DNA of 64,000 nucleotides. Origin: Heterodera schachtii (Eukaryota; Nematoda; Chromadorea; Rhabditida; Heteroderidae). The notes under the pieces were generated by a model, which ran no database searches, had not been told where the DNA came from, and worked only from the letters and a program-made list of their open reading frames with translations. The stretch is from contig SIJG01000050.1 of the NCBI GenBank assembly GCA_023374025.1, positions 697,719 to 761,718 of the forward strand, written 5' to 3'. The position numbers were made by a program, and so were the translations under genes. Below, in pieces: positions 1-64,000 of the stretch; position 1 is the stretch's first letter; each line of letters starts with the position of its first letter.

Positions 1-799
1 GGCACTTCTTCAAATGAATTCGGTGTGCGTGCTTCTTCAATTGCTCCGTCTAGTGCCTCGGGGGTGGACGCATTCTCAACGGATGAGGTAAGCCCAAATA
101 ATGTTTTTTTCAAAATTCTTAAATTTTTTTTCAGAAGTAATAGATTTTTTCCATTTTTTTTCAAAATAATAAATTTTTTTAATTTATTCGAAGTTTTTTC
201 TTGATACATACAATATTATGCTTTTTTAATTCTTTTTACATTTTTTGTTGCCTAAAAATGGGACTCAATTGGTCGGTTTCATTTTTCCTCAGAAATTTTT
301 TAAATTTTTTTTTCACTATCAAGAAACCACATGGTCGAATGCAGTGCCAACGCGTGCTGTTGTTTGCAGTGTGCGCCGCGTTATGGGCCTGCCTTGCATT
401 TGCATGCACGTGTGAGTGCCTCATTCGAAATTTTTTATTATAAAAATTCGAAGCTTTCTTGTTCGTCAAGATTTCTAATTAAAAAATATTCGTCAAGATT
501 TCTAATTAAAAAATAATAATTTTAATTCGGGAACTAATTATATTTCCTAACCGTTATACATAATTTTTAACTACTGTCGTACAGTATATGCGTGTGCACT
601 TGGCGAGCTTGCGAGTCCGCCAACAGTTGGACAAGTTGCTGCTGCCGCCGCACCTCCAGCAGAGCAGACAGGCGATGAGTTGCAGCAGCAGGAGGACAGC
701 GAGACGGGTGGCCGATTTGGACGAGACAACAACAATGATGCAACAGCTGAACTGCTCCGCAAAGTGGGAAGCCAACGGGACGGGGTTAAACCCTTCTAG
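1..799 (+). CDS. 3' end of an unrecognised gene (partial, three exons)
   Basis: The gene enters from the left edge. Exon 1-87 reads as a Ser/Gly/Ala-rich stretch ending at a GTAAGC donor in phase 0. The last exon, 585-799, is open in the frame that starts Y-A-C-A-L-G-E-L-A-S-P-P and runs through Ala/Pro-, Gln- and Asp/Asn-rich sequence to TAG at 797-799; two AATAAA signals follow. Joining these exons needs an intermediate exon of length 3n+1. A 40-nt exon at 370-409 (acceptor TTTGCAG, donor GTGTGAGT) gives exactly that, but it is the weakest part of the model. The visible protein is low-complexity and hydrophilic, probably disordered. I do not recognise a family and propose no function. Confidence 0.5.
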
Positions 800-809
800 C
801 AAACAGTTT

Positions 810-825
810 AATAAATGATAATAAA
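810..825 (+). terminator. polyadenylation signals for the left-edge gene
   Basis: AATAAA occurs at 810-815 and again at 820-825, just after the stop codon at 797-799. This supports 799 as the true end of the upstream gene. Confidence 0.55.
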
Positions 826-1430
826 TGGAATAATAGCTTCCTTAAGACGAGTTGACTTTTGTGATAATTTAATAAAGCTTAAACAAATCATAGGTTAATA
901 AGACTGTCTGGTATGACGGTTTTACTAAATCATAGATTAATAAGAATCTTCATGATGGTTTAAAAAACAAATGATAGATATATATACTTACAATGGAATT
1001 TTTTATTAACCGGTTTAAAATCATTTCGTAAAATATAATGCGGTAAGACTCAAATAAATCATTAATAAGACGGGTTTGGCGTATTTCCTTAAATTGGATT
1101 GCCATTAATATAATGATAGATGAATAAAATATTAGACATACATATATATTTCGACGGTTTGGTTTCATGGTTTCATCGATTTGTTAACATCATTTTAAAA
1201 TTATATATATATAGTAAAACGGTTTGTTTTTGTCAAGTATTTAAAATTATTTCTTAAACTCTATACGGTTTGACCATTGCTGTATGTTTACATATGTTTT
1301 AGATAAAGTAATATTTATAAGTATTTATAGATATAATACGACGTTTTTTCACGTTGGGTTTAAATAATTTTTATAAATTTTAAGAAAATCAAAATTTCTT
1401 GGGTCAAAATCAACACTCTCGCACACCCTA
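826..1430. other. AT-rich intergenic stretch
   Basis: I see no gene here. The stretch is AT-rich with a loosely repeated motif (variants of gacggttt.. and aatcata..attaataa). It may hold the promoter of the membrane-protein gene, but no clear TATA or other element stands out. Confidence 0.5.
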
Positions 1431-3610
1431 ATGTTTTGGTTTCAGTTTGAGGATGTGCGCGAGTTGGGCTATCAATTCCATGCCCTTTTGAGTCCTGGCG
1501 CGCCAACACTATTCCTGCTGTTCTTTGTGTTCATCTTCTACCTGACCTCACTGGTGCTGTCATTGTTCGCCGCTCTGATCGGTTGGTTGTCAAAAAATGG
1601 GCACACTAGGAAATTCCGTAAAATTCTTTAGAATTTTCTCATTTTTTTCACAAATTCGATCAAAATTCGAAAATTTAAATTTTTAAAATATAATTAGGGG
1701 GCGGGGTGCACTTTGTTTCCCCCCGCTTCGTTTCCCCCCCCCCCCAAAAAAAATTCTTTAAAAATATTTATAACTTAGAAATTTTCCAAGAAAAAAACTT
1801 AAAAAGTTTTTTTTACATGTAATTCAAAGAAAAACAATTTTTGAGAAATTTTCAGCGATTTTTTGGAAAATTTAAAATGAAAAATCTTAGTAATTCACCA
1901 TAAAAACTTCTCAAAAAAATTTTTTTCTTAGAATTCCTTGTAAAAAAAACTTTCTAAGACTTTTTTCTTGAAAAATTTCTTAGTTAGTAAATTTTTTTAA
2001 ATTTCTCGGAGGGGGGAACTGATATGAGGGGGGGGGGGGGGGAACGAATTGCTCCCAATTAGGGGGGGGGGGGGGGTCAAAAATCTGGGTTTTATACAGT
2101 AATTAAATCGTATAATTGAAGCAGGTATGAACCGAGGTCCTTCTCGACTGTATTTGCCCACTGGTGATCACCATATTATGATGTCGGCAACGGCCCGTGC
2201 CGCAACCGCTGCAAGCAGCAGACGTGCACGTGTTCGTCGTACGTTGGCAAGCAGTGCGGTCGCGTTTCTGTGCGCAGCACCATTGATGCTTGCACTTGGC
2301 AGCATGCTGCTGGTCCAAGCGCATGCACATCTTGCACTTTGTGTGCAAGAGCAGCAAACGGTTGAAAATTTTAACTTTTGTATCAAAATTTTCTTAAAAA
2401 TTCATTCTTAATTTGTGCTAGGAGGTTATGCTTAATTAACAAATTCACTATAATTTTTGAGACAAATTTCAAAAAAATCATTTTTGATTAAAATCAATTA
2501 AAATTAAATGTATTTAGGATTTTAAAATGTCCCGAATTTTGCTCAGCATAAGACTTGGCTAAAATAAAATAATTTAAACATATAATTAAATTTTATTAGA
2601 TTTTAAATATCTCAAATTTTGTTAGGCCAACACTTTGCTAAAATGAAACAAATTTAAATAATTTAAATGTCTCAAAATGTGGCTAAAATGAAATAAATTT
2701 AAAAATATACCAAATTTTGTTAGGCCCAGGAATTGCCTAAAACAAAATTTAAATAATTTTTAAGACTCAAATTGTGGCGAAATAAATTTTAATTTAAAAT
2801 TTACTAAATTTTGCTAGACCCAAGACTTGGCCATTGCCCATTATGTGTCCACCAATTTTGGCAAAATGCCACCATCACCATCTGTTGGCATAGAAGATTT
2901 GGATGCGGCGGCGGCATCAATTGCGTTGCCCGAATTTTTGGCCGACCTCAAGGCGGAACGGATTACTGTAAACATGGAAAATTGTCGTACTGAGTTGGCC
3001 CCAATCAATGTGCTTTGGCTGAGTTCAATGGTCCGTCCGTTTTTTGGCCAAATTTCAGCAGCAATTCGTTTCGATAGAAAATTTTTAAATTTCCCATTTT
3101 TTCAGATTCTCGCGTTGGCTTCTGTGCCGTTCTGTCTCAGTGTGTTGGCACTTCTGATCACGGCAAAATGCTGGTCAACTGACGGGGATGGAGCCGGTGG
3201 CATTTCGTTGCGGGCATATTTGCCGGGATGGGTTCAGGCAAAAAATAATTCACTAAATTTTTAAAAATTAAAAAAAATTATAAAAATTTCAAAAAAATTT
3301 ATTTTAAAAATTCAAAAATTGATTCGCCTGCCAAGAAAAATAAAAGAAAATTCTCATGACAATACCGTTTGCTTTTTTAATGAAAATTTTTAAATATTAT
3401 GAAAATTAGAATTCTAATTTTCAAGGACTTTTCCAGAGCTCCGCCCTTGGCCCGGACGCGTACAAAAGCCTGGCACCCGTGGTGGCCGGCGGCCAGTACC
3501 AGCACTACTCCATCTCCAGCAGACATGGCATTCCGCCGCCGGCGACGACACCGCCCGGGGCTGACGCATCGCAGAGCTCATTTGGCACATTTGTGTACAA
3601 AAAATATTGA
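1431..3610 (+). CDS. multi-pass membrane protein, family unknown (about 313 aa)
   Basis: Five exons join in one frame: 1431-1617, 2125-2360, 2818-3030, 3106-3237 and 3437-3610 (TGA). ATG 1431 is possible, but TTTCAG directly after it could instead be an acceptor, so the start may lie upstream. Three hydrophobic helices are visible: about residues 25-53, 103-126 and 205-231. The last is created only when the 75-nt intron 3031-3105 is removed. The tail is Ser/Pro/Tyr-rich (Q-Y-Q-H-Y-S.. and ..F-V-Y-K-K-Y). The 2360 donor (GTTGAA) is weak. Exon 4 can end at 3237 with a GC donor (cag|GCAAAA) or at 3231 with GTTCAG; both keep phase 0. In exon 2 another frame is cysteine-rich, but it contains a TGA and does not fit the intron phases. 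The 3' half is duplicated at 50391-51529 with an almost unchanged last exon. Function unknown. Confidence 0.6.
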
Positions 3611-3683
3611 AAAATTGGACAATTTAAATACAAAGCCAACAGAATGCCAAAAATTGTCGATGTTTTTATTTATTTAAATTATG

Positions 3684-3689
3684 AATAAA
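3684..3689 (+). terminator. polyadenylation signal
   Basis: AATAAA lies 74 nt downstream of the membrane-protein stop codon. Confidence 0.45.
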
Positions 3690-4733
3690 TGAATACAAAC
3701 AATTTTGGGGTTTAGTACTCAAAAATTTCAATAAAAATGTGAATTTTTGTACGAATTGTGGTACTGATTGGGCACAGTCGAATCTTAGACCAAAGAGTGG
3801 GGAAATCCCAAATGTTTTTTAAGACCCTAAATTTTGGAATTTCGACAACCAATTCCCGAAAAATTTTTTCACGTGTTTTCACATTTTTTAACCGAGTCGG
3901 TTATTTTGGCAATGATTTAGCTTCTCACTTTTGCTTTTTTTTTGTCGCTTTTGCTCAATTTGCCAACGCTTTTCCCAGAGATCGGAAAAAAAATATGCTT
4001 GAAGAAGAAAATGATTCTGTGATGAAGAATAAGTCATGTGATTTTTCCGAAAAACATTAAAAAACTATTAGAGATTTTTTAATGAATGCATTTGAGGATA
4101 TTGGATATGGCACAATAATAGAGATTGGATTGACGAAAATAAAACAAGATGTGATTGGAATGGATTAAGTTGATATGAGCAATAAATTGAACGGAATAAG
4201 GAATAAGAAGGTTGATTGAAATGTATGACTTTATTTTGGTGGCATTAACACCAAAAAAGTGGGTACGTCCGCTTAGGAGCTTTTATTACTTAATTTAAAA
4301 AATTTTTTAAGTGAGCAAAAAGCAATTAAAATATAAATCATTAAAAAATAATCAACAATTTAAAGCATTTATCTGATAATTTAGTGATACGTCAATCAAA
4401 AATTCCTTATATTCAACATGTTATGAGTCCGAATATGATTTCGGTATGTTATTAATTTTTTATCTCAAAATAAAATTCTTAATGAGTATGTGCGTAAAAA
4501 AAATGGAAAAAATTAATTGAAGCAAAACTCTGGAGGGCAACAACATGCCAAAAATCGTGTTAGAGCCCGCAGAAAATTCAAATTGAGAAAATCATCATTG
4601 AATTTTAAAATATTTTTTGAAGAATTCCAACCTTTAAATTTATGATAACATAATTCAAGTCAAAAGATAATTTATGCTAATTTCAAATTTATTATTCATT
4701 TTGAATTTTGATTTTTAGCTTCAAGAAAGTTTT
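3690..4733. repeat. intergenic, with a decayed copy of the cluster promoter
   Basis: No gene is visible. Positions about 3880-4010 are a degenerate copy of the middle of the repeated CRM promoter (gcttctcacttttgc, then tttgccaacgcttttcccag), lacking the TATA-like box. The rest is AT-rich without clear structure. Confidence 0.55.
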
Positions 4734-5145
4734 TATATATCTGCTGTTTATTTTTTACTATTTTTATGTTTTTAATTACCTTAAATAATATTTTTTTATT
4801 TTTAATGCTAAAATCATTCGTTCCGTTTGCCAACACTTTTCCCAGCAAATTGTGATCGGATGGAGCAAAAAAACTCAAAAATTGTCCGATTTGTCCATTC
4901 CCATCCACCGGAAATGGCATTCCATCGGCCGTTTTGGCGATGATTCGGCTTCCCATTTTCGCTTTTTCCCTTTTTTTCATCGCTTTTCCCAGCGATCGAA
5001 CAAAAATTGTGTTTAGGGAGTGTACATTAGTGATGATTTGGCCCTTTTTCCGCTGCTTTTCCTTTTTTCCGCCCCTTTTTTGCTTGTCCATAAATAGGCA
5101 ATGAAAGCCCAGCAAAAGCCACTCATTCTTCATTCATTTGGCAGA
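4734..5145 (+). promoter_or_regulatory. CRM-1 promoter (repeat copy P1)
   Basis: This is one of five near-identical promoter copies. TGGCAT at 4915-4920 is the reverse complement of the ATGCCA dorsal-gland box described for Globodera effector promoters. A TATA-like ATAAATA lies at 5090-5096, about 170 nt downstream. The copy ends in a conserved stretch (aggcaatgaaagcccagcaa and actcattcttcattcattt) likely to hold the transcription start. Minus-strand open frames cross this repeat, but the frame is not kept between copies, so I read it as regulatory. Confidence 0.75.
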
Positions 5146-5223
5146 AGCTCATCTTCCACCGCTGTTCTTCCGTCTCGATAAAACTAATTAAGGCCATTGA
5201 TTGCTAAGAACTTAATATTTTCA

Positions 5224-5365
5224 CAAATTTTAGACAATAAATTGATTGCTGACATTTTGTTTTCGTCCAATCTACCGTAATCCGTCCAACTGCTTCTACC
5301 TTCGTTCTTCAACCAATTTGCCTCTCCCATTCAACCCATCCCATCCACCGTATTCCTCAATCAAA
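5224..5365 (+). repeat. 5' leader shared by CRM-1 and CRM-2
   Basis: This leader is almost identical to 14811-14943 in front of CRM-2 (cgtccaatctaccgtaatcc, then caaccaatttgcctctccc). It follows the promoter repeat and precedes the first donor, so it is probably transcribed 5' UTR duplicated along with the promoter. Confidence 0.65.
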
Positions 5366-5371
5366 GCCGTA

Positions 5372-8300
5372 ATGGTAAGCATATAACGCTTTTTCCGTGG
5401 AATAAAGCTGGCAAACCAAAAACAAAAACAAATTCGAACAAAACTAAAACTGCCAATTTTTTGTTTTTTTTTTTGTCTTTTTTTGACAATTCCGTTCAAG
5501 CAGATGCTGCCGCTTGTTTTTCGTCTTTTGGTCGCTTTGCTGTGCTTTTGCTGCGACGCACATGCATTTCTGTCCATTTTGAAAGACATAAAAGAAGGCG
5601 TCGACATGATTGCCGGAGTTATTATTGAGAGTGTGGAACTAGATACCAGAATCGCGTGCCGTACGGGCCTCACCTGCCGTGGCTGTGGTCATGGTTCGTG
5701 CATTGAAAGCGAGGGTAAAGCGGCCGATTATTGCTGTATGGACAACTTTGAGTATAAGTGTTGCGCAAGTGTAAGTAAATTATTGAACAGCACGCTTGTG
5801 CATGCATGCGCGCACCACGGGAGGGGAGGGGGGGGGGGGACGATGGGAGTAGCTACTGTGGATGAGTTGGGTATGGACGAGCTGGATATGGTGGGTTAAT
5901 TGGGTAAAGATGAGTTGAAATTGAATTTTTTATTTTTTCAATTTTAGTGTTAAAGATCCGCATGTCAGATTGACTCCGTTGAGAATAATTTGTATCTTTT
6001 AAGAGGTTCCTTTTGGAACAAAAAAATTTTTCATTTAAAAAATCTTTGTAAAATCGTTTTGGGGGTTTTTGGTTTTTGAGGTATAACTTTAATATTTGGC
6101 CGAACTAAAAAAAATTCGATTCTGCTTGTCTATCAAATTTTGTTAAGTTTAAAAAAGCTATATGATAATTAAAAAAAGGTTTTTTGAGCATTTTTGGCCA
6201 GAACTTTTGAATAATTTACTAAATTTTTTTGAAATTTTAACAGACTTAATAGAAAACACACCAGGCTTTCAAATAATTCAAATTCAATTTTTTTTTTAAT
6301 TAATTTTTCTAGGCTACTATTAGGAGTTTTCACGGTCGGAGAATCCGATTCTTACATCCATTTCGACTCAATTTGAACCTTGAACCCGAATTCGAACAAA
6401 AACTTGAAACTTCAAATTTTTCTAGTTTCGCATTTTTGGTTCAAAACCGGCTTAAATGTAAGGAAACAAACTAAAAGCCATCAATGATGATTTTTTATGA
6501 GATTTCACGAAATTTGTTGCCTTTAGTCCACTTAATTAAACTTCAATTTTTTTACGTAAAACACGTTATGGATGAAAATAAACGTCAGCTTCGTGAACCC
6601 GTATCAAAAAATAGCCTAGAAAAAATTATAAAAAAAAATTTAAGTGGAGTGACAAAAGCTAGTAGTACCGTGCAACAAACAGTCCATGCACAGGCGGGAG
6701 GCATTTTGTATTGGAAATAAAGCATAATACGCAAAAACTTTTTTAGACTACGACCACCACTCCGACCACTGTTTGAAATATTTTTCATGTTAAATGAATG
6801 TTTTCATGTTTTTTTTGTTTTTGTTTTAAAGCCTCTCCCGGCCGAACTTGGTTTCCAGCAACGATGCCAATATGAGGAATCGAAATGCCCCTGCGGCTGG
6901 GGCGCATGCATTAAACGTCAGGCATGGGTTGGAGGTGGTTGCTGCGGAAAAGGATTTGAGTTCCGCTGTTGTGAATCGGTAATTATCATATGAGCAAGCT
7001 GGTTTTTTTTGATGGGTGAGGGTAAAGAACGAAGGAGGGGCTGAGGCGAGGTGGTCGGGTCGATAGCAGTTCGTACAATGGCGTTTCGTACAATTTGAAA
7101 TGGGAATGACCATAACTTTTTTGTTTGTCGGTTAATTTGTTGAAAATTGGTATCATTCGAAAGCTCTACGTGTTTAGAAGCTATCATTAAGCAGAAATTA
7201 AGCGACTAATCATCTTACCAAAAAGTTATGGTTTATAAGACTTAAAAATTCAAGAAAATCCTAATTTTTTCTAAACTATAAATCATAACTTTTTGGTGAG
7301 ATAATTATCGCTTAGCTTCTGCTTAATGATAGCTTCTAAACACGTAGAGCTTTCGAATGATACCAATTTTGAACAAATTAACCGACAAACAAAAAAGTTA
7401 TGGCCATTCCCATTTCAAAAATTTGAAAATATAATGTTGATTACGACACTCATTTGTTAGGGCTATCGAATCCTACCAAGAACAAAAATTATGTATGACG
7501 CATTAAACCCTTGTGAATTTTAAAAATTGAACAATTCTTTTATAACATTTGGTTCTGATCAAAATGGTGACAATGCCATTCCTTTACGTTATCAGTGATC
7601 ATTTTTAATAATTTTAAATTATTAAAGGAGTCCATCGTTGAATGGGATCGAGCCCGAACGGTAAAGTTTATTTAAAAAAGTATGTTCAAAAAGTACTGTG
7701 TTTTAATTTTTTCCCAAAAGTACCGTACTTTTTGTCTGTTAAATGTGCGTTTGAAATTTCTCTCTCATCATGGCCCTGGGCACACCTAAGTCTGTGTTAA
7801 AATGAACCCTAAATTCAATTGCAGACTGATCTCGTCGAGTACATGAAGGCCAAAGAGGAGTGCGCCGATGTGACTTCCATGTGCATGTGCGGCTTCAGCC
7901 GAGCTGAGGATAAAATCATGGGAATGTGCTGCGACGATGGCTCTTGCCTTTGTTGTGGGAAGGTAGCTTTCAAGCTTAAAAGTGATTTGACCTCAAAAGT
8001 AGAGGGACAACTGTTCAACAAAAAAGCAAAAAATATTCAAAAAAAAAACACTTAAATTAGCATACTTTAGGATTGTTGTAAAAAATGAATAATTATCATT
8101 AATAAGGAATAACAGTGAAAATAGTGCAATGCAATAAAATTTATGTTTGTTGCATAGTAAATTTGCCTAATAAGAATTGGGTTTTAACAAGGCAGGGATG
8201 CTCTCTGACATGCCGAATCCCAACCTTTATCCTTACCAAAACCAAAAATTATCTGGTCCACGAGCCGATTTTTCTTTCATCTCAATCTCAAGCTTTTCCC

Positions 8301-9887
8301 TATCACGAATTCCGACTTTTTTTTTATTGACGAATAGTATTTTGTAGAAAAGGTAAAATATAAAAATATATTTTTGAATTTCACAGGACCCGGCGCTGTT
8401 CAAACTCCCGGACGTATAAATTATAAATAATCTATTCATTTTATATTTAAATGCTTTATAATATTTGAAGGTGCTCCGTGAACACTACGACACCGAAAGT
8501 TGTGCTGAAAAACTGAAATGTACGATTGACAAATCTTCACCGGGTTGCCTGGAAACATTGTCCTGCGTCAACTACTGTGTCTGGGCCGAGGGCTACAAGG
8601 AATCCGAATGTTGCCGCGAAAATTACACTCTTTCTTGCTGGACTTGGGTAAGTTTTAAAAATTGTTGCATGTTTCAGGGATATTCACGCAAAATTTCGCG
8701 CTTTTTGGGCATTTCCCGTTTTGTTTCTATAAGGGTTGCTCCCCGATCCTCAGGTAAAAGAAAGTCGGGGATCGGAGAGAAAATCTTTCATAAAATATAG
8801 AGTTTAAAAAGATAACAAACTTTTAAAACAAAAAAAAAGCCTTCCCTCGCATCGGGTCAGGAAGCCTAATTTATTCAATCAGAATTTTGAAAACGTCAAC
8901 AACAGACATGCATGCCATGGACGAATTTGATGAAATTTTGGTTCAAATTGTTATTTTTTATGCCTTTAATATGGCATGCAACGAACTGCTTTTTGCCCGT
9001 TTTTGTCGAGTTTTGTCAAATTCTTAGTTTAGTAACACAACGGAAAAAGTAGCGGATTTTTGGCTACGAATTTTTTCCACAATTAATCAACAATTTAAAT
9101 TGAAAATTTATATGTTTCAGGCTCCTCGTCCGACGGTGCTCTTTTCTTTACATTGTTTTAAAAAGGAAAAAATAATTTAAAGAAATTAATCCTGTCATCG
9201 GAAGAATGCCAAGATCATTACCAAGTCGCCATGTCTAAGAAGCTTGTGAATGACTTCAACGATGCTGACAAATTCTGCGCTTCGCATGCATACAAAGTGG
9301 AAACATTATAAAAATTATTAATATTCTAATTTGCACAGGTGTCATCCAAATTTGTGAAAACCATTGAGGTACCACTCATTTAAATTTAAATTTTGGGGAA
9401 ATTGGGGGACGTGGGGTTGGTGTTGATAGGCGTCGCACCTTCCGGAAATCAAATCAAAATTAAAAGTTCATATAAAATAAAATGACAAATTTGAGGATCT
9501 TTGCTAAAAAAAAAATCTTTGAGAGAAAAATTACTCGAAATTTCGCATAATTTTTTTTCAAAACAACCACAAACAGAATTATTCACAAAGCTCCCCCCCC
9601 CCCAAAAAAAAATCTGTTCTAAAATATATCCAATGTTTAATAATAAAAAAAGTTATGAACTCGCATCACAAAGGTTCATTAAACAGAATTAAGTTGTTCC
9701 GTTCAAAATTTACAGGCACAGGCAAAGGGCGAAGTCATTGAAAGCTCGGCGCTTTACCTCATTTTCAACGCCAATTACATCTTTGGCTGTTGTATGAATC
9801 ATTTTCGCATTTTTTTAAATACTATTTAATAAATAAATATTTTCCTTGCATTCAGTCGTGTTTTGGGCATATGCCGTCATGTGGTGA
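5372..9887 (+). CDS. CRM-1: modular cysteine-rich secreted protein with hydrophobic tail
   Basis: About 350 aa from 14 exons: ATG 5372-5374, 5504-5770, 6747-6770, 6832-6978, 7628-7660, 7825-7962, 8387-8413, 8471-8647, 9121-9135, 9183-9296, 9339-9368, 9716-9788, 9856-9887 (TGA). An intron may follow the first ATG directly, or translation may start at 5504. Exon 2 has a signal peptide (about 21 residues, ending C-C-D-A-H-A). Four cysteine modules follow: A1 (5504-5770) and A2 (6832-6978), pattern roughly C-x5/6-C..C-x4-C-x10-CC-x6/7-CC; B (7825-7962), C-x6-C-x-C..CC-x4-C-x-CC; C (8471-8647); then a two-cysteine exon D (9183-9296, ends C-A-S-H-A-Y-K). Linkers are tiny exons, e.g. T-T-T-T-T-P-T-T and A-P-R-P-T. 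All introns are phase 0 except the last, phase 1, which splits the hydrophobic tail. The tail suggests a GPI or membrane anchor. Family not recognised; spacing recalls small nematode extracellular modules such as ET, but I cannot assign one. Confidence 0.75.
7087..7430. repeat. foldback (long inverted repeat) in CRM-1 intron
   Basis: Two arms of about 160 nt (about 7096-7255 and 7270-7430) are near-perfect reverse complements. They share the core 'ataacttttttgtttg ... ttggtatcattcgaaagctc' with many other foldback elements in the window. It lies in the intron between exons 6832-6978 and 7628-7660. Confidence 0.7.
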
Positions 9888-9912
9888 TGGGCTGACAATC
9901 GAATGAGGAGAG

Positions 9913-9918
9913 AATAAA
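9913..9918 (+). terminator. CRM-1 polyadenylation signal
   Basis: AATAAA lies 26 nt after the TGA at 9885-9887, a compact 3' UTR that supports the gene end. Confidence 0.6.
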
Positions 9919-11088
9919 AGTCCTAATTTTACCGACACAATAATAACCCAATCAACCGCTTTTTTCTTATACCAAAAATTAATTTATTTTTAAACAGACT
10001 GTTCCCCTGTCATGAAAATTTATGAAAGTAAATCACGATTTTTTCTTTGAATTCAACAAAACTTAATAAATTTTTTGTTGGTCCTAAATTGAAAAAAGTT
10101 AATATCCAATTTTTATGATTCAAAAATAGTCAAAAAATTTATGCGTTTAATTTTGTTGAGAATTTCGAGAAATTAATTTCGCCACTTGCTTAAATCTTCA
10201 TGACACAATGACAATTAAACAAAAGATATGAATAAAATATGCATACATAAATTAAAAATGAAATCGCATTTGTTTATTTAATATTGGTTTAAATTGATTA
10301 GATACTATGTATGTGTTTAAAAAACCGGCATGGTCAGAATAAAAGATTGGCCTGAAGACCAGCAGAGCTGAGCTCCCAATATCTGAAGATTATTCTCTTG
10401 TGTGGCTTTGGAAGAGGGCAGAGTATTTTTTGAAAATAGATTTTAAAATCTTGAAACAATTGTTTCTTGGTATCTTTCGATAGTTATAAGTGTCCTCTAT
10501 TAGCCTGCAAAATTTCGAAAAATCTCGTTAAGGTTCAAAAAAGTTATGGCCAAAAGAATTAAAAATACCAGATTTTCATACTTTTTTGGCTCGGACTTTT
10601 TTTAAACTTAACAAATTTTTTTGAAATTTTGCAGGCTAATAGAGCATCTGAAGGGCTCTAGAATTACTAAGAAAGTTGGATTTGGTTGACATAGAAAAAA
10701 GTTATAGCCAAAAATTTGCGTTCGTACGAAAACGGTCCGGTCCGGAAATTCGGTTCAGTGTTATCAGAATAGTTTGAAATTTTGCAGGAAATACTTTGAT
10801 ATAAAGCCTAGCACCTTGCCAAATTTCAGAATTTTTCATACTCGTAGAAATTTTTTTAGAAAAACCGCCTGTTTTCAAAACTTGACCACTAAATGGTTGT
10901 TCAGGCTGGAAAAAGCGCATTTTTTAAAAATCTCTGAGTTCTTAAAATCTGAAATTTGGCAAGGTGCTAGGCCTTATACTAAAGTATTTCCATGCAAAAT
11001 TTCAAGCTATTCTGATAACTTTGAACCGAATTACAAAAACCAACTTGAGCAAAATTCAAGTTTTTAGCGCCTATAAATCGTATCCCTA
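9919..11088. repeat. intergenic, with foldback repeats
   Basis: No gene is seen. Positions about 10460-10710 are a foldback of the common family (gcaaaatttcgaaaaatctc against gaaattttgcaggctaatag). Positions 10740-11040 hold a second imperfect inverted repeat around aatttggcaaggtgctaggc. Confidence 0.5.
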
Positions 11089-11096
11089 ATGATGAC

Positions 11097-11735
11097 TAGG
11101 GTTTGTAATTATATGGAAATCCATATTTTTTTCCTGGACTGTAGGAGGCCTAAAACACACGAAAAACATGTTTTTAGCTTGTTTTGAAGCTTCTTGGATG
11201 ACTTTCCATATCCATATTTTTCCATATTTCGTGATTTATGTCCATATTTCCATATTTTTCCATATTTTCGCATTTTTATCCATATTTTAAGTCCATATTT
11301 TGGAATTTTTCAAAAAAACCTCTATTAGAACGGCCCCCATTAAATTGGCCTTTTTGACCCCCTAAGGACCAGAAAATTTTCAAAAAAAATAATTTTTTAG
11401 CAGAATTTGTCGAAAAATTGATGAAATTTAAATTTTCTTAAAAATTGGTTAATTTATGTCAAAAATAAGAAAAAATGGAAAATTTCGATTTTTGGTCGAT
11501 TTTCTCAAGAAATAGCTTATTTTTTCTCTAAAACGAGTTTTTATACAATATTTAGCCATTTCTGAAAGTTTTACTTTGCGTTTAATGAATTTGAAGAAAT
11601 TTTGAGAAATCATACCCTACATTTGGAAAAATTTATGTCCATATTTTTGCTATTTTATGTCCATATTTCGCGATTTTTTGTCCATATTTTATGGCCATAT
11701 TTCGAGTTTTTATATCCATATAATTAAAAACCCTA
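11097..11735. mobile_element. hAT-like MITE, TSD atgatgac
   Basis: Terminal inverted repeats start TAGGGTTTGTAATTATATGG and end with the near-complement. A perfect 8-bp duplication, atgatgac, flanks it (11089-11096 and 11736-11743). The interior is dominated by 'tccatatttt' repeats. No transposase frame. The 8-bp TSD is the hAT hallmark. Confidence 0.8.
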
Positions 11736-11743
11736 ATGATGAC

Positions 11744-13457
11744 CATTGTTGTTGCGCTGTTGCGCAAAAATGTTTTTGAACCGTCCCTGCTGCTGCTCTC
11801 GTCTGCCCGTTTTGCCCCATCCGAGTCGGCTTTCGTCCATGGAACTGAGAACTTAAAATGACAGTTTTTCTTCTTTTTAAAAATTTTTGATCGTCACAAA
11901 AATTTTTTCTCGTTTAATGAATTTAGTTTTTGAAAGGCACAAATTCGGCAATTTTTGATGTAAATTTTTAAGAAACAGGGCAAAAATTTCAAATTTTCCC
12001 CCGGCGGCGCTTATTAGCACCACCGGCGCCCAAACTGGTGCTGTTAGTTTTTGACAGTGGTGATCTCGACAGTTTTGCTTTTGACAGTGATTGATTTCGA
12101 CAGTAAAGTTTGTTTTTAAAAATACTTGTTATAATGGTATAAGTTTTGCTAAATTTTGAAAATTAAAATGATAATCACCGGCTCTTATATATTGTAGAGG
12201 GGTTTTGCGATTTGCGAATTCTGCTATAAGAGCCTGTAAATTTACATCTTGGCACTCAAAAGTTAGCAGATTTTCGCACACGATTTGTAAGTAATTTGTT
12301 GTATTTTGACTACAACAGTCTCATCAGGAGATATTTATATAGAAAAAGTGAAAATGATAAATTTTTGACAAAAATCATAAATAAATCGTATTTTTTTTAT
12401 TACTTACTTCAATTATGTATAATGCAAATGTATATTAATATTAATTCATATGTACAATAAATTATGTAGAAAATTAATTAAAAAGTACTGTCGAAATCAA
12501 TCACTGTCGAAAACAACTGGTACGCCCAAACTTCCCTTAAGTTTTTTAAATTAAATTAAAAAAAGCGCTAAGTATAATAATTTTTTCAAATTTCAAAAAA
12601 TATATTTGGCTAAAAAGTTCAATATAAAGTTACTTTAAATGCAAGGTTTATCTCTTGTCGTTTCATTAATGCTTTAAATTCGATACTTAACCGAATTTAC
12701 TATTTTTAAATATTTTTTAGGCATAAAATTTTTTGAAAACTTCGGCTACGAGTTTCGTAAACTTCGGGATTTTTGGGCTTCAAACTCCGAAAAATTCCAT
12801 TAAAATGCAATAAAAACGCGAAAATGAAAAATTTCTCAAAATGATCGCCAAAATTTATATATTTTTCTTGATAAAAAATATTTTAGGTTTAAAAATGTTC
12901 CTTATTCGAAAAAAAATTATAAAATATTTAAAAACCATTTAGATGACCAAAATTAAATTTTTTGATTAAGTTTTACATGTTTTATTCCCTAAAAATCCTT
13001 AATAAAAATTTTTAAATGCCTTTTTTCATGCTTTTTTCGGCATTTTTGTGCCTTATCATTAATTAATATATTTTTTGATTTGATGATTTTTCGAATTTTA
13101 TTTCATATTTCATATTTTTGTCCATACCTTCACATTTCTCACTAGATCTCGGAAATTTCAAAGTGAGAAAATTAAATTAAATTTTAATTTATTTTTTGAA
13201 GAATTCCAACCTTTATTTTACCAGGGAGGAGGAGGGAGTCCCGGGAAAAAAATTGATATTTGAATACAATACCTTGTCAGATTTTGTACAAAAATGACCA
13301 ATTTTTGCAAATTTGAGCCATTTTTTAAGAAAATTAAGGATTTTAAGGGTTCGGCGGTGCCGACAGGCGCCGCCGGGAAATTTTTTTTGAAAGTTTGGCT
13401 ATATGTTTAACAGATTTTAAATAACAAATTATTTATTTTAGCAAAATAAACTCAATT
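11744..13457. repeat. intergenic, repeat-derived
   Basis: No gene. It contains pieces of the 'tgtcgaaatcaatcactgtc' repeat (12050-12110 and 12485-12515) also seen at 26.0 and 28.2 kb, and fragments of MITE interiors carrying the ggcggcgccgccgg-like motif (12000-12030 and 13350-13380). Confidence 0.5.
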
Positions 13458-13465
13458 GTTACCAG

Positions 13466-14050
13466 CAGGGCTGCAAAAAATATGCACGAAAAGTGGCCAA
13501 AATATACGCATAAATATGCAAATAAAGTCGTGAAATATGCACTAAATATGGACAAAAATCGCAAAATATGCACCAAATATGCACAAAAAAAAACTTGAAA
13601 ATTAGGGGTGCAAATTAATTTAAAATATTTTTTTCATTAATACACTTGACAATGAGCTACAGTTCTTTTATAAAATTCTCTTAGCAAATATTGACATTTT
13701 TAAATCAAAAATTTTGTCATGTAAAAAAAAATTTGGGGGAAGGATTTTTGAGAAAATTTTCCAATTCTTAGTGGTGTGTTTTTTAAAATTTTCGGTCGAT
13801 TCTTAGGGGTATTTTCCGTTTTTATTGCATTTTTGTTAACAAATTTTCCAGAAAATGGCAAAATATGCATAAAAATGCAGAAAAACCCAAAATATGCAAA
13901 ATATGCATAAATGCCCAAAATATGCAAAAATATGCAAATAAAAGACCCGATTTTTATAAGCAAACACAAAAAAGAAAGTGTTTTTCCTACTATTAGAGCA
14001 TGGAAAAGCCATGAAAAAAAATATGCTTTTGCATATTTTTTGCAGCCCTG
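13466..14050. mobile_element. hAT-like MITE, TSD gttaccag
   Basis: Termini CAGGGCTGCAAAAAATATGC and its exact complement, flanked by perfect gttaccag at 13458-13465 and 14051-14058. The interior is 'atatgca' repeats. A related sequence without intact ends lies near 31.7-32.2 kb. Confidence 0.85.
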
Positions 14051-14058
14051 GTTACCAG

Positions 14059-14250
14059 TGCATTTTTACTCCCGTTTTTTGGGTAAAATTTTCGGGAGTG
14101 GGAGCGGGATCGGGAGTTCAAAATGGGAGTTCCGAACGGGAATCCCGTAAAAATCCCGTTCCCGTAGAAAATCCCGTTCAATGAAAAAAGCGGGAGTCGG
14201 GAGTGTGACTCCCAAAATTCCGCGGGAGTCCCGATCCCGCCGGGCTCTAA
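14059..14250. repeat. cgggagt-rich inverted repeat
   Basis: Dense repeats of 'gggagt/actccc' and 'ggaatcccg' fold back on themselves between the MITE and the CRM-2 promoter. It looks like a decayed element; no coding signal. Confidence 0.4.
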
Positions 14251-14308
14251 TTGTTTCTTTTAATTCAAAATTAATTCTACCTTTTTGAATTTTAACTTTA
14301 TTTACATA

Positions 14309-14745
14309 TCTGCTGTTCATTTTTTTACTATTTTTATGTTTTAATTATATTAAATAATATTTTTATTAATTTTAATGCTAAAATCGTCCGTCCGTTCATT
14401 TGCCAACACTTTTCCCAGCAAATTGTGATCGGATGGGGGCAAAAAAAAAAACTCAAAAATTGTCCGATTTGTCCATTCCCATCCACCGGAAATGGCATTC
14501 CATCGGCCGTTTTGGCGATGATTCGGCTTCCCATTTTCGCTTTTCCCCCCGTTTTCATCGCTTTTGCTTAATTTGCCAACGCTTTTCCCAGCGATCGGAC
14601 AAAAATTGTGCTGGGGCAGTGTAAATGTGTGATGATTTGGCCCCTTTTCCGCTGCTTTTCCTTTTTTCCGCCCCTTTTTGCTTGTCCATAAATAGGCAAT
14701 GAAAGCCCAGCAAAAGCACTCATTTTCATTCATTTGGCAAAACTT
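14309..14745 (+). promoter_or_regulatory. CRM-2 distal promoter (repeat copy P2)
   Basis: Near-identical to the CRM-1 promoter. TGGCAT (DOG box on the other strand) at 14493-14498; ATAAATA at 14688-14694, 190 nt downstream. The shared leader follows at 14811-14943. Confidence 0.75.
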
Positions 14746-14944
14746 AAGCTTCCATCGGTGCTCTTCGATCTCGACAAAACTTTTTGAGTAAATTTTTCAT
14801 TAATTTTAGACAATAAAATTGATTGCTGACATTTCGTTTTCGTCCAATCTACCGTAATCCGTCCAACTGCTTCTACCTTCGTTCTTCAACCAATTTGCCT
14901 CTCCCATTCAACCCATCCCATCCACCGTATTCCTCAATCAAGTT

Positions 14945-15062
14945 TGTGATCATTTGACCCTTTTCCACTGTTTTTTTCCTTTTTTTCCACCCCTTTTTTG
15001 TCCGCCCATAAATAGGCAATTAAAGCCCAGAAAAAGCACTCATTCTTCATTCATTTTACAGA
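14945..15062 (+). promoter_or_regulatory. CRM-2 proximal partial promoter (P2b)
   Basis: This is a second, shorter copy of only the proximal promoter (pyrimidine-rich tract, ATAAATA at 15008-15014, aggcaattaaagcccag), directly after the first leader. It lacks the TGGCAT segment. A second leader (15060-15165) ends at an acag|GTAAGT donor. CRM-2 may thus have two start sites, only the distal one with a DOG box. Confidence 0.6.
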
Positions 15063-15237
15063 AGTTCATCTTCCACCGCTGTTCATCTGTCCTGACAAAA
15101 CTTGCTCAAATACCACCCATCCAACATTCATCCCCTAATTATTCAACGCCAATACCAAAAAACAGGTAAGTTGAAATCAAACCCTGATCATCTTTTTCTC
15201 ATCGTTACTTTATGAATGAGTTTGTTTAGGTTCAGCA

Positions 15238-18200
15238 ATGTTCAACCAGCTGTATTTCGTTGTCCATATGCTGCTGTTCACGGAGTAGGGGTTGTTTCGT
15301 CGCCGTCGTTTCGGCACTGGCCAAAGTTTTTCAACTATAACTTTTTTCTTTGTCATCCAAATCCAACAATCTTGGTATCTCATTCGAAAGCCCTTCACGT
15401 GCTCTATTAGCCTTACAAAAAGCGAAAAGATTTCCTAGTCAGCAAAAAATTTATTAAGAAAAAAACTTCAAAATTTTTGACTTTTTTTTTTGCAATTTCA
15501 TGTTATAACTAGAGACCGGACTTTTAGGCACGAAAATTTCTCAAATAGGCACCTAAAAAAGGCACCAAAAATGTGAAAAAAGGCATAAAAAATTACAAAA
15601 ATGGCAAAAAAGGCACGAAAAAATGGAAAAAGGCACCAAATATTCAACATTTTTATAGCAAAAATTTACCCAAGAGACCTTTTTTGGCCAATTTTTTTTT
15701 CTTCGATGTTATATCAACAATTTCATAACCAAAGAAAAAAAGAATTTTTAGCTCAGAAAAAATGACAATTTTTGGGGGTCCCGGCGGTGCCGATAGGCGC
15801 CGCCGGAAAAATTTTTTGGAAATTGTAAGAATACGATAATAAAAAATTGCAAAAAATTAAAAAATTTTCCATTTTTTTCCAAAAATCCTGAAAAAGGCAT
15901 GAAAAAAGGCACCAAAAGGCAAAAAAGACACCAAAATTACGTGCCCGGCATAAGGCACCAAAATCGCAAAAAAGGCAAAAAAAGGCACCAAAAAGTTGAA
16001 GCTAGAAGCTTCAAACCAAGTTAAAAACTCGTTTTTCGTGCATATTAGGCCGTAGCAAGTTAGCAAAAAAAAAAAAGGCATATGCCTCAAAATCCGGTCT
16101 CTAGTTATAACTTTTTGGGTAATTGTATAATCACGAAACAATAAATTAGAAATAGCTTCTAGACACGTTAAGCTCTTGAATGATACCAAGATTGTTGGAT
16201 TTGGTTTTAACGATGAAAAAAATTATTGTCCGAAAACTGGGGCTGGCGCCGAAACGACTCAGACCCTTGACCCTACTGTTCAGCGTCACCGTTTCACGTG
16301 ATTCGAAAGATATCATGAAGTACATTGGAAATAGAATGAGCATCCTCGCATGCAAATATCCACAGCATTGTAAATCGGAGAAATGCAAAAAAGGGGAGAA
16401 GCCCATGTGTGTGAACACAGGAGGTACAAAAGCAATTGACCCTCTTGGCTGTTGCCTCGAAGGATACGAGATTAAATGTTGTGGAATTGTAAGTGGTGTT
16501 ATTTATTTCTTTGCTCATTAGACAGGGGGCAACGGTTTCTTTGGCTGCTCATACAATGGGTAACTCGTACATACATATGTTTTAATTTTAATTAACTATG
16601 CATCTTTCCAACAACAAAAAAAAAACAGAAAAAATTTTTTGTATAGAAACCTTAAAAAGTTTTTGATATTTTGTTTGAGAATTAAATTCATTATGATTTT
16701 TTTAAATTCTAGGTTTTAATTGTTAATATAAAAAAAAATGCATCGAATTGCTCATTGTACCAACTAGAGACCTGCGCGGGCCCGGATCCCGCGCCGGATT
16801 TTGCAGGATACAGTCCGCAGTCCTGCCTTTTTTGGAAAATGCGGGATTTGCAGGACTAATCCTGCCTGCTTCGGTCCTGCAAAAAATTTTGAATTCCAAT
16901 CCCGCAACAGGACCTGCAAATTTGGTTTTTTTGTGCGGGAGCCCGCGTATTCACATTGCAATTTTGAAATTTTAATTTTAAAATTGGCTCAAAATCACAA
17001 AATTTGTTCATTTTTGGTGAAAATCTGTTAACAAATCAAATCGAAAATTACAAAAATTTTCCCCTACGGCGCCTATCGGCACGGCTGGGCCTTTAGTGCA
17101 TTTTTGGCCATTTTGTGGTTGTGCCACTAACTGCCTGTTTAAATATGTTCTAGAAAGCAAACCTCGATTAGCATAAAAAAGAATTTTTTGAAAAATTAAA
17201 GTAATAAATGGAAATTTAGCCCAAATACCGGGCTTTTTTGAATTTTTTTGTTTTAGATCACGACGACTACTCCAACGACAGTATGTTTATTTTTTCAGAT
17301 AATTATTAGTAATGTGCTATTTGGGGATTTAAAAACAATTGCGCCAAAAAATATTAAAGAACCATAAAAGTGAAAAATGGGAAAACCTAAATCATTCCCT
17401 TAACAGGGATCGCGTGGAATTCCGCTTTCCGGAATTTTTGAGGGGTCGGAATCCCATTCCAAAAAATTTCTGAGCCTCGGAATTCAATTTTCCGAAAAAC
17501 TTAGAGACTTCTGAATGCCATCCCTGACCCCTAGTAAAAGCACCATTATTCATTTATTTATTTGAAGCCGCTGCCAAAAGAAATCGCGCTTCATGAGCGC
17601 TGCAAATTCGAAGAGTCAAATTGCCTTTGTGGATGGGGTGCGTGCATCAAAAGGCAGGGATGGGCGGCTGGCGGATGTTGCGATGAAGGATTCGAGTTCC
17701 GCTGCTGCCAATCGGTGTTGAAACTTTGCAAATTAATTTTGTTAATCCACCAGTTAAAAGGTGTGGAGCATGCTAATTAGTTAGGGTTTGCCGTAGAATG
17801 TAAAAAAAAAAAATGAGGTTCGCGTAGCATTCCTGCTACGGGTAGTAATTTTTCGGGCCGTAATTCGAGTCAAAAAAACGAAAATACGGTATTTACCACT
17901 TTAGCCACAGTTCTTTGAAATTAATGAAGTTTTGGAAATGAAAAAATGGTATGATAGTACAGTGGAACGGTGCTAGGTCGTTTCGTAAAATCCGCCACTT
18001 TTGCAATTTTTTCGACAAAACATGTTATAACTTTGTTTAAAGTTGAACAAATTTTACATTCTTGGTATCATTCGATAGCCAAGCTTTTTCTCTATAAGCC
18101 TGCCAAATTTTAAAAAATTTGGTCAACTTTAGAAAAAGTAGTGTGAAAATAAGTACTATTTCTGCCATAACTTTGTTTAAATTTGATAATTTAGTTTGGA

Positions 18201-21200
18201 ATTTTGCAGGCTAATAGAGATAAAGCTTGGCTATCGAATAATACCAATAATGTAAAATCTGGTTAATTTTAAGAAAAGTTATACCATTTTTTGTCGAAAA
18301 AATTGGAAAAGTGGCGGATTTTACGAAACGTCCCAGCACGCAGTGGAACATGTTAAGATAAAACAGAAAACATTTTTAGTCAATTTATTTCAAAAATTGA
18401 GAAAATTATTATTTTTAATAGTGAAGGGGACAAACAAACATTAAACTTCTAAAATATAAAGAAATTTGGCATAATAATTCGGAAAAATATTATGCATATT
18501 TTCCATTTTTCTGCATTAATTATCATGATATTTTTAATTCGTTCACAGGAAAGCATCGTTCAGTGGGAGCGCGTTCGAACGGTAATAATTTTTCTAAGTC
18601 AAAATTTTCATGGGAAATTTTCATTCTCAAAATGTCGGTTTACAGTACACATTTTTCTAAAATGACAGACCGATCTGGTGAAGTACATGCAGGCTAAGGA
18701 TGAGTGCAAGGACACGCAGCAGATGTGTTTGTGCGGGTTCGAAAAGGTTAACCATTACATCATGGGTGTTTGCTGCGATGACGGCGCTTGCCTTTGTTGC
18801 CGGAAGGTAAGTGATTTGACCATGTTTTGGCTTGGTCGATTTTGAATATGAAAAAGAGCTGGGAAGCCTTTGAGTGAAAAACTGTGGGGCGGGCCGGCTT
18901 TGAACCGGCTTCTCTGGCTATCTGGACCAGTGTTTTACCAGCTGAACTACCGACCCTACCTTCTCCGGCTTCCCAATTCTAATCACGATGGGACGAGACA
19001 TTTCTTAAATTCCTCCACGAGACAATAGGATAAAAAAATAATCATAAAATTATTTGAAGTCTACCAAATTTAAAAGTTCGGCATTCTCTAGAACCTAATT
19101 CCTAAAACCTATAAACATTAAGCTAATTTTGGGCATACAGTTCAAGCATGGTTTGACTTTAGTAGTCCCAGTGGTATGTCAGATGTCCAACAAAAATGGG
19201 GGTACATAATTAAGTGTCACTCACCTTTTCTTAAGTCAGACAACTACCGTATTTTTTATAAAATTTCTTCTAAAAATGAAAAAAATATATATAAATGTTT
19301 TCAGGACAAAGCTTTGTTCAAACTGCCTGAGGTACACTATTCAGTGCATCCAAAAATGTCGCCGATAGTTAACAAAATTTAAGTCTTCTTAGTACTGTCA
19401 GTAGCTTTTATTTACTCAAAATTTAAAAAAAAAATTAAGGTTTTAAAATTTATGGCAAAATATTCGAAACCTTTTCGAGTTTTTTTTTTTTGATCATAAT
19501 TTTTTGTTTGTTTGTTTGTAAATAACGGCGACATTTCGGCAAACAGCCGGCGGCGTTTTTGTCTTGCTCCGACAAATAATGCATCCATTTTTTGGGAATT
19601 TTTTTACATATTCATAATCAAGGTGCTACTGACAACAAACAACTCAACCGAGTGCCAAGGTGACATGGTGTGCAGAAACCACATGGGTGAGGACAAGACC
19701 TGCTTGGACACGTTTTCATGCACTTCGTATTGCGTGTGGAGTGAGGGCTTCAAGGCGACGCCTTGTTGTAAAGAAAACTACACCGCCATTTGTTGGGAAT
19801 GGGTATATATATATGCATATATTTTACAAACTAAATAATATTATTATAACATACATATTTTTAAATCGACTAGATCAGAGTAGGGGATAGGAGCCGAATG
19901 TATTTAAAAAAATATGAAATAGGAATTTAAAAAATTTAAGGACATTTTTCTGAAAGTTCAAGAATCGCAATATAAAAAAAAGCAAAACTGTTTTCAGAAC
20001 ATTTTTTGTCTATAATTTCGTTGAAACGAAAGCTAAAATTTTTTGAAACTTTTGTAAACAAATGGAAAAACTCAGGACAATCGAATTATTCAAATTAATT
20101 AGTTGTAAAAAATAATCAAAGAAGATATACATAAAAAAGGGCTGTCGCCCTTTTGTAGAATTTTATTTTATTTAAAAAATAATAATTTAATTTTTGAGAA
20201 TTATTTCTTTTTCTCATCGCAAACTACATAAGCAAACAAAAACTGTCAATTTATTGAGAAAAATTTATGGAGAGTGAAAAAAAATTCTCAAAACACGAAA
20301 AATATGATTAATTTTCACCTACATATAAAATAAAATAAAAATGAAAAATAATATAAATTATATATATATAATTTTTTTTAAGGCTCCGCGCCCTACGGTA
20401 AGTTTTTGTTCATTATGCAGATCGGGTTTTTACCTAAAAATTCAAAAAATAGAAAAATATAAAAAGCAATCTGTCATGTTATAGAATATGTTTGTAGTGC
20501 TTGCTAGCTATTTCTAAAATTTTGGATGAAAAAAAATTGGAATTTTCATTTCCAGCAATAAAATTTGTGCTAAACGATCAGTTCGTAAACGATCCGTAAT
20601 TTTTTAGAAATAATTAAAAAAATTGTATTTACTAATTAGAAGCTGCTTCTGTCAACCCAAAAGTGTTTCGATAAGCCGGAAGTTATAGCTTCATTGGAAC
20701 GGGCGCTTGACTACAACAAAAAAACGGATTCCTACTGTGCTTCACACGCATACATGGTTGTAAAAAAAAATGAGTTTTTGTGACCCAATCACACAGAAGG
20801 AGTCAGTGAAACTTTGGTTGTATGTTGGATTTGCTAATGATACCGAAATTAAGAGATTTGACACTTGCAAACAAATTAAAGGGTGAAAGAATTCAAGAAA
20901 AAATTTGCTATTAAATGAAGACCAAAAATGCCAATTTTTTATGAGCTTTTCTTGGGTCCGGCTGAAAATGACTCCTCATGCTAGGTTTTAATTGTAATAG
21001 CGCGCTTTTCATCTGAATTTAGATTCCGGATACGTTTTTGAATACCATCAAGGTAAATAAATTTCTGTTTAACAAACAAATTGCTGACAGAAAATCGGTG
21101 ATTTTTTTTAGGAACTTGCCGGAGAGGTGGTTGCTGGTTCCGTTCGTGTCGCCGTCACTCCGCACATTACCACTTTTTTGTGTTTCAGTAATAAATTTTG

Positions 21201-21671
21201 TTGATTGGCACTTTTAATGAAAGAGGGGGGGGGGGGGGGGCGAGCAGTACTTGAGGGGAAGGGTGGAGCGTGTCCCGACAGATGGTCCTCGTGCATTTAC
21301 TCCTATGTCCAAAATTGGGTATTAAATCCCTTTTTTCAACCCATGAAAGTATAATCAATTAAATAAGTGACAGGAAGTGATTATTGTCATGTAATTTTTC
21401 ATCCTTGATCAGCCAAGTTTTAGTGCATGGGCAAATGTCAGGGTTCAAATTTCGGAAAATCCCCAAGAAAGGAAGCGGAATACGTAGCTTAATTGGATAA
21501 ATTTGTATTTTGGGTGATCATTGGCTTAAATCCGCTTGTCTGCAAAATATTAAAAAAAATCCATAATAAATAAACTAAACTTTTTTAAATTTTTAAATAT
21601 ATAAACTACATTTTTCAAATTCAGTGGTGGCGGTGGTCTTTTTGCCGATGCACGTGATGGTTACTGGCTAA
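15238..21671 (+). CDS. CRM-2: paralogue of CRM-1, signal exon split by a transposon
   Basis: Exons: ATG 15238 to about 15283 (signal peptide start, interrupted), element, about 16278-16488, 17257-17280, 17568-17714, 18549-18581, 18669-18806, 19305-19331, 19623-19802, 20383-20397, 20640-20756, 21023-21052, 21112-21187, 21625-21671 (TAA). Every exon from 17257 matches CRM-1 in order, length and phase: I-T-T-T-T-P-T-T linker, A2 module (49 codons in both), E-S-I-V-x-W linker, B (46 codons in both), L-F-K-L-P linker, C, A-P-R-P-T linker, D, and the tail split by a phase-1 intron. The A1 module (16286-16488) is more divergent. As it stands the 15238 frame stops inside the element at TAG 15286-15288. 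An in-frame ATG inside the right arm of the element (16213) would give an alternative start. Likely roles as for CRM-1. Whether it is expressed is uncertain. Confidence 0.7.
15284..16277. mobile_element. inverted-repeat element inside the CRM-2 signal exon
   Basis: About 994 bp with long imperfect arms: tcgtttcggc.. on the left and gccgaaacga.. on the right, plus the core ccaaatccaacaatcttggt and its complement. Flanks gttcacgg and gttcagcg are similar (6 of 8), or 8 of 9 if shifted, so boundaries are uncertain by about 5 nt. It lies between two halves of a hydrophobic signal-like sequence and carries another MITE inside it. Confidence 0.6.
15510..16103. mobile_element. nested hAT-like MITE, TSD gttataac
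   Basis: Termini TAGAGACCGGA and TCCGGTCTCTA, with perfect gttataac on both sides (15502-15509 and 16104-16111). The interior is 'aaaggcaccaaa' repeats. It is inserted into the middle of the element at 15284-16277, so it is younger than that one. Confidence 0.85.
16740..17100. repeat. truncated repeat in CRM-2 intron
   Basis: It begins with a terminus-like TAGAGACCTGCGCGGGCCCG at 16764 and continues through 'cctgcaaaat' repeats to a ggcgcctatcggcac motif common to MITE interiors. No matching right end is visible. It lies in the intron between 16488 and 17257. Confidence 0.45.
17969..18340. mobile_element. Mutator-type foldback MITE, 9-bp TSD
   Basis: About 372 bp, both arms reading cgtttcgtaaaatccgccac or its complement, near-perfect throughout. 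Flanks are identical 9-mers cagtggaac (17960-17968 and 18341-18349). A 9-bp TSD suits Mutator-like elements, whose transposase relics occur at 26-29 kb. Located in a CRM-2 intron. Confidence 0.65.
18886..18956 (-). tRNA. tRNA-like sequence, probably pseudogene or SINE head
   Basis: The minus strand gives a 71-nt cloverleaf: 7-bp acceptor with one mismatch, D-arm TAGTTCAGCTGGTAAAAC, anticodon stem CTGGT/GCCAG with loop CCAGATA, variable AGAA and T-arm GCCGG-TTCAAAG-CCGGC. The loop lacks T33, so the anticodon is unclear (AGA by position). Located in a CRM-2 intron. Confidence 0.45.
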
Positions 21672-21964
21672 GAATGCCGAAAATGCCGAAGTGAAGAAGT
21701 GAAGAATAATTATTCCAGTAAAAAAGTCCCCGCAGAAAAAACGAAAACCCAATTAATCTTATGAAAAAAGGAATAGACAAAATTAAGGTTAGCTAACTAT
21801 CGTTTCGGTCACGGCACTTTTTTTTAAATTCGGAGCCTCATACAGTAGATACAAAAGCAATATGCTGACAACTAAATTTTTTTTTTGTCTATCCTTTTTT
21901 ATTTGCGAAGATTCCAATAACCCATTTAAAATTATTATGCCTTAATAATGATTATTAATACATA
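21672..21964. other. CRM-2 3' flank
   Basis: AT-rich, no coding signal. No clean AATAAA soon after the TAA; the 3' end is not resolved. Confidence 0.35.
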
Positions 21965-21972
21965 CATATAAA

Positions 21973-22377
21973 TAGGGATGATATTTATAGGCTCAAAAAC
22001 CGCCAAAATAGGTAGGCTTTAGATCTAAACACCTCAAAAATAGGCACTAAAATGTAAAATTGCTACTAAAAGCCTCAAATTTAGGGTGTAAAATGACAAA
22101 TTCATTCAAAAAGTAAAAAAATTAGACCAATTCATCTTGTTTTACAAAATTTTTAAAATCAAAATTCGTGTCAAGAAAGTAAATAAATAATTTTGGAGAT
22201 GAATTTTTGAGAAGTTTTTCGTTTCATATGGGTGCACATTTGAAAATTTTCTGGTTTATTCTTAGGGATGTATTCGAAAAGTAGCTGAAGAACCGCCAAA
22301 AACAAAATGTTTTTGTGTGTTTTAGGCCACTGGAAGCTCATGAAAAAATAGGCTAAAACCTAAAAATATCATCCCTA
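21973..22377. mobile_element. hAT-like MITE with decayed TSD
   Basis: Termini TAGGGATGATATTT and AAATATCATCCCTA. Flanks catataaa and cacataac match at 6 of 8 positions. The interior repeats 'aaaataggc'. No transposase. Confidence 0.65.
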
Positions 22378-22385
22378 CACATAAC

Positions 22386-23993
22386 AGCAGCATTGTACCC
22401 ATTCTTATATTCGTATGATATGTAATGATAAAGAAATTTATGACGAAATATAGTATAATTAAATTAAAAAATTTTAAAAGCTAATTGATATTCTTTTTTA
22501 ATTTTAGTGTTAGCATTATTAGTTAGAGCAATATAAATTAATTTTTTTTATTTATGCTTTTTAAATCCACCTCCATCAATTCCGGAGTCCGGATTTGAAT
22601 TGCAACAAAAAGTATATATTCGAACTTTTCTTTAATTCATATTTTTTATAAAACGGGCTGAAAAATATTAAAACTTTGAAAAATTTAAAAAAAACTCAAA
22701 ATTTAGCAGCAAAAACGGCGAAGAAAAATTTAATATATATATATTATAATCAAGAGCAAATTAAATGCTTTCAAGGTATCCACATGAAAAGTACAGTTCA
22801 AATATTCTAAGCATGATGACTTAATTCAATTATGTACTTTGAAAAATGTGATGTACAGGTGCCATTGGAATGGGGAGATATGCATAATCCTCACAGTCTC
22901 CACGATTCGAACTTTTTTCCTTTCTTAAATAATGTTTCAAAATTAAAATTTTTGTTTTAAGCATTTATGCAGTTGGCCCTCTGATAAATCAGAGAAATTA
23001 AATGCTGCTTATTATGATCAACCACAACACTTAAAATTAAACCATGGTGAATAACCAAAAAAAAAAATGGTACAAATGATATACCCAATCAATTCGTCAA
23101 CAAAAAGAATTACGCACAAAAAAATAGGTATCCAGTTGCGGAAATGGGTTTAAAAAACTGAGGAAAAAAAGGCGCTTCCTAACTTAAAGGGGCCAAACTC
23201 GGACAAACTTGGTATCATTAGAAAGCTCTTGGTGCATTTAAGTCTAGGTGCGGAACGAAATTTTTCAAAACCGAAACATCGAGCCCAAAAAATCAGATTC
23301 AAAGATTTTTTTTTTGCGGCGCATTTTTCCAAAGACTTTTTGGAGAACAAGCGGGCGGAAGGCCGGCGGTGCCGATAGGCGCCGCCGGGAAGAATTTTGA
23401 AATTTGTGTATATTTGTAAATAGGTATTGTCCAATAGTTCAAATTTCGTCATTTTGAGCCAATTTAAGAAAACAACGGATTTTTAGGGTCCGGCGGTGCC
23501 GTTCATATAAAATTTCAATTATTTTATATGTATGTATTCATAAAAATTTGAACAAAATAAGAACAATAGCACAAAACCAGAACAACGATTGGGCCGGCAC
23601 GGGGTGCCCCAGCATGTTTTTCCACTATAACTTTTTTCTTTGTCATCCAAATCCAATAATCTTGGTATCATTTGAAAGCTCTTGGCATGCTCTATTGGCC
23701 TTACAAAAAAATTTTTCTTGCATAAAAAAGTTTAAGAAAAAATGTTTTTGGATTTTTTTTTGTTGCAATTTTCTGTATAACTTTTTGGTAAATTGTCTAA
23801 TCGCAAAGCAATTGCTTAGAAAAAGCTTGTAAACATATTAAGCTTTCGAATGATATCAAAAATGTTTGCTTTTGATGACAAAGAAAATAATTATAGAAAG
23901 TTATAATGGAAAAACACGCTGGGGCCCAACCTTGTCGGTCCTTCGAACCGGCACCATCTCAACACTGGGAAAACTGAGTCCTAGTAAATAAAC
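22386..23993. repeat. intergenic, partly duplicated downstream of CRM-3
   Basis: No gene. Positions about 22386-22900 align with about 41520-41870 (cattcttatattcgtatgat, gataaagaaattta, aaagctaatt). Positions about 23590-23940 are another foldback element of the 'ctataacttttttctttgtc' family with gtgccccagcatg/cacgctggggc ends. Confidence 0.5.
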
Positions 23994-25931
23994 GGTGCTG
24001 GTGCATTTCCTAAAAACCGCCACCCATGCGCGTTTCCTATATCCGCCAATGGGTTTGAAAACAAAAAGTGGGTAATATATTTAAATTGATAGCATGGCTC
24101 AAATTCAACCAATTTTATATTTCATAGTATCATTTAATACAGGGCTCTCATCGTCCATTCTCCGTTTCCAAGGACGGGGTGCCGATTTTCAAGGACATAA
24201 TGGGGAAAATTCATGAAATTCAAGGACATTTAAAATTTTTATTATATGCAATGAAATGGTTAATATTTATTCAAATGGCTTGTATTTTTCACCGGAAAGG
24301 ATTTTTTTCAACTTTTTTTGTTTTCACTGATCATTTTCCTCATTTGCGACGACTTTTTTTCTGCTTTAAAAACGCTTTTTTTGCGGCGCGCTTCTTCCAA
24401 AAAGTTTGTGGCATAAGGGGGGTGGGGTCCGGCGGCGCCGATAGGCGCCGCCGGTGAAAAAATTTGAAAATTATAGTGTAATTCCTTAAAAGATTTTCAC
24501 CAAAAAGGCGGAATTTAACATTTTTAATGCGATTTGTTTACAGGATTTTGTCTAAAAAAGACCAAAATTTGCGATTTTGGGCTAATTTTTTAAGAAAAAT
24601 ATTGACTTTATGGCATAAAATATCAAAAATTCTCAACAATGAGAAAAAATTACATTTTTATTAACATAATGCCATAATTTAATCAAAATATTGTCGAAAA
24701 TTACAAAGATTTTTCAAACTTTTTGGATTTTTTAAAAACTTTTCCAAATGCTCATTTTCAAGGACGTCCTTGCATCCAAGGACATTTTTTATTTTCAAGA
24801 AAGAGGGCCCAATTACAAGGACGTCCTTGCCATTCAAGGACGGATGAGAGCCCTGATTTAATAGCTTTAATTGTTCTCTTTCTGAATATTATTTTTTTAA
24901 ATTTTTTCCTTAATTAAAAAAAAAGTTATTCTGATAGAGAATAATTAAAGCTATTGAATGCTACCAGGAAATATTAATTAGGCTAAATTGGAGACGAGTT
25001 ATGAATTTATTTGTGTTACCCATTTTTTGTTTTCAAACCCATTGGTAGATTTAAGAAACGCGCAAACCCATTTTGGCGGATTTAGGAAACGCACCCGGAC
25101 ATTTGCGGCCCGGACATTTGCGACTCGGACATTTGCGGCCCCAGCCAAATCGGACATTTGCGGCGCGACTTTTGCGGTCCGACATTTGCGTCCTGGACAT
25201 TTGCGGTCCATTTCTTAAGGGCCATTTTCGGACATTTGCGGCCCAATTTTTTGTTGAATTTTGCGGCCCATAAAATTTTATTTTCCAAAGATTTGCTCAA
25301 TGCATAACGCTTACAGTTCACCATTTATGGTGCCCTTCTGCAAAATGATACTGTAATGTATTTAAATGACGAAGCAGTCCAAATGCGGTTCTGTGGTATT
25401 TCTCCCGCACTTTTAATGCTCTGATAAATCTAAATAAATAACCTGCTTCAAAGTGCAGTGCTGCAACTTGAATTGTTAGAGAAACCCATATTTTAATTGT
25501 GACGTGATGTATTTGCTCTTTTAGGATTCCGTACTACAATAGTTTAAGCTACTCTGGGGCCTTGAGCAAGCCATTAGAAAATAAAAATGATTATATGTGA
25601 TTTTATTGATTTTTCATTATGATTATTTATGATGAAATTTGGGTGAAGCCACAAATGTCGGGCCGCAAATGTCCGATTTTGGCTTGGGCCGCAAAATTCA
25701 ACAAAAAATTGGGCCGCAAATGTCCGAAAATGGCCCTTAAGAAATGGACCGCAAATGTCCGGGACGCAAATGTCGGGCCGCAAAAGTCGCGCCGCAAATG
25801 TCAGATTTGGCTGGGGCCGCAAATGTCCGGGCCGCAAATGTCCGGGCCGCAAATGTCCGGGCCGCAAATGTCCGGGACGCAAATGTCTTGACACCGCATG
25901 GGTGGCGGTTTTTAGGAAATGCACCAGCACC
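23994..25931. mobile_element. nested composite with perfect 37-bp terminal inverted repeats
   Basis: Outer ends (23994-24030 and 25895-25931) are exact 37-bp inverted repeats starting ggtgctggtgcatttcctaa. Inside, a second pair (about 24029-24078 and 25016-25063) is also inverted. A third, long inverted pair of 'gacatttgcggcc' repeats spans about 25080-25273 and 25650-25890. No clear outer TSD and no transposase frame. Confidence 0.6.
24140..24855. mobile_element. hAT-like MITE, TSD atttaata
   Basis: Ends cagggctctcatc and gatgagagccctg, flanked by perfect atttaata (24132-24139 and 24856-24863). The interior has 'caaggac' repeats and the ggcgccgccgg motif. It is inserted within the composite element. 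Confidence 0.85.
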
Positions 25932-26443
25932 TAAAAGGCATCCTCAGTTATTTCCCTTTTCTTATTTTTGTGGTACTGGTTTATTTGGTGCTATGTGATT
26001 TCGAGAGTGGTTGATTTCGACAGTGAGTGATTTCGACAGTAAACTATTTTGCTTTTTTTCACTGTCTGCGCGTAATTTCGACAACGAGTGAATATTGGGG
26101 TAAACAAATGTACATAGAGAAAAAATAATCAGCTAAATTTTCAGTCGAAATTTAAAATTTTAATCATCTTGACTCAAGATTCCTGAGACAAGACTTTTTT
26201 CCACCACTGTATCAATTCATTTTCGGCTCCAATTTTTCATATACTCGTGTTTTTAAAAATTATCGGTACTGTCGAACTCAATCATTGTCGAATTCACAAT
26301 TTTTTATAATACTGTCGAACTCGGACCGGGTCAGTTTAGTACGGGCCGTTTTAGTACGAGCGCACATTTTTCCACTATAACTTTTTTATTTGTTATCCAA
26401 ATCCAACTTTCTTGGTATCATTCGAGAGCCCTTCAGATGCTCT
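25932..26443. repeat. tgtcgaaatca repeat and foldback start
   Basis: Repeated 'gtgatttcgacagt' units (26000-26090), a complementary part at 26270-26310, and the left side of a foldback (26368-26440). No gene. Confidence 0.45.
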
Positions 26444-26763
26444 TCGAGCACTGACATCACAATGCAAAAATAATTATAAACGAAATTTTGTGGCATGAAA
26501 ACAAGTGCTTGCAGAGAACGTATGCCTTGGCGAACGGCCTCATCCTGCCGAAGTTGCGTAAAAAGAGAATTCTTCTGAACAAAGCCTGCCCAAAATGGAA
26601 AAAACAATCAGTAATAGTTGAATTTTGAAAATTTTGAGACGATGCGTTAATGGCGGCTCTCTCAAAGTCGGTCATAATATTGGTTGGCTGCCATCCTTGT
26701 GGCAAAAAATTCCGAATTGACTGGTAAAAAATATTGTAAGCAGCAAGTGTTTTTGAAGGTAGC
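26444..26763 (-). mobile_element. Mutator-like transposase fragment (minus copy)
   Basis: Minus-strand translation contains I-M-T-D-F-E-R-A-A-I and C-F-F-H-F-G-Q-A-L, typical of the MULE transposase core, then a frame break, then L-R-Q-D-E-A-V-R-Q-G-I. It is almost exactly inverted at 27319-27635 with the same frame break. A pseudogene fragment, not functional. Confidence 0.75.
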
Positions 26764-27285
26764 AATAATAAATACGGCAAAATAATTAAAAAATTACGAT
26801 ATTAGAAGATATAAATGAATTCATTATATTCTTTTAAATTATTTAAAATTTTTTTGTTTAATACGAAAATAAATCTATAGTTAAATAAATGACAATAATT
26901 AATAATATTTATATTTTAATCAATTTAACAATAATAATTATTTTTTTTCTATTAAAAATAATTATAAATGAAATTATTATTAGTTACTGTATTTTTTTAA
27001 ATAAATATCTTTTTATAAAATTTGATTTACTTCAAAAGTGCCGTCAATGGCAATTTATGATTGAAACGCGACAAAGCACCGATTCCGAAATGAGATGCAA
27101 AGACAATCTTCGCTTTCCATTAAGTAATTGATCACAAATGACAAGATGATTGAGTTGGGCCGGAATGACAATTTGCGTCGCAGGTAAAGCATCTAACCCA
27201 GCATGACCCACCTCAATTTAAATATTTTTGGAAAAAATAAATAATCTCTTAAATTTTAATATATACTGTATCTGTTATCGTAGAG

Positions 27286-28030
27286 CACTGCGCCGTTCCC
27301 TGCATTTATGGACTGCTACCTTCAAAAACACTTCCTGCTTACAATCTTTTTTACCAGTCAATTCGGAATTTTTTGCCACAAGGATGGCAGCCAACCAATA
27401 TTATGACTGACTTTGAGAGAGCCGCCATTAAGGCATCTTCTCAAAATTTTCCAAATTCAACTATTACTGATTGTTTTTTCCATTTTGGGCAGGCTTTGTT
27501 CAGAAGAATTCTCTTTTTACGCAACTTCGGCAGGATGAGGCCGTTCGCCAAGGCATACGTTCTCTGCAAGCACTTGTTTTCATGCCACAAAATTTCGTTT
27601 ATAATTATTTTTGCATTGTGATGTCAGTGCTCGAGCCAACGCGTGAGTTACAGGAACTAATTATGTATTTTGTGCCGATGGATGGATTCGTGGGCAAATT
27701 GAGGCACTCAATTTGGCGCAGAATGATGCATTGTTCCCACCGGCTCTTTGGAATGTTGTTGCATGTGTTCAATCTGGGTTGGGCAGAACGAATAACAGTT
27801 GTGAAGTGAAGAAAAATGAAAATAAAAGCCAAAAATAAACTAACTTCAGGGTTGGCATTCCATTTGGAATATTCATTTAAAGGGAACGCAACGTCTTAGC
27901 CTTTTTATTCGAAAAATGATCCAAGAAGATGAGATGTGGGCGGCGAGAATTGCAGACTATTATGCCGCTCCTGCTGATGGTGTTAGGGGTCCTTACGACA
28001 ACGAAAAGCAAAAGATATTCGTCTAGGCAA
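27286..28030 (+). mobile_element. Mutator-like transposase relic (plus copy, longer)
   Basis: The first part repeats the minus-strand copy. It then continues through R-G-Q-I-E-A, F-P-P-A-L-W-N-V and G-R-T-N-N-S to A-R-I-A-D-Y (about 27960), the expected order of a MULE transposase C-terminal half. Several frameshifts prevent a single reading frame. It may be a source family for the foldback elements with 9-bp duplications, but that is inference. Confidence 0.7.
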
Positions 28031-28089
28031 TAACTTGCAAGCCCTCGTCGATGATTTTGAAAATCATGATCCTTTGCTTTATCTTCGAG

Positions 28090-28443
28090 CGTGTTCATAT
28101 CACCTTCATTTTTAGGCTCAAATTCTTAATATACTCGTGTTTTTAAAAATTTAGCGCTACTGTCGAATTCAATCATTGTCGAATTCGCTCGTTGTCGAAA
28201 TCACGCTCAGACAGTGAAAAAAAGCGAAATAGTTTACTTTCGAAATCACTCACTGTCGAAGACAATCATTGTCGAAATCACACTGTCAAAATCACTCACT
28301 GTCGAAATCAACCACTGTCGAAATCACCTGGCATGATTTTGGTGGCTATTTCGACAGTGGTTGATTTCGACAGTGAGTGATTTCGACAGTAAACTATTTC
28401 GCTTTTTTTCACTGTCTGCGTGTGATTTCGACAGCGAGTGAAT
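28090..28443. repeat. inverted array of tgtcgaaatca units
   Basis: Units of about 15 nt ('cactgtcgaaatcact') on one side (28150-28335) and their complements on the other (28345-28440) make a large potential hairpin. Related arrays lie at 12.05-12.5 kb and 26.0-26.3 kb. Confidence 0.6.
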
Positions 28444-28828
28444 TCTTGCTTCTCGATTGTGGAATGTTTCTGATCGGCTCCAAAATAACCTAAGCAGGAC
28501 AAATAACAGCATTGAGGCTTGACATTTGCAGTGGAATTCGAAATTTCGAAAAGATTCGCCTCGTTTAAGAAGATTGATCAAAGCAATTATTGGTGAAAAT
28601 AATATTTTTTATAATATGGTTGATGAATATGTGTATGGCTGCGCCTATACAAGGGATAATGGGCCTGGTTTTGATCGCCGAGCAGCGAACACTCAGCAAG
28701 ACGAAAATTTGTTGGCTATCTTCAATACGCGACTTGAACGTGAGCCGCTCGATTATTTGCGCACAATTAGCTATCACTTACCGTATTATAATTATTTTTT
28801 ACAAATTCAACTTCTCAAAATAAATTAA
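28444..28828 (+). pseudogene. second Mutator-like transposase C-terminal fragment
   Basis: It reads L-W-N-V-S-D-R-L, then S-R-T-N-N-S-I-E-A, a TGA, then an open 100-residue stretch from 28526 (R-R-L-I-K-A-I-I, D-E-Y-V-Y-G) to TAA. It matches the tail of a MULE transposase but differs from the 27.3-28.0 kb copy, so it comes from another element. Confidence 0.55.
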
Positions 28829-29131
28829 GAAAAATTTTTGATTTAAAAAAATTGCTTCCTGTGCCCAAACTTCCCAGTGCCCAAACTTCTGGCGCCCAAA
28901 CTCCATGTCGCCTTTTTAGGCAAATGTCTAAAATTCTGCTCACTTGATACGCTCAGATAAGCATGCGATGACTTTTATAATGTCGAAATTTTTGTGCTTA
29001 ATATCTAGGCGCATATTTTTGCCTATTTCGCGATTTTTGGGGCCTATTCTTAGGATTTTCGAAAAAATCATCAACAAAATGCAATAAAAACGGAAAATAT
29101 ACCCCCCCCCCCCTAAGAAATGCGAAAAAAT

Positions 29132-29649
29132 TAGAGCTCGACATTTTGAAAAAAGCCTGGACCTGGACCTGGATTTCATGTTGGACCTGGACCTGGATTT
29201 CCTGGACAAAAATCCAGGAAAATCCAGGTCCAGGAAAAATCCAGGCTCCTCGAGACCTGGATCCAGGCCTGGACCTGGATTTTTTGAAAGTCATTTTAAA
29301 AATCAAAAAAATGTTTGAAAAATTTAATTATTTGCTTAGAAACATCTAAAAATATCTAATTAATGATAATAATGTGTTTTAAAATTTATTAAACTTTTTT
29401 TGAAAACTTAAAAAAACATCGGTCACTTGAAATAATAAATTTTAAAATTTTGTCCAGGAAAATCCAGGTTTTTTCCTGTTTTGCCTGGACCTGGATTTTT
29501 TTTCACATTTGACCTGGACCTGGATTTCCTGGACAAAAATCCAGGAAAATCCAGGTCCAGGAAAAATCCAGGTTGCCGAAAAATGGCCTGGACCTGGACC
29601 TGGATCCAGGAAAAATCCAGGCCTGGATCCAGGTCCAGGTCGAGCTCTA
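29132..29649. mobile_element. hAT-like MITE, TSD gaaaaaat
   Basis: Ends tagagctcgac and gtcgagctcta, flanked by gaaaaaat on both sides (29124-29131 and 29650-29657). The interior is 'cctggacctggattt' repeats in both orientations, which explains its open frames. Confidence 0.8.
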
Positions 29650-30401
29650 GAAAAAATTTAGAAAATACACCTTAAGAAACTTTTTGGATTAAGTTTTATG
29701 TGTTTTGCTACCAAAAAATGTTAATAACAATTTTATTTGCCTTTTTTGTGACTAAAAACGCATCTCTAGAAAATAACAATACGCGGGACTTATTCATTGG
29801 CCCGGAGTCTCGCCCCAGCTACATACTAGCCGCCGTAGTCGAATGTGCGTTGGTTTTTAGCACAATGAGCAAAATGTTAATTGACTCATTATTTTATTAT
29901 CCGTTGTTGGCTTATTCATAAAAAGTTTTCAAAATCAAAATCAGATAAATTTCACACATTAAAATTTAGTGTGCTTTGAAAATTGACTAATTTAATAAAA
30001 CTATTATTATGAATCTTAAAAAGTTGGAATTCTTCAAAAATGTCGTAAGCGCAAGTTTTGAATGGTACCGGGTCGTTACTCAAAAAAACATCAAATGGAA
30101 AATTTTTGACCCAAAATTATTATAAACTTAGCCCAAAATGAATTAAATTTTATAATCTTTATATTATTCGTAGACCTAAATGTTTTCTAATATCCTGAAA
30201 AATTTCAAAAAATTCATTAACCTTAAAAAAGTTATGACCTAAGAAGCTCAAAAAATCAAGTTTTCTTGAACATTTTTGGTCATAACTTACTTTAAACTTA
30301 ACGAAACTTTTTGAAATTTTGCATTATAATAAAAACAAGTAGGGCTTTCAAATGATTTCAAAAATTAAAAATTTAGTTGCTTTTCATAATTTGAATTTTA
30401 G

Positions 30402-30526
30402 CGGACGTTCCACATAATAGTGATGGCGAAATTCTTGAGCTCATGACCGCGCTTGGACTACAAGTGCGAAGGATACAACAAGAAGTTGAAAGACTACGAA
30501 AATTTAGAAGATTTCATCGTGCATAA
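30402..30526 (+). CDS. possible terminal exon, unrecognised
   Basis: After an acceptor (gaattttag) there is an open exon of about 40 codons with a basic amphipathic helix (R-R-I-Q-Q-E-V-E-R-L-R) to TAA at 30524-30526; an AATAAA follows near 30563. It could be the end of the Mutator-like gene or of a host gene. An open frame at 29716-29921 upstream could belong to it but has no support. Confidence 0.25.
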
Positions 30527-30697
30527 CACTTAGTATTTTATACAATTGTTATTTGCTCAATTAATAAAAATGTATAATTTATTAACAAATTAATATCTTT
30601 TAAAAATTTTGGGACGAAACGACGCGGGGACGAAATGCCAGCGCGCAGTATTTAAGCAGCAATTTAATTAAATTTTAACATATCCATAAATAATTAC

Positions 30698-31315
30698 TAG
30701 GGCTGGGAAATTTAGGTAAGAAAAATCGTGAAATAGTTATTTAAATAAGTACAAAAAAAGCTCAAAATACTTATTAAATAGGTACAAAAATCTAGAAATA
30801 GGTTGAAAAATAGGTAAATAAAATTTTTTATTAACGATTTTTTAGTGGGAAAAAGCAAACAAAGAGTGAATTTTGGTTCTGTTTCTTTATAAACGAGTAA
30901 TTTAAATATTTTTAATATTTTCTTAAAAAATATTGACATTTTAAATTAAAAATTTTGTAAATAAAAATAAATAAATACATAACTTTTTGGGGGATAAATT
31001 TTGAGAACATTTTACAATTCATAGGGGTGTTTTTTAAAAATGATTATTCGATTCTTAGGGGTATTTTTTTTTATTTTATTGCACTTTTGTTATGATTTTT
31101 TGAAAATCCTTAAAATAGGTAAAACAAAAATGCCGAAATAGGTATAAAAATAGGTACCTAGGTAATAGGTCGAAAAACTCCAAAATAGGTAAGTATAGGT
31201 ATTATAAAAGTCATCGTAGAAGCCCAAAACCAAGCGGAAAATGCTTTTTTCTTGCTTATCTGTGCGTGTTAAATGCTCAAAAATTTTAGGTATTTACCTA
31301 ACTTTCCCAGCCCTA
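30698..31315. mobile_element. hAT-like MITE, TSD ataattac
   Basis: Ends tagggctgggaaat and tttcccagcccta; perfect ataattac at 30690-30697 and 31316-31323. The interior is 'aaataggta' repeats. Confidence 0.85.
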
Positions 31316-31323
31316 ATAATTAC

Positions 31324-33853
31324 GGAAATAAATTTATTACTACAACAAGTTTACTGAAATGTCATATCTGATAAAATAGTTTTTTATGCCAAAGAGTATT
31401 GAGGTTTCACGCTGTCAAAATGTTTTGCGTCGAATTTCGCCCAGGCCAAAATAGTCAAAATGTCGCGAATTTAAAAATTGAGAAAAAGTCAAAAACTATA
31501 TTTTTAATAATTTGAAAATACGAAGTTCATTAACAATTTATCAAAATCGCACAAAGAACAACAAAACACTAAAAACTGCAGAGAATCAACAAAATATTTC
31601 TAATTATTCGGAGGAATAACAAAAAAGGAGTAAAATGCTTTGAAATGAATAACAATTAAGTAACATGTAAAAGCTTTCAAATTTTGGGAAGTAAAAACGA
31701 AAATTTTCTTCAAAATTCAAAAAATATGCCAAACATTAATGACTCATTAATGATTTGGCATATTTTGGGTTTTTCTGCATATTTCATGCATTTTGCCATT
31801 TTTTGTACATATTTTCAAATTTTTTGCATATTTTGCATTTTTCGTCAAATATTTTCCGATTGAAAATCTCTTAGAAAAAATTTTTTAGTATGCCTAAAAT
31901 TAAATCCAAATCTGAATGGATGCGCGAGAGGGTCAACAGTGAGCTTCACTTTCCGAAAATCATGAGAAATTTTGACTTGCAATTACAAAAACAACCTTAA
32001 AATTTATGAGGAATAAAATTTTTTAAATTATTTTACACCCCTAATTTTTCAAGTTTTTTTGTGCATATTTTGCGATCTTTGTTCATATTTGGCAATTTTA
32101 TTTGCATATTTAGGTGCATGTTTTGGTCATTTTTCGTGCATATTTTTTGCAGCTTGCCCTGTTAATGAGATACATAATTTTTTTTAAAAGAAAAATTCTT
32201 GTCAAGAAAATAAATAAATAATTTTTGAGCATAAGTTTTATAAATTTTCCACTTAATATGGGGTGTACTAACAGCATCATTCTCAATCCTAATAATATGC
32301 CATGAAAATCCATTTTTTTCCAAAATCAGCATGAAAAGGCACAAAAAAGCAAAACCAGCACAAAAAATTGGAAAAAAGCATAAAAATTAAGGGATTAAAA
32401 ATTGTAAAAAAAAAAAACGGTTTTTTCTCCCTGATTGCCGCTCAAATCTCTGAACATTTGCCAAATGTTAGGCCAATTCATTGTGTTGTCCAGGAATGAT
32501 TTCTAGGTGCTAAAACTGCCAAAATTAGTACTTTTTAGGTTCTAAAAAACCCCCCAAAATAGGTGCTAAAAATTTTATTTACTACCCGATCGGGGTCCCC
32601 GACCCCCGACAATTTAAGTCCATCCCCCCCACCCCCGACAATTAAACCCCCACCCCGACGCCCAACATGTGTCCCACGATGGTCCCAGACCCTGACATTT
32701 TGCTCCCCGAGTGGTCGGGGAACAACCCTAGTTTAATATGACAAAATTTTATTCAAAAAGCAACCAAGTTAAGCTAAATCAGTATTAAGACACAATTTAA
32801 AATAAAAATTCTTGTCAAGAAAAAAAATAAATATTTTGGAGCTTAATTTTTGATAAAATTTCCCACTTCTTAAGGTTGTATATATCTGAAAATTTTCGGG
32901 TCGATTCTTAGGGATGTATTTTTCGTTTTTAATTTTTGTTAATAAAATATTGAAAATGCTAAAAAATTTACAAAACAACACAAAAATAAAAATTTGTCCG
33001 AGAAAGGAGAACGGGAAAACAGACTCTTTTCCGATTTCCATAAAATAATTTTTGTTTATTATAGAAATGGCCCTTACAAATTAGGCCAAAAATTGGGGTT
33101 TTGCTGCCCGTGACGTTTTTTTTTTATTTTTCTTAACACACCGCTAATATTGAAAATTCACAATAGAAGTCGACAAGTTTTTCAACCGGGTTCGAGTACC
33201 GGGTCCTGAAACAATTAATTAAATATTTCACGAATTTTATTTTAGAATTATTTGAATAATTTTCTTATATTCAAAAGAAAATCAAATAAAAAATTTTTAA
33301 TTTTTCAATCATAAATAGTTATATTTGTTGATTTGTGAGGAATTTGAAAATTTTCAGAATTTGTAGTCCGGCGATGCCGAGAGGTGCCGCCGAGAAATTT
33401 GTTTTTTCAAGTTCAGGTAAGGTTTGTTAACAGAACCCCAAAATGGGCCATTTTATTTGGATTTTAGGTCCATATTTTAAAAATTTTATGAGAAAATTGG
33501 GATGCTTGATGTCCAAAAACGCCGACGGGGATTATGGAAATTTTGGGTCCATTTTTTAAACAAAGCTAAAATTTAATAATAAAGTAGCAGTTTTCAAAAA
33601 AAAAATCTTTCTAACGGACCACACTATGTAAACGAATTAAACTAGAGTAAAGAACGAATGAATCCAAGAAAATGACCACAAGGCTGATAAATAAGGCCTT
33701 TTTAATTTTTCGGATCCGTGTCTTGGAAAAGCCGGGTATGCGGGACCCGCCGGTCGAGTATCCGGACTCGTTAACCCTAATTTATACGCACTTTTTGACT
33801 GACAGTTCGTGAGGGTCACTTATAAGCTACAACATTTGAATGTATTGACTATA
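31324..33853. repeat. gene-free stretch of decayed repeats
   Basis: No gene is seen. Positions 31730-32160 resemble the interior and right end of the 13.5-14.0 kb MITE (catatttt, ttttttgcagc). Positions 32588-32730 hold a 'ccccgacccc' repeat ending ggtcggggaacaaccctag. Otherwise AT-rich. Confidence 0.5.
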
Positions 33854-34288
33854 TATCTGCTGTTCATTTTTTACTATTTTTATGTTTTATTATATTAAAT
33901 TTATTTTTATTAGTTTTAATGCTAAAATCGTTTGTCCGTTCATTTGCCAACACTTTTCCCAGCAAATTGTGATCGGATGGGGGGCAAAAAAAACTCAAAA
34001 ATTGTCCGATTTGTCCATTCCCATCCACCGGAAATGGCATTCCATCGGCCGTTTTGGCGATGATTGCGATGATTCGGCTTCCCATTTTCGCTTTTCCCCC
34101 TTTTTTCATCGCTTTTGCTCAATTTGCCAACGCTTTTCCCAGCGATCGGACAAAAATTGTGTTTAGGGAGTGTAAATGTGTGATGATTTGGCCTTTTTCT
34201 GCTGCTTTTCCTATTTTCCGCCCCTTTTTGCCTGTCCATAAATAGGCAATGAAAGCCCAGCAAAAGCCACTCATTCTTCATTCATTTA
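33854..34288 (+). promoter_or_regulatory. CRM-3 promoter (repeat copy P3)
   Basis: TGGCAT at 34035-34040 and ATAAATA at 34238-34244, with the same pyrimidine-rich stretch and downstream aatgaaagcccagcaaaag. The following leader (34288-34500) is nearly identical to that of CRM-4 (43505-43735) and differs from the CRM-1/2 leader. Confidence 0.75.
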
Positions 34289-34657
34289 CTGACAAATTGC
34301 TGTGTTAATGTATTGCTAGGAATTTAGGATTTTTGATGAATTTCAGATAAAACAAAAAAATTCAGCAATTCATATTTCTTCGTTCCAATACGCCGCCGTT
34401 CAATCTACCGTAAACCAACCCAACTCCCATCTTCCATCACTCCGTTTGTTCGTTTCGCCAAAAAGTGAGAATTGTTAAAATTAAATGAAAATATTTCTGA
34501 TTGATTCAGCACTCATTTCGTCAACCGTACTGATCCGTCCCAATTGCTCCGTAATTTCACCAAAACGGTATAAAAAAATTTGGTAAATCTATTTTTAATG
34601 AGTTTTGAATAAGTGCACTTCATTTCACGCACAAATTTTTGTTTCCTGCTTTTTGAG

Positions 34658-37600
34658 ATGGCTCAACTTGTCCACCTTTTCTTGTTGTTCGCCTCGGTGT
34701 TGGCACAGGAGCAACTTGTGTTTCCAAAAGTTCCCTATGAGCAAAAAGTGAAGAATATGTGCCCAATCCAGCAAGCTTGCAAGGGTGAAACTTTAATGAA
34801 TTGTACTGAGGCTATTTGCTTCCGGGACCTTCGCAATGATTCTTCACTCTCGGCCACTGCTTGTTGCACTTCTGGATTCAAAATGAAATGCTGTGCCAAA
34901 GTAATTTTTGTAGTTTAAAAATTCGTAAAAGAATTTTAATATGTTTTTTTAATTGCTTTACCATTTAGCTGAGCTCTGCCATTAAATGGAAACCGAAGAA
35001 ATTGGTAAGTGCAGTGTTAAAGTTAACTCTCATTTCTTTGTTTTGAATTTTTAATAAATTTCATTAGAAAATTTGTTTTTCTTAAATTTTTTGTTTTTGT
35101 ATTTTTTGGAAGAGAGGGGAAATGACAGTTTTAAGAAATGGGTACCCACCCTATTTTGGCAATTTTGAGAAATGCATCCGCACTTGCACTGATCATCTTT
35201 TTAGAAATATGGCATAACAAAAAAAAAAAATGAGCAAACGGATAAATTAATTTTTATTATTATTTTTAATCAGCATTTTTTTAGGCCTGGCCCTGGCTTA
35301 CAATTAGGCTAGTCCCAATCTTCATTTATAAAATTAAAAAAAAAATTGTACGTTTGCCTGTGTAATTGTTTCATTGAATGTTTAAAGGTGTTACAGAAAA
35401 TTGAAATTTCATCCCAATATTTCAGGCTACTCTTCTCAAAAAAATGGACAAAAAAAAAGAATGCCAAAACGAGGAAAATTACTGTTTCTGTGACGTCACT
35501 AAGCATAACCAGGGAATGGGGATCGCAGGAGTTTGTTGCGGAGATGCCGACTGCAATTGTTGCCCTAAGGTAAAACGAAAAAAAAAAACATTTACTTTCC
35601 AATATTAATTAAATTTCTTTAAAATAAATATTTTAAACACACTGTTTATTCCATGGCTTTAGGATGAATTCATGGAAAAGCTGCCGGTGGTATGAAATTA
35701 ATTTTATGTATAATAAAGTTGATAAATTATTACTAAAGTTGAATGTAATGGCCAAGTACGACATGCATTGTGAAGGTCATTTTGTGTAGTAATGAAACCA
35801 CTTTATTTTTTTTTTTTTCTGGCTGCTATCGCTGTTTCTGGTCGGAGGGGGCTAAAGACAACAACAACAGGACTATGGAGTGTTGCGACCGAAAACAGGA
35901 CTATGTCTGTTCAGGTTCAGATACTGAACAAGTATGCTTAGTTGTTGTTTTGTTTTTTTTACATATATAAAAAACAAATTAAGGAACTGGTAAGCTTAAA
36001 GACACCGTCAATAATTTGAATTGTGGTTGTGCTTCGCATGGGTTGTTTATTGGCCAAAATAAATTTTTTATTCCCAATATAGCGAGTGAAACGCGAGAAA
36101 AACAAACGGGTTGGCATGTGCATGAGCAACGAAGTTAGTGTTGAGCATATTTGGAATCATTGGGATGAAGCCAAAACCGTCCGAACCACAACAAGCTGTG
36201 AACATGCGGAAAGAATGTGGTTTTGGGTAAGAATGTTTCTTGAAAGGAACATTTTTAAGTTGTGTATCAGGGATGTGCCGAGCCAGACAAAATCTGATTC
36301 CAATTAAATCGCCGATTCCGATTATGGCAAAAATCCGATACGGTTTTAAAACCGATTACGATTATGGCCCAAAATCCGATTAATTGCGATTCCGATTACG
36401 ATTCCGATTTTTTTAATAATTTTTTCCCAAAATTTTATTCATAATCAAAATCATAAATTTTAAGATTGTGATGCAAAAATAAAAGTTTGTCCACATTCTC
36501 AGGCAATAAACGTTTTCTCAGATCTGTCACAATCAACCCAGCGGTGGAGATAATCCTTTTTGTATGAGCAACCCTTTTCCTTACAAAAAGCTACTCTTCC
36601 GGATAGTGTAAAATATTCCCAGATATTTGACATTTTTGCTAAATAACAAAAAACTTGATCATATCGGAGAGAATTAATCCGGCACTGCTTTGTGAGAAAA
36701 ATTTAATTTCAGTCATTATGTTAAAATAAGATTAAAACATTCGTTTCAGAAAACAGTTTTTTCAAAATTCATTGGTATTCTCGCTAAAAAAATTCCTTCA
36801 AAAGGTCAATTCTTAGGGGTGTAATATCAAGGCAAAATCCGATTACGATTATCCGATTCCGATTATGGCCCAAAATCCGATTAATTGCGATTCCGATTAC
36901 GATTCCGATTCGGCACATCCCTGTTGTGTATGTATGTTTGTTTCTCTCTCTCTCTTTCTCTAAAACATAGAAATTGCATAAAAATCAAAAGATTTGAAAG
37001 TGTCTTCGTTTGGGGCGCACCCCAAAATTTCTTCGCCGCCGAAATTAAAAGAAAATTTTCAAACAGAAATTACAAGAAAAAAAAAGTAAAAAAAATTTTT
37101 TTATAAGGAAATTTCAAGAAAAATTTATAAAATTTTAAATTTTTAAATATTTTTTTCTTGAAAAATTTCGAAGATTGAGAATTTGTATTTCGGCTATTTG
37201 GCCCGGCCTAATTTCGGCCGGAGAAATTTCAGCTGCGCACTTGTCCTGTTCTGCTTTGTTTGTTGGGAGCATAACATTTTTATTTGACTACAGTCATGGT
37301 CATTTTTTTTATTCACTGAAGCAGTTAGAAATGAAAATCGGGAAAATTTTCGAAAAAAATTCCTAGGGGGTTGGAAAATTTTTTCTGAAGATTTTAAGTG
37401 GATCCATTAGAAAGAGCACAAAATTCTCTACCGATTTGCTTTTTGAATGATGCGTCAACGACTTAAACCCGCTGAGGCATGGGCACTTCAATTTTGATAC
37501 TGATCAATTCTACTGTAAAATGTACTATTTCTTTAAGAAATACAGTACTTTTTGCTGATGTCGAAATTGAAATGCCCATGCCTCAGCGGGTATTAGTCGT

Positions 37601-38652
37601 ATAGAATGGTGGTTTCTTGCATTTTGCTTCGGAGCTTTACTCAATTTGTGCATTTCCAACCGCTTCAGTGAAAATTTAATTTCAAAAAATAAATTATGCT
37701 AAACATATGACCATGACTGTATGTGAGGGCGTATAAAAAAACAAATTTTTATTAGACTTTGGAGGAAAAACCTGACTCTAACGACAGAGAATCCCAACTT
37801 TTTTTTTTTTGGCTCATAATTTATTTTTGGGATTGAACTAAAATAGCAACAAATGAAAATTAAAATGAATAATTTATTAAGGTTGCGACTGCGATGGTTG
37901 ACCAGCATGACCAGCATGTTTGAATACAAAAAATTATTAAAATAATTATAAAGGACCCGGTCTACATTTGTATACACCCAACGATTTTTGCTCCATTTAT
38001 CCTACCAAAAAAATTTAGAAAAATTTATGAAAATTTCCATTTATTTAATTGATCTTGAGCTTTTATGCAGTTTACTCTAGCCAATTTTTTTTCATTCTAA
38101 TAGATTTTTCGAGTCGCTGAAGTGATCAAGAATCCTTCGACCCATTTCTAAATTTTGGGTCCGAAATTTGTATCGTTTTTGGGCAATAACTTTGAAATAT
38201 GAAGAACAATGAATTTTCAGCTGTCAGGGATTGGAAATGGATCAAAATGGATGCCAGATTGTAATTAGCGAGCCCGAAAATTAATTAATTACAATTATTT
38301 AAGCGTTTTTGTTTTAAAAAGTTAAAAAAATGAGGGCATAAACTGCATAAGAGCCTTGAATTTGGACAAAATGGGTTTTACTATTGAATAGCTAGCATGT
38401 AAAATTTTCGATTTTTTTTGGAGGAATAATTGAATTAAGCAAGAAAATATGCAATAAAAAAAAGAGAACAGGTAGTTCAAATGCACCATTTTATTATTTT
38501 TAATTTTAGGAACGCCGAACCAACAACTCCGGAAGTGGTTTTCCATCATCTTCTGGTATTCCAATGCATTAGTTAATTTTGTTGATAATTAATTTTCTTT
38601 AGCATTCCTGATGATTCTCATGGAAGCTCTGATCCTGGCCCCGATTTATTGA
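34658..38652 (+). CDS. CRM-3: reduced modular cysteine-rich secreted protein
   Basis: Exons: 34658-34900, 34969-35004, 35426-35569, 35663-35689, 35776-35931, 36083-36226, 38510-38555, 38603-38652 (TGA), about 270 aa. The first exon has a clear signal peptide (hydrophobic core L-V-H-L-F-L-L-F-A-S-V-L-A) and an A-type module ending K-C-C-A-K. Then come the linker matching S-I-V-x-W of CRM-1, module B (48 codons), the short L-P linker, a damaged module C, and exon D. In module C the segment that holds several cysteines in CRM-1/2 is replaced by T-L-F-F-F-F, coded by a 13-T tract. A2, the Thr linker and A-P-R-P-T are absent. The tail is Ser/Gly-rich and then hydrophobic to the end, split by a phase-1 intron. 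The 2.3-kb penultimate intron holds two transposons, so a missed small exon is possible. Confidence 0.7.
36268..36923. mobile_element. hAT-like MITE in CRM-3 intron, TSD ttgtgtat
   Basis: Ends cagggatgtgccgagcc and ggcacatccctg, perfect ttgtgtat on both sides (36260-36267 and 36924-36931). The interior is 'ccgattacgattccgatt' repeats. Confidence 0.85.
37291..37719. mobile_element. Tc1/mariner-type MITE in CRM-3 intron
   Basis: Ends cagtcatggtcat and atgaccatgactg, flanked by TA on both sides (37289-37290 and 37720-37721), the Tc1/mariner signature. A nested hairpin (gctgaggcatgggcacttca and its complement) lies inside at about 37467-37590. Confidence 0.7.
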
Positions 38653-39267
38653 ACTGATCGAACAATTGAAGAATGGAGATGGTGAGAGACATTTGTTCAA
38701 GGAATTAAATTTTTTTGATAAAACCTATTTCTAATTTTTATTATACCGTTAATCAGAAGCGTATCAAGTGGGGGAAGGGGCGATAGCAAGGATCCAATTT
38801 ATTTTAATTTTAAAATTCCTCAAATTATGCAACACTATTTTTTTTGGCTCTAAATACATATAAAAAATTGCAAAATTGGGTTAAAATTTATTGAAGAGAA
38901 AAAAAAGCTTTGTTGATCCGTAAAGTTTTTTTTTCTTGATACGGTCCTGATGCTTCTAAACTGTATGCTAATAATATTTTCATTTAACATTACTTTTTAA
39001 CGTGATGTTTCATATTTGGTATAATGTTAATCAATAAATTTATTTCATGATTTGTATAGATTTTCTGTTTCAGTTCTTTTTTATTTCCTTGGGAGAAGAA
39101 AAAAAGGCATGGCTCATTGTAGGCTTCCGTTTAATATTTGTATCATGGATGTCATTCTGAGGCCCCAAAAATTTTTCAGAAACAATTATGATGGAAATGA
39201 AATTTTTGAAAAAAATTATAGAAAATTTCTAAATATTTTAATATTTTTAGAATGGTTTTGGGAAAGG
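38653..39267. other. CRM-3 3' flank
   Basis: AT-rich with no coding signal recognised. AATAAA at 39034-39039 is far from the stop. Confidence 0.35.
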
Positions 39268-39275
39268 GACTAATT

Positions 39276-39970
39276 CAGAGCTTCGATATCTGAGGATTTT
39301 TCCTCATTTTGTGGTCTTTTAGAGGGCCAAAGAGGATTTTTTTGAAACTGAGAAATTTGAGGATTTTTGTGGTCTTTTGATAAAAATGACAAAAACGCAT
39401 GATGTTTTTTTGAAAATTTAGGTTTATTTGGCAAAATGTTCGAACTTTTTCTTCAGATCAAAACATTTTTCGAAAAATACTCATTTTGCAATAAATTTTA
39501 ATTAATTTTCTGTTAACAAATCGTACACAAAATCCCAAATTTTTTCCGGCAGCGCCTATCGGCACTGCCGGACCCTCTCCTCCCAATGTTCCTTAAAAGT
39601 TTTTTGAAAAACCGCGCAAACAAAAAAAGCAATTTAAAAGCAAAAATTAAAAAAAAATAAGAAATTGTCAATTTATTAAAAGAATAAAAATCGAATTTCT
39701 TTTTTTGAGGTTTTAAATGAGATTTGTTATAGATTTTTACCAAAAATTACCAATTTTGTGATTTTGTGCCAATTTTTTAAGAAAAAATAGGTCCGGCGGC
39801 GCTGATAGGCGCCGTGATTGGTTCAAACGAAAAATATGACTCTTAATTGATTTTGTTTGCTTTTTTTAATGCTTTTTAAAAAATGAGGATTTTTTTGAGG
39901 TATTTTAGTGGCAAATGGGGATTTTTACGGCTGAAATGAGGATTTTCAAAATTTTGAGATCAAAGCTCTG
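39276..39970. mobile_element. hAT-like MITE, TSD gactaatt
   Basis: Ends cagagcttcgatatc and gagatcaaagctctg, perfect gactaatt at 39268-39275 and 39971-39978. The interior has 'tgaggatttttt' repeats and the ggcgcctatcggca motif. Confidence 0.8.
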
Positions 39971-40134
39971 GACTAATTACTTTGACACCATTTTTTCGTC
40001 GTCCGCTTTTGAGGAAATTTTGAAAATTGAGAAACTTATTAACAGATTTTCCTATTACAACTATTTTGGGCCTATTTAAAAATGGAAAAAATTAAACGAT
40101 GTATTTCCCTCATTGCATTAGATGGGAAAGGAAT

Positions 40135-40544
40135 CAAAGGCGTAGCCAGACCCTTGGCTTCGGGGGGGGGGGGGGGGGGCTGAAGTCAAAAATTCGATTC
40201 TTAGGGGTGTATTTTTCGTTTTTCAGTCGATATTTAGGGGTGTATTTTTCGTTTTTTGAAATCCCGAATTATGGGGTGTATTTTACAAAAATTTTCGCCG
40301 TTTTTCGCCAAAAATTACTATTTTTTGCCATTTTGGTCACCATTTTTCAAAAATATAGTAAAATGGGGGTCCGGCGGTGCCAATAGGCGCCGCCGGGAAA
40401 TTTTTTTTGAGTATTTTAATGTAATTTTGTTAAGAAAATTGCTTAAAATTTCAAAAAATCTACTGAAAATTTTTACTTTTTTGGGTTTCGGGGGGGGGGG
40501 GGGGAGCTTTAGCCCCCTCAGCCCCCCCCCTGCCTACGCCCTTG
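40135..40544. mobile_element. hAT-like MITE of the CAAGGGCG family, TSD aaaggaat
   Basis: Starts caaaggcgtagccagaccc and ends cctacgcccttg, perfect aaaggaat at 40127-40134 and 40545-40552. It has long G and C runs near both ends. A sister copy sits in the duplicated membrane gene at 50663-51054. Confidence 0.85.
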
Positions 40545-40655
40545 AAAGGAATGCGTTTTAATTTATAAGAATTTTCAGGCAAAATCCGTAAGGGTCACTT
40601 CGGCCGGGCGCAGCATGGCATCATCGAAAATATCGGCATCTGCTGGTGGTTAAAT

Positions 40656-41248
40656 CAGGGTGCGGATCTGTTCTGATTTATCAGAAATGTTCTGATTTCA
40701 GGATAGCGACCAAATTTTGTTCTGATTTTGTAAAATTCTTCAAAAATTGGTAATTTTATGGCGTAATGTCACTCAGATTCCAAAAAAATTTTCCACGGCG
40801 GTGCCTGTCGGCACCGCCGGACCCTAAAAATCCTTTGTTTTCTTAAAAATTGGCTTGAACAATCACAAAATTTGGACAGTTTTTGGACAAAATCTGTTAA
40901 CAAAATACTCAAATTTTCAAAAAAATTTTCCGGCGGCGCCTATTGGCACCGCCGGACCCTCCCCCTCGCCCATTTCCCAAAAGTTTTTTGGAAAATGTGC
41001 CGCAAGAAAATGTTAATTTTTTGATCCCGAATGTGCTAAAATTTATGGATTGCCAATTTTCTCCAACAAAATTGTTGAAATCGATAATGGGAGACGAAAA
41101 ATATAATATTTGATACATTTTTGATCGAAAAATTGTAAAAAATAACTGATTTGAAGCAATTTTGCAAAATGTTCTGATTTTTTACCCCAAAATCTGATTT
41201 TTTTGGGCTTGATGTTCTGATTTTGAAAAATTTTCGATCCGCACCCTG
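40656..41248. mobile_element. hAT-like MITE, TSD ggttaaat
   Basis: Ends cagggtgcggatc and gatccgcaccctg, perfect ggttaaat at 40648-40655 and 41249-41256. The interior is 'ttctgatttt' repeats. Confidence 0.85.
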
Positions 41249-41256
41249 GGTTAAAT

Positions 41257-42495
41257 TGCAAATAAATTGCAGATTTGTATTGCCTAGAAAACCTTATCAC
41301 TAAGATTGTTTTTATGACATTTTGTACCCATTTCACACTAGTCTATGAATTTTTTGTCCAAAATTTCATAATAAAAAAAAATTTATTTACATTTCATATA
41401 TAATTTCGTGGTTTTTTTTGTTGTATATATTTCACACATATTTCGGTTTTTTTACATAAATATTTTTCAAATTTTCTTACATAAAGATCCCATCACTAAT
41501 TATTAATAACATATACTCACATACATATAACAGCAAATTGTATCCATTCTTATATTTGTATGATGTGTAATAAAATGATAAAGAAATTCATGACTCGACA
41601 AATATTAAATTATGTAAATAATTCAAAAAGCTAATTCATATTTGAATAATTTATTTTTTAAACTATAATGGTAGCCTAATTGAATTGCAACAAAAAATAT
41701 TGTCGAACTTTTCTAATTTCCTATTTTTAATTTTAATAATATTTACCAAAAAATGTAAAAAATTATAAAAAAAAATATTGAAGATATAATTCAAATACAT
41801 ACTTTCAAAAATGTGCTGTTGCAATTGGTATGGCGATATTCACAATCTGCCGATTTCCTGATTTTTTGAGAAATGTTGTGGATTTTTGTTTTTTTGGATA
41901 AAAATGGCAAATGAGGAGAATGATTTTTTAAGAATATTTAATGTACAAAGAAAGGTATTTGTGAATTTTTCAAAATTCTTCAGATTTTTTATGGATTTTA
42001 GCAAAACTAATTAAAATTTGTCTTTTTGGCCAAAATTTAATAAATTACAAATTTTTCTCAAGGTGGCTTCCATGGGCTCCAATGTTAATAATTTCTTGAA
42101 ACTGAACTCTAGAGGTACCATCTCAGAAATACGAATTTAATAATAAAAAAAAGTTTCAAGACTTTGTTTTTAATGAATAAAGAACGAAATGTATTTTTTA
42201 ATTTTTAATTAAAAAAATATATCCTAGGAAATTAAATATGACAAGTTTTAATTAATCATAAACTATTGACCTAATTTAAAAAAAGCATTTTGATATTTTC
42301 GACCGTGCTGGCGCATTTCTTAAAAACTGCCACAAATTCTTCTCAAAACTGACACCACCTAGTAACTTCAAAAATTCTTGAAAAAATAGAAAAATATTTA
42401 AAGAAATTTGGATAAAACATCAAAGAAGTAAAAACAATTTTTTAATTAAGTGTAATAAAAATTTTTGACGCAAAATTTGTGAGAGAAAATTAATA
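41257..42495. repeat. intergenic with homology to the CRM-2 3' flank
   Basis: Positions about 41520-41870 align with about 22386-22900. The rest is AT-rich without a gene. Confidence 0.45.
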
Positions 42496-42503
42496 TAATT
42501 TTC

Positions 42504-42886
42504 CGGACCGGCTCAGTTCGGCCCCGGCACGGTTCGGCCCAGCAGGTTTTTGCACTATAACTTTTTTCTTTGCCAACCAAATCCAACAATGTTGGTATCA
42601 TTCGAGAGCTCTTCAGATGCTCTATTAGCCTCCAAAATTCCAAAAAAATTTGTTCAGTTTAAAAAAAGTTCAAACCAAAAAAGTTGGAAAATTTGGTTTT
42701 TTTGAACTCTTCTGACCATAACTTTTTTGAATCTTAACGAAATTTTTTCAAAATTTGCAGGCTAATAGTGAACACTTAGGGCTATCGAATGATATCAACA
42801 TTGTTGGATTTGGTTGGCAAAGAAAAAAGTTATAGTCAAAAACATGCTGGGGCCGAACCGTGCCGGGGCCGAACTGAGGTAGACCG
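42504..42886. mobile_element. foldback MITE, TSD taattttc
   Basis: Ends cggaccggctcagttcggcc and its near-complement, perfect taattttc at 42496-42503 and 42887-42894. Inside are two near-complementary arms with the 'ccaaatccaacaatgttggt' core. Sister of 52396-52787. Confidence 0.8.
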
Positions 42887-43099
42887 TAATTTTCTGATAT
42901 AAATTTTATTTGCTTATTCTTGACACTGATTTCGGCAAATTTCATAGAAAAATCATATGAAAATTAATTTAAATGTACGCAAAATTTTTTAAACTGTTCT
43001 TTAAATTTTGTTTAATATTTTTCAATCTTAAATATTTCTCTTTGAAATAAGGGAGTACCTATGGTAATTTTAAGGAACGCGTTACCACATTTTTTGACA

Positions 43100-43508
43100 T
43101 GCTTATTTTATTAAATAATAATAATATCTTTATTATTATATTTATTAACCGCTAAAATAAATCGTCCGTCCGTTCATTTGCCAACACTTTTCCCAGCAAA
43201 TTGTGATCGGATGGGGGCAAAAAACTCAAAAATTGTCCGATTTGTCCATTCCCATCCACCGGAAATGGCATTCCATCGGCCGTTTTGGCGATGATTCGGC
43301 TTCCCATTTTCGCTTTTTCCCTTTTTTCATCGCTTTTGCTTAATTTGCCAACGCTTTTCCCAGCGATCGGACAAAAATTGTGTTTAGGGAGTGTAAATGT
43401 GCGATGATTTGGCCTTTTTCTGCTGCTTTTCCTATTTTCCGCCCCTTTTTTGCTTGTCCATAAATAGGCAATGAAAGCCCAGCAAAAGCCACTCATTCTT
43501 CATTCATT
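43100..43508 (+). promoter_or_regulatory. CRM-4 promoter (repeat copy P4)
   Basis: TGGCAT at 43266-43271 and ATAAATA at 43460-43466, with the shared downstream block. The leader 43505-43735 is shared with CRM-3. Confidence 0.75.
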
Positions 43509-43888
43509 TACTGACAAATTGCTGTGTTAATGTATTGCTAGGAATTTAGGATTTTTGATGAATTTCAGATAAAACAAAAAAATTCACCAGTTCATATTTC
43601 TTCGTTCCAATACGCCGCCGTTCAATCTACCGTAAACCAACCCAACTCCATCCATCTCCATCAATCACTCTTCGTTCGTTTTGCCAAAAAAGTGAGAATT
43701 GTTAAAATTAAATAAAAATATTTCTGATTGATTCAGCACTCATTTCGTCTACCGTACTCTAACCAAAAATTCTTAGGCGTGTATGACTTAGAGCACTGTT
43801 AAAATAAAAAATTCTATTCTATACATATTTTTTTAAAGATTTTCTTTGGAAAACATCAAATAAAATTCCAAAATAAAATTTCAGCAAA

Positions 43889-46800
43889 ATGTATACCATT
43901 TGCATGGCACATTTCGTCTTCCTTGCCGTCGTCATCGTCCACTTCTCTGAGCCAGCTTCTCGTCAGGTAAACAATTTTTTTTTAATCATATAATAAAATT
44001 ATATCCAAATTAAGAAATCGACTTTGAAACCTGTGTTTTATGAATACCAATTGGAACGCATTCCACTTGTATAATTTTTTTTCCCCAATTTTTTTAATAT
44101 TTTGTTTGGTACTAATGCACTTTACCCGACATAATTTTTTTTTTTGTCTAAATTCATGTAAATTAGCTACCGGGGGTTTTCAGCATCGCTGATTAAGAAT
44201 CTGGCGTTCATTCCAACTAAATTCCATACACCAGAACCCGAAATCGAACTTTGGGTCGAACATAGAAAATTTTCAAAGTCCTATTCAAAAAAAAGTTCAA
44301 CAAGATGCAATAGTGAAAAATCAATGAAAAAACAATGCTCGCATGGATACAATTCTGTGACTTGAGACCAAAAATTAAAAAAGACAGACTCAAAGTCTCC
44401 AAACTGTTTTCGCCAGAAGTTCCGTGATTTATTTGTTATACAGCGCACGAGAAATGTTGAAAACCCCCGGAAACTATTTTACATGAATTTAGACAAAAAA
44501 AATAAATTATGTTTGGTAAAGTGCATTAATAGCTTTTGTTTTTTGTTGCCTATTTTATTACATTTTACGATTTGAACACCACACAGGACAGAATGATCAG
44601 CGAAATGCTTGACATGGAAAAGGGATGCACCGAGGAAACGTATTGCTTCTGCGATTTTTTTCATGATGGGAAAGGGAAACTATTAATGGCAAGGGGAATG
44701 TGTTGTGGCTACGATAGGCTCTGCCGATGTTGCGATACGGTGGGTTGGTTGCTCATCATCATACAGCGCTAGGTCGAAGGACAAAAAGTGCAAAATTTTT
44801 GCTAAATTTTTTGACTAAATCCACACACATAACTTTTCTCAGACGCAATCAAATTGCGCACAATCTTGGTATCATACGATAGCACTAAGAATTCTCTATT
44901 AGCCTGCCAAATTTCAAAAAATTTTATTAAGTTTCAAAAAATTTATGGCCAAAAAGGTTTGGAAAACCAACTTTTTGAAATTTTCTGGCCACAAATTTTG
45001 AAACTTAAAGAAATTTTTTGAAATTTTGCAGACTAATAGAGGATTCTTAGGACTATCGAATGAAACTAAGAATGTTTAATTTGGATGCTTTTTAAAAAAG
45101 TTGTGGTTCACTAAACTTGCAAAAAATTTTATGGTCGTGTCTTTTTTTTATGGTCGTGTGAACTGCAATAGAGCCCCAATTTGCACAATCTTGGTATCAT
45201 AGGACGATAGCCCATGAATCACTTTATTAGCTTTTTCAAAATTTTTTTTTATTAAGTTTTACAAAAGTTATGACAATTTTTCCAGCTTTTTTTGGCTATA
45301 ACTTTTGAAAAACATGATAAATTTTTTTGAAATTTAACATGCTAATAAAGCAATTCAAGGGTTACCGTATGATACCAAGATTGTGCAATTTGGTTGTGTC
45401 TGAAAAAAAGTTATGAGTTGCTTTAGTCAAAATTTAAGCAAATTTTACACTTTTTTAAAAAAGGTGCATTTTTTCAGAACCCACTGTTTGCTGGAATGCC
45501 AAATGTATTGTGTGTGTCCTCCAATTTAGCCTAATTAATGTTTTACCGATTCTTTCTGGCAGATAACACTTAAAGGACACATTTATACCGAAGAATGCAA
45601 GATTGAGGACAAAGAAGCCAACTATGGTAAAAATTGGTGTCTATGTCGATTCCTAAAAAAAAAATGCAAAAATGAGCAACAAAAAGTGCAAAATCAGACA
45701 TCTGTTTTTTTTTTGTATGAATTTTTAAAATTGATTATTAGAGCTCGTATTTTGAGGCATATGCCTCGGTATGTTAAGCATAAATAACACACATTTAAAA
45801 AAAAATTTATTAATAAACCTACATTTAATTTGCTAATAAAACTTTTCAAAATGACAATTTAAATATGGACTTTAATTAACAATTATTTTAATTAGCAATA
45901 ATTTTTTTTCTAAAAATGAGGTAAATTTTGCTTAATTTAACAGTTTAGTTGTTTAGCAACCGAAAGATACACCTGTGCTCGTTCTGTGGAACCCGTTCCG
46001 GAGACTGCCTGTTGTGAGAAGAACTACATTCCTAAACTTAGTACTCGTCATTTCAGTGGAGAAGCGGTATGCCGCAATTTTTTTTAAAAAATTTAAGATA
46101 ACGGCTAGATTTGGCATAATGCATTTTGAAAGATATTTATTAGGGATTCTGTAGAACATAAAAGGTGACTCGCCCGGTGGGACTCGAACCCACCACCCAG
46201 CAATCCGCGCCGTGCTCTAACCAACTGGGCTACGGGCGCTCCTTTTAGCGGTTCTCCCATGTCCTTTATCCCACTTTCTCCCACACTCCGTTCCTTCTGG
46301 CATCACAATTCAATTCACATGCACGAAGTTTAAAAATACACTTTTTATTAGCCCCAAAAAAAGGAAGCCGCCCCTAATATAAAATTGTAATCCTGTGCGA
46401 TGTTTTTGATGTTTTCATACAGCAAACGCTACATATTTTGGTACTTTTCGATAAAACTGGCGCATAATTTTTCTTGGTATCAACCTGGTTTCAACATTTT
46501 TGGTACTTCTCGATAAAACTGGCAAAAGTTTCAACATTTTTGGTACTTCTCGATAAAACTGGCAAAAGTTTCAACATTTTTGGTACTTTTCGATAAAACT
46601 GGCACATAATTTTTTTTGGTATCAACCTAGTAGTTTCAACATTTTTGGTACTTTTCGATAAAACTGGCACATAATTTTCTTGGTATCAACCTAGTTTCAA
46701 CATTTATCATCATCATCATGCATTAACACAACTATTTTTTTTTTGTTTAAAGCGAATGTTCCGTGAGTCGAGACAGCGTAGCTGCGATCAGCCGAACGAA

Positions 46801-48756
46801 ATTATAATTGCTCTACCATCCGGCCCAGACGGCCTCCAGAAGACCTTCGAAAAGTCCCTTAATGAATATGAAGCTTTGTGCATTAAGGACAGTGCTGAAT
46901 TTTTGGTTATTTGAATAATTCTTTTATATGTAATTATAAATAATACATTTTGTCACAGGTTCCACGCGCTAAAATCGGGCAAATCACTTATGTAAGAGAA
47001 CAAAAAAAATTTTTTTTTACATATATTTACAAAATTTATTATTATATTAATTTTTTATTTGATTTTTTCTATAATAGCAATGATTTTCTGAAAACCAAAA
47101 CCATTTTTAGGAGGAAAGTAGTGTGTGTGTGTGTATTAGAAGAAATAAACGGTTTCATTGAAAATTAATTATTTTAAATGTTTATAGGACCCGATTGACT
47201 CTCCAACCACGCCAGCTACGACGACGGTATGTCATTTATTCAACATTATTATTAAATTTTAACGGGAGAGAGAGAGAGAGAATTAGGCTACGCTAATTGA
47301 ATTAGCGTAGCCAGTGGGTCTGAGGATGTAATAGCCCCTCCCACCCACACCCGAAACTGAAAAATGAAAAATTTTAATGAAATAAGAAATTTTCTGAAAA
47401 GGTATATTTTTGTTCTTAGTAATTTCATTAAAAATTTCAAAATTTCCGCTTGGCAATGTATTCATTCATTGCCAGACCCAAAATCCCTATAAAATTTTCA
47501 AAATTTCACTCAAAAATCGCCAATTTGATGAAAATTTGTTATAAAAAGTCGGCCGGTCAGAAATTCAAAAATCGGCACCGCCGTGCCCTACCCTTCAAAA
47601 AATAGAAGAAGAAGCCGATGAACAAAAAAAGATCGTCGCTGGAGAGCGGAGGGGGCGGGGGGGGGGGGGGTAGCCACCCCGGCGCCCGGAAAATGCGTCA
47701 GTGAAACTATAAAACCAAGTTCCTTGGGTTTGGGAGGTCGCTGATCACGAATTGAACATACATTTTGGCCCACTCCGAACACCGGACCCGAATTCGAACA
47801 AAAGGTCGAAAGTTCAAATTTTCAAATTTTGCATTTTTGGTTAAGAAACGGCATAAATGTTCTTTATTTGAAGGATTGATGATTTTTAGTTTGTTTCCGT
47901 GTACGTAAACCGATTTTTAAGAAAAAACCTAATTTCGAAAATTTAGACTTTTCGGCTTTTTGTTCGAGTTCTGGTCCGGGGTTCGAAATGCAGAACGATG
48001 TTTTTATAGAAGTTTATTTCCATATTACAATACTAATGCCATAGAACTTTATTTTAAAATATTTGTATCACTGACCGATTTTCCACTGACCGATTTTCCG
48101 GTCACGGCCACCCCGCCCCGCCGGAAGTCAGCTACGCGCCCTTAATTAATGCATCTTTAAATTCCATTTAGCCTCCAAGCAAGGCATTTCGTGTTACTGT
48201 CTCGTCGTATGCCGCCGCTTCTTTCATCCGTAATAATTAACAACCGATTTTTAGTTGCATTTTTTTGATTCATCTTGGTCTAAAACGTATTGAAAAATAT
48301 TTTTAGTTTATTCTATTTAGTTAATTGCTGTTTTTCATTTTAAAGTCCCAACTAAAAGCGTACATTTTGCATATTTTGGCGTTTTTCAAAAAACTCCTTA
48401 AAATAAAATAAATCAAAAAATTCACCCACTAAGATTGACTTTTCCAAGTTTTCAAATGTACATCAGTCGGAAAATTAACTTTTTTTTATTAACTCAAATT
48501 TTCAGCCAAAAAAATTGTCACAAAAATATTTATAATATAATTTCCGATGAATTTTATGTAAAAGAAAACAAATATTAATACTGGTACAATTTTTTCACAC
48601 CACTTAGATTTGAATTTTTTGGAGGTTTTTGGTGCATAAAAAAATCGCATCCCATTAGTATTTTCCAATGTGTGTTAACAATTAAAGAAAAAATTTTCAG
48701 TGATGGTGAGTGTGCTTCTGCAATTCTTGCTCAGTCATTTCTATGGCGACGAATGA
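43889..48756 (+). CDS. CRM-4: reduced modular cysteine-rich secreted protein
   Basis: Exons: 43889-43966 (signal peptide, after a tttcag acceptor), 44587-44739, 45563-45626, 45957-46066, 46753-46905, 46959-46991, 47188-47226, 48172-48229, 48701-48756 (TGA), about 245 aa. The signal exon (hydrophobic core H-F-V-F-L-A-V-V-I-V) leads straight to a B module; no A module is found. Module C is split by an extra phase-1 intron at 45627-45956. Exon D, a short linker, a Thr/Pro linker (D-P-I-D-S-P-T-T-P-A-T-T-T) and the tail follow. The tail reads S-S-Y-A-A-A-S-F-I then M-V-S-V-L-L-Q-F-L-L, split by the phase-1 intron seen in all five genes. If the last donor is ignored, the frame reads only to TAA at 48238-48240; the two-exon tail matches the paralogues better. 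Confidence 0.7.
44111..44531. mobile_element. inverted-repeat element in CRM-4 intron 1
   Basis: The arms read actaatgcactttaccc.. and ..ggtaaagtgcattaatag, followed inward by taaattcatgtaaa and its complement and ccgggggttttc and its complement. Flanks ttttgtttg and ttttgtttt are nearly the same. Boundaries approximate. Confidence 0.6.
44790..45440. repeat. two adjacent foldbacks in CRM-4 intron
   Basis: Hairpins at about 44840-45110 and about 45180-45425, each with the 'aatcttggtatcatacgat ... gactatcgaatgaaactaag' type arms of the common foldback family. Confidence 0.55.
46170..46239 (-). tRNA. tRNA-like sequence, probably pseudogene or SINE head
   Basis: The minus strand has A-box-like TAGCCCAGTTGGTTAGAGCA, B-box GGTTCGAGTCC and a T-arm GTGGG-TTCGAGT-CCCAC, with acceptor halves GCGCCCG/CGGGCGA. 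The anticodon arm does not pair well, so a functional tRNA is unlikely. Located in a CRM-4 intron. Confidence 0.45.
46436..46702. repeat. short tandem repeat in CRM-4 intron
   Basis: Five irregular copies of 'tttttggtacttttcgataa aactggca..' separated by 'ttggtatcaacctag' spacers. Confidence 0.65.
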
Positions 48757-48828
48757 GAATTTCGTTGAATTGCCAATGAACCTGGTCGGCGCCATCACCC
48801 ATTTGACCCCAATTCCGGTCATTATTCA

Positions 48829-48978
48829 TTCCCCATTTGACCCCCGATCATTTAGTCATTCCCCATTTGACCCCCGATCATTTAGTCATTCCCCATTTGA
48901 CCCCCGATCATTTAGTCATTCCCCATTTGACCCCCGATCATTTAGTCATTCCCCATTTGACCCCCGATCATTTATTCA
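48829..48978. repeat. 30-bp tandem repeat, five copies
   Basis: Identical 30-bp units containing 'ccccatttgacccccgatca' begin about 75 nt after the CRM-4 stop. They continue as degenerate 'tttgtcccc-aattccgatcattta' spacings to about 49530. The open frames across it are a product of the period being divisible by three. Confidence 0.8.
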
Positions 48979-50390
48979 TCACCAAATTGTCCCCAGTTCC
49001 GATCATTCATAAAAAATAATTTAAAAAGTTAAAAAACATCATTTGTCCCCCCAATTCCGATCATTTATTCACTCCTCCATTTGTCCCCAATTCCGATTAT
49101 TTATTTAAAAAAATAAAACGTAAAAAATCTCATTTATACCCCCCCCCAATCCGATCATTTATCCATTTCCCATTTATCTCCATTTCCGATCATTAAAAAA
49201 AAATAATTTAAAAAAACGTAAAAAAAAAAAAACTTCATTTGTCCCCCAATTCCGATAACTTATCTATTTTTGTCACAATTTGTGTCATTCATTTATCAAT
49301 TCGCAATTTGACTCCAATTCCGCTCATTTATCCATCCATTCCTCATTTGTCACCAATCTGATCTTTTTCCATTCCCCATTTGTCCCCAATTCTGATCATT
49401 TATATAAAAAAATAAAAAAAAATTCATTTGCCCCCCCCCCCAATTCCGGTCATCTAACCATTCATCATTTGTCCCATTTCCGATCATTTTTCCATTCCCA
49501 ATTTGTGCCGAGTTTTGATTAAAAAACGCAAAAAAAGTCCCTTGTCCCCCCATCAATAATTATTGTATTAATTCAGTTTAATAAAAATTATTCTGATATG
49601 ACTTTACCTGCTTTACCATACAAGATCTAAGAATACCACCTGTTAAGTTTGTTTCTCAGGGTTATGTCGTAAGTAAGGAACGGAATGGATTTGGATTTAT
49701 ATGGATTTCCGTGTAATCCAAGTAGTATTTTAAGGTTGGTTTGAGACTTCTAGGGTGCCTTCCAGATTTTTCCATGTTTCAGCTTTTTGTCCATATTTGG
49801 CTGTTCATAAAATTTCTCGAAAAAAATACATTGGAAGACCAAAAATTTATTTTAAACAATACACAATCCTAAAGAATGTAGAAATAATGATTTTTTGTAG
49901 TAATAGTGCCAAAAAAAGATAGCTAAGTGCCAACATTTTGAATTTAAATCTTTACATGAAATATTTGAGGATAAAATTGTAAAAGTAAATTAATCTTATC
50001 ATACTGAAAAAAAAAAGTTTATAAAGTACAGAATATGCTATGTTTTTTGCCATGGTCATCTAACGTCCTTAAAATGCAATTGAGCCAAAATTAATTTATA
50101 TATTCGATAATTCTAATAATTCTCGATTAATCTTTAAAATTTCAAAAAATTTCATTCAGTTTAAAAAAACTATGGTTAAAAAATTCTGCCTCAAGATTTT
50201 TTGAAATTTTGGTACCATTACTTTTTTATAATTTTATAAAAAAATTCAATATTCTGATTGACAACACTTAAAGCTATTGAATGTGATATAATGAAATTTT
50301 AATTTGCTTGAATTTAAGCCAAATTAAGAATTTAAATGTCTTACATTTGTTTTCCTAGCCTTGGCGGATTTAGAAACGACCTAGCACCCT
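48979..50390. repeat. degenerate repeats, no gene
   Basis: Degenerate extension of the 30-bp repeat to about 49530, then AT-rich sequence and a decayed foldback (50085-50370) up to the duplicated gene fragment. Confidence 0.45.
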
Positions 50391-51529
50391 TGGCAGCGTG
50401 CTGCTCGTTCAAAAGCATGCACATCGTGCACTTTGTGGGCAAGAGCAGCAAACGGATGTAAATTGCAAATTTTAAATGCCCCAAAACACTGTAAACATGG
50501 AAAACTGTCGTACTGAGTTGGCCCCAATCAATGTGCTTTGGCTGAGTTCAATGGTCCGTCCGTTTTTTGATCCAATTTCAGGAATTCGTTTCAAAAGAAA
50601 ATTTTTTAAATTTCCCATTTTTTCAGCTTCTCGCGTTGGCTTCGGTGCCGTTCTGTCTCAGCCAAGGGCGTAGGCAGGGGGGGGGACTGAGGAGGCTAAA
50701 GCCCCCCCCCCCCGAAACCCAAAAAGTAAAGAATTTTCAGTAGATTTTTTTGAAATTTTAAGCAATTTTCTTAATAAAATTGCATTAAAATACTCAAAAA
50801 TTTTCCCGGCGGCGCCTATCGGCACCGCCGGACCCCCATTTTACCATATTTTTGAAAAATAGTGGCCAAAATGGCAAAAAATATTAATTTTTGGCGAAAA
50901 ATTTTGTAAAATACACCCCATAATTCGGGAATTCAAAAAACCAAAAATACACCCCTAAAAATTGACTTAAAAAGAAAAATACACCCCTAAAAATCGAATT
51001 TTTGAGTTCAGCCCCCCCCCCCCCCCCAAAGCCAAGGGTCTGGCTACGCCCTTGGTCTCAGCGTGTTGGCACTTCTGATCACCGCGAAATGCTGGTTAAC
51101 TGACGGGGATGGAGCCGGTGGCATTTCGTTGCGGGCATATTTGCCCGGGTGGGTTCAGGCAAAAAATAATTCACTAAATTCTTAAAAATTAAAAAAAATA
51201 TTAAAGAATTTTAAAAAAATTTATTTTAAAAATTCAAAAATAATTCGCCTGCCAAGAAAATAAAAGAAAATTTCCAAAACAATACCGTTTGCTTTTTTTA
51301 ATGAAAATTTTTTAATTTAGACAATTAGCATTAGAATTTTCAAGGACTTTTCCAGAGCTCCGCCCTTGGCCCGGACGCGTACAAAAGCCTGGCACCCGTG
51401 GTGGCCGGCGGCCAGTACCAGCACTACTCCATCTCCAGCAGACATGGCATTCCGCCGCCGGCGACGACACCGCCCGGGGCTGACGCATCACAGAGCTCAT
51501 TTGGCACATTTGTGTACAAAAAATATTGA
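50391..51529 (+). pseudogene. partial duplicate of the 1431-3610 membrane gene, MITE-disrupted
   Basis: It starts within the equivalent of exon 2 (cttggcagcgtgctgctcgt). It lacks the intron and most of exon 3 before gtaaacatggaa (50489), then follows the original: the intron with cccattttttcag, exon 4 and the last exon 51356-51529. The last 57 residues look unchanged (only silent changes noted), so the duplication is recent or the tail is constrained. Exon 4 is split by a MITE at 50663-51054. Without the 5' exons this is most likely a pseudogene. Confidence 0.75.
50663..51054. mobile_element. hAT-like MITE of the CAAGGGCG family, TSD gtctcagc
   Basis: Ends caagggcgtaggcagg and tggctacgcccttg, perfect gtctcagc at 50655-50662 and 51055-51062. 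The empty site is preserved in the original gene at about 3140-3147. The interior matches 40135-40544. Confidence 0.9.
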
Positions 51530-51961
51530 AAATTGGACAATTTAAATCACAAAACAAACACAGAATGATAATTTTAATTTTGCTTTTATATCCGTGTATT
51601 TAAACCGATTTTGAACCTAAAAATGCTAAGATCGAAAATTTAGATTTCAACTTTTTGTTTGAATCCGGGTTCGGAGGAATTCAGAACAATGTTCTCATAT
51701 ATATTTTGAAAACCCTCGACCCTAATTGGATCCCCCCAAAAACAACAAAATTCTTTTTTATGTGTAGCAAAAAAAAGCAATGACGAAACATATCAACAAC
51801 AAAAAAAAGAACATCGCAACACATAAAAAACCACTAACTAATTAGCCAACTAATTAACGGATCAACACATAAAAACATAACTTAATATCCGTTACAAATT
51901 GCTCTCTGCTGATGTTTGATCACTATGATAAAAACTCTCAAGTTTCTATATCCTCTGATTT

Positions 51962-52321
51962 CTATGCGTTCTTTGGAACGCATTCTTTTTTTTTCATTTT
52001 GCATGAGCATATCTTTCCCGAAGAAGTGTCTTCAAATCCTTCACAGTTAAATTTATGCGAACCAAAGTCTATTTTGTCAGTGTTTTTGCAATCATTTAAA
52101 CACTTATTCCACCCAACATCTCCAGGTTTGATATTATTGTTGTTTTTGCTACGGCTAAAGCATCCCATGCCATGGGCAACATGATGATTAGGGTCGGCAC
52201 TGAACAGCAGCAGCACAATCACAAGCAGTAACAGCAGCAGACGATGTGCCACCACCACCGCAAGTGATGATGAAGTGGAAGAAGAAGCAGATGGGGTGAA
52301 GAACGACGAATTGGCAAACAT
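51962..52321 (-). CDS. small secreted cysteine-rich protein, CS-alpha-beta-like spacing
   Basis: A single-exon gene of 119 codons on the minus strand, starting at ATG 52321. A Ser-rich N-terminus precedes a strong hydrophobic stretch (L-L-L-L-L-L-V-I-V-L-L-L-F), so a signal peptide or anchor ending near residue 41 is likely. The mature part has seven cysteines: G-C-F, then K-C-L-N-D-C (C-x3-C), F-N-C-E-G, then I-C-S-C (C-x-C), and a last E-C-V. C-x3-C followed by C-x-C is the core of the cysteine-stabilised alpha-beta fold (defensin-like peptides), but a chance match is possible. A TATA-like box lies at 52382-52388 (tataaaa on the minus strand), about 65 nt upstream. A MITE is inserted directly beyond it. 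I do not recognise the family by sequence. Confidence 0.55.
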   Translation of the reverse strand: MFANSSFFTPSASSSTSSSLAVVVAHRLLLLLLVIVLLLFSADPNHHVAHGMGCFSRSKNNNNIKPGDVGWNKCLNDCKNTDKIDFGSHKFNCEGFEDTSSGKICSCKMKKKECVPKNA

Positions 52322-52381
52322 TTAATCTGTTCAAAAAGAAAAATGGCAAACAAATGAAATTGTTTAAAATAATTTTGATGG

Positions 52382-52388
52382 TTTTATA
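52382..52388 (-). promoter_or_regulatory. TATA-like box of the small cysteine-rich gene
   Basis: TATAAAA on the minus strand, 61-67 nt upstream of ATG 52321. The adjoining MITE target duplication (52388-52395) overlaps its first base. Confidence 0.4.
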
Positions 52389-52395
52389 GATGGGG

Positions 52396-52787
52396 CGGTC
52401 TACCTCAGTTCGGCCCTCACGGTTCAGCCCCAGCATGCTTTACCAATATAACTTTCTATAACTTTTTCTTTGTCAACCAAATCCAAATTGTTGGTATCAT
52501 TCGAAAGCTTAATGTATTTAGAAGTTTTTTCTAAGCTATTGCTTTGCGATTAGAGAATTACCAAAATAGTTATACATGAAAATTGTGAAAAAGTCGAAAT
52601 TTTAAATTTTTCTTAATAAAATTTTTTCTATTCTTGAAAATTTTTTTTCGCTTTTTGGTAAGGCTAATAGAGCATGTTAAGAGCTTTCGAATGATACCAA
52701 GATTGATGGATTTGGATAACAAATAAAAAAGCTATCGTGGAAAAGCATGCTGGGGCCGAACCGTGGGGGCCGAACTGAGCGGTTCCG
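52396..52787. mobile_element. foldback MITE, TSD agatgggg
   Basis: Ends cggtctacctcagttcggcc and its near-complement; agatgggg at 52388-52395 and 52788-52795. Same family and length class as 42504-42886. Confidence 0.75.
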
Positions 52788-52904
52788 AGATGGGGGGGGG
52801 GGAGAACTTATTGTACTTGGCGCCTTTTCTGGAAAAAAAAATCAAAAATTAATCATGAAGTCAAACCACCATACAATTTATTTATTTTTCTTACTGAAAT
52901 CGTT

Positions 52905-53420
52905 AATTCAGAATTCGGCGGATCGGACAACTCCTTTTCCAAGGACGAGTATATCCAAGGACATAAGGGGAAAACAAATTCCATTAAATTCAAGGACATG
53001 TAAAAATTTTATCATATGCAATAAAAATGGTTAAGTTTTATCCAAATGGTTTATATTTTTTCGCCGGAATGAAATTTTTACCAAATATTTTTTGTTTCCG
53101 TTGCTTATTTTTCCTCATTTCACCGCATATACACTTTTTTCGGTGTGCTTTTTACCTGATTTCCGAGGAACAGTGCCGTCCGGCGGGAAAATTTTTTTTG
53201 GGGAATTTTTGTTAAATTTATTACCAGATTTTTCACCAATAATGCAATAAGTTACAAAAAATTTGGTATAAAAGGTCAAAAATTAAAATTTTTGAATTAT
53301 TGTTTTCAATGCTCATTTTCAAGGACAATTGAATTCAAGGATACTTTCAAATTTTCAAGTGAGAGGGCCCGTTTCCAGGGTGCCCTTGCCATTCAAGGAC
53401 GTATCCGAACCGTGCCGTTA
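52905..53420. repeat. caaggac-rich repeat related to the 24.1 kb MITE
   Basis: It shares 'ccaaggacataaggggaaaa' and 'attttcaaggaca' with the 24140-24855 MITE interior. Ends are not clear. No gene. Confidence 0.45.
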
Positions 53421-53444
53421 ATGGTTTTGAAATTTCGGGTCAAT

Positions 53445-53597
53445 GGCAACGCGTACAAAAGGCAACTCGTATTTTACAAATAAGCCTAAGCCTAGGCCCA
53501 AGCAAGCATAGGCCTAGTCGAAAGCTTAGGCCTAAGCCTAAAGCCTAGGCCTAACCTAAGCAATTGTACGAGTTGCCTTTTGTACGAGTTGTCACGG
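53445..53597. repeat. telomere-like hexamers inside an inverted repeat
   Basis: Arms gtacaaaaggcaactcgta (53453-53471) and tacgagttgccttttgtac (53567-53585) bracket degenerate TTAGGC/GCCTAA hexamers in both orientations (about 53485-53560). TTAGGC is the usual nematode telomere unit. The copies here are imperfect. Confidence 0.6.
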
Positions 53598-53734
53598 CAC
53601 CGAAATTTGGTTGCTTATAGAGAAGAAAATTTTTTTGGTAATGGAATGATAACGATGAATGCTTGTTTGGGTGTGCATCTGAGAAGCTCTGACGAGTTTA
53701 AATACCCATAAATATTCCCAGCTAAATCAAATAG

Positions 53735-55520
53735 GATGACATGCCCAAAAAGGGCATGCTAATGCCAACCTTTTCAATGAGAAATACAAAATTAAAACGT
53801 GGCTAACAGTGCCCAAGACTCTCGATTGTATTGTGCAGTCAATGCCCGGGGGATGAAATGCTCAAAAAGGGCATGCCAATGCCTACCTTCTGACGCGAGC
53901 AATTTAAAATAAAAACGTGGCTAACAGTGCCCAAGACTCTCGATTGTATTGAGCCAATGCCCGGGGGATGAAATACCCAAAAGGGCATGCCAATGCCTAT
54001 CTTCTGACACGAGCAATTTAAAATAAAAACGTGGCTAACAGTGCCCAAGACTCTCGATTGTATTATTGTGCAGTCAATGCCCGGGGAATGAAATGCCCAA
54101 AAAAGGCATGCCAATGCCAACCTTTTCAATAAGAAATACAAAATTAATACGTGGCTAACAGTGCCCAATACTCTCGATTGTATTGTACAGTCAATGCCCG
54201 GGGGATGAAATGCCCAAAAAGGGCATGCCAATGCCAACCTTTTCAATAAGAAATACAAAATTAATACGTGGCTAACAGTGCCCAATACTCTCGATTGTAT
54301 TGTACAGTCAATGCCCGGGGGATGAAATGCTCAAAAAGGGCATGCCAATGCCTACCTTCTGACGCGAGCAATTTAAAATAAAAACGTGGCTAACAGTGCC
54401 CAAGACTCTCGATTGTATTGAGCCAATGCCCGGGGGATGAAATACCCAAAAGGGCATGCCAATGCCTATCTTCTGACACGAGCAATTTAAAATAAAAACG
54501 TGGCTAACAGTGCCCAAGACTCTCGATTGTATTATTGTGCAGTCAATGCCCGGGGGATGAAATGCCCAAAAAAGGCATGCCAATGCCAACCTTTTCAATA
54601 AGAAATACAAAATTAATACGTGGCTAACAGTGCCCAATACTCTCGATTGTATTGTACAGTCAATGCCCGGGGGATGAAATGCTCAAAAAGGGCATGCCAA
54701 TGCCTACCTTCTGACGCGAGCAATTTAAAATAAAAACGTGGCTAACAGTGCCCAATACTCTCGATTGTATTGTACAGTCAATGCCCGGGGAATGAAATGC
54801 CCAAAAAGGGCATGCCAATGCCTACCTTCTGACACGAGCAAATTAAAATAAAAACGTGGCTAACAGTGCCCAAGACTCTCGATTGTATTGTACAGTCAAT
54901 GCCCGGGGGATGAAATGCTCAAAAAGGGCATGCCAATGCCTACCTTCTGACACGAGCAATTTAAAATAAAAACGTGGCTAACAGTGCCCAAGACTCTCGA
55001 TTGTATTATTGTGCAGTCAATGCCCGGGGAATGAAATGCCCAAAAAGGGCATGCCAATGCCTACCTTCTGACACGAGCAAATTAAAATAAAAACGTGGCT
55101 AACAGTGCCCAAGACTCTCGATTGTATTGTACAGTCAATGCCCGGGGGATGAAATGCTCAAAAAGGGCATGCCAATGCCTACCTTCTGACACGAGCAATT
55201 TAAAATAAAAACGTGGCTAACAGTGCCCAAGACTCTCGATTGTATTATTGTGCAGTCAATGCCCGGGGGATGAAATGCCCAAAAAAGGCATGCCAATGCC
55301 AACCTTTTCAATAAGAAATACAAAATTAATACGTGGCTAACAGTGCCCAATACTCTCGATTGTATTGTACAGTCAATGCCCGGGGGATGAAATGCCCAAA
55401 AAGGGCATGCCAATGCCTACCTTCTGACACGAGCAATTTAAAATAAAAACGTGGCTAACAGTGCCTAAGACTCTCGATTGTATTATTGTGCAGTCAATGT
55501 CCAAAAAGGGCATGCCAATG
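53735..55520. repeat. about 117-bp satellite, roughly 16 copies
   Basis: Each unit contains 'acgtggctaacagtgcccaa', 'gactctcgattgtatt' and 'gggcatgccaatgcc'. Two unit variants alternate (cttctgac-cgagcaattt and cttttcaataagaaatac). The ~117-nt period keeps a minus-strand frame open, so the long frames there are not evidence of a gene. The units carry about 20 copies of ATGCCA in total. Confidence 0.85.
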
Positions 55521-56144
55521 CCAATCTTTTGGAGGAGCAATTATCAAATAAAAAAAATAAAAATTTAGCTAAAATGCGAAAATTTTGATTAGTATTTAGG
55601 TGTACATACAGATGTATGTAAACATATGCAAATTGTCAATTGGAAAAGCGAAAATAGGTCTTGCTTTTTCAGCATTGAAGTTGAACCGCACCGAATTTAA
55701 AATTAAAATATATCCTTTTGTAACCATAAAAATCTAGCCAGTGATACTTAAGATAAGAAAAATAATAAAAAAAGGCATTTTATTTGGTCGGTAGGAAATG
55801 ATCGAAATTGGGGACAAACTTGGAACATGACGAAATGATCGGACAGATTGGGACTTGGGGACAAATGTGATATGGCCGGAATTGGGGGCCAAAAGAGGTT
55901 GAATGGTTAGGCTATTATGAATTTGGGAAAATGATTAAGCTGATCGGATGAAAATTGCTCAAATATATTTTATTTAATTTTTATTTTTTACATTTTTGGC
56001 TAAAACATATTGAATTGATGTAGACCGAAAAAGGTGCAAAAAATTAAGGAAATCCATACAAATCCGGTCTATATTTATCAGTCATATGGAAAGTTATGAA
56101 TTTGCACTATATCGTTTATTTTCCCATTTACTACCGTTGCGTTC

Positions 56145-56330
56145 TGTCCCCGTAGGCCAATTGTCCCCGTATACCAATTGTCCCCCGTTGACATATGTAG
56201 GTACAAATGGCCTATCCTCCTGCCACTTGTCACTGTAGGCCAATTGTCCCCAAATACCAATTGTCAACGTAGGCCAATTGTCCTAAATACCAATTATTAA
56301 CGTAGGCCAATTGTCGCCAGTACCAAATGT
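56145..56330. repeat. aggccaattgtcccc repeat
   Basis: About nine irregular copies of 'gtaggccaattgtcccc / ataccaattgtc', upstream of the CRM-5 promoter. Related 'attggggacaaa' pieces lie at 55805-55890. Confidence 0.6.
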
Positions 56331-56589
56331 CTTACTACAAATCGCCTATCCTCCCTACTATAGTCTGAAGGCGGATGAAAGCTCGATTTATTGCGGCAGT
56401 TGTCCATCTTTAGCGGACAAATGAGTTAAGATTTGACATTTTGTCCTTTCTATCGCTCTTCAACCTCATCCATCCATTCATCTCCAATTAGTACCAATTC
56501 TTTACTATTTTTCTTAAATGGCTTTTTTTTTCTTTTTACTTTACCCGTCCTTTATTTATTTTATTGTACTTAATTACCATTTTTATATT

Positions 56590-57000
56590 AATATTACTAA
56601 TTTTTTGATGCTCAAATTATCGATTCCGTTTTCATTTGCCAACACTTTTTCCAAACGATTGGTCGGAAAATGAATAAAATAATTTGTACGGAATATTATG
56701 TTAATGAGAAAAATTGTCCAATTTGTCCATTTCCATCCACCGGAAATGGCATTCCATCGGTTCATTTTGGCGATGATTCGGCTTCCCATTTTCGCTTTTC
56801 CCCCATTTTTTAAATTATCGCTTTTGCTCAATTTGCCAACGTTTTTCCCAGCGATCGGACAAAAATTGTGTGTGCTTATGGAGTGTTAATTTGTGATGAT
56901 TTGTCCACTTTTTCTGATGCTTTTCCCATTTTCCCGCCCCTTTTTTGTGTGTCCATAAAAGGGCAATGAAAGCGCAGCAAAAAACATTCATTTCTCATTC
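56590..57000 (+). promoter_or_regulatory. CRM-5 promoter (repeat copy P5)
   Basis: The most divergent of the five copies. It keeps the ccaccggaaatggcattcca block with TGGCAT at 56747-56752, and a TATA-like ATAAAAG at 56955-56961, then gggcaatgaaagcgcagcaa. Confidence 0.7.
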
Positions 57001-57212
57001 ACTAATCTTTTTTTCATCCCATCATTTAGCTGAACCTTCATTTACTTTCTTAATTTATCCAATCTCATCTCACTTTGCCTTCATCCAACACAAAAAAATG
57101 TTAGTTAAAATTAAATAATTAGCGTTTAAATTAATAAATAAATAGCGTTTAAAAATATATTTTTTAATAATAATTAAAACTAAACAAAAATTCAAAATTT
57201 AGAACTCCAAAA

Positions 57213-60200
57213 ATGGTCCTCCTCCGCTCCATGCATTTTCATCCATCTGTTTTTGCCCAGCTGCTGCTGCAGCTGCTGGTGGTGTGCCTGCTCAGTTTGC
57301 CGAAACCCGGACATTGTATGTAGTAATATTACTGTATATCAAAAAAGAATTTTTTTTTGTTTTTTTTTGTAAAAAATGGGTTTTTTATTTTTATTTTTCT
57401 AATCATTTTTTTAAACTTTTCATTTTTCAAATGCCTTTAGTATTAAAGTGCAAACATCGCCAGGAAAGTGAGGGAAACAAATTTCTCACTGATGGAGTGG
57501 AAGACTGCGGAAATGACTTATCTTGGAGATGTTGTGCATCTTTCTGCACAGCTGGTGAAGAGGAAAAAAATTTTTTTTAACAAAATAATTTTTTTTTTTT
57601 TTTTGGAGGGGTCATGTAGAGAAATTCAGGAAAAATTTTTAAATTTTTTGGGGGGGGGGGGTTTCTAGTTTGGGTACACCCCAAAATCTTGCCGCCCGAA
57701 ATCTCGCCGAAACAAAATCTCGCCGCCCAAAATCTCGCCGCAGAAATTTCAAAAATTTTTTTTCACACTTAGAAATTTTGCAAGGAAAAATTATTTGAAA
57801 ATTATTTTTCGCTAAAAAATTATAATAATCATTTTCCGTTTTTAAAAACTGACCAATTAGGTGATTTTCTCGTTAAAGTACTCACAATTTCTATTTATTT
57901 TTCGGCGGCGAGATTTTGTCGCGCTAGATTTCGGGCGGCGAGATTTTGTCGCGCTAGATTTCGGGCGGCGAGATTTTGTCGCGCTAGATTTCGGGCGGCA
58001 AGATTTTGTCGCGCTAGATTTCGGGCGGCGAGATTTTGTCGTGGCGAGATTTCGGGCGGCGAGATTTTGTCGCGGCGAGATTTCGGGCGGCGAGATTTTG
58101 TCGCGGCGAGATTTCGGGCGGCGAGATTTTGTCGCGCTAGATTTCGGGCGGCGAGATTTTGTCGTGGCGAGATTTCGGGCGGCGAGATTTTGTCGCGCTA
58201 GATTTCGGGCGGCGAGATTTTGTCGCGGCGAGATTTCGGGCGGCGAGATTTTGTCGTGGCGAGATTTCGGGCGGCGAGATTTTGTCGTGGCGAGATTTCG
58301 GGCGGCGAGATTTTGTCGCGCTAAATTTCGGGCGGCGAGATTTTGTCGCGGCGAGATTTCGGGCGGCGAGATTTTGTCGTGGCGAGATTTCGGGCGGCGA
58401 GATTTTGTCGCGGCGAGATTTCGGGCGGCGAGATTTTGTCGCGCTAGATTTCGGGCGGCGAGATTTTGTCGTGGCGAGATTTCGGGCGGCGAGATTTTGT
58501 CGCGCTAGATTTCGGGCGGCGAGATTTTGTCGTGGCGAGATTTCGGGCGGCGAGATTTTGTCGCGCTAGATTTCGGGCGGCGAGATTTTGTCGCGCTAGA
58601 TTTCGGGCGGCGAGATTTTGTCGCGCTAAATTTCGGGCGGCGAGATTTTGTCGCGGCGAGATTTCGGGCGGCGAGATTTTGTCGTGGCGAGATTTCGGGC
58701 GGCGAGATTTTGTCGCGGCGAGATTTCGGGCGGCGAGATTTTGTCGCGCTAGATTTCGGGCGGCGAGATTTTGTCGTGGCGAGATTTCGGGCGGCGAGAT
58801 TTTGTCGCGCTAGATTTCGGGCGGCGAGATTTTGTCGTGGCGAGATTTCGGGCGGCGAGATTTTGTCGCGCTAGATTTCGGGCGGCGAGATTTTGTCGCG
58901 GCGAGATTTCGGGCGGCGAGATTTTGTCGCGCTAGATTTCGGGCGGCGAGATTTTGTCGCGGCGAGATTTCGGGCGGCGAGTTTTAGTCGTTGCGAGATT
59001 TCGGGCGGCGAAATTTTGTCGTTGCGAGATTTCGGGCGGCGAAATTTTGTCGTGGCGAGATTTCGGGCGGCGAGCTTTTGTCCCGTCTCCCGCTAGTTTC
59101 AACTCGAGAAAAATCCCGGAGCGGAGGTGAGGGTAGGGATCTCGAGTGTCACCATGAAACAAAAATTTGGGAGAGTTTAAATATGAAAACAATTTTCAGG
59201 CGATTTCATGTGGAATGAGTGGACATGTCTTCTATCCAGTGGAAATTCCGACAAGGACGAAGCAAATTGTGTCATGGAGCAATCTTACATTGACACTGAG
59301 CGTGCCAAATTTGACCTTCCCAAGGCCGACCGCAATTGGACGTGCACGTGCCAATTGGGCGCCCTTTATGGGGAGATGGGCAACGCGAACATTGTGAACC
59401 CAAATCCGGCATTGAGGCCCACGCGTAAGGACAACAGGGAATGCCAAGCGAGCAGACGGAATAAAATTTTTCAAGGACGTGGACTTTAAAATAGGTTTTA
59501 CAGTGAAATAGTAAAATTTTGTTTCCAAGAACACGGAGAGAAAAATTCGTTTTCAAGGACACGGAGAGAAAAATTCGTTTTCAAGGGCATACATGGACTG
59601 TAAAATTAGTTTTCAAGGACACGGAGAGTAAAATGTGTTTTCCATGGAAATGGACAGTAAAATTATGTTTCCAAGAACACGGAGAGAAAAATTCGTCTTC
59701 AAGGACACGGAGAGTTAAATTCGTTTTCAAAGACATGTACTGTAAAATTCGTTTTCAAGGACATGGACTGTCAGTTTTTTTTGCAGGGGCCCAGATGATT
59801 GATTCTGTTTGGTCCCCGTCTACGGCGGAGGGCTAACCCAAAATTTTACTCAGACTTTGTCAATTTTCAAGTACACGGGTTCTCCAAAAAGATGGAGAAC
59901 AAAAATTTTCAAGGACAAGCAGACTTTTTTTCAAGGACTAGAATTTTCAAATTTTAGCAAAAATGAAGTGCAAATACCGCATTGAATCGGAGGATGTCGA
60001 ACTCAATGAAAAGCAGAACACGAAGGAAGAAAAAGAATGCGAAAACAACGAAATGAAATGTGGCTTGGCGCTCTGCAAAGCGAACGATAGTAAAAATTTA
60101 AAATTATTATTTTACCAAGAATTAATTCGGCAGAAAAAAAAATACAAGTCTAGACTAACCTTGAAAAATTTTATGCTCCAGAAAAATTCCCGTGTTTTTT

Positions 60201-61135
60201 TTAAGTTTATTGGCAAATTTTTTTTTTTGTAAAAATTCTTGAATAACAAAATGCCAATAATTTTTACCCACATTCAAATGCCATTTTTTGTCACCAATTT
60301 AAGGTGAATTGGTGTTTAACCATTGGTCATGTTTCCCGGCTGATTTGAAGAAAAAGGCGTGTGCCAAAGATGCAGCGAATCGCACGAATGAAATACGTGC
60401 CAAATGGGGCGCTAATAAGTTGGCGAATGCCACCACTGATTGGAAGTGCCGGTGCCGTTTTGGTGCCAACGGGACGGACATGGGCAATGCCAAATTTGTG
60501 CCGTCGTCGGCGCCAGTGCCGAGTGAGTTGAGGGGGGGGGGGGGGGGGGTGGAAAAATGCGGCATAGTGTTATTCAAGGACGCGCGAAAGGGATTTTCAA
60601 GGACAGACGCTAAAATAACAATTCCCGAGTTTTTAAAAAATCCGGGCCATAATTTATTTAATTTTTCAACGACAGATAGGGAATTTTTCAAGGACCAAAT
60701 CATTTCAAGGACGACACAGAAATTTAAAAAAATTTAGCGAATGTTCGTCACGGCAATGGAGGAATGGCATTGGTGGTGGTTGGGCTCATCCTTGGTAAAT
60801 TTAATGATTGTAATTAAAATAAATAATTAAAAAATTTAATTAAAATAAATAATTAAAAAATTTAATTAAAATAAATAGGTTTTTCGCGTATTAAAAAATA
60901 TAAATACATTTTCTCGAAGGATGTAAATTTTTTTCCAAAAACCTCAATTTTATGAATTTAAAAAGAAAAAACTTTTATAATTTTTAATTATTTTTTCAAG
61001 GAAAAGTAAACAAAAAAAAATTTTTATTGCAAAAAATAAGTTTTAAGCAATTTCTCAACCGAATTGTGAGATTATAATTAAAAATTTTAAGCTTTTTTGC
61101 CGCTTTTCCATGCCGTGCCTCTGAAGAACTGCTGA
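57213..61135 (+). CDS. CRM-5: secreted protein with duplicated two-exon cysteine modules
   Basis: Exons: 57213-57315 (signal peptide, core L-L-L-Q-L-L-V-V-C-L-L), 57441-57554, 59200-59424, 59958-60089, 60304-60522, 60738-60794, 61092-61135 (TGA), about 300 aa. All introns are phase 1. Module E (57441-57554; again 59958-60089) starts K-C-K-x-R-x-E-S-E. Module F (59200-59424; again 60304-60522) has W-x-C, a central C, then W-x-C-x-C and M-G-N-A. The E-F pair is thus duplicated in tandem. The C-terminus reads G-N-G-G-M-A-L-V-V-V-G-L-I-L followed by F-L-P-L-F, split by a phase-1 intron as in the other CRM genes. Modules E and F do not align with A-D, so the link to CRM-1 to CRM-4 rests on promoter, tail and intron phase. 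Intron 2 holds a large minisatellite. Confidence 0.7.
57903..59092. repeat. 30/31-bp minisatellite, about 39 copies, in CRM-5 intron 2
   Basis: Units alternate between 'gattttgtcgcgctagattt' (30 bp) and 'gattttgtcgtggcgagatt' or 'gtcgcggcgagatt' (31 bp), joined by 'cgggcggcga'. The long arginine-rich frames are repeat artefacts. Inverted single units lie just upstream at about 57680-57740. Confidence 0.85.
59480..59960. repeat. ttttcaaggacacggagag repeat in CRM-5 intron
   Basis: About twelve irregular copies of 'ttttcaaggacacggagag..aaaattcg'. The same 'tttcaaggac' motif occurs in the next introns (60560-60720) and in the 24.1 and 52.9 kb elements. Confidence 0.6.
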
Positions 61136-61327
61136 AGCCATGGATTTTGAAATGAAGGACGAAAATTTAACTTCGACAAGTTATACCAGTCCCAATGCCC
61201 GATCAATTTAATCATTGCCCCAATCCGATCAATTAAAATGTGCCATCATGTAAATTTAATTTGCGGATTTCAATTCGTTTATTTATTTATTTTTTCGATT
61301 TATTTGGGAGTGATGTAAATTTAACAA

Positions 61328-61333
61328 AATAAA
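61328..61333 (+). terminator. possible CRM-5 polyadenylation signal
   Basis: AATAAA about 190 nt after the CRM-5 TGA. Confidence 0.35.
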
Positions 61334-62354
61334 GATGCAAGCAAAGCTTTGAAATAATTTCACAAATTTGTTGAATTTTGTCATAAGAAACTGCTAAGCT
61401 AAGTGATCAGCCTAAACAATGAGACGAAGGCTGATCAATGTGATGGATTTTTTTTGAAAAATTTTAAAGAAAATACTTAAAAATATGAATTTTACAAAAA
61501 TTGCTCTAATGCACTTAAGGCATCCAAACAATGGCGCCATCCTCAATTTCTTGGGCCATAAGTTTTTCTCTTAGATCGTCAGCGCCTAAATTCTTGGTAT
61601 CAATCGAAAACTTAAAAATCTCGGGAATTTATAAATAAACAAGAAATAGAGCAAATACTGACACTAAGAAAAAAAATGCGATAGTAAATCACAAAATTCA
61701 GCATTTTTCGAGTATATTTAAGAATATTTGTTTAAAATCAGTTGCCATTAGCTCAGAATTTAATTATCCAAAATTTTAGACTTAAATCTTTGATACCAAG
61801 AATACGGGCCTCAATTGTACTACTAATTACTCTCAGTCATGGCACGCAAATCCGTACATTTTCGGTGGCCATGAATTACAACGCATTTTTGTGATTAAGC
61901 AAAAAAAAAGTTAATTTTCAACATATTAAAAATAATTTGCGTGAATTTGTTAATTAGATTTGGGCAAAAAAATGACAAAGGCTTAAGCCAAAAAATTTCA
62001 AATTTTATGTAATTTAAGAAATCAGAGCAAAATTTGGTCAAAAAACAGTCGAGAAATTATGTAAATGCAATTTGTTAACAAATTTTGTCCAAATTTTGCG
62101 TCAAACATTGAAATTTGATATAAATATTGTCATTATGCCATAAACTCTAAAAATTTTTAATAAGTAATTTAAATAAATAAAAATAAAATTTAGTTATTAC
62201 CACAAAATCAGAGAAAATTTCAAACAAACCAAAACATTTTTATTTTGTCGACTTTGGAACATCCAAATAAAAAAATTGTCAGTGATATTCAGCAAAAACA
62301 TCAAATAATTGGTGTTAATTAATCTTGGATAATAAGCAAATCGTCTCCAAAGTC
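61334..62354. other. intergenic between convergent CRM-5 and SPRY genes
   Basis: No gene. A weak foldback (about 61545-61830; 'aaattcttggtatcaatcga' against 'tttgataccaagaatacgg') and AT-rich sequence. Confidence 0.45.
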
Positions 62355-64000
62355 TCAAGATTTCTTGGACAGATTGTATTGGAAGTTTGGCCCAAAATTG
62401 GCCTCGACCGCGTCCCCGTGGAATAACAATGTAACGGTAGGGTACAGGTCCGCCGTGCCCTCATCAACGTACAAATTGGTGATGTCTTAATTAGGCAATT
62501 AGCCAGTTTAATTAAGTTGGCATCATAAACACAAACTCAAGCGTTGCCCATTCTTCGTGAAAAACACTTGGCGTGTTGTCCGATTCAGTCCACATCCGAC
62601 CACATCGCCAATGCCAAAAGATGGCACATTGTCCGAAATGTTTAGTTCATTTCCATTGGCATTTTTGTAATCAATCCTTCCAAAATTTGCGTAACCGTAC
62701 GAAACACGGGCATTTCCAAGCCTAGTGTACAATGGCATTTCTTTTGTTGATAGCCCAATAAATATACTGAAATAGAAAAAAAAATGAAAGTTTAATTACT
62801 AACAAATTTTTCATCTCTTCAAAACGATTTAACAATTTTTAAACTAATAATTTTCTCCTTTTAAAAAAAAAGATTAAAATTTATATCATTTCTTTGGCAT
62901 AAAAACTGAAAAATTTTCTGAAAAACTCACGCTCCTTTGCTAGCAAGAATCCGATATTCCGCGTAAATAATGCCAATGCGACCAACAGCAGCAGCAGATG
63001 GCATTTGGATTGGTCCTGCTCGGCAAGAACAAAAGCCAGGAAATCCTAAACAAATAAAAAAAAATAATTATTCAATTAGTGAAAATTAGGCATTCAATTT
63101 CAATGTTTTTTTCTTGGCACCTTCTGTGCCCGTCGCATTCCGCTGAATGGCATTTTTGCTTTCATTAATCACAATTTTCCAGTCGCAATCAGATGCATTC
63201 CATTGATAATAAATTGGAAGATGAGAGTGAAAAAGCTGTAAATTTCAAATTTATTGTATTTAAATAAGAAAATTAAATTAATAATATGCTTGATCCCTTA
63301 TCGATGTAAGCAAATATCGCATTTTCTCTAATTACCCCCAGTATCAATAATCCCCTCGTTTCAAATTATCACCGCCCCTCTTCTGAGGAGGTTAAAAAAT
63401 AATCTGCCCCTGGGGGGGGGGGGGATAATTAGAGAAAGTACGGTATTTATTTGTTTCAATTAGAGTATAAGTAATTCAAATTTTTTGTTTTTTTCATTCT
63501 TTTTTTTTCTTGTAAATTTGAGATATTTAAAAAAATTCCACAACCGCTAAAGTTGCCATGTTCTTCATCAAAGACAGCACATTTTGATTGTCTCGCATTC
63601 CTACAGATGAAAAAACATAAATTTAAATAATTTAAAAAATATATTTTCCATTTTTACCATTTTCCAATTTGGTCACTGAAGCAGTTTGATTGTCGCGCTT
63701 TTTAGTTAATACTGAACAAAATTTTTTAAATTTTTATTTAAAAAAATGAAAAAAAACCAAAAAATATAAACAAATTAAGAATAGAAATTACTTGCCATTT
63801 TCAAATTGATTTTCCAATTTGGCCTCAGTTTCCGACACTTTCTCGGCCAATGCATTTTGATTCTCGCACATTCCCAAAATAAAAATATTAAAAAATATAT
63901 ATATTATTTTTCAACATTTTCCAATTTGGTAGACAACAAATTTTGGGTTTTTCGCAATTCATTGATTAAAAAATAAAATAAAATTTATTTAAAATATTTT
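62355..64000 (-). CDS. SPRY-domain protein with coiled-coil mini-exons (partial, SPRYSEC-like)
   Basis: Exons on the minus strand, 5' to 3': beyond the edge to 63916, 63862-63796, 63711-63658, 63600-63545, 63235-63121, 63045-62931, 62766-62537, 62485-62355 (TGA 62357-62355). All phases join. The first four exons are short and repeat a heptad-like pattern (N-Q-N/T .. K-L-E-N), giving a coiled coil. The SPRY domain follows: W-N-A-S-D-C-D-W, then F-I-G-L-S-T-K-E-M-P-L, V-S-Y-G-Y, P-S-F-G-I-G-D-V-V-G-C-G, T-K-N-G-Q-R-L, and A-N-F-G-P-N-F-Q-Y near the end. These are hallmarks of the RanBPM-like SPRY/SPRYSEC family expanded in potato cyst nematodes, many of which are secreted effectors. The 5' end is off the window, so a signal peptide cannot be checked. 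Exon 63862-63796 ends in a GC donor (GCAAGT). The gene is convergent with CRM-5 and lacks a CRM promoter in view. Confidence 0.85.
63322..63445. repeat. small inverted repeat in SPRY-gene intron
   Basis: 'ttttctctaattacccccag' on the left and its near-complement 'ctggggg..ataattagagaaag' on the right, about 120 bp apart. It lies between exons 63600-63545 and 63235-63121. Probably a tiny MITE. Confidence 0.5.

What the first reader, a model, noticed from the sequence alone, without database searches (positions are those of the whole stretch)
4734..61135. A cluster of five same-strand, modular cysteine-rich genes under near-identical promoters
CRM-1 to CRM-5 share a ~350-400 bp promoter, a signal peptide, cysteine modules on separate exons, and a hydrophobic C-terminus split by a phase-1 intron. 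CRM-1 and CRM-2 match exon by exon. CRM-3 and CRM-4 keep modules B, C and D but have lost others. CRM-5 has different modules behind the same promoter and tail. I know of no described family with this layout; that novelty is inference.
Basis: partly seen in the sequence, partly recalled or inferred. Interest (0 to 1): 0.9.

Follow-up and report, generated by a model that had tools for sequence, protein, structure and literature searches.

The report
Secreted-protein genes sharing one travelling promoter
In what looks like a beet cyst nematode genome, unrelated families of secreted, cysteine-rich proteins sit behind copies of the same control DNA, and that control DNA appears to have been passed between genes and kept similar while the proteins themselves drifted far apart.

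Summary
The cluster is real, but it is not one family and not unique. Five same-strand promoter copies are present (CRM-1 to 4: 93-98% identical; CRM-5: 83-85%). CRM-1 is a well-supported 12-exon gene: in a paralogue on contig C21, 11 exons could be compared and most changes are synonymous, except in a fast-evolving first module. CRM-2's other 11 exons match CRM-1's, but its first coding exon is interrupted by a ~1 kb nested repeat element. CRM-4 lacks the A/B module. CRM-5 belongs to another family (phase-1 exons, other modules). The promoter family has at least 48 places on 21 contigs; 11 of 29 CRM-5-type modules, but 3 of 48 8-cysteine modules, lie just downstream of one. CRM-1 to 4-type promoters form one group (88/86) among CRM-5-type promoters. 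The two C21 promoters pair with each other rather than with those of their C50 counterparts (AU p 0.0017, 0.0127), while coding third positions are 20-54% identical. Best reading: promoter capture, then concerted evolution, as described for Hessian fly salivary genes. No Pfam or PDB relative was found; expression and host role are untested. The assembly is a plant-parasitic nematode, by size H. schachtii rather than Globodera.

The parts
4820..5150 (+). CRM-1 promoter core (type A); CATAAATA box at 5089
5504..5770 (+). CRM-1 exon 1: signal-peptide-like start + 8-Cys module A
   Evidence: fast-evolving versus C21 paralogue
6747..6770 (+). CRM-1 Thr/Pro micro-exon
6832..6978 (+). CRM-1 8-Cys module B (0 nonsynonymous, 5 synonymous changes to C21 copy)
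7628..7660 (+). CRM-1 micro-exon x1
7825..7962 (+). CRM-1 module C
8387..8413 (+). CRM-1 micro-exon x2
8471..8647 (+). CRM-1 module D
9121..9135 (+). CRM-1 micro-exon x3
9183..9296 (+). CRM-1 module E
9339..9368 (+). CRM-1 micro-exon x4
9716..9788 (+). CRM-1 tail exon T1, ends in phase 1
   Evidence: 24 codons identical to C21 copy
9856..9887 (+). CRM-1 last exon with stop
14390..14740 (+). CRM-2 promoter core
14945..15056 (+). second, partial promoter copy in front of CRM-2; a like partial copy lies next to the C21 promoter
15281..16282 (.). nested repeat element interrupting the first coding exon of CRM-2 (borders approximate)
16312..16488 (+). CRM-2 module A (downstream part of the interrupted exon)
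17257..17280 (+). CRM-2 Thr/Pro micro-exon
17568..17714 (+). CRM-2 module B
18549..18581 (+). CRM-2 micro-exon x1
18669..18806 (+). CRM-2 module C
19305..19331 (+). CRM-2 micro-exon x2
19623..19802 (+). CRM-2 module D
20383..20397 (+). CRM-2 micro-exon x3
20640..20756 (+). CRM-2 module E
21023..21052 (+). CRM-2 micro-exon x4
21112..21187 (+). CRM-2 tail exon T1
21625..21671 (+). CRM-2 last exon with stop
33931..34290 (+). CRM-3 promoter core; the block shared with CRM-4 (about 33889-34531) is about 650 bp, 92% identical
34658..34900 (+). CRM-3 exon 1: signal-peptide-like start + A-type module
34969..35004 (+). CRM-3 micro-exon x1
35426..35569 (+). CRM-3 module C
35663..35689 (+). CRM-3 micro-exon x2
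35776..35931 (+). CRM-3 D-like exon, degraded
36083..36226 (+). CRM-3 E-like exon; gene end not found
43161..43510 (+). CRM-4 promoter core
43889..43966 (+). CRM-4 signal-peptide-like exon
44587..44739 (+). CRM-4 module C (no A/B module found in this gene)
45563..45625 (+). CRM-4 possible exon D1 (not found in the C171 copy)
45944..46066 (+). CRM-4 D-like exon
46753..46905 (+). CRM-4 module E
46959..46991 (+). CRM-4 micro-exon x4 (identical in the C171 copy)
47188..47226 (+). CRM-4 Thr/Pro micro-exon
48172..48240 (+). CRM-4 last exon
56626..57010 (+). CRM-5 promoter (type A, 83-85% identical to the others)
57213..57315 (+). CRM-5 signal-peptide-like exon, ends in phase 1
57441..57554 (+). CRM-5 family-II a module, first unit
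59200..59424 (+). CRM-5 family-II b module, first unit
59958..60089 (+). CRM-5 family-II a module, second unit
   Evidence: read by eye from the sequence (the anchor search missed it)
60304..60522 (+). CRM-5 family-II b module, second unit (50 matches in the genome, 29 at E<=1e-3)
60738..60794 (+). CRM-5 hydrophobic tail exon
61092..61135 (+). CRM-5 last exon with stop
   Evidence: read by eye from the sequence

Best explanation
The five promoters are copies of one TATA-type promoter family whose usual recognised partner is family II (CRM-5 type: phase-1 a/b modules). An ancestor of CRM-1 to CRM-4, from an unrelated 8-cysteine, phase-0 exon family, captured that promoter once. Since then promoters of neighbouring genes have been homogenised, most likely by gene conversion over tracts of about 350-650 bp ending in front of the coding exons, while coding modules diverged far. 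The effect would be to keep several different secreted, disulfide-rich proteins under one expression programme. The proteins are predicted extracellular, with a variable first module (A), constrained modules B to E and, in CRM-1, 2 and 5, a hydrophobic tail; they most likely act at the parasite-host interface. Shown here: promoter homology, its distribution, its tree, and exon-wise substitution counts. Inferred: conversion as the mechanism, co-expression, tissue and host role.
For: Promoter family: 38 places and 40 places (40 of 45 candidates scored), 48 distinct on 21 contigs, a lower bound. Same strand and within 10 kb downstream of a promoter: 11 of 29 family-II b modules against 3 of 48 8-Cys modules at E<=1e-3, the three being CRM-1, CRM-2 and the CRM-1 copy (Fisher p 0.0014, but places are not independent). 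Tree of 23 promoters: 7 family-I promoters on one side of a branch (88/86), inside the type-A group (100/100) with 6 family-II promoters; the other 10 (type B) are 5 family II and 5 unresolved (partner families). Tree of 12 type-A promoters: the two C21 promoters pair (99/96) although they drive a CRM-1-like and a CRM-2-like gene; CRM-1 + its C21 copy is rejected (p-AU 0.0017), CRM-2 + its C21 copy too (p-AU 0.0127). Coding third-position identity is 36-54% for CRM-1/CRM-2 and 41-47% for CRM-3/CRM-4 (about 26% expected at random), against 93.2% and 97.7% in the promoters. Substitutions, CRM-1 against C21 copy: total Ka 0.071, Ks 0.205; B exon Ka 0, Ks 0.167; A exon Ka 0.221, Ks 0.280.
Against: The C50 family-I promoters as one clade is neither shown nor rejected (p-AU 0.455) and CRM-4 + its C171 copy is not rejected (p-AU 0.183), so grouping by location is seen clearly only for the C21 pair. 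The AU groups came from coding relationships, but I had already seen the first tree. The family-I group has 88/86, below the starred level, and the direction of capture depends on rooting between types A and B. 27 of 48 promoter places have neither a b nor an 8-Cys match within 10 kb (two of these are CRM-3 and CRM-4), so the usual partner is known for only part of them. No transcript data. The dorsal-gland motif ATGCCA occurs once in each type-A promoter, but by descent at one aligned site in 12 of 13, against 0.33 per 345 bp in the rest of the window, so it says little on tissue. A tethering tail would argue against free secretion into the host.
Confidence: 0.6

Rival explanations
1. Ordinary tandem duplication of one ancestral gene: all five inherited the promoter together, strong functional constraint kept it, and the coding parts diverged fast.
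For: CRM-1 and CRM-2 do match exon by exon after the first exon; promoters hold conserved boxes such as TTTGCCAAC, a CATAAA box and a GTGATGATTT block in most of the 26 rows aligned.
Against: CRM-5 b modules show no profile similarity to the 8-Cys modules (probability 0.2%) and CRM-5 has a different exon phase. Constraint alone does not make the two C21 promoters pair against their genes. The shared block, about 650 bp at 92% in CRM-3/CRM-4, runs beyond the aligned core.
Confidence: 0.25
2. The promoter-like block is itself a dispersed repeat that lands near genes by chance.
For: It is found on 21 contigs, and three aligned copies (L021, L025, L026) keep only the upstream half, with no module seen behind them.
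Against: 48 places were found (a lower bound), whereas a true repeat element of this window gave 5193 first-look candidates. 11 of 29 family-II modules lie just downstream on the same strand (about 0.13% expected for a random place). A CATAAA box is kept in 20 of the 23 copies used for the tree or more distant relatives' equivalents (19 of 23 with the exact letters upstream of the start region are listed; L020 and L037 lack it).
Confidence: 0.1
3. The products are nematode surface (GPI-anchored or membrane) proteins, not host-directed secretions.
For: Hydrophobic C-terminal exons in CRM-1, CRM-2 and CRM-5, with a signal-like start in CRM-1 and CRM-5; the CRM-1 T1 tail exon is identical in the C21 copy.
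Against: CRM-4 lacks such a tail as read. No GPI predictor was run and I have no localisation data.
Confidence: 0.35

Closest known systems
Hessian fly small secreted salivary gland protein genes (SSSGP-1; PMC2955719, passages seen)
   Same: A cluster of secreted-protein genes of a plant parasite in which promoters are conserved and mature coding regions highly diversified; the authors discuss short-tract homogenisation and report that likeness of promoter went with likeness of expression.
   Different: There UTRs, the signal-peptide region and an intron are conserved too, and the cluster is one family. Here the promoter is shared by two families with different exon phases, on 21 contigs, and the signal-peptide-like starts of CRM-1, 3, 4 and 5 do not look alike (by eye).
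Cyst-nematode dorsal-gland effector genes with DOG box ATGCCA (PMC10946958 and PMC11309470, passages)
   Same: Predicted secreted proteins of a cyst nematode; one ATGCCA-type motif at an aligned site in 12 of 13 type-A promoters.
   Different: The motif is absent from 10 of 10 type-B promoters; gland expression unknown; hydrophobic tails in some genes.
Glutathione-synthetase-like effectors (PMC5919673, passages)
   Same: Existing genes acquired new promoter elements and a signal peptide and so became effectors.
   Different: There copies of a short motif were gained; here a promoter of several hundred bases appears to have been acquired.

Membership tests
Cyst-nematode gland effectors | N-terminal secretion signal | tested here: met
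   Hydropathy only, in CRM-1, 3, 4, 5; CRM-2's first coding exon is interrupted
Cyst-nematode gland effectors | No membrane anchor | tested here: inconclusive
   Hydrophobic C-terminal exons in CRM-1, 2, 5; not in CRM-4 as read; CRM-3 tail not found
Cyst-nematode gland effectors | DOG box enriched in promoter | tested here: inconclusive
   One in each of 13 type-A promoters, 12 at one site shared by descent, against 0.33 per 345 bp in the rest of the window; 0 of 10 type-B promoters
Cyst-nematode gland effectors | Expression in pharyngeal gland cells | not testable with these tools
   No expression data held
Curated cysteine-rich domains of Pfam | Profile match above cut-off | tested here: not met
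   0 of 19 exon proteins above a curated cut-off (three sub-threshold hits, E 0.056-0.17); of 31 aligned modules one hit, PF12192, E 0.0071
Hessian-fly-like concerted promoter evolution | Promoter more alike than coding synonymous sites between paralogues | tested here: met
   93.2-97.7% promoter identity against 20-54% third-position identity in 14 exon comparisons of CRM-1 to 4
Hessian-fly-like concerted promoter evolution | Promoter tree disagrees with coding relationships | tested here: met
   p-AU 0.0017 and 0.0127 for the CRM-1 and CRM-2 pairs; not for the CRM-4 pair, 0.183

The most novel reading that the evidence does not exclude
The promoter behaves as a transferable cassette: by capture and repeated conversion it recruits unrelated secreted-protein families into one expression programme, and so is a route by which cyst nematodes add proteins to a parasitism regulon, including members of an exon-shuffled 8-cysteine domain family (48 module places at E<=1e-3) for which I found no curated model.
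Probability: 0.35. Interest if true: 0.8.

Novelty: new variant of a known kind. Interest (0 to 1): 0.6.

Why it matters
How plant-parasitic nematodes bring new genes under gland or parasitism-stage control is open; [quoted passage not shown] A whole promoter that spans unrelated secreted families gives a defined sequence whose regulator and tissue can be tested directly, and a handle for finding further co-regulated genes. The promoter/coding decoupling also warns that promoter similarity here does not mean gene kinship.

Tried and rejected
Known-domain routes: Pfam on 19 exon proteins gave nothing above a curated cut-off, and the 31 aligned 8-Cys modules gave one hit to one member (PF12192, E 0.0071). 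PDB sequence searches: the D module alone touched fungal defensins at E 0.38 but its profile found nothing; the 8-Cys profile gave E 0.75 at best; C and family-II b profiles gave none. The 5.8-billion protein search with the 8-Cys alignment gave 6 candidates and no hit at E<=0.01; it is length-limited and may hold few nematode proteins, so it does not show rarity; CRM-5 modules were not searched there. AlphaFold of module B reached mean pLDDT 66, Foldseek PDB one match at E 6.0, and family-II b pLDDT 44 (not searched): both uninformative. DOG box as tissue evidence was set aside (my first background of 0.44 per 345 bp included a satellite holding 19 of the motifs). Homology of modules: D resembles the 8-Cys profile over its second half (hhalign probability 89%); C does not (7.7%); family-II b does not (0.2%). 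Allelic copies were rejected: CRM-1 and its C21 copy differ at Ks 0.2 and by roughly 20% in longer aligned stretches.\n\nSlips corrected: and in the first promoter alignment minus-strand loci were read in the wrong direction; redone. In one search several C21 exon borders were misplaced by my offsets; one search showed AG before x2 and GT after B and D, and the printed stretch shows GT after exon A; the acceptors of B and D were judged from the offset bases only. In one search the C171 exons were read without gaps, so D2 and E run through a stop there after or before an indel. Literature: 9 of 10 searches used; eight on this question listed no paper that by title or start of abstract describes these families or this promoter; I saw passages of six papers and read none whole. 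Only openly licensed PubMed Central papers are covered; supplements could not be opened.\n\n


Full report
SETTING. The window is contig C50:697719-761718 of an assembly of 178.5 Mb in 356 contigs. Exact spliced-leader-type matches (27; pattern recalled) and pectate-lyase matches (27, none in 14 control genomes) mark a plant-parasitic nematode. Size fits Heterodera schachtii (179 Mb, 395 scaffolds for strain Bonn in PMC11817004, passages) better than Globodera (113 Mb for G. pallida D383 in PMC10946958, passage). The species is inferred, not shown.

GENES. Reading exons by GT-AG borders gives CRM-1 12 coding exons, phase 0 up to the tail, which is split in phase 1. CRM-2 has the same series from the Thr/Pro micro-exon onwards (11 exons). 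A CRM-1 paralogue lies on contig C21. Exon by exon, most changes are synonymous outside exon A: total Ka 0.071, Ks 0.205; module B has 0 nonsynonymous and 5 synonymous changes, micro-exon x1 0 and 3, tail T1 none at all (86 of 89 codons of exon A, 8 of 9 of x2; last exon not compared; no significance test). Without exon A the same counts give about Ka 0.027, Ks 0.18 (my arithmetic). Exon A, which carries the signal-like start and the first 8-Cys module, has Ka 0.221, Ks 0.280. So the gene model is supported by evolution, and the first module is the variable part. CRM-4 has a paralogue on C171 with recognisable signal exon, C, D2, E, x4 and tail (D1 not found, the Thr exon keeps only part of its match, and the ungapped readings of D2 and E hold a stop beside an indel).

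CORRECTIONS. CRM-2's first coding exon is cut by about 1 kb of nested repeat with inverted arms, whose inner part matches many places in the genome. The corresponding C21 exon is uninterrupted, but no B, C or D match was found behind it. CRM-2 is therefore probably not a normal gene in this assembly, unless the insert is spliced out, which I could not test. I found no A/B module in CRM-4. CRM-5 is built from phase-1 exons in two a+b units and its b modules have no profile similarity to the 8-Cys modules.

THE MODULES ARE COMMON. Module B matched 63 places (21 at E<=1e-3) and a relative on C6 matched 76 (39 at E<=1e-3); together 48 distinct places on 19 contigs at that level. I aligned 31 modules, seven of them from the C50 and C21 clusters: six cysteines are invariant and two more nearly so, in the order C, C-x(1-2)-C, C, CC, CC. 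Long arrays stand on C6, C56 and C23. The C and D modules matched 4 and 10 places. The b module of CRM-5 matched 50 places, 29 at E<=1e-3. No Pfam model reached its cut-off on the exons tested.

THE PROMOTER IS SHARED BY UNRELATED FAMILIES. A 198-base piece of the CRM-3 promoter matched 38 places, and a distant relative from C89 matched 40 (45 candidates, 40 scored); together 48 places on 21 contigs, remnants included. Reorienting and aligning 26 of them shows common blocks (TTTGCCAAC...TTTTCCCAGC, GTGTTAATTTGTGATGATTT, a CATAAA box, a CATTC-rich start region) and two types: type A with a GGAAATGGCATTCCATCGG block, type B without it. Strictly counted (E<=1e-3, same strand, within 10 kb downstream), 11 of 29 b modules and 3 of 48 8-Cys modules follow a promoter place; the three are CRM-1, CRM-2 and the CRM-1 copy on C21. 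With the loose sets, on either strand and side, it is 20 of 50 and 5 of 91 within 10 kb. Modules of one gene and recent duplicates are not independent. 27 of 48 promoter places have no b or 8-Cys match within 10 kb (two are CRM-3 and CRM-4); for some of these I read an a module or only a signal-peptide-like start, for others nothing, so other partner genes are possible.

TREES. For 23 promoters (three truncated copies, L021, L025 and L026, left out of the 26 aligned) the seven family-I promoters (CRM-1 to 4 and three paralogues) form one side of a branch (88/86), within the type-A group (100/100) that also holds six family-II promoters; the ten type-B promoters are five family-II and five unresolved. 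Family II was assigned by an a or b module, in one case (L032) by a weak b match (E 0.043) and my reading. The simplest reading is one capture of a family-II promoter by family I. In a tree of 12 of the 13 type-A promoters (the long-branched L031 left out) the two C21 promoters pair (99/96), though their genes are counterparts of CRM-1 and CRM-2; holding CRM-1 with its copy is rejected (p-AU 0.0017), CRM-2 with its copy too (0.0127); CRM-4 with its copy is not rejected (0.183), and the four C50 promoters as a clade is undecided (0.455). Coding third positions between the cluster genes are 20-54% identical in 14 exon comparisons (about 26% at random) while promoters are 93-98% identical. Hence promoters look younger than the coding divergence and, for the C21 pair, follow location: concerted evolution. 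Gene conversion is the usual mechanism (established knowledge); it was not observed directly.

FUNCTION. Predicted extracellular, disulfide-rich, modular proteins; the variable A module on a constrained remainder suggests a recognition surface (inference). Tissue is unknown. The DOG-box motif helps little. The Hessian fly salivary genes (PMC2955719, passages) are the nearest described case I met of conserved promoters with diverged secreted products, and there promoter likeness went with likeness of expression; I expect the same here but could not test it.

VERDICT. Observation partly confirmed; the unit of interest is the promoter family rather than the five genes.

Noticed in passing
15281-16282: Nested repeat element in CRM-2's first coding exon; inner element about 600 bp with tens of copies elsewhere (54 matches, self included; 40 of 5193 candidates scored).
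   Followed up: partly
3904-4000: Promoter-like remnant upstream of CRM-1 with no gene of its own seen.
   Followed up: no
57900-59082: 31-bp GC-rich tandem array, about 39 copies, inside a CRM-5 intron.
   Followed up: no
53734-55499: 118-bp satellite with higher-order 352/469-bp periods; it holds 19 ATGCCA-type motifs.
   Followed up: no
26460-26801 and 27253-27618: MULE transposase fragments on opposite strands (Pfam PF10551, E 1.3e-6 and 4e-10).
   Followed up: no
18884-18956 and 46169-46239: Two tRNA-Ser genes on the minus strand, inside introns of CRM-2 and CRM-4.
   Followed up: no
51965-52321 (minus): Small ORF with a hydrophobic stretch near its start and a cysteine-rich C-terminal part; weak, sub-threshold match to carboxypeptidase inhibitor I68 (E 0.022).
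   Followed up: no
3134-3641 and 51055-51560: Two stretches 88-93% identical, 48 kb apart.
   Followed up: no
L042, L052, L044-L045: Genes elsewhere with many consecutive 8-Cys modules on separate exons, some on opposite strands of one contig.
   Followed up: partly
L033, L034: Two C57 promoter copies 6.5 kb apart with like downstream reading frames and no recognised module; part of L033 reads N.
   Followed up: no
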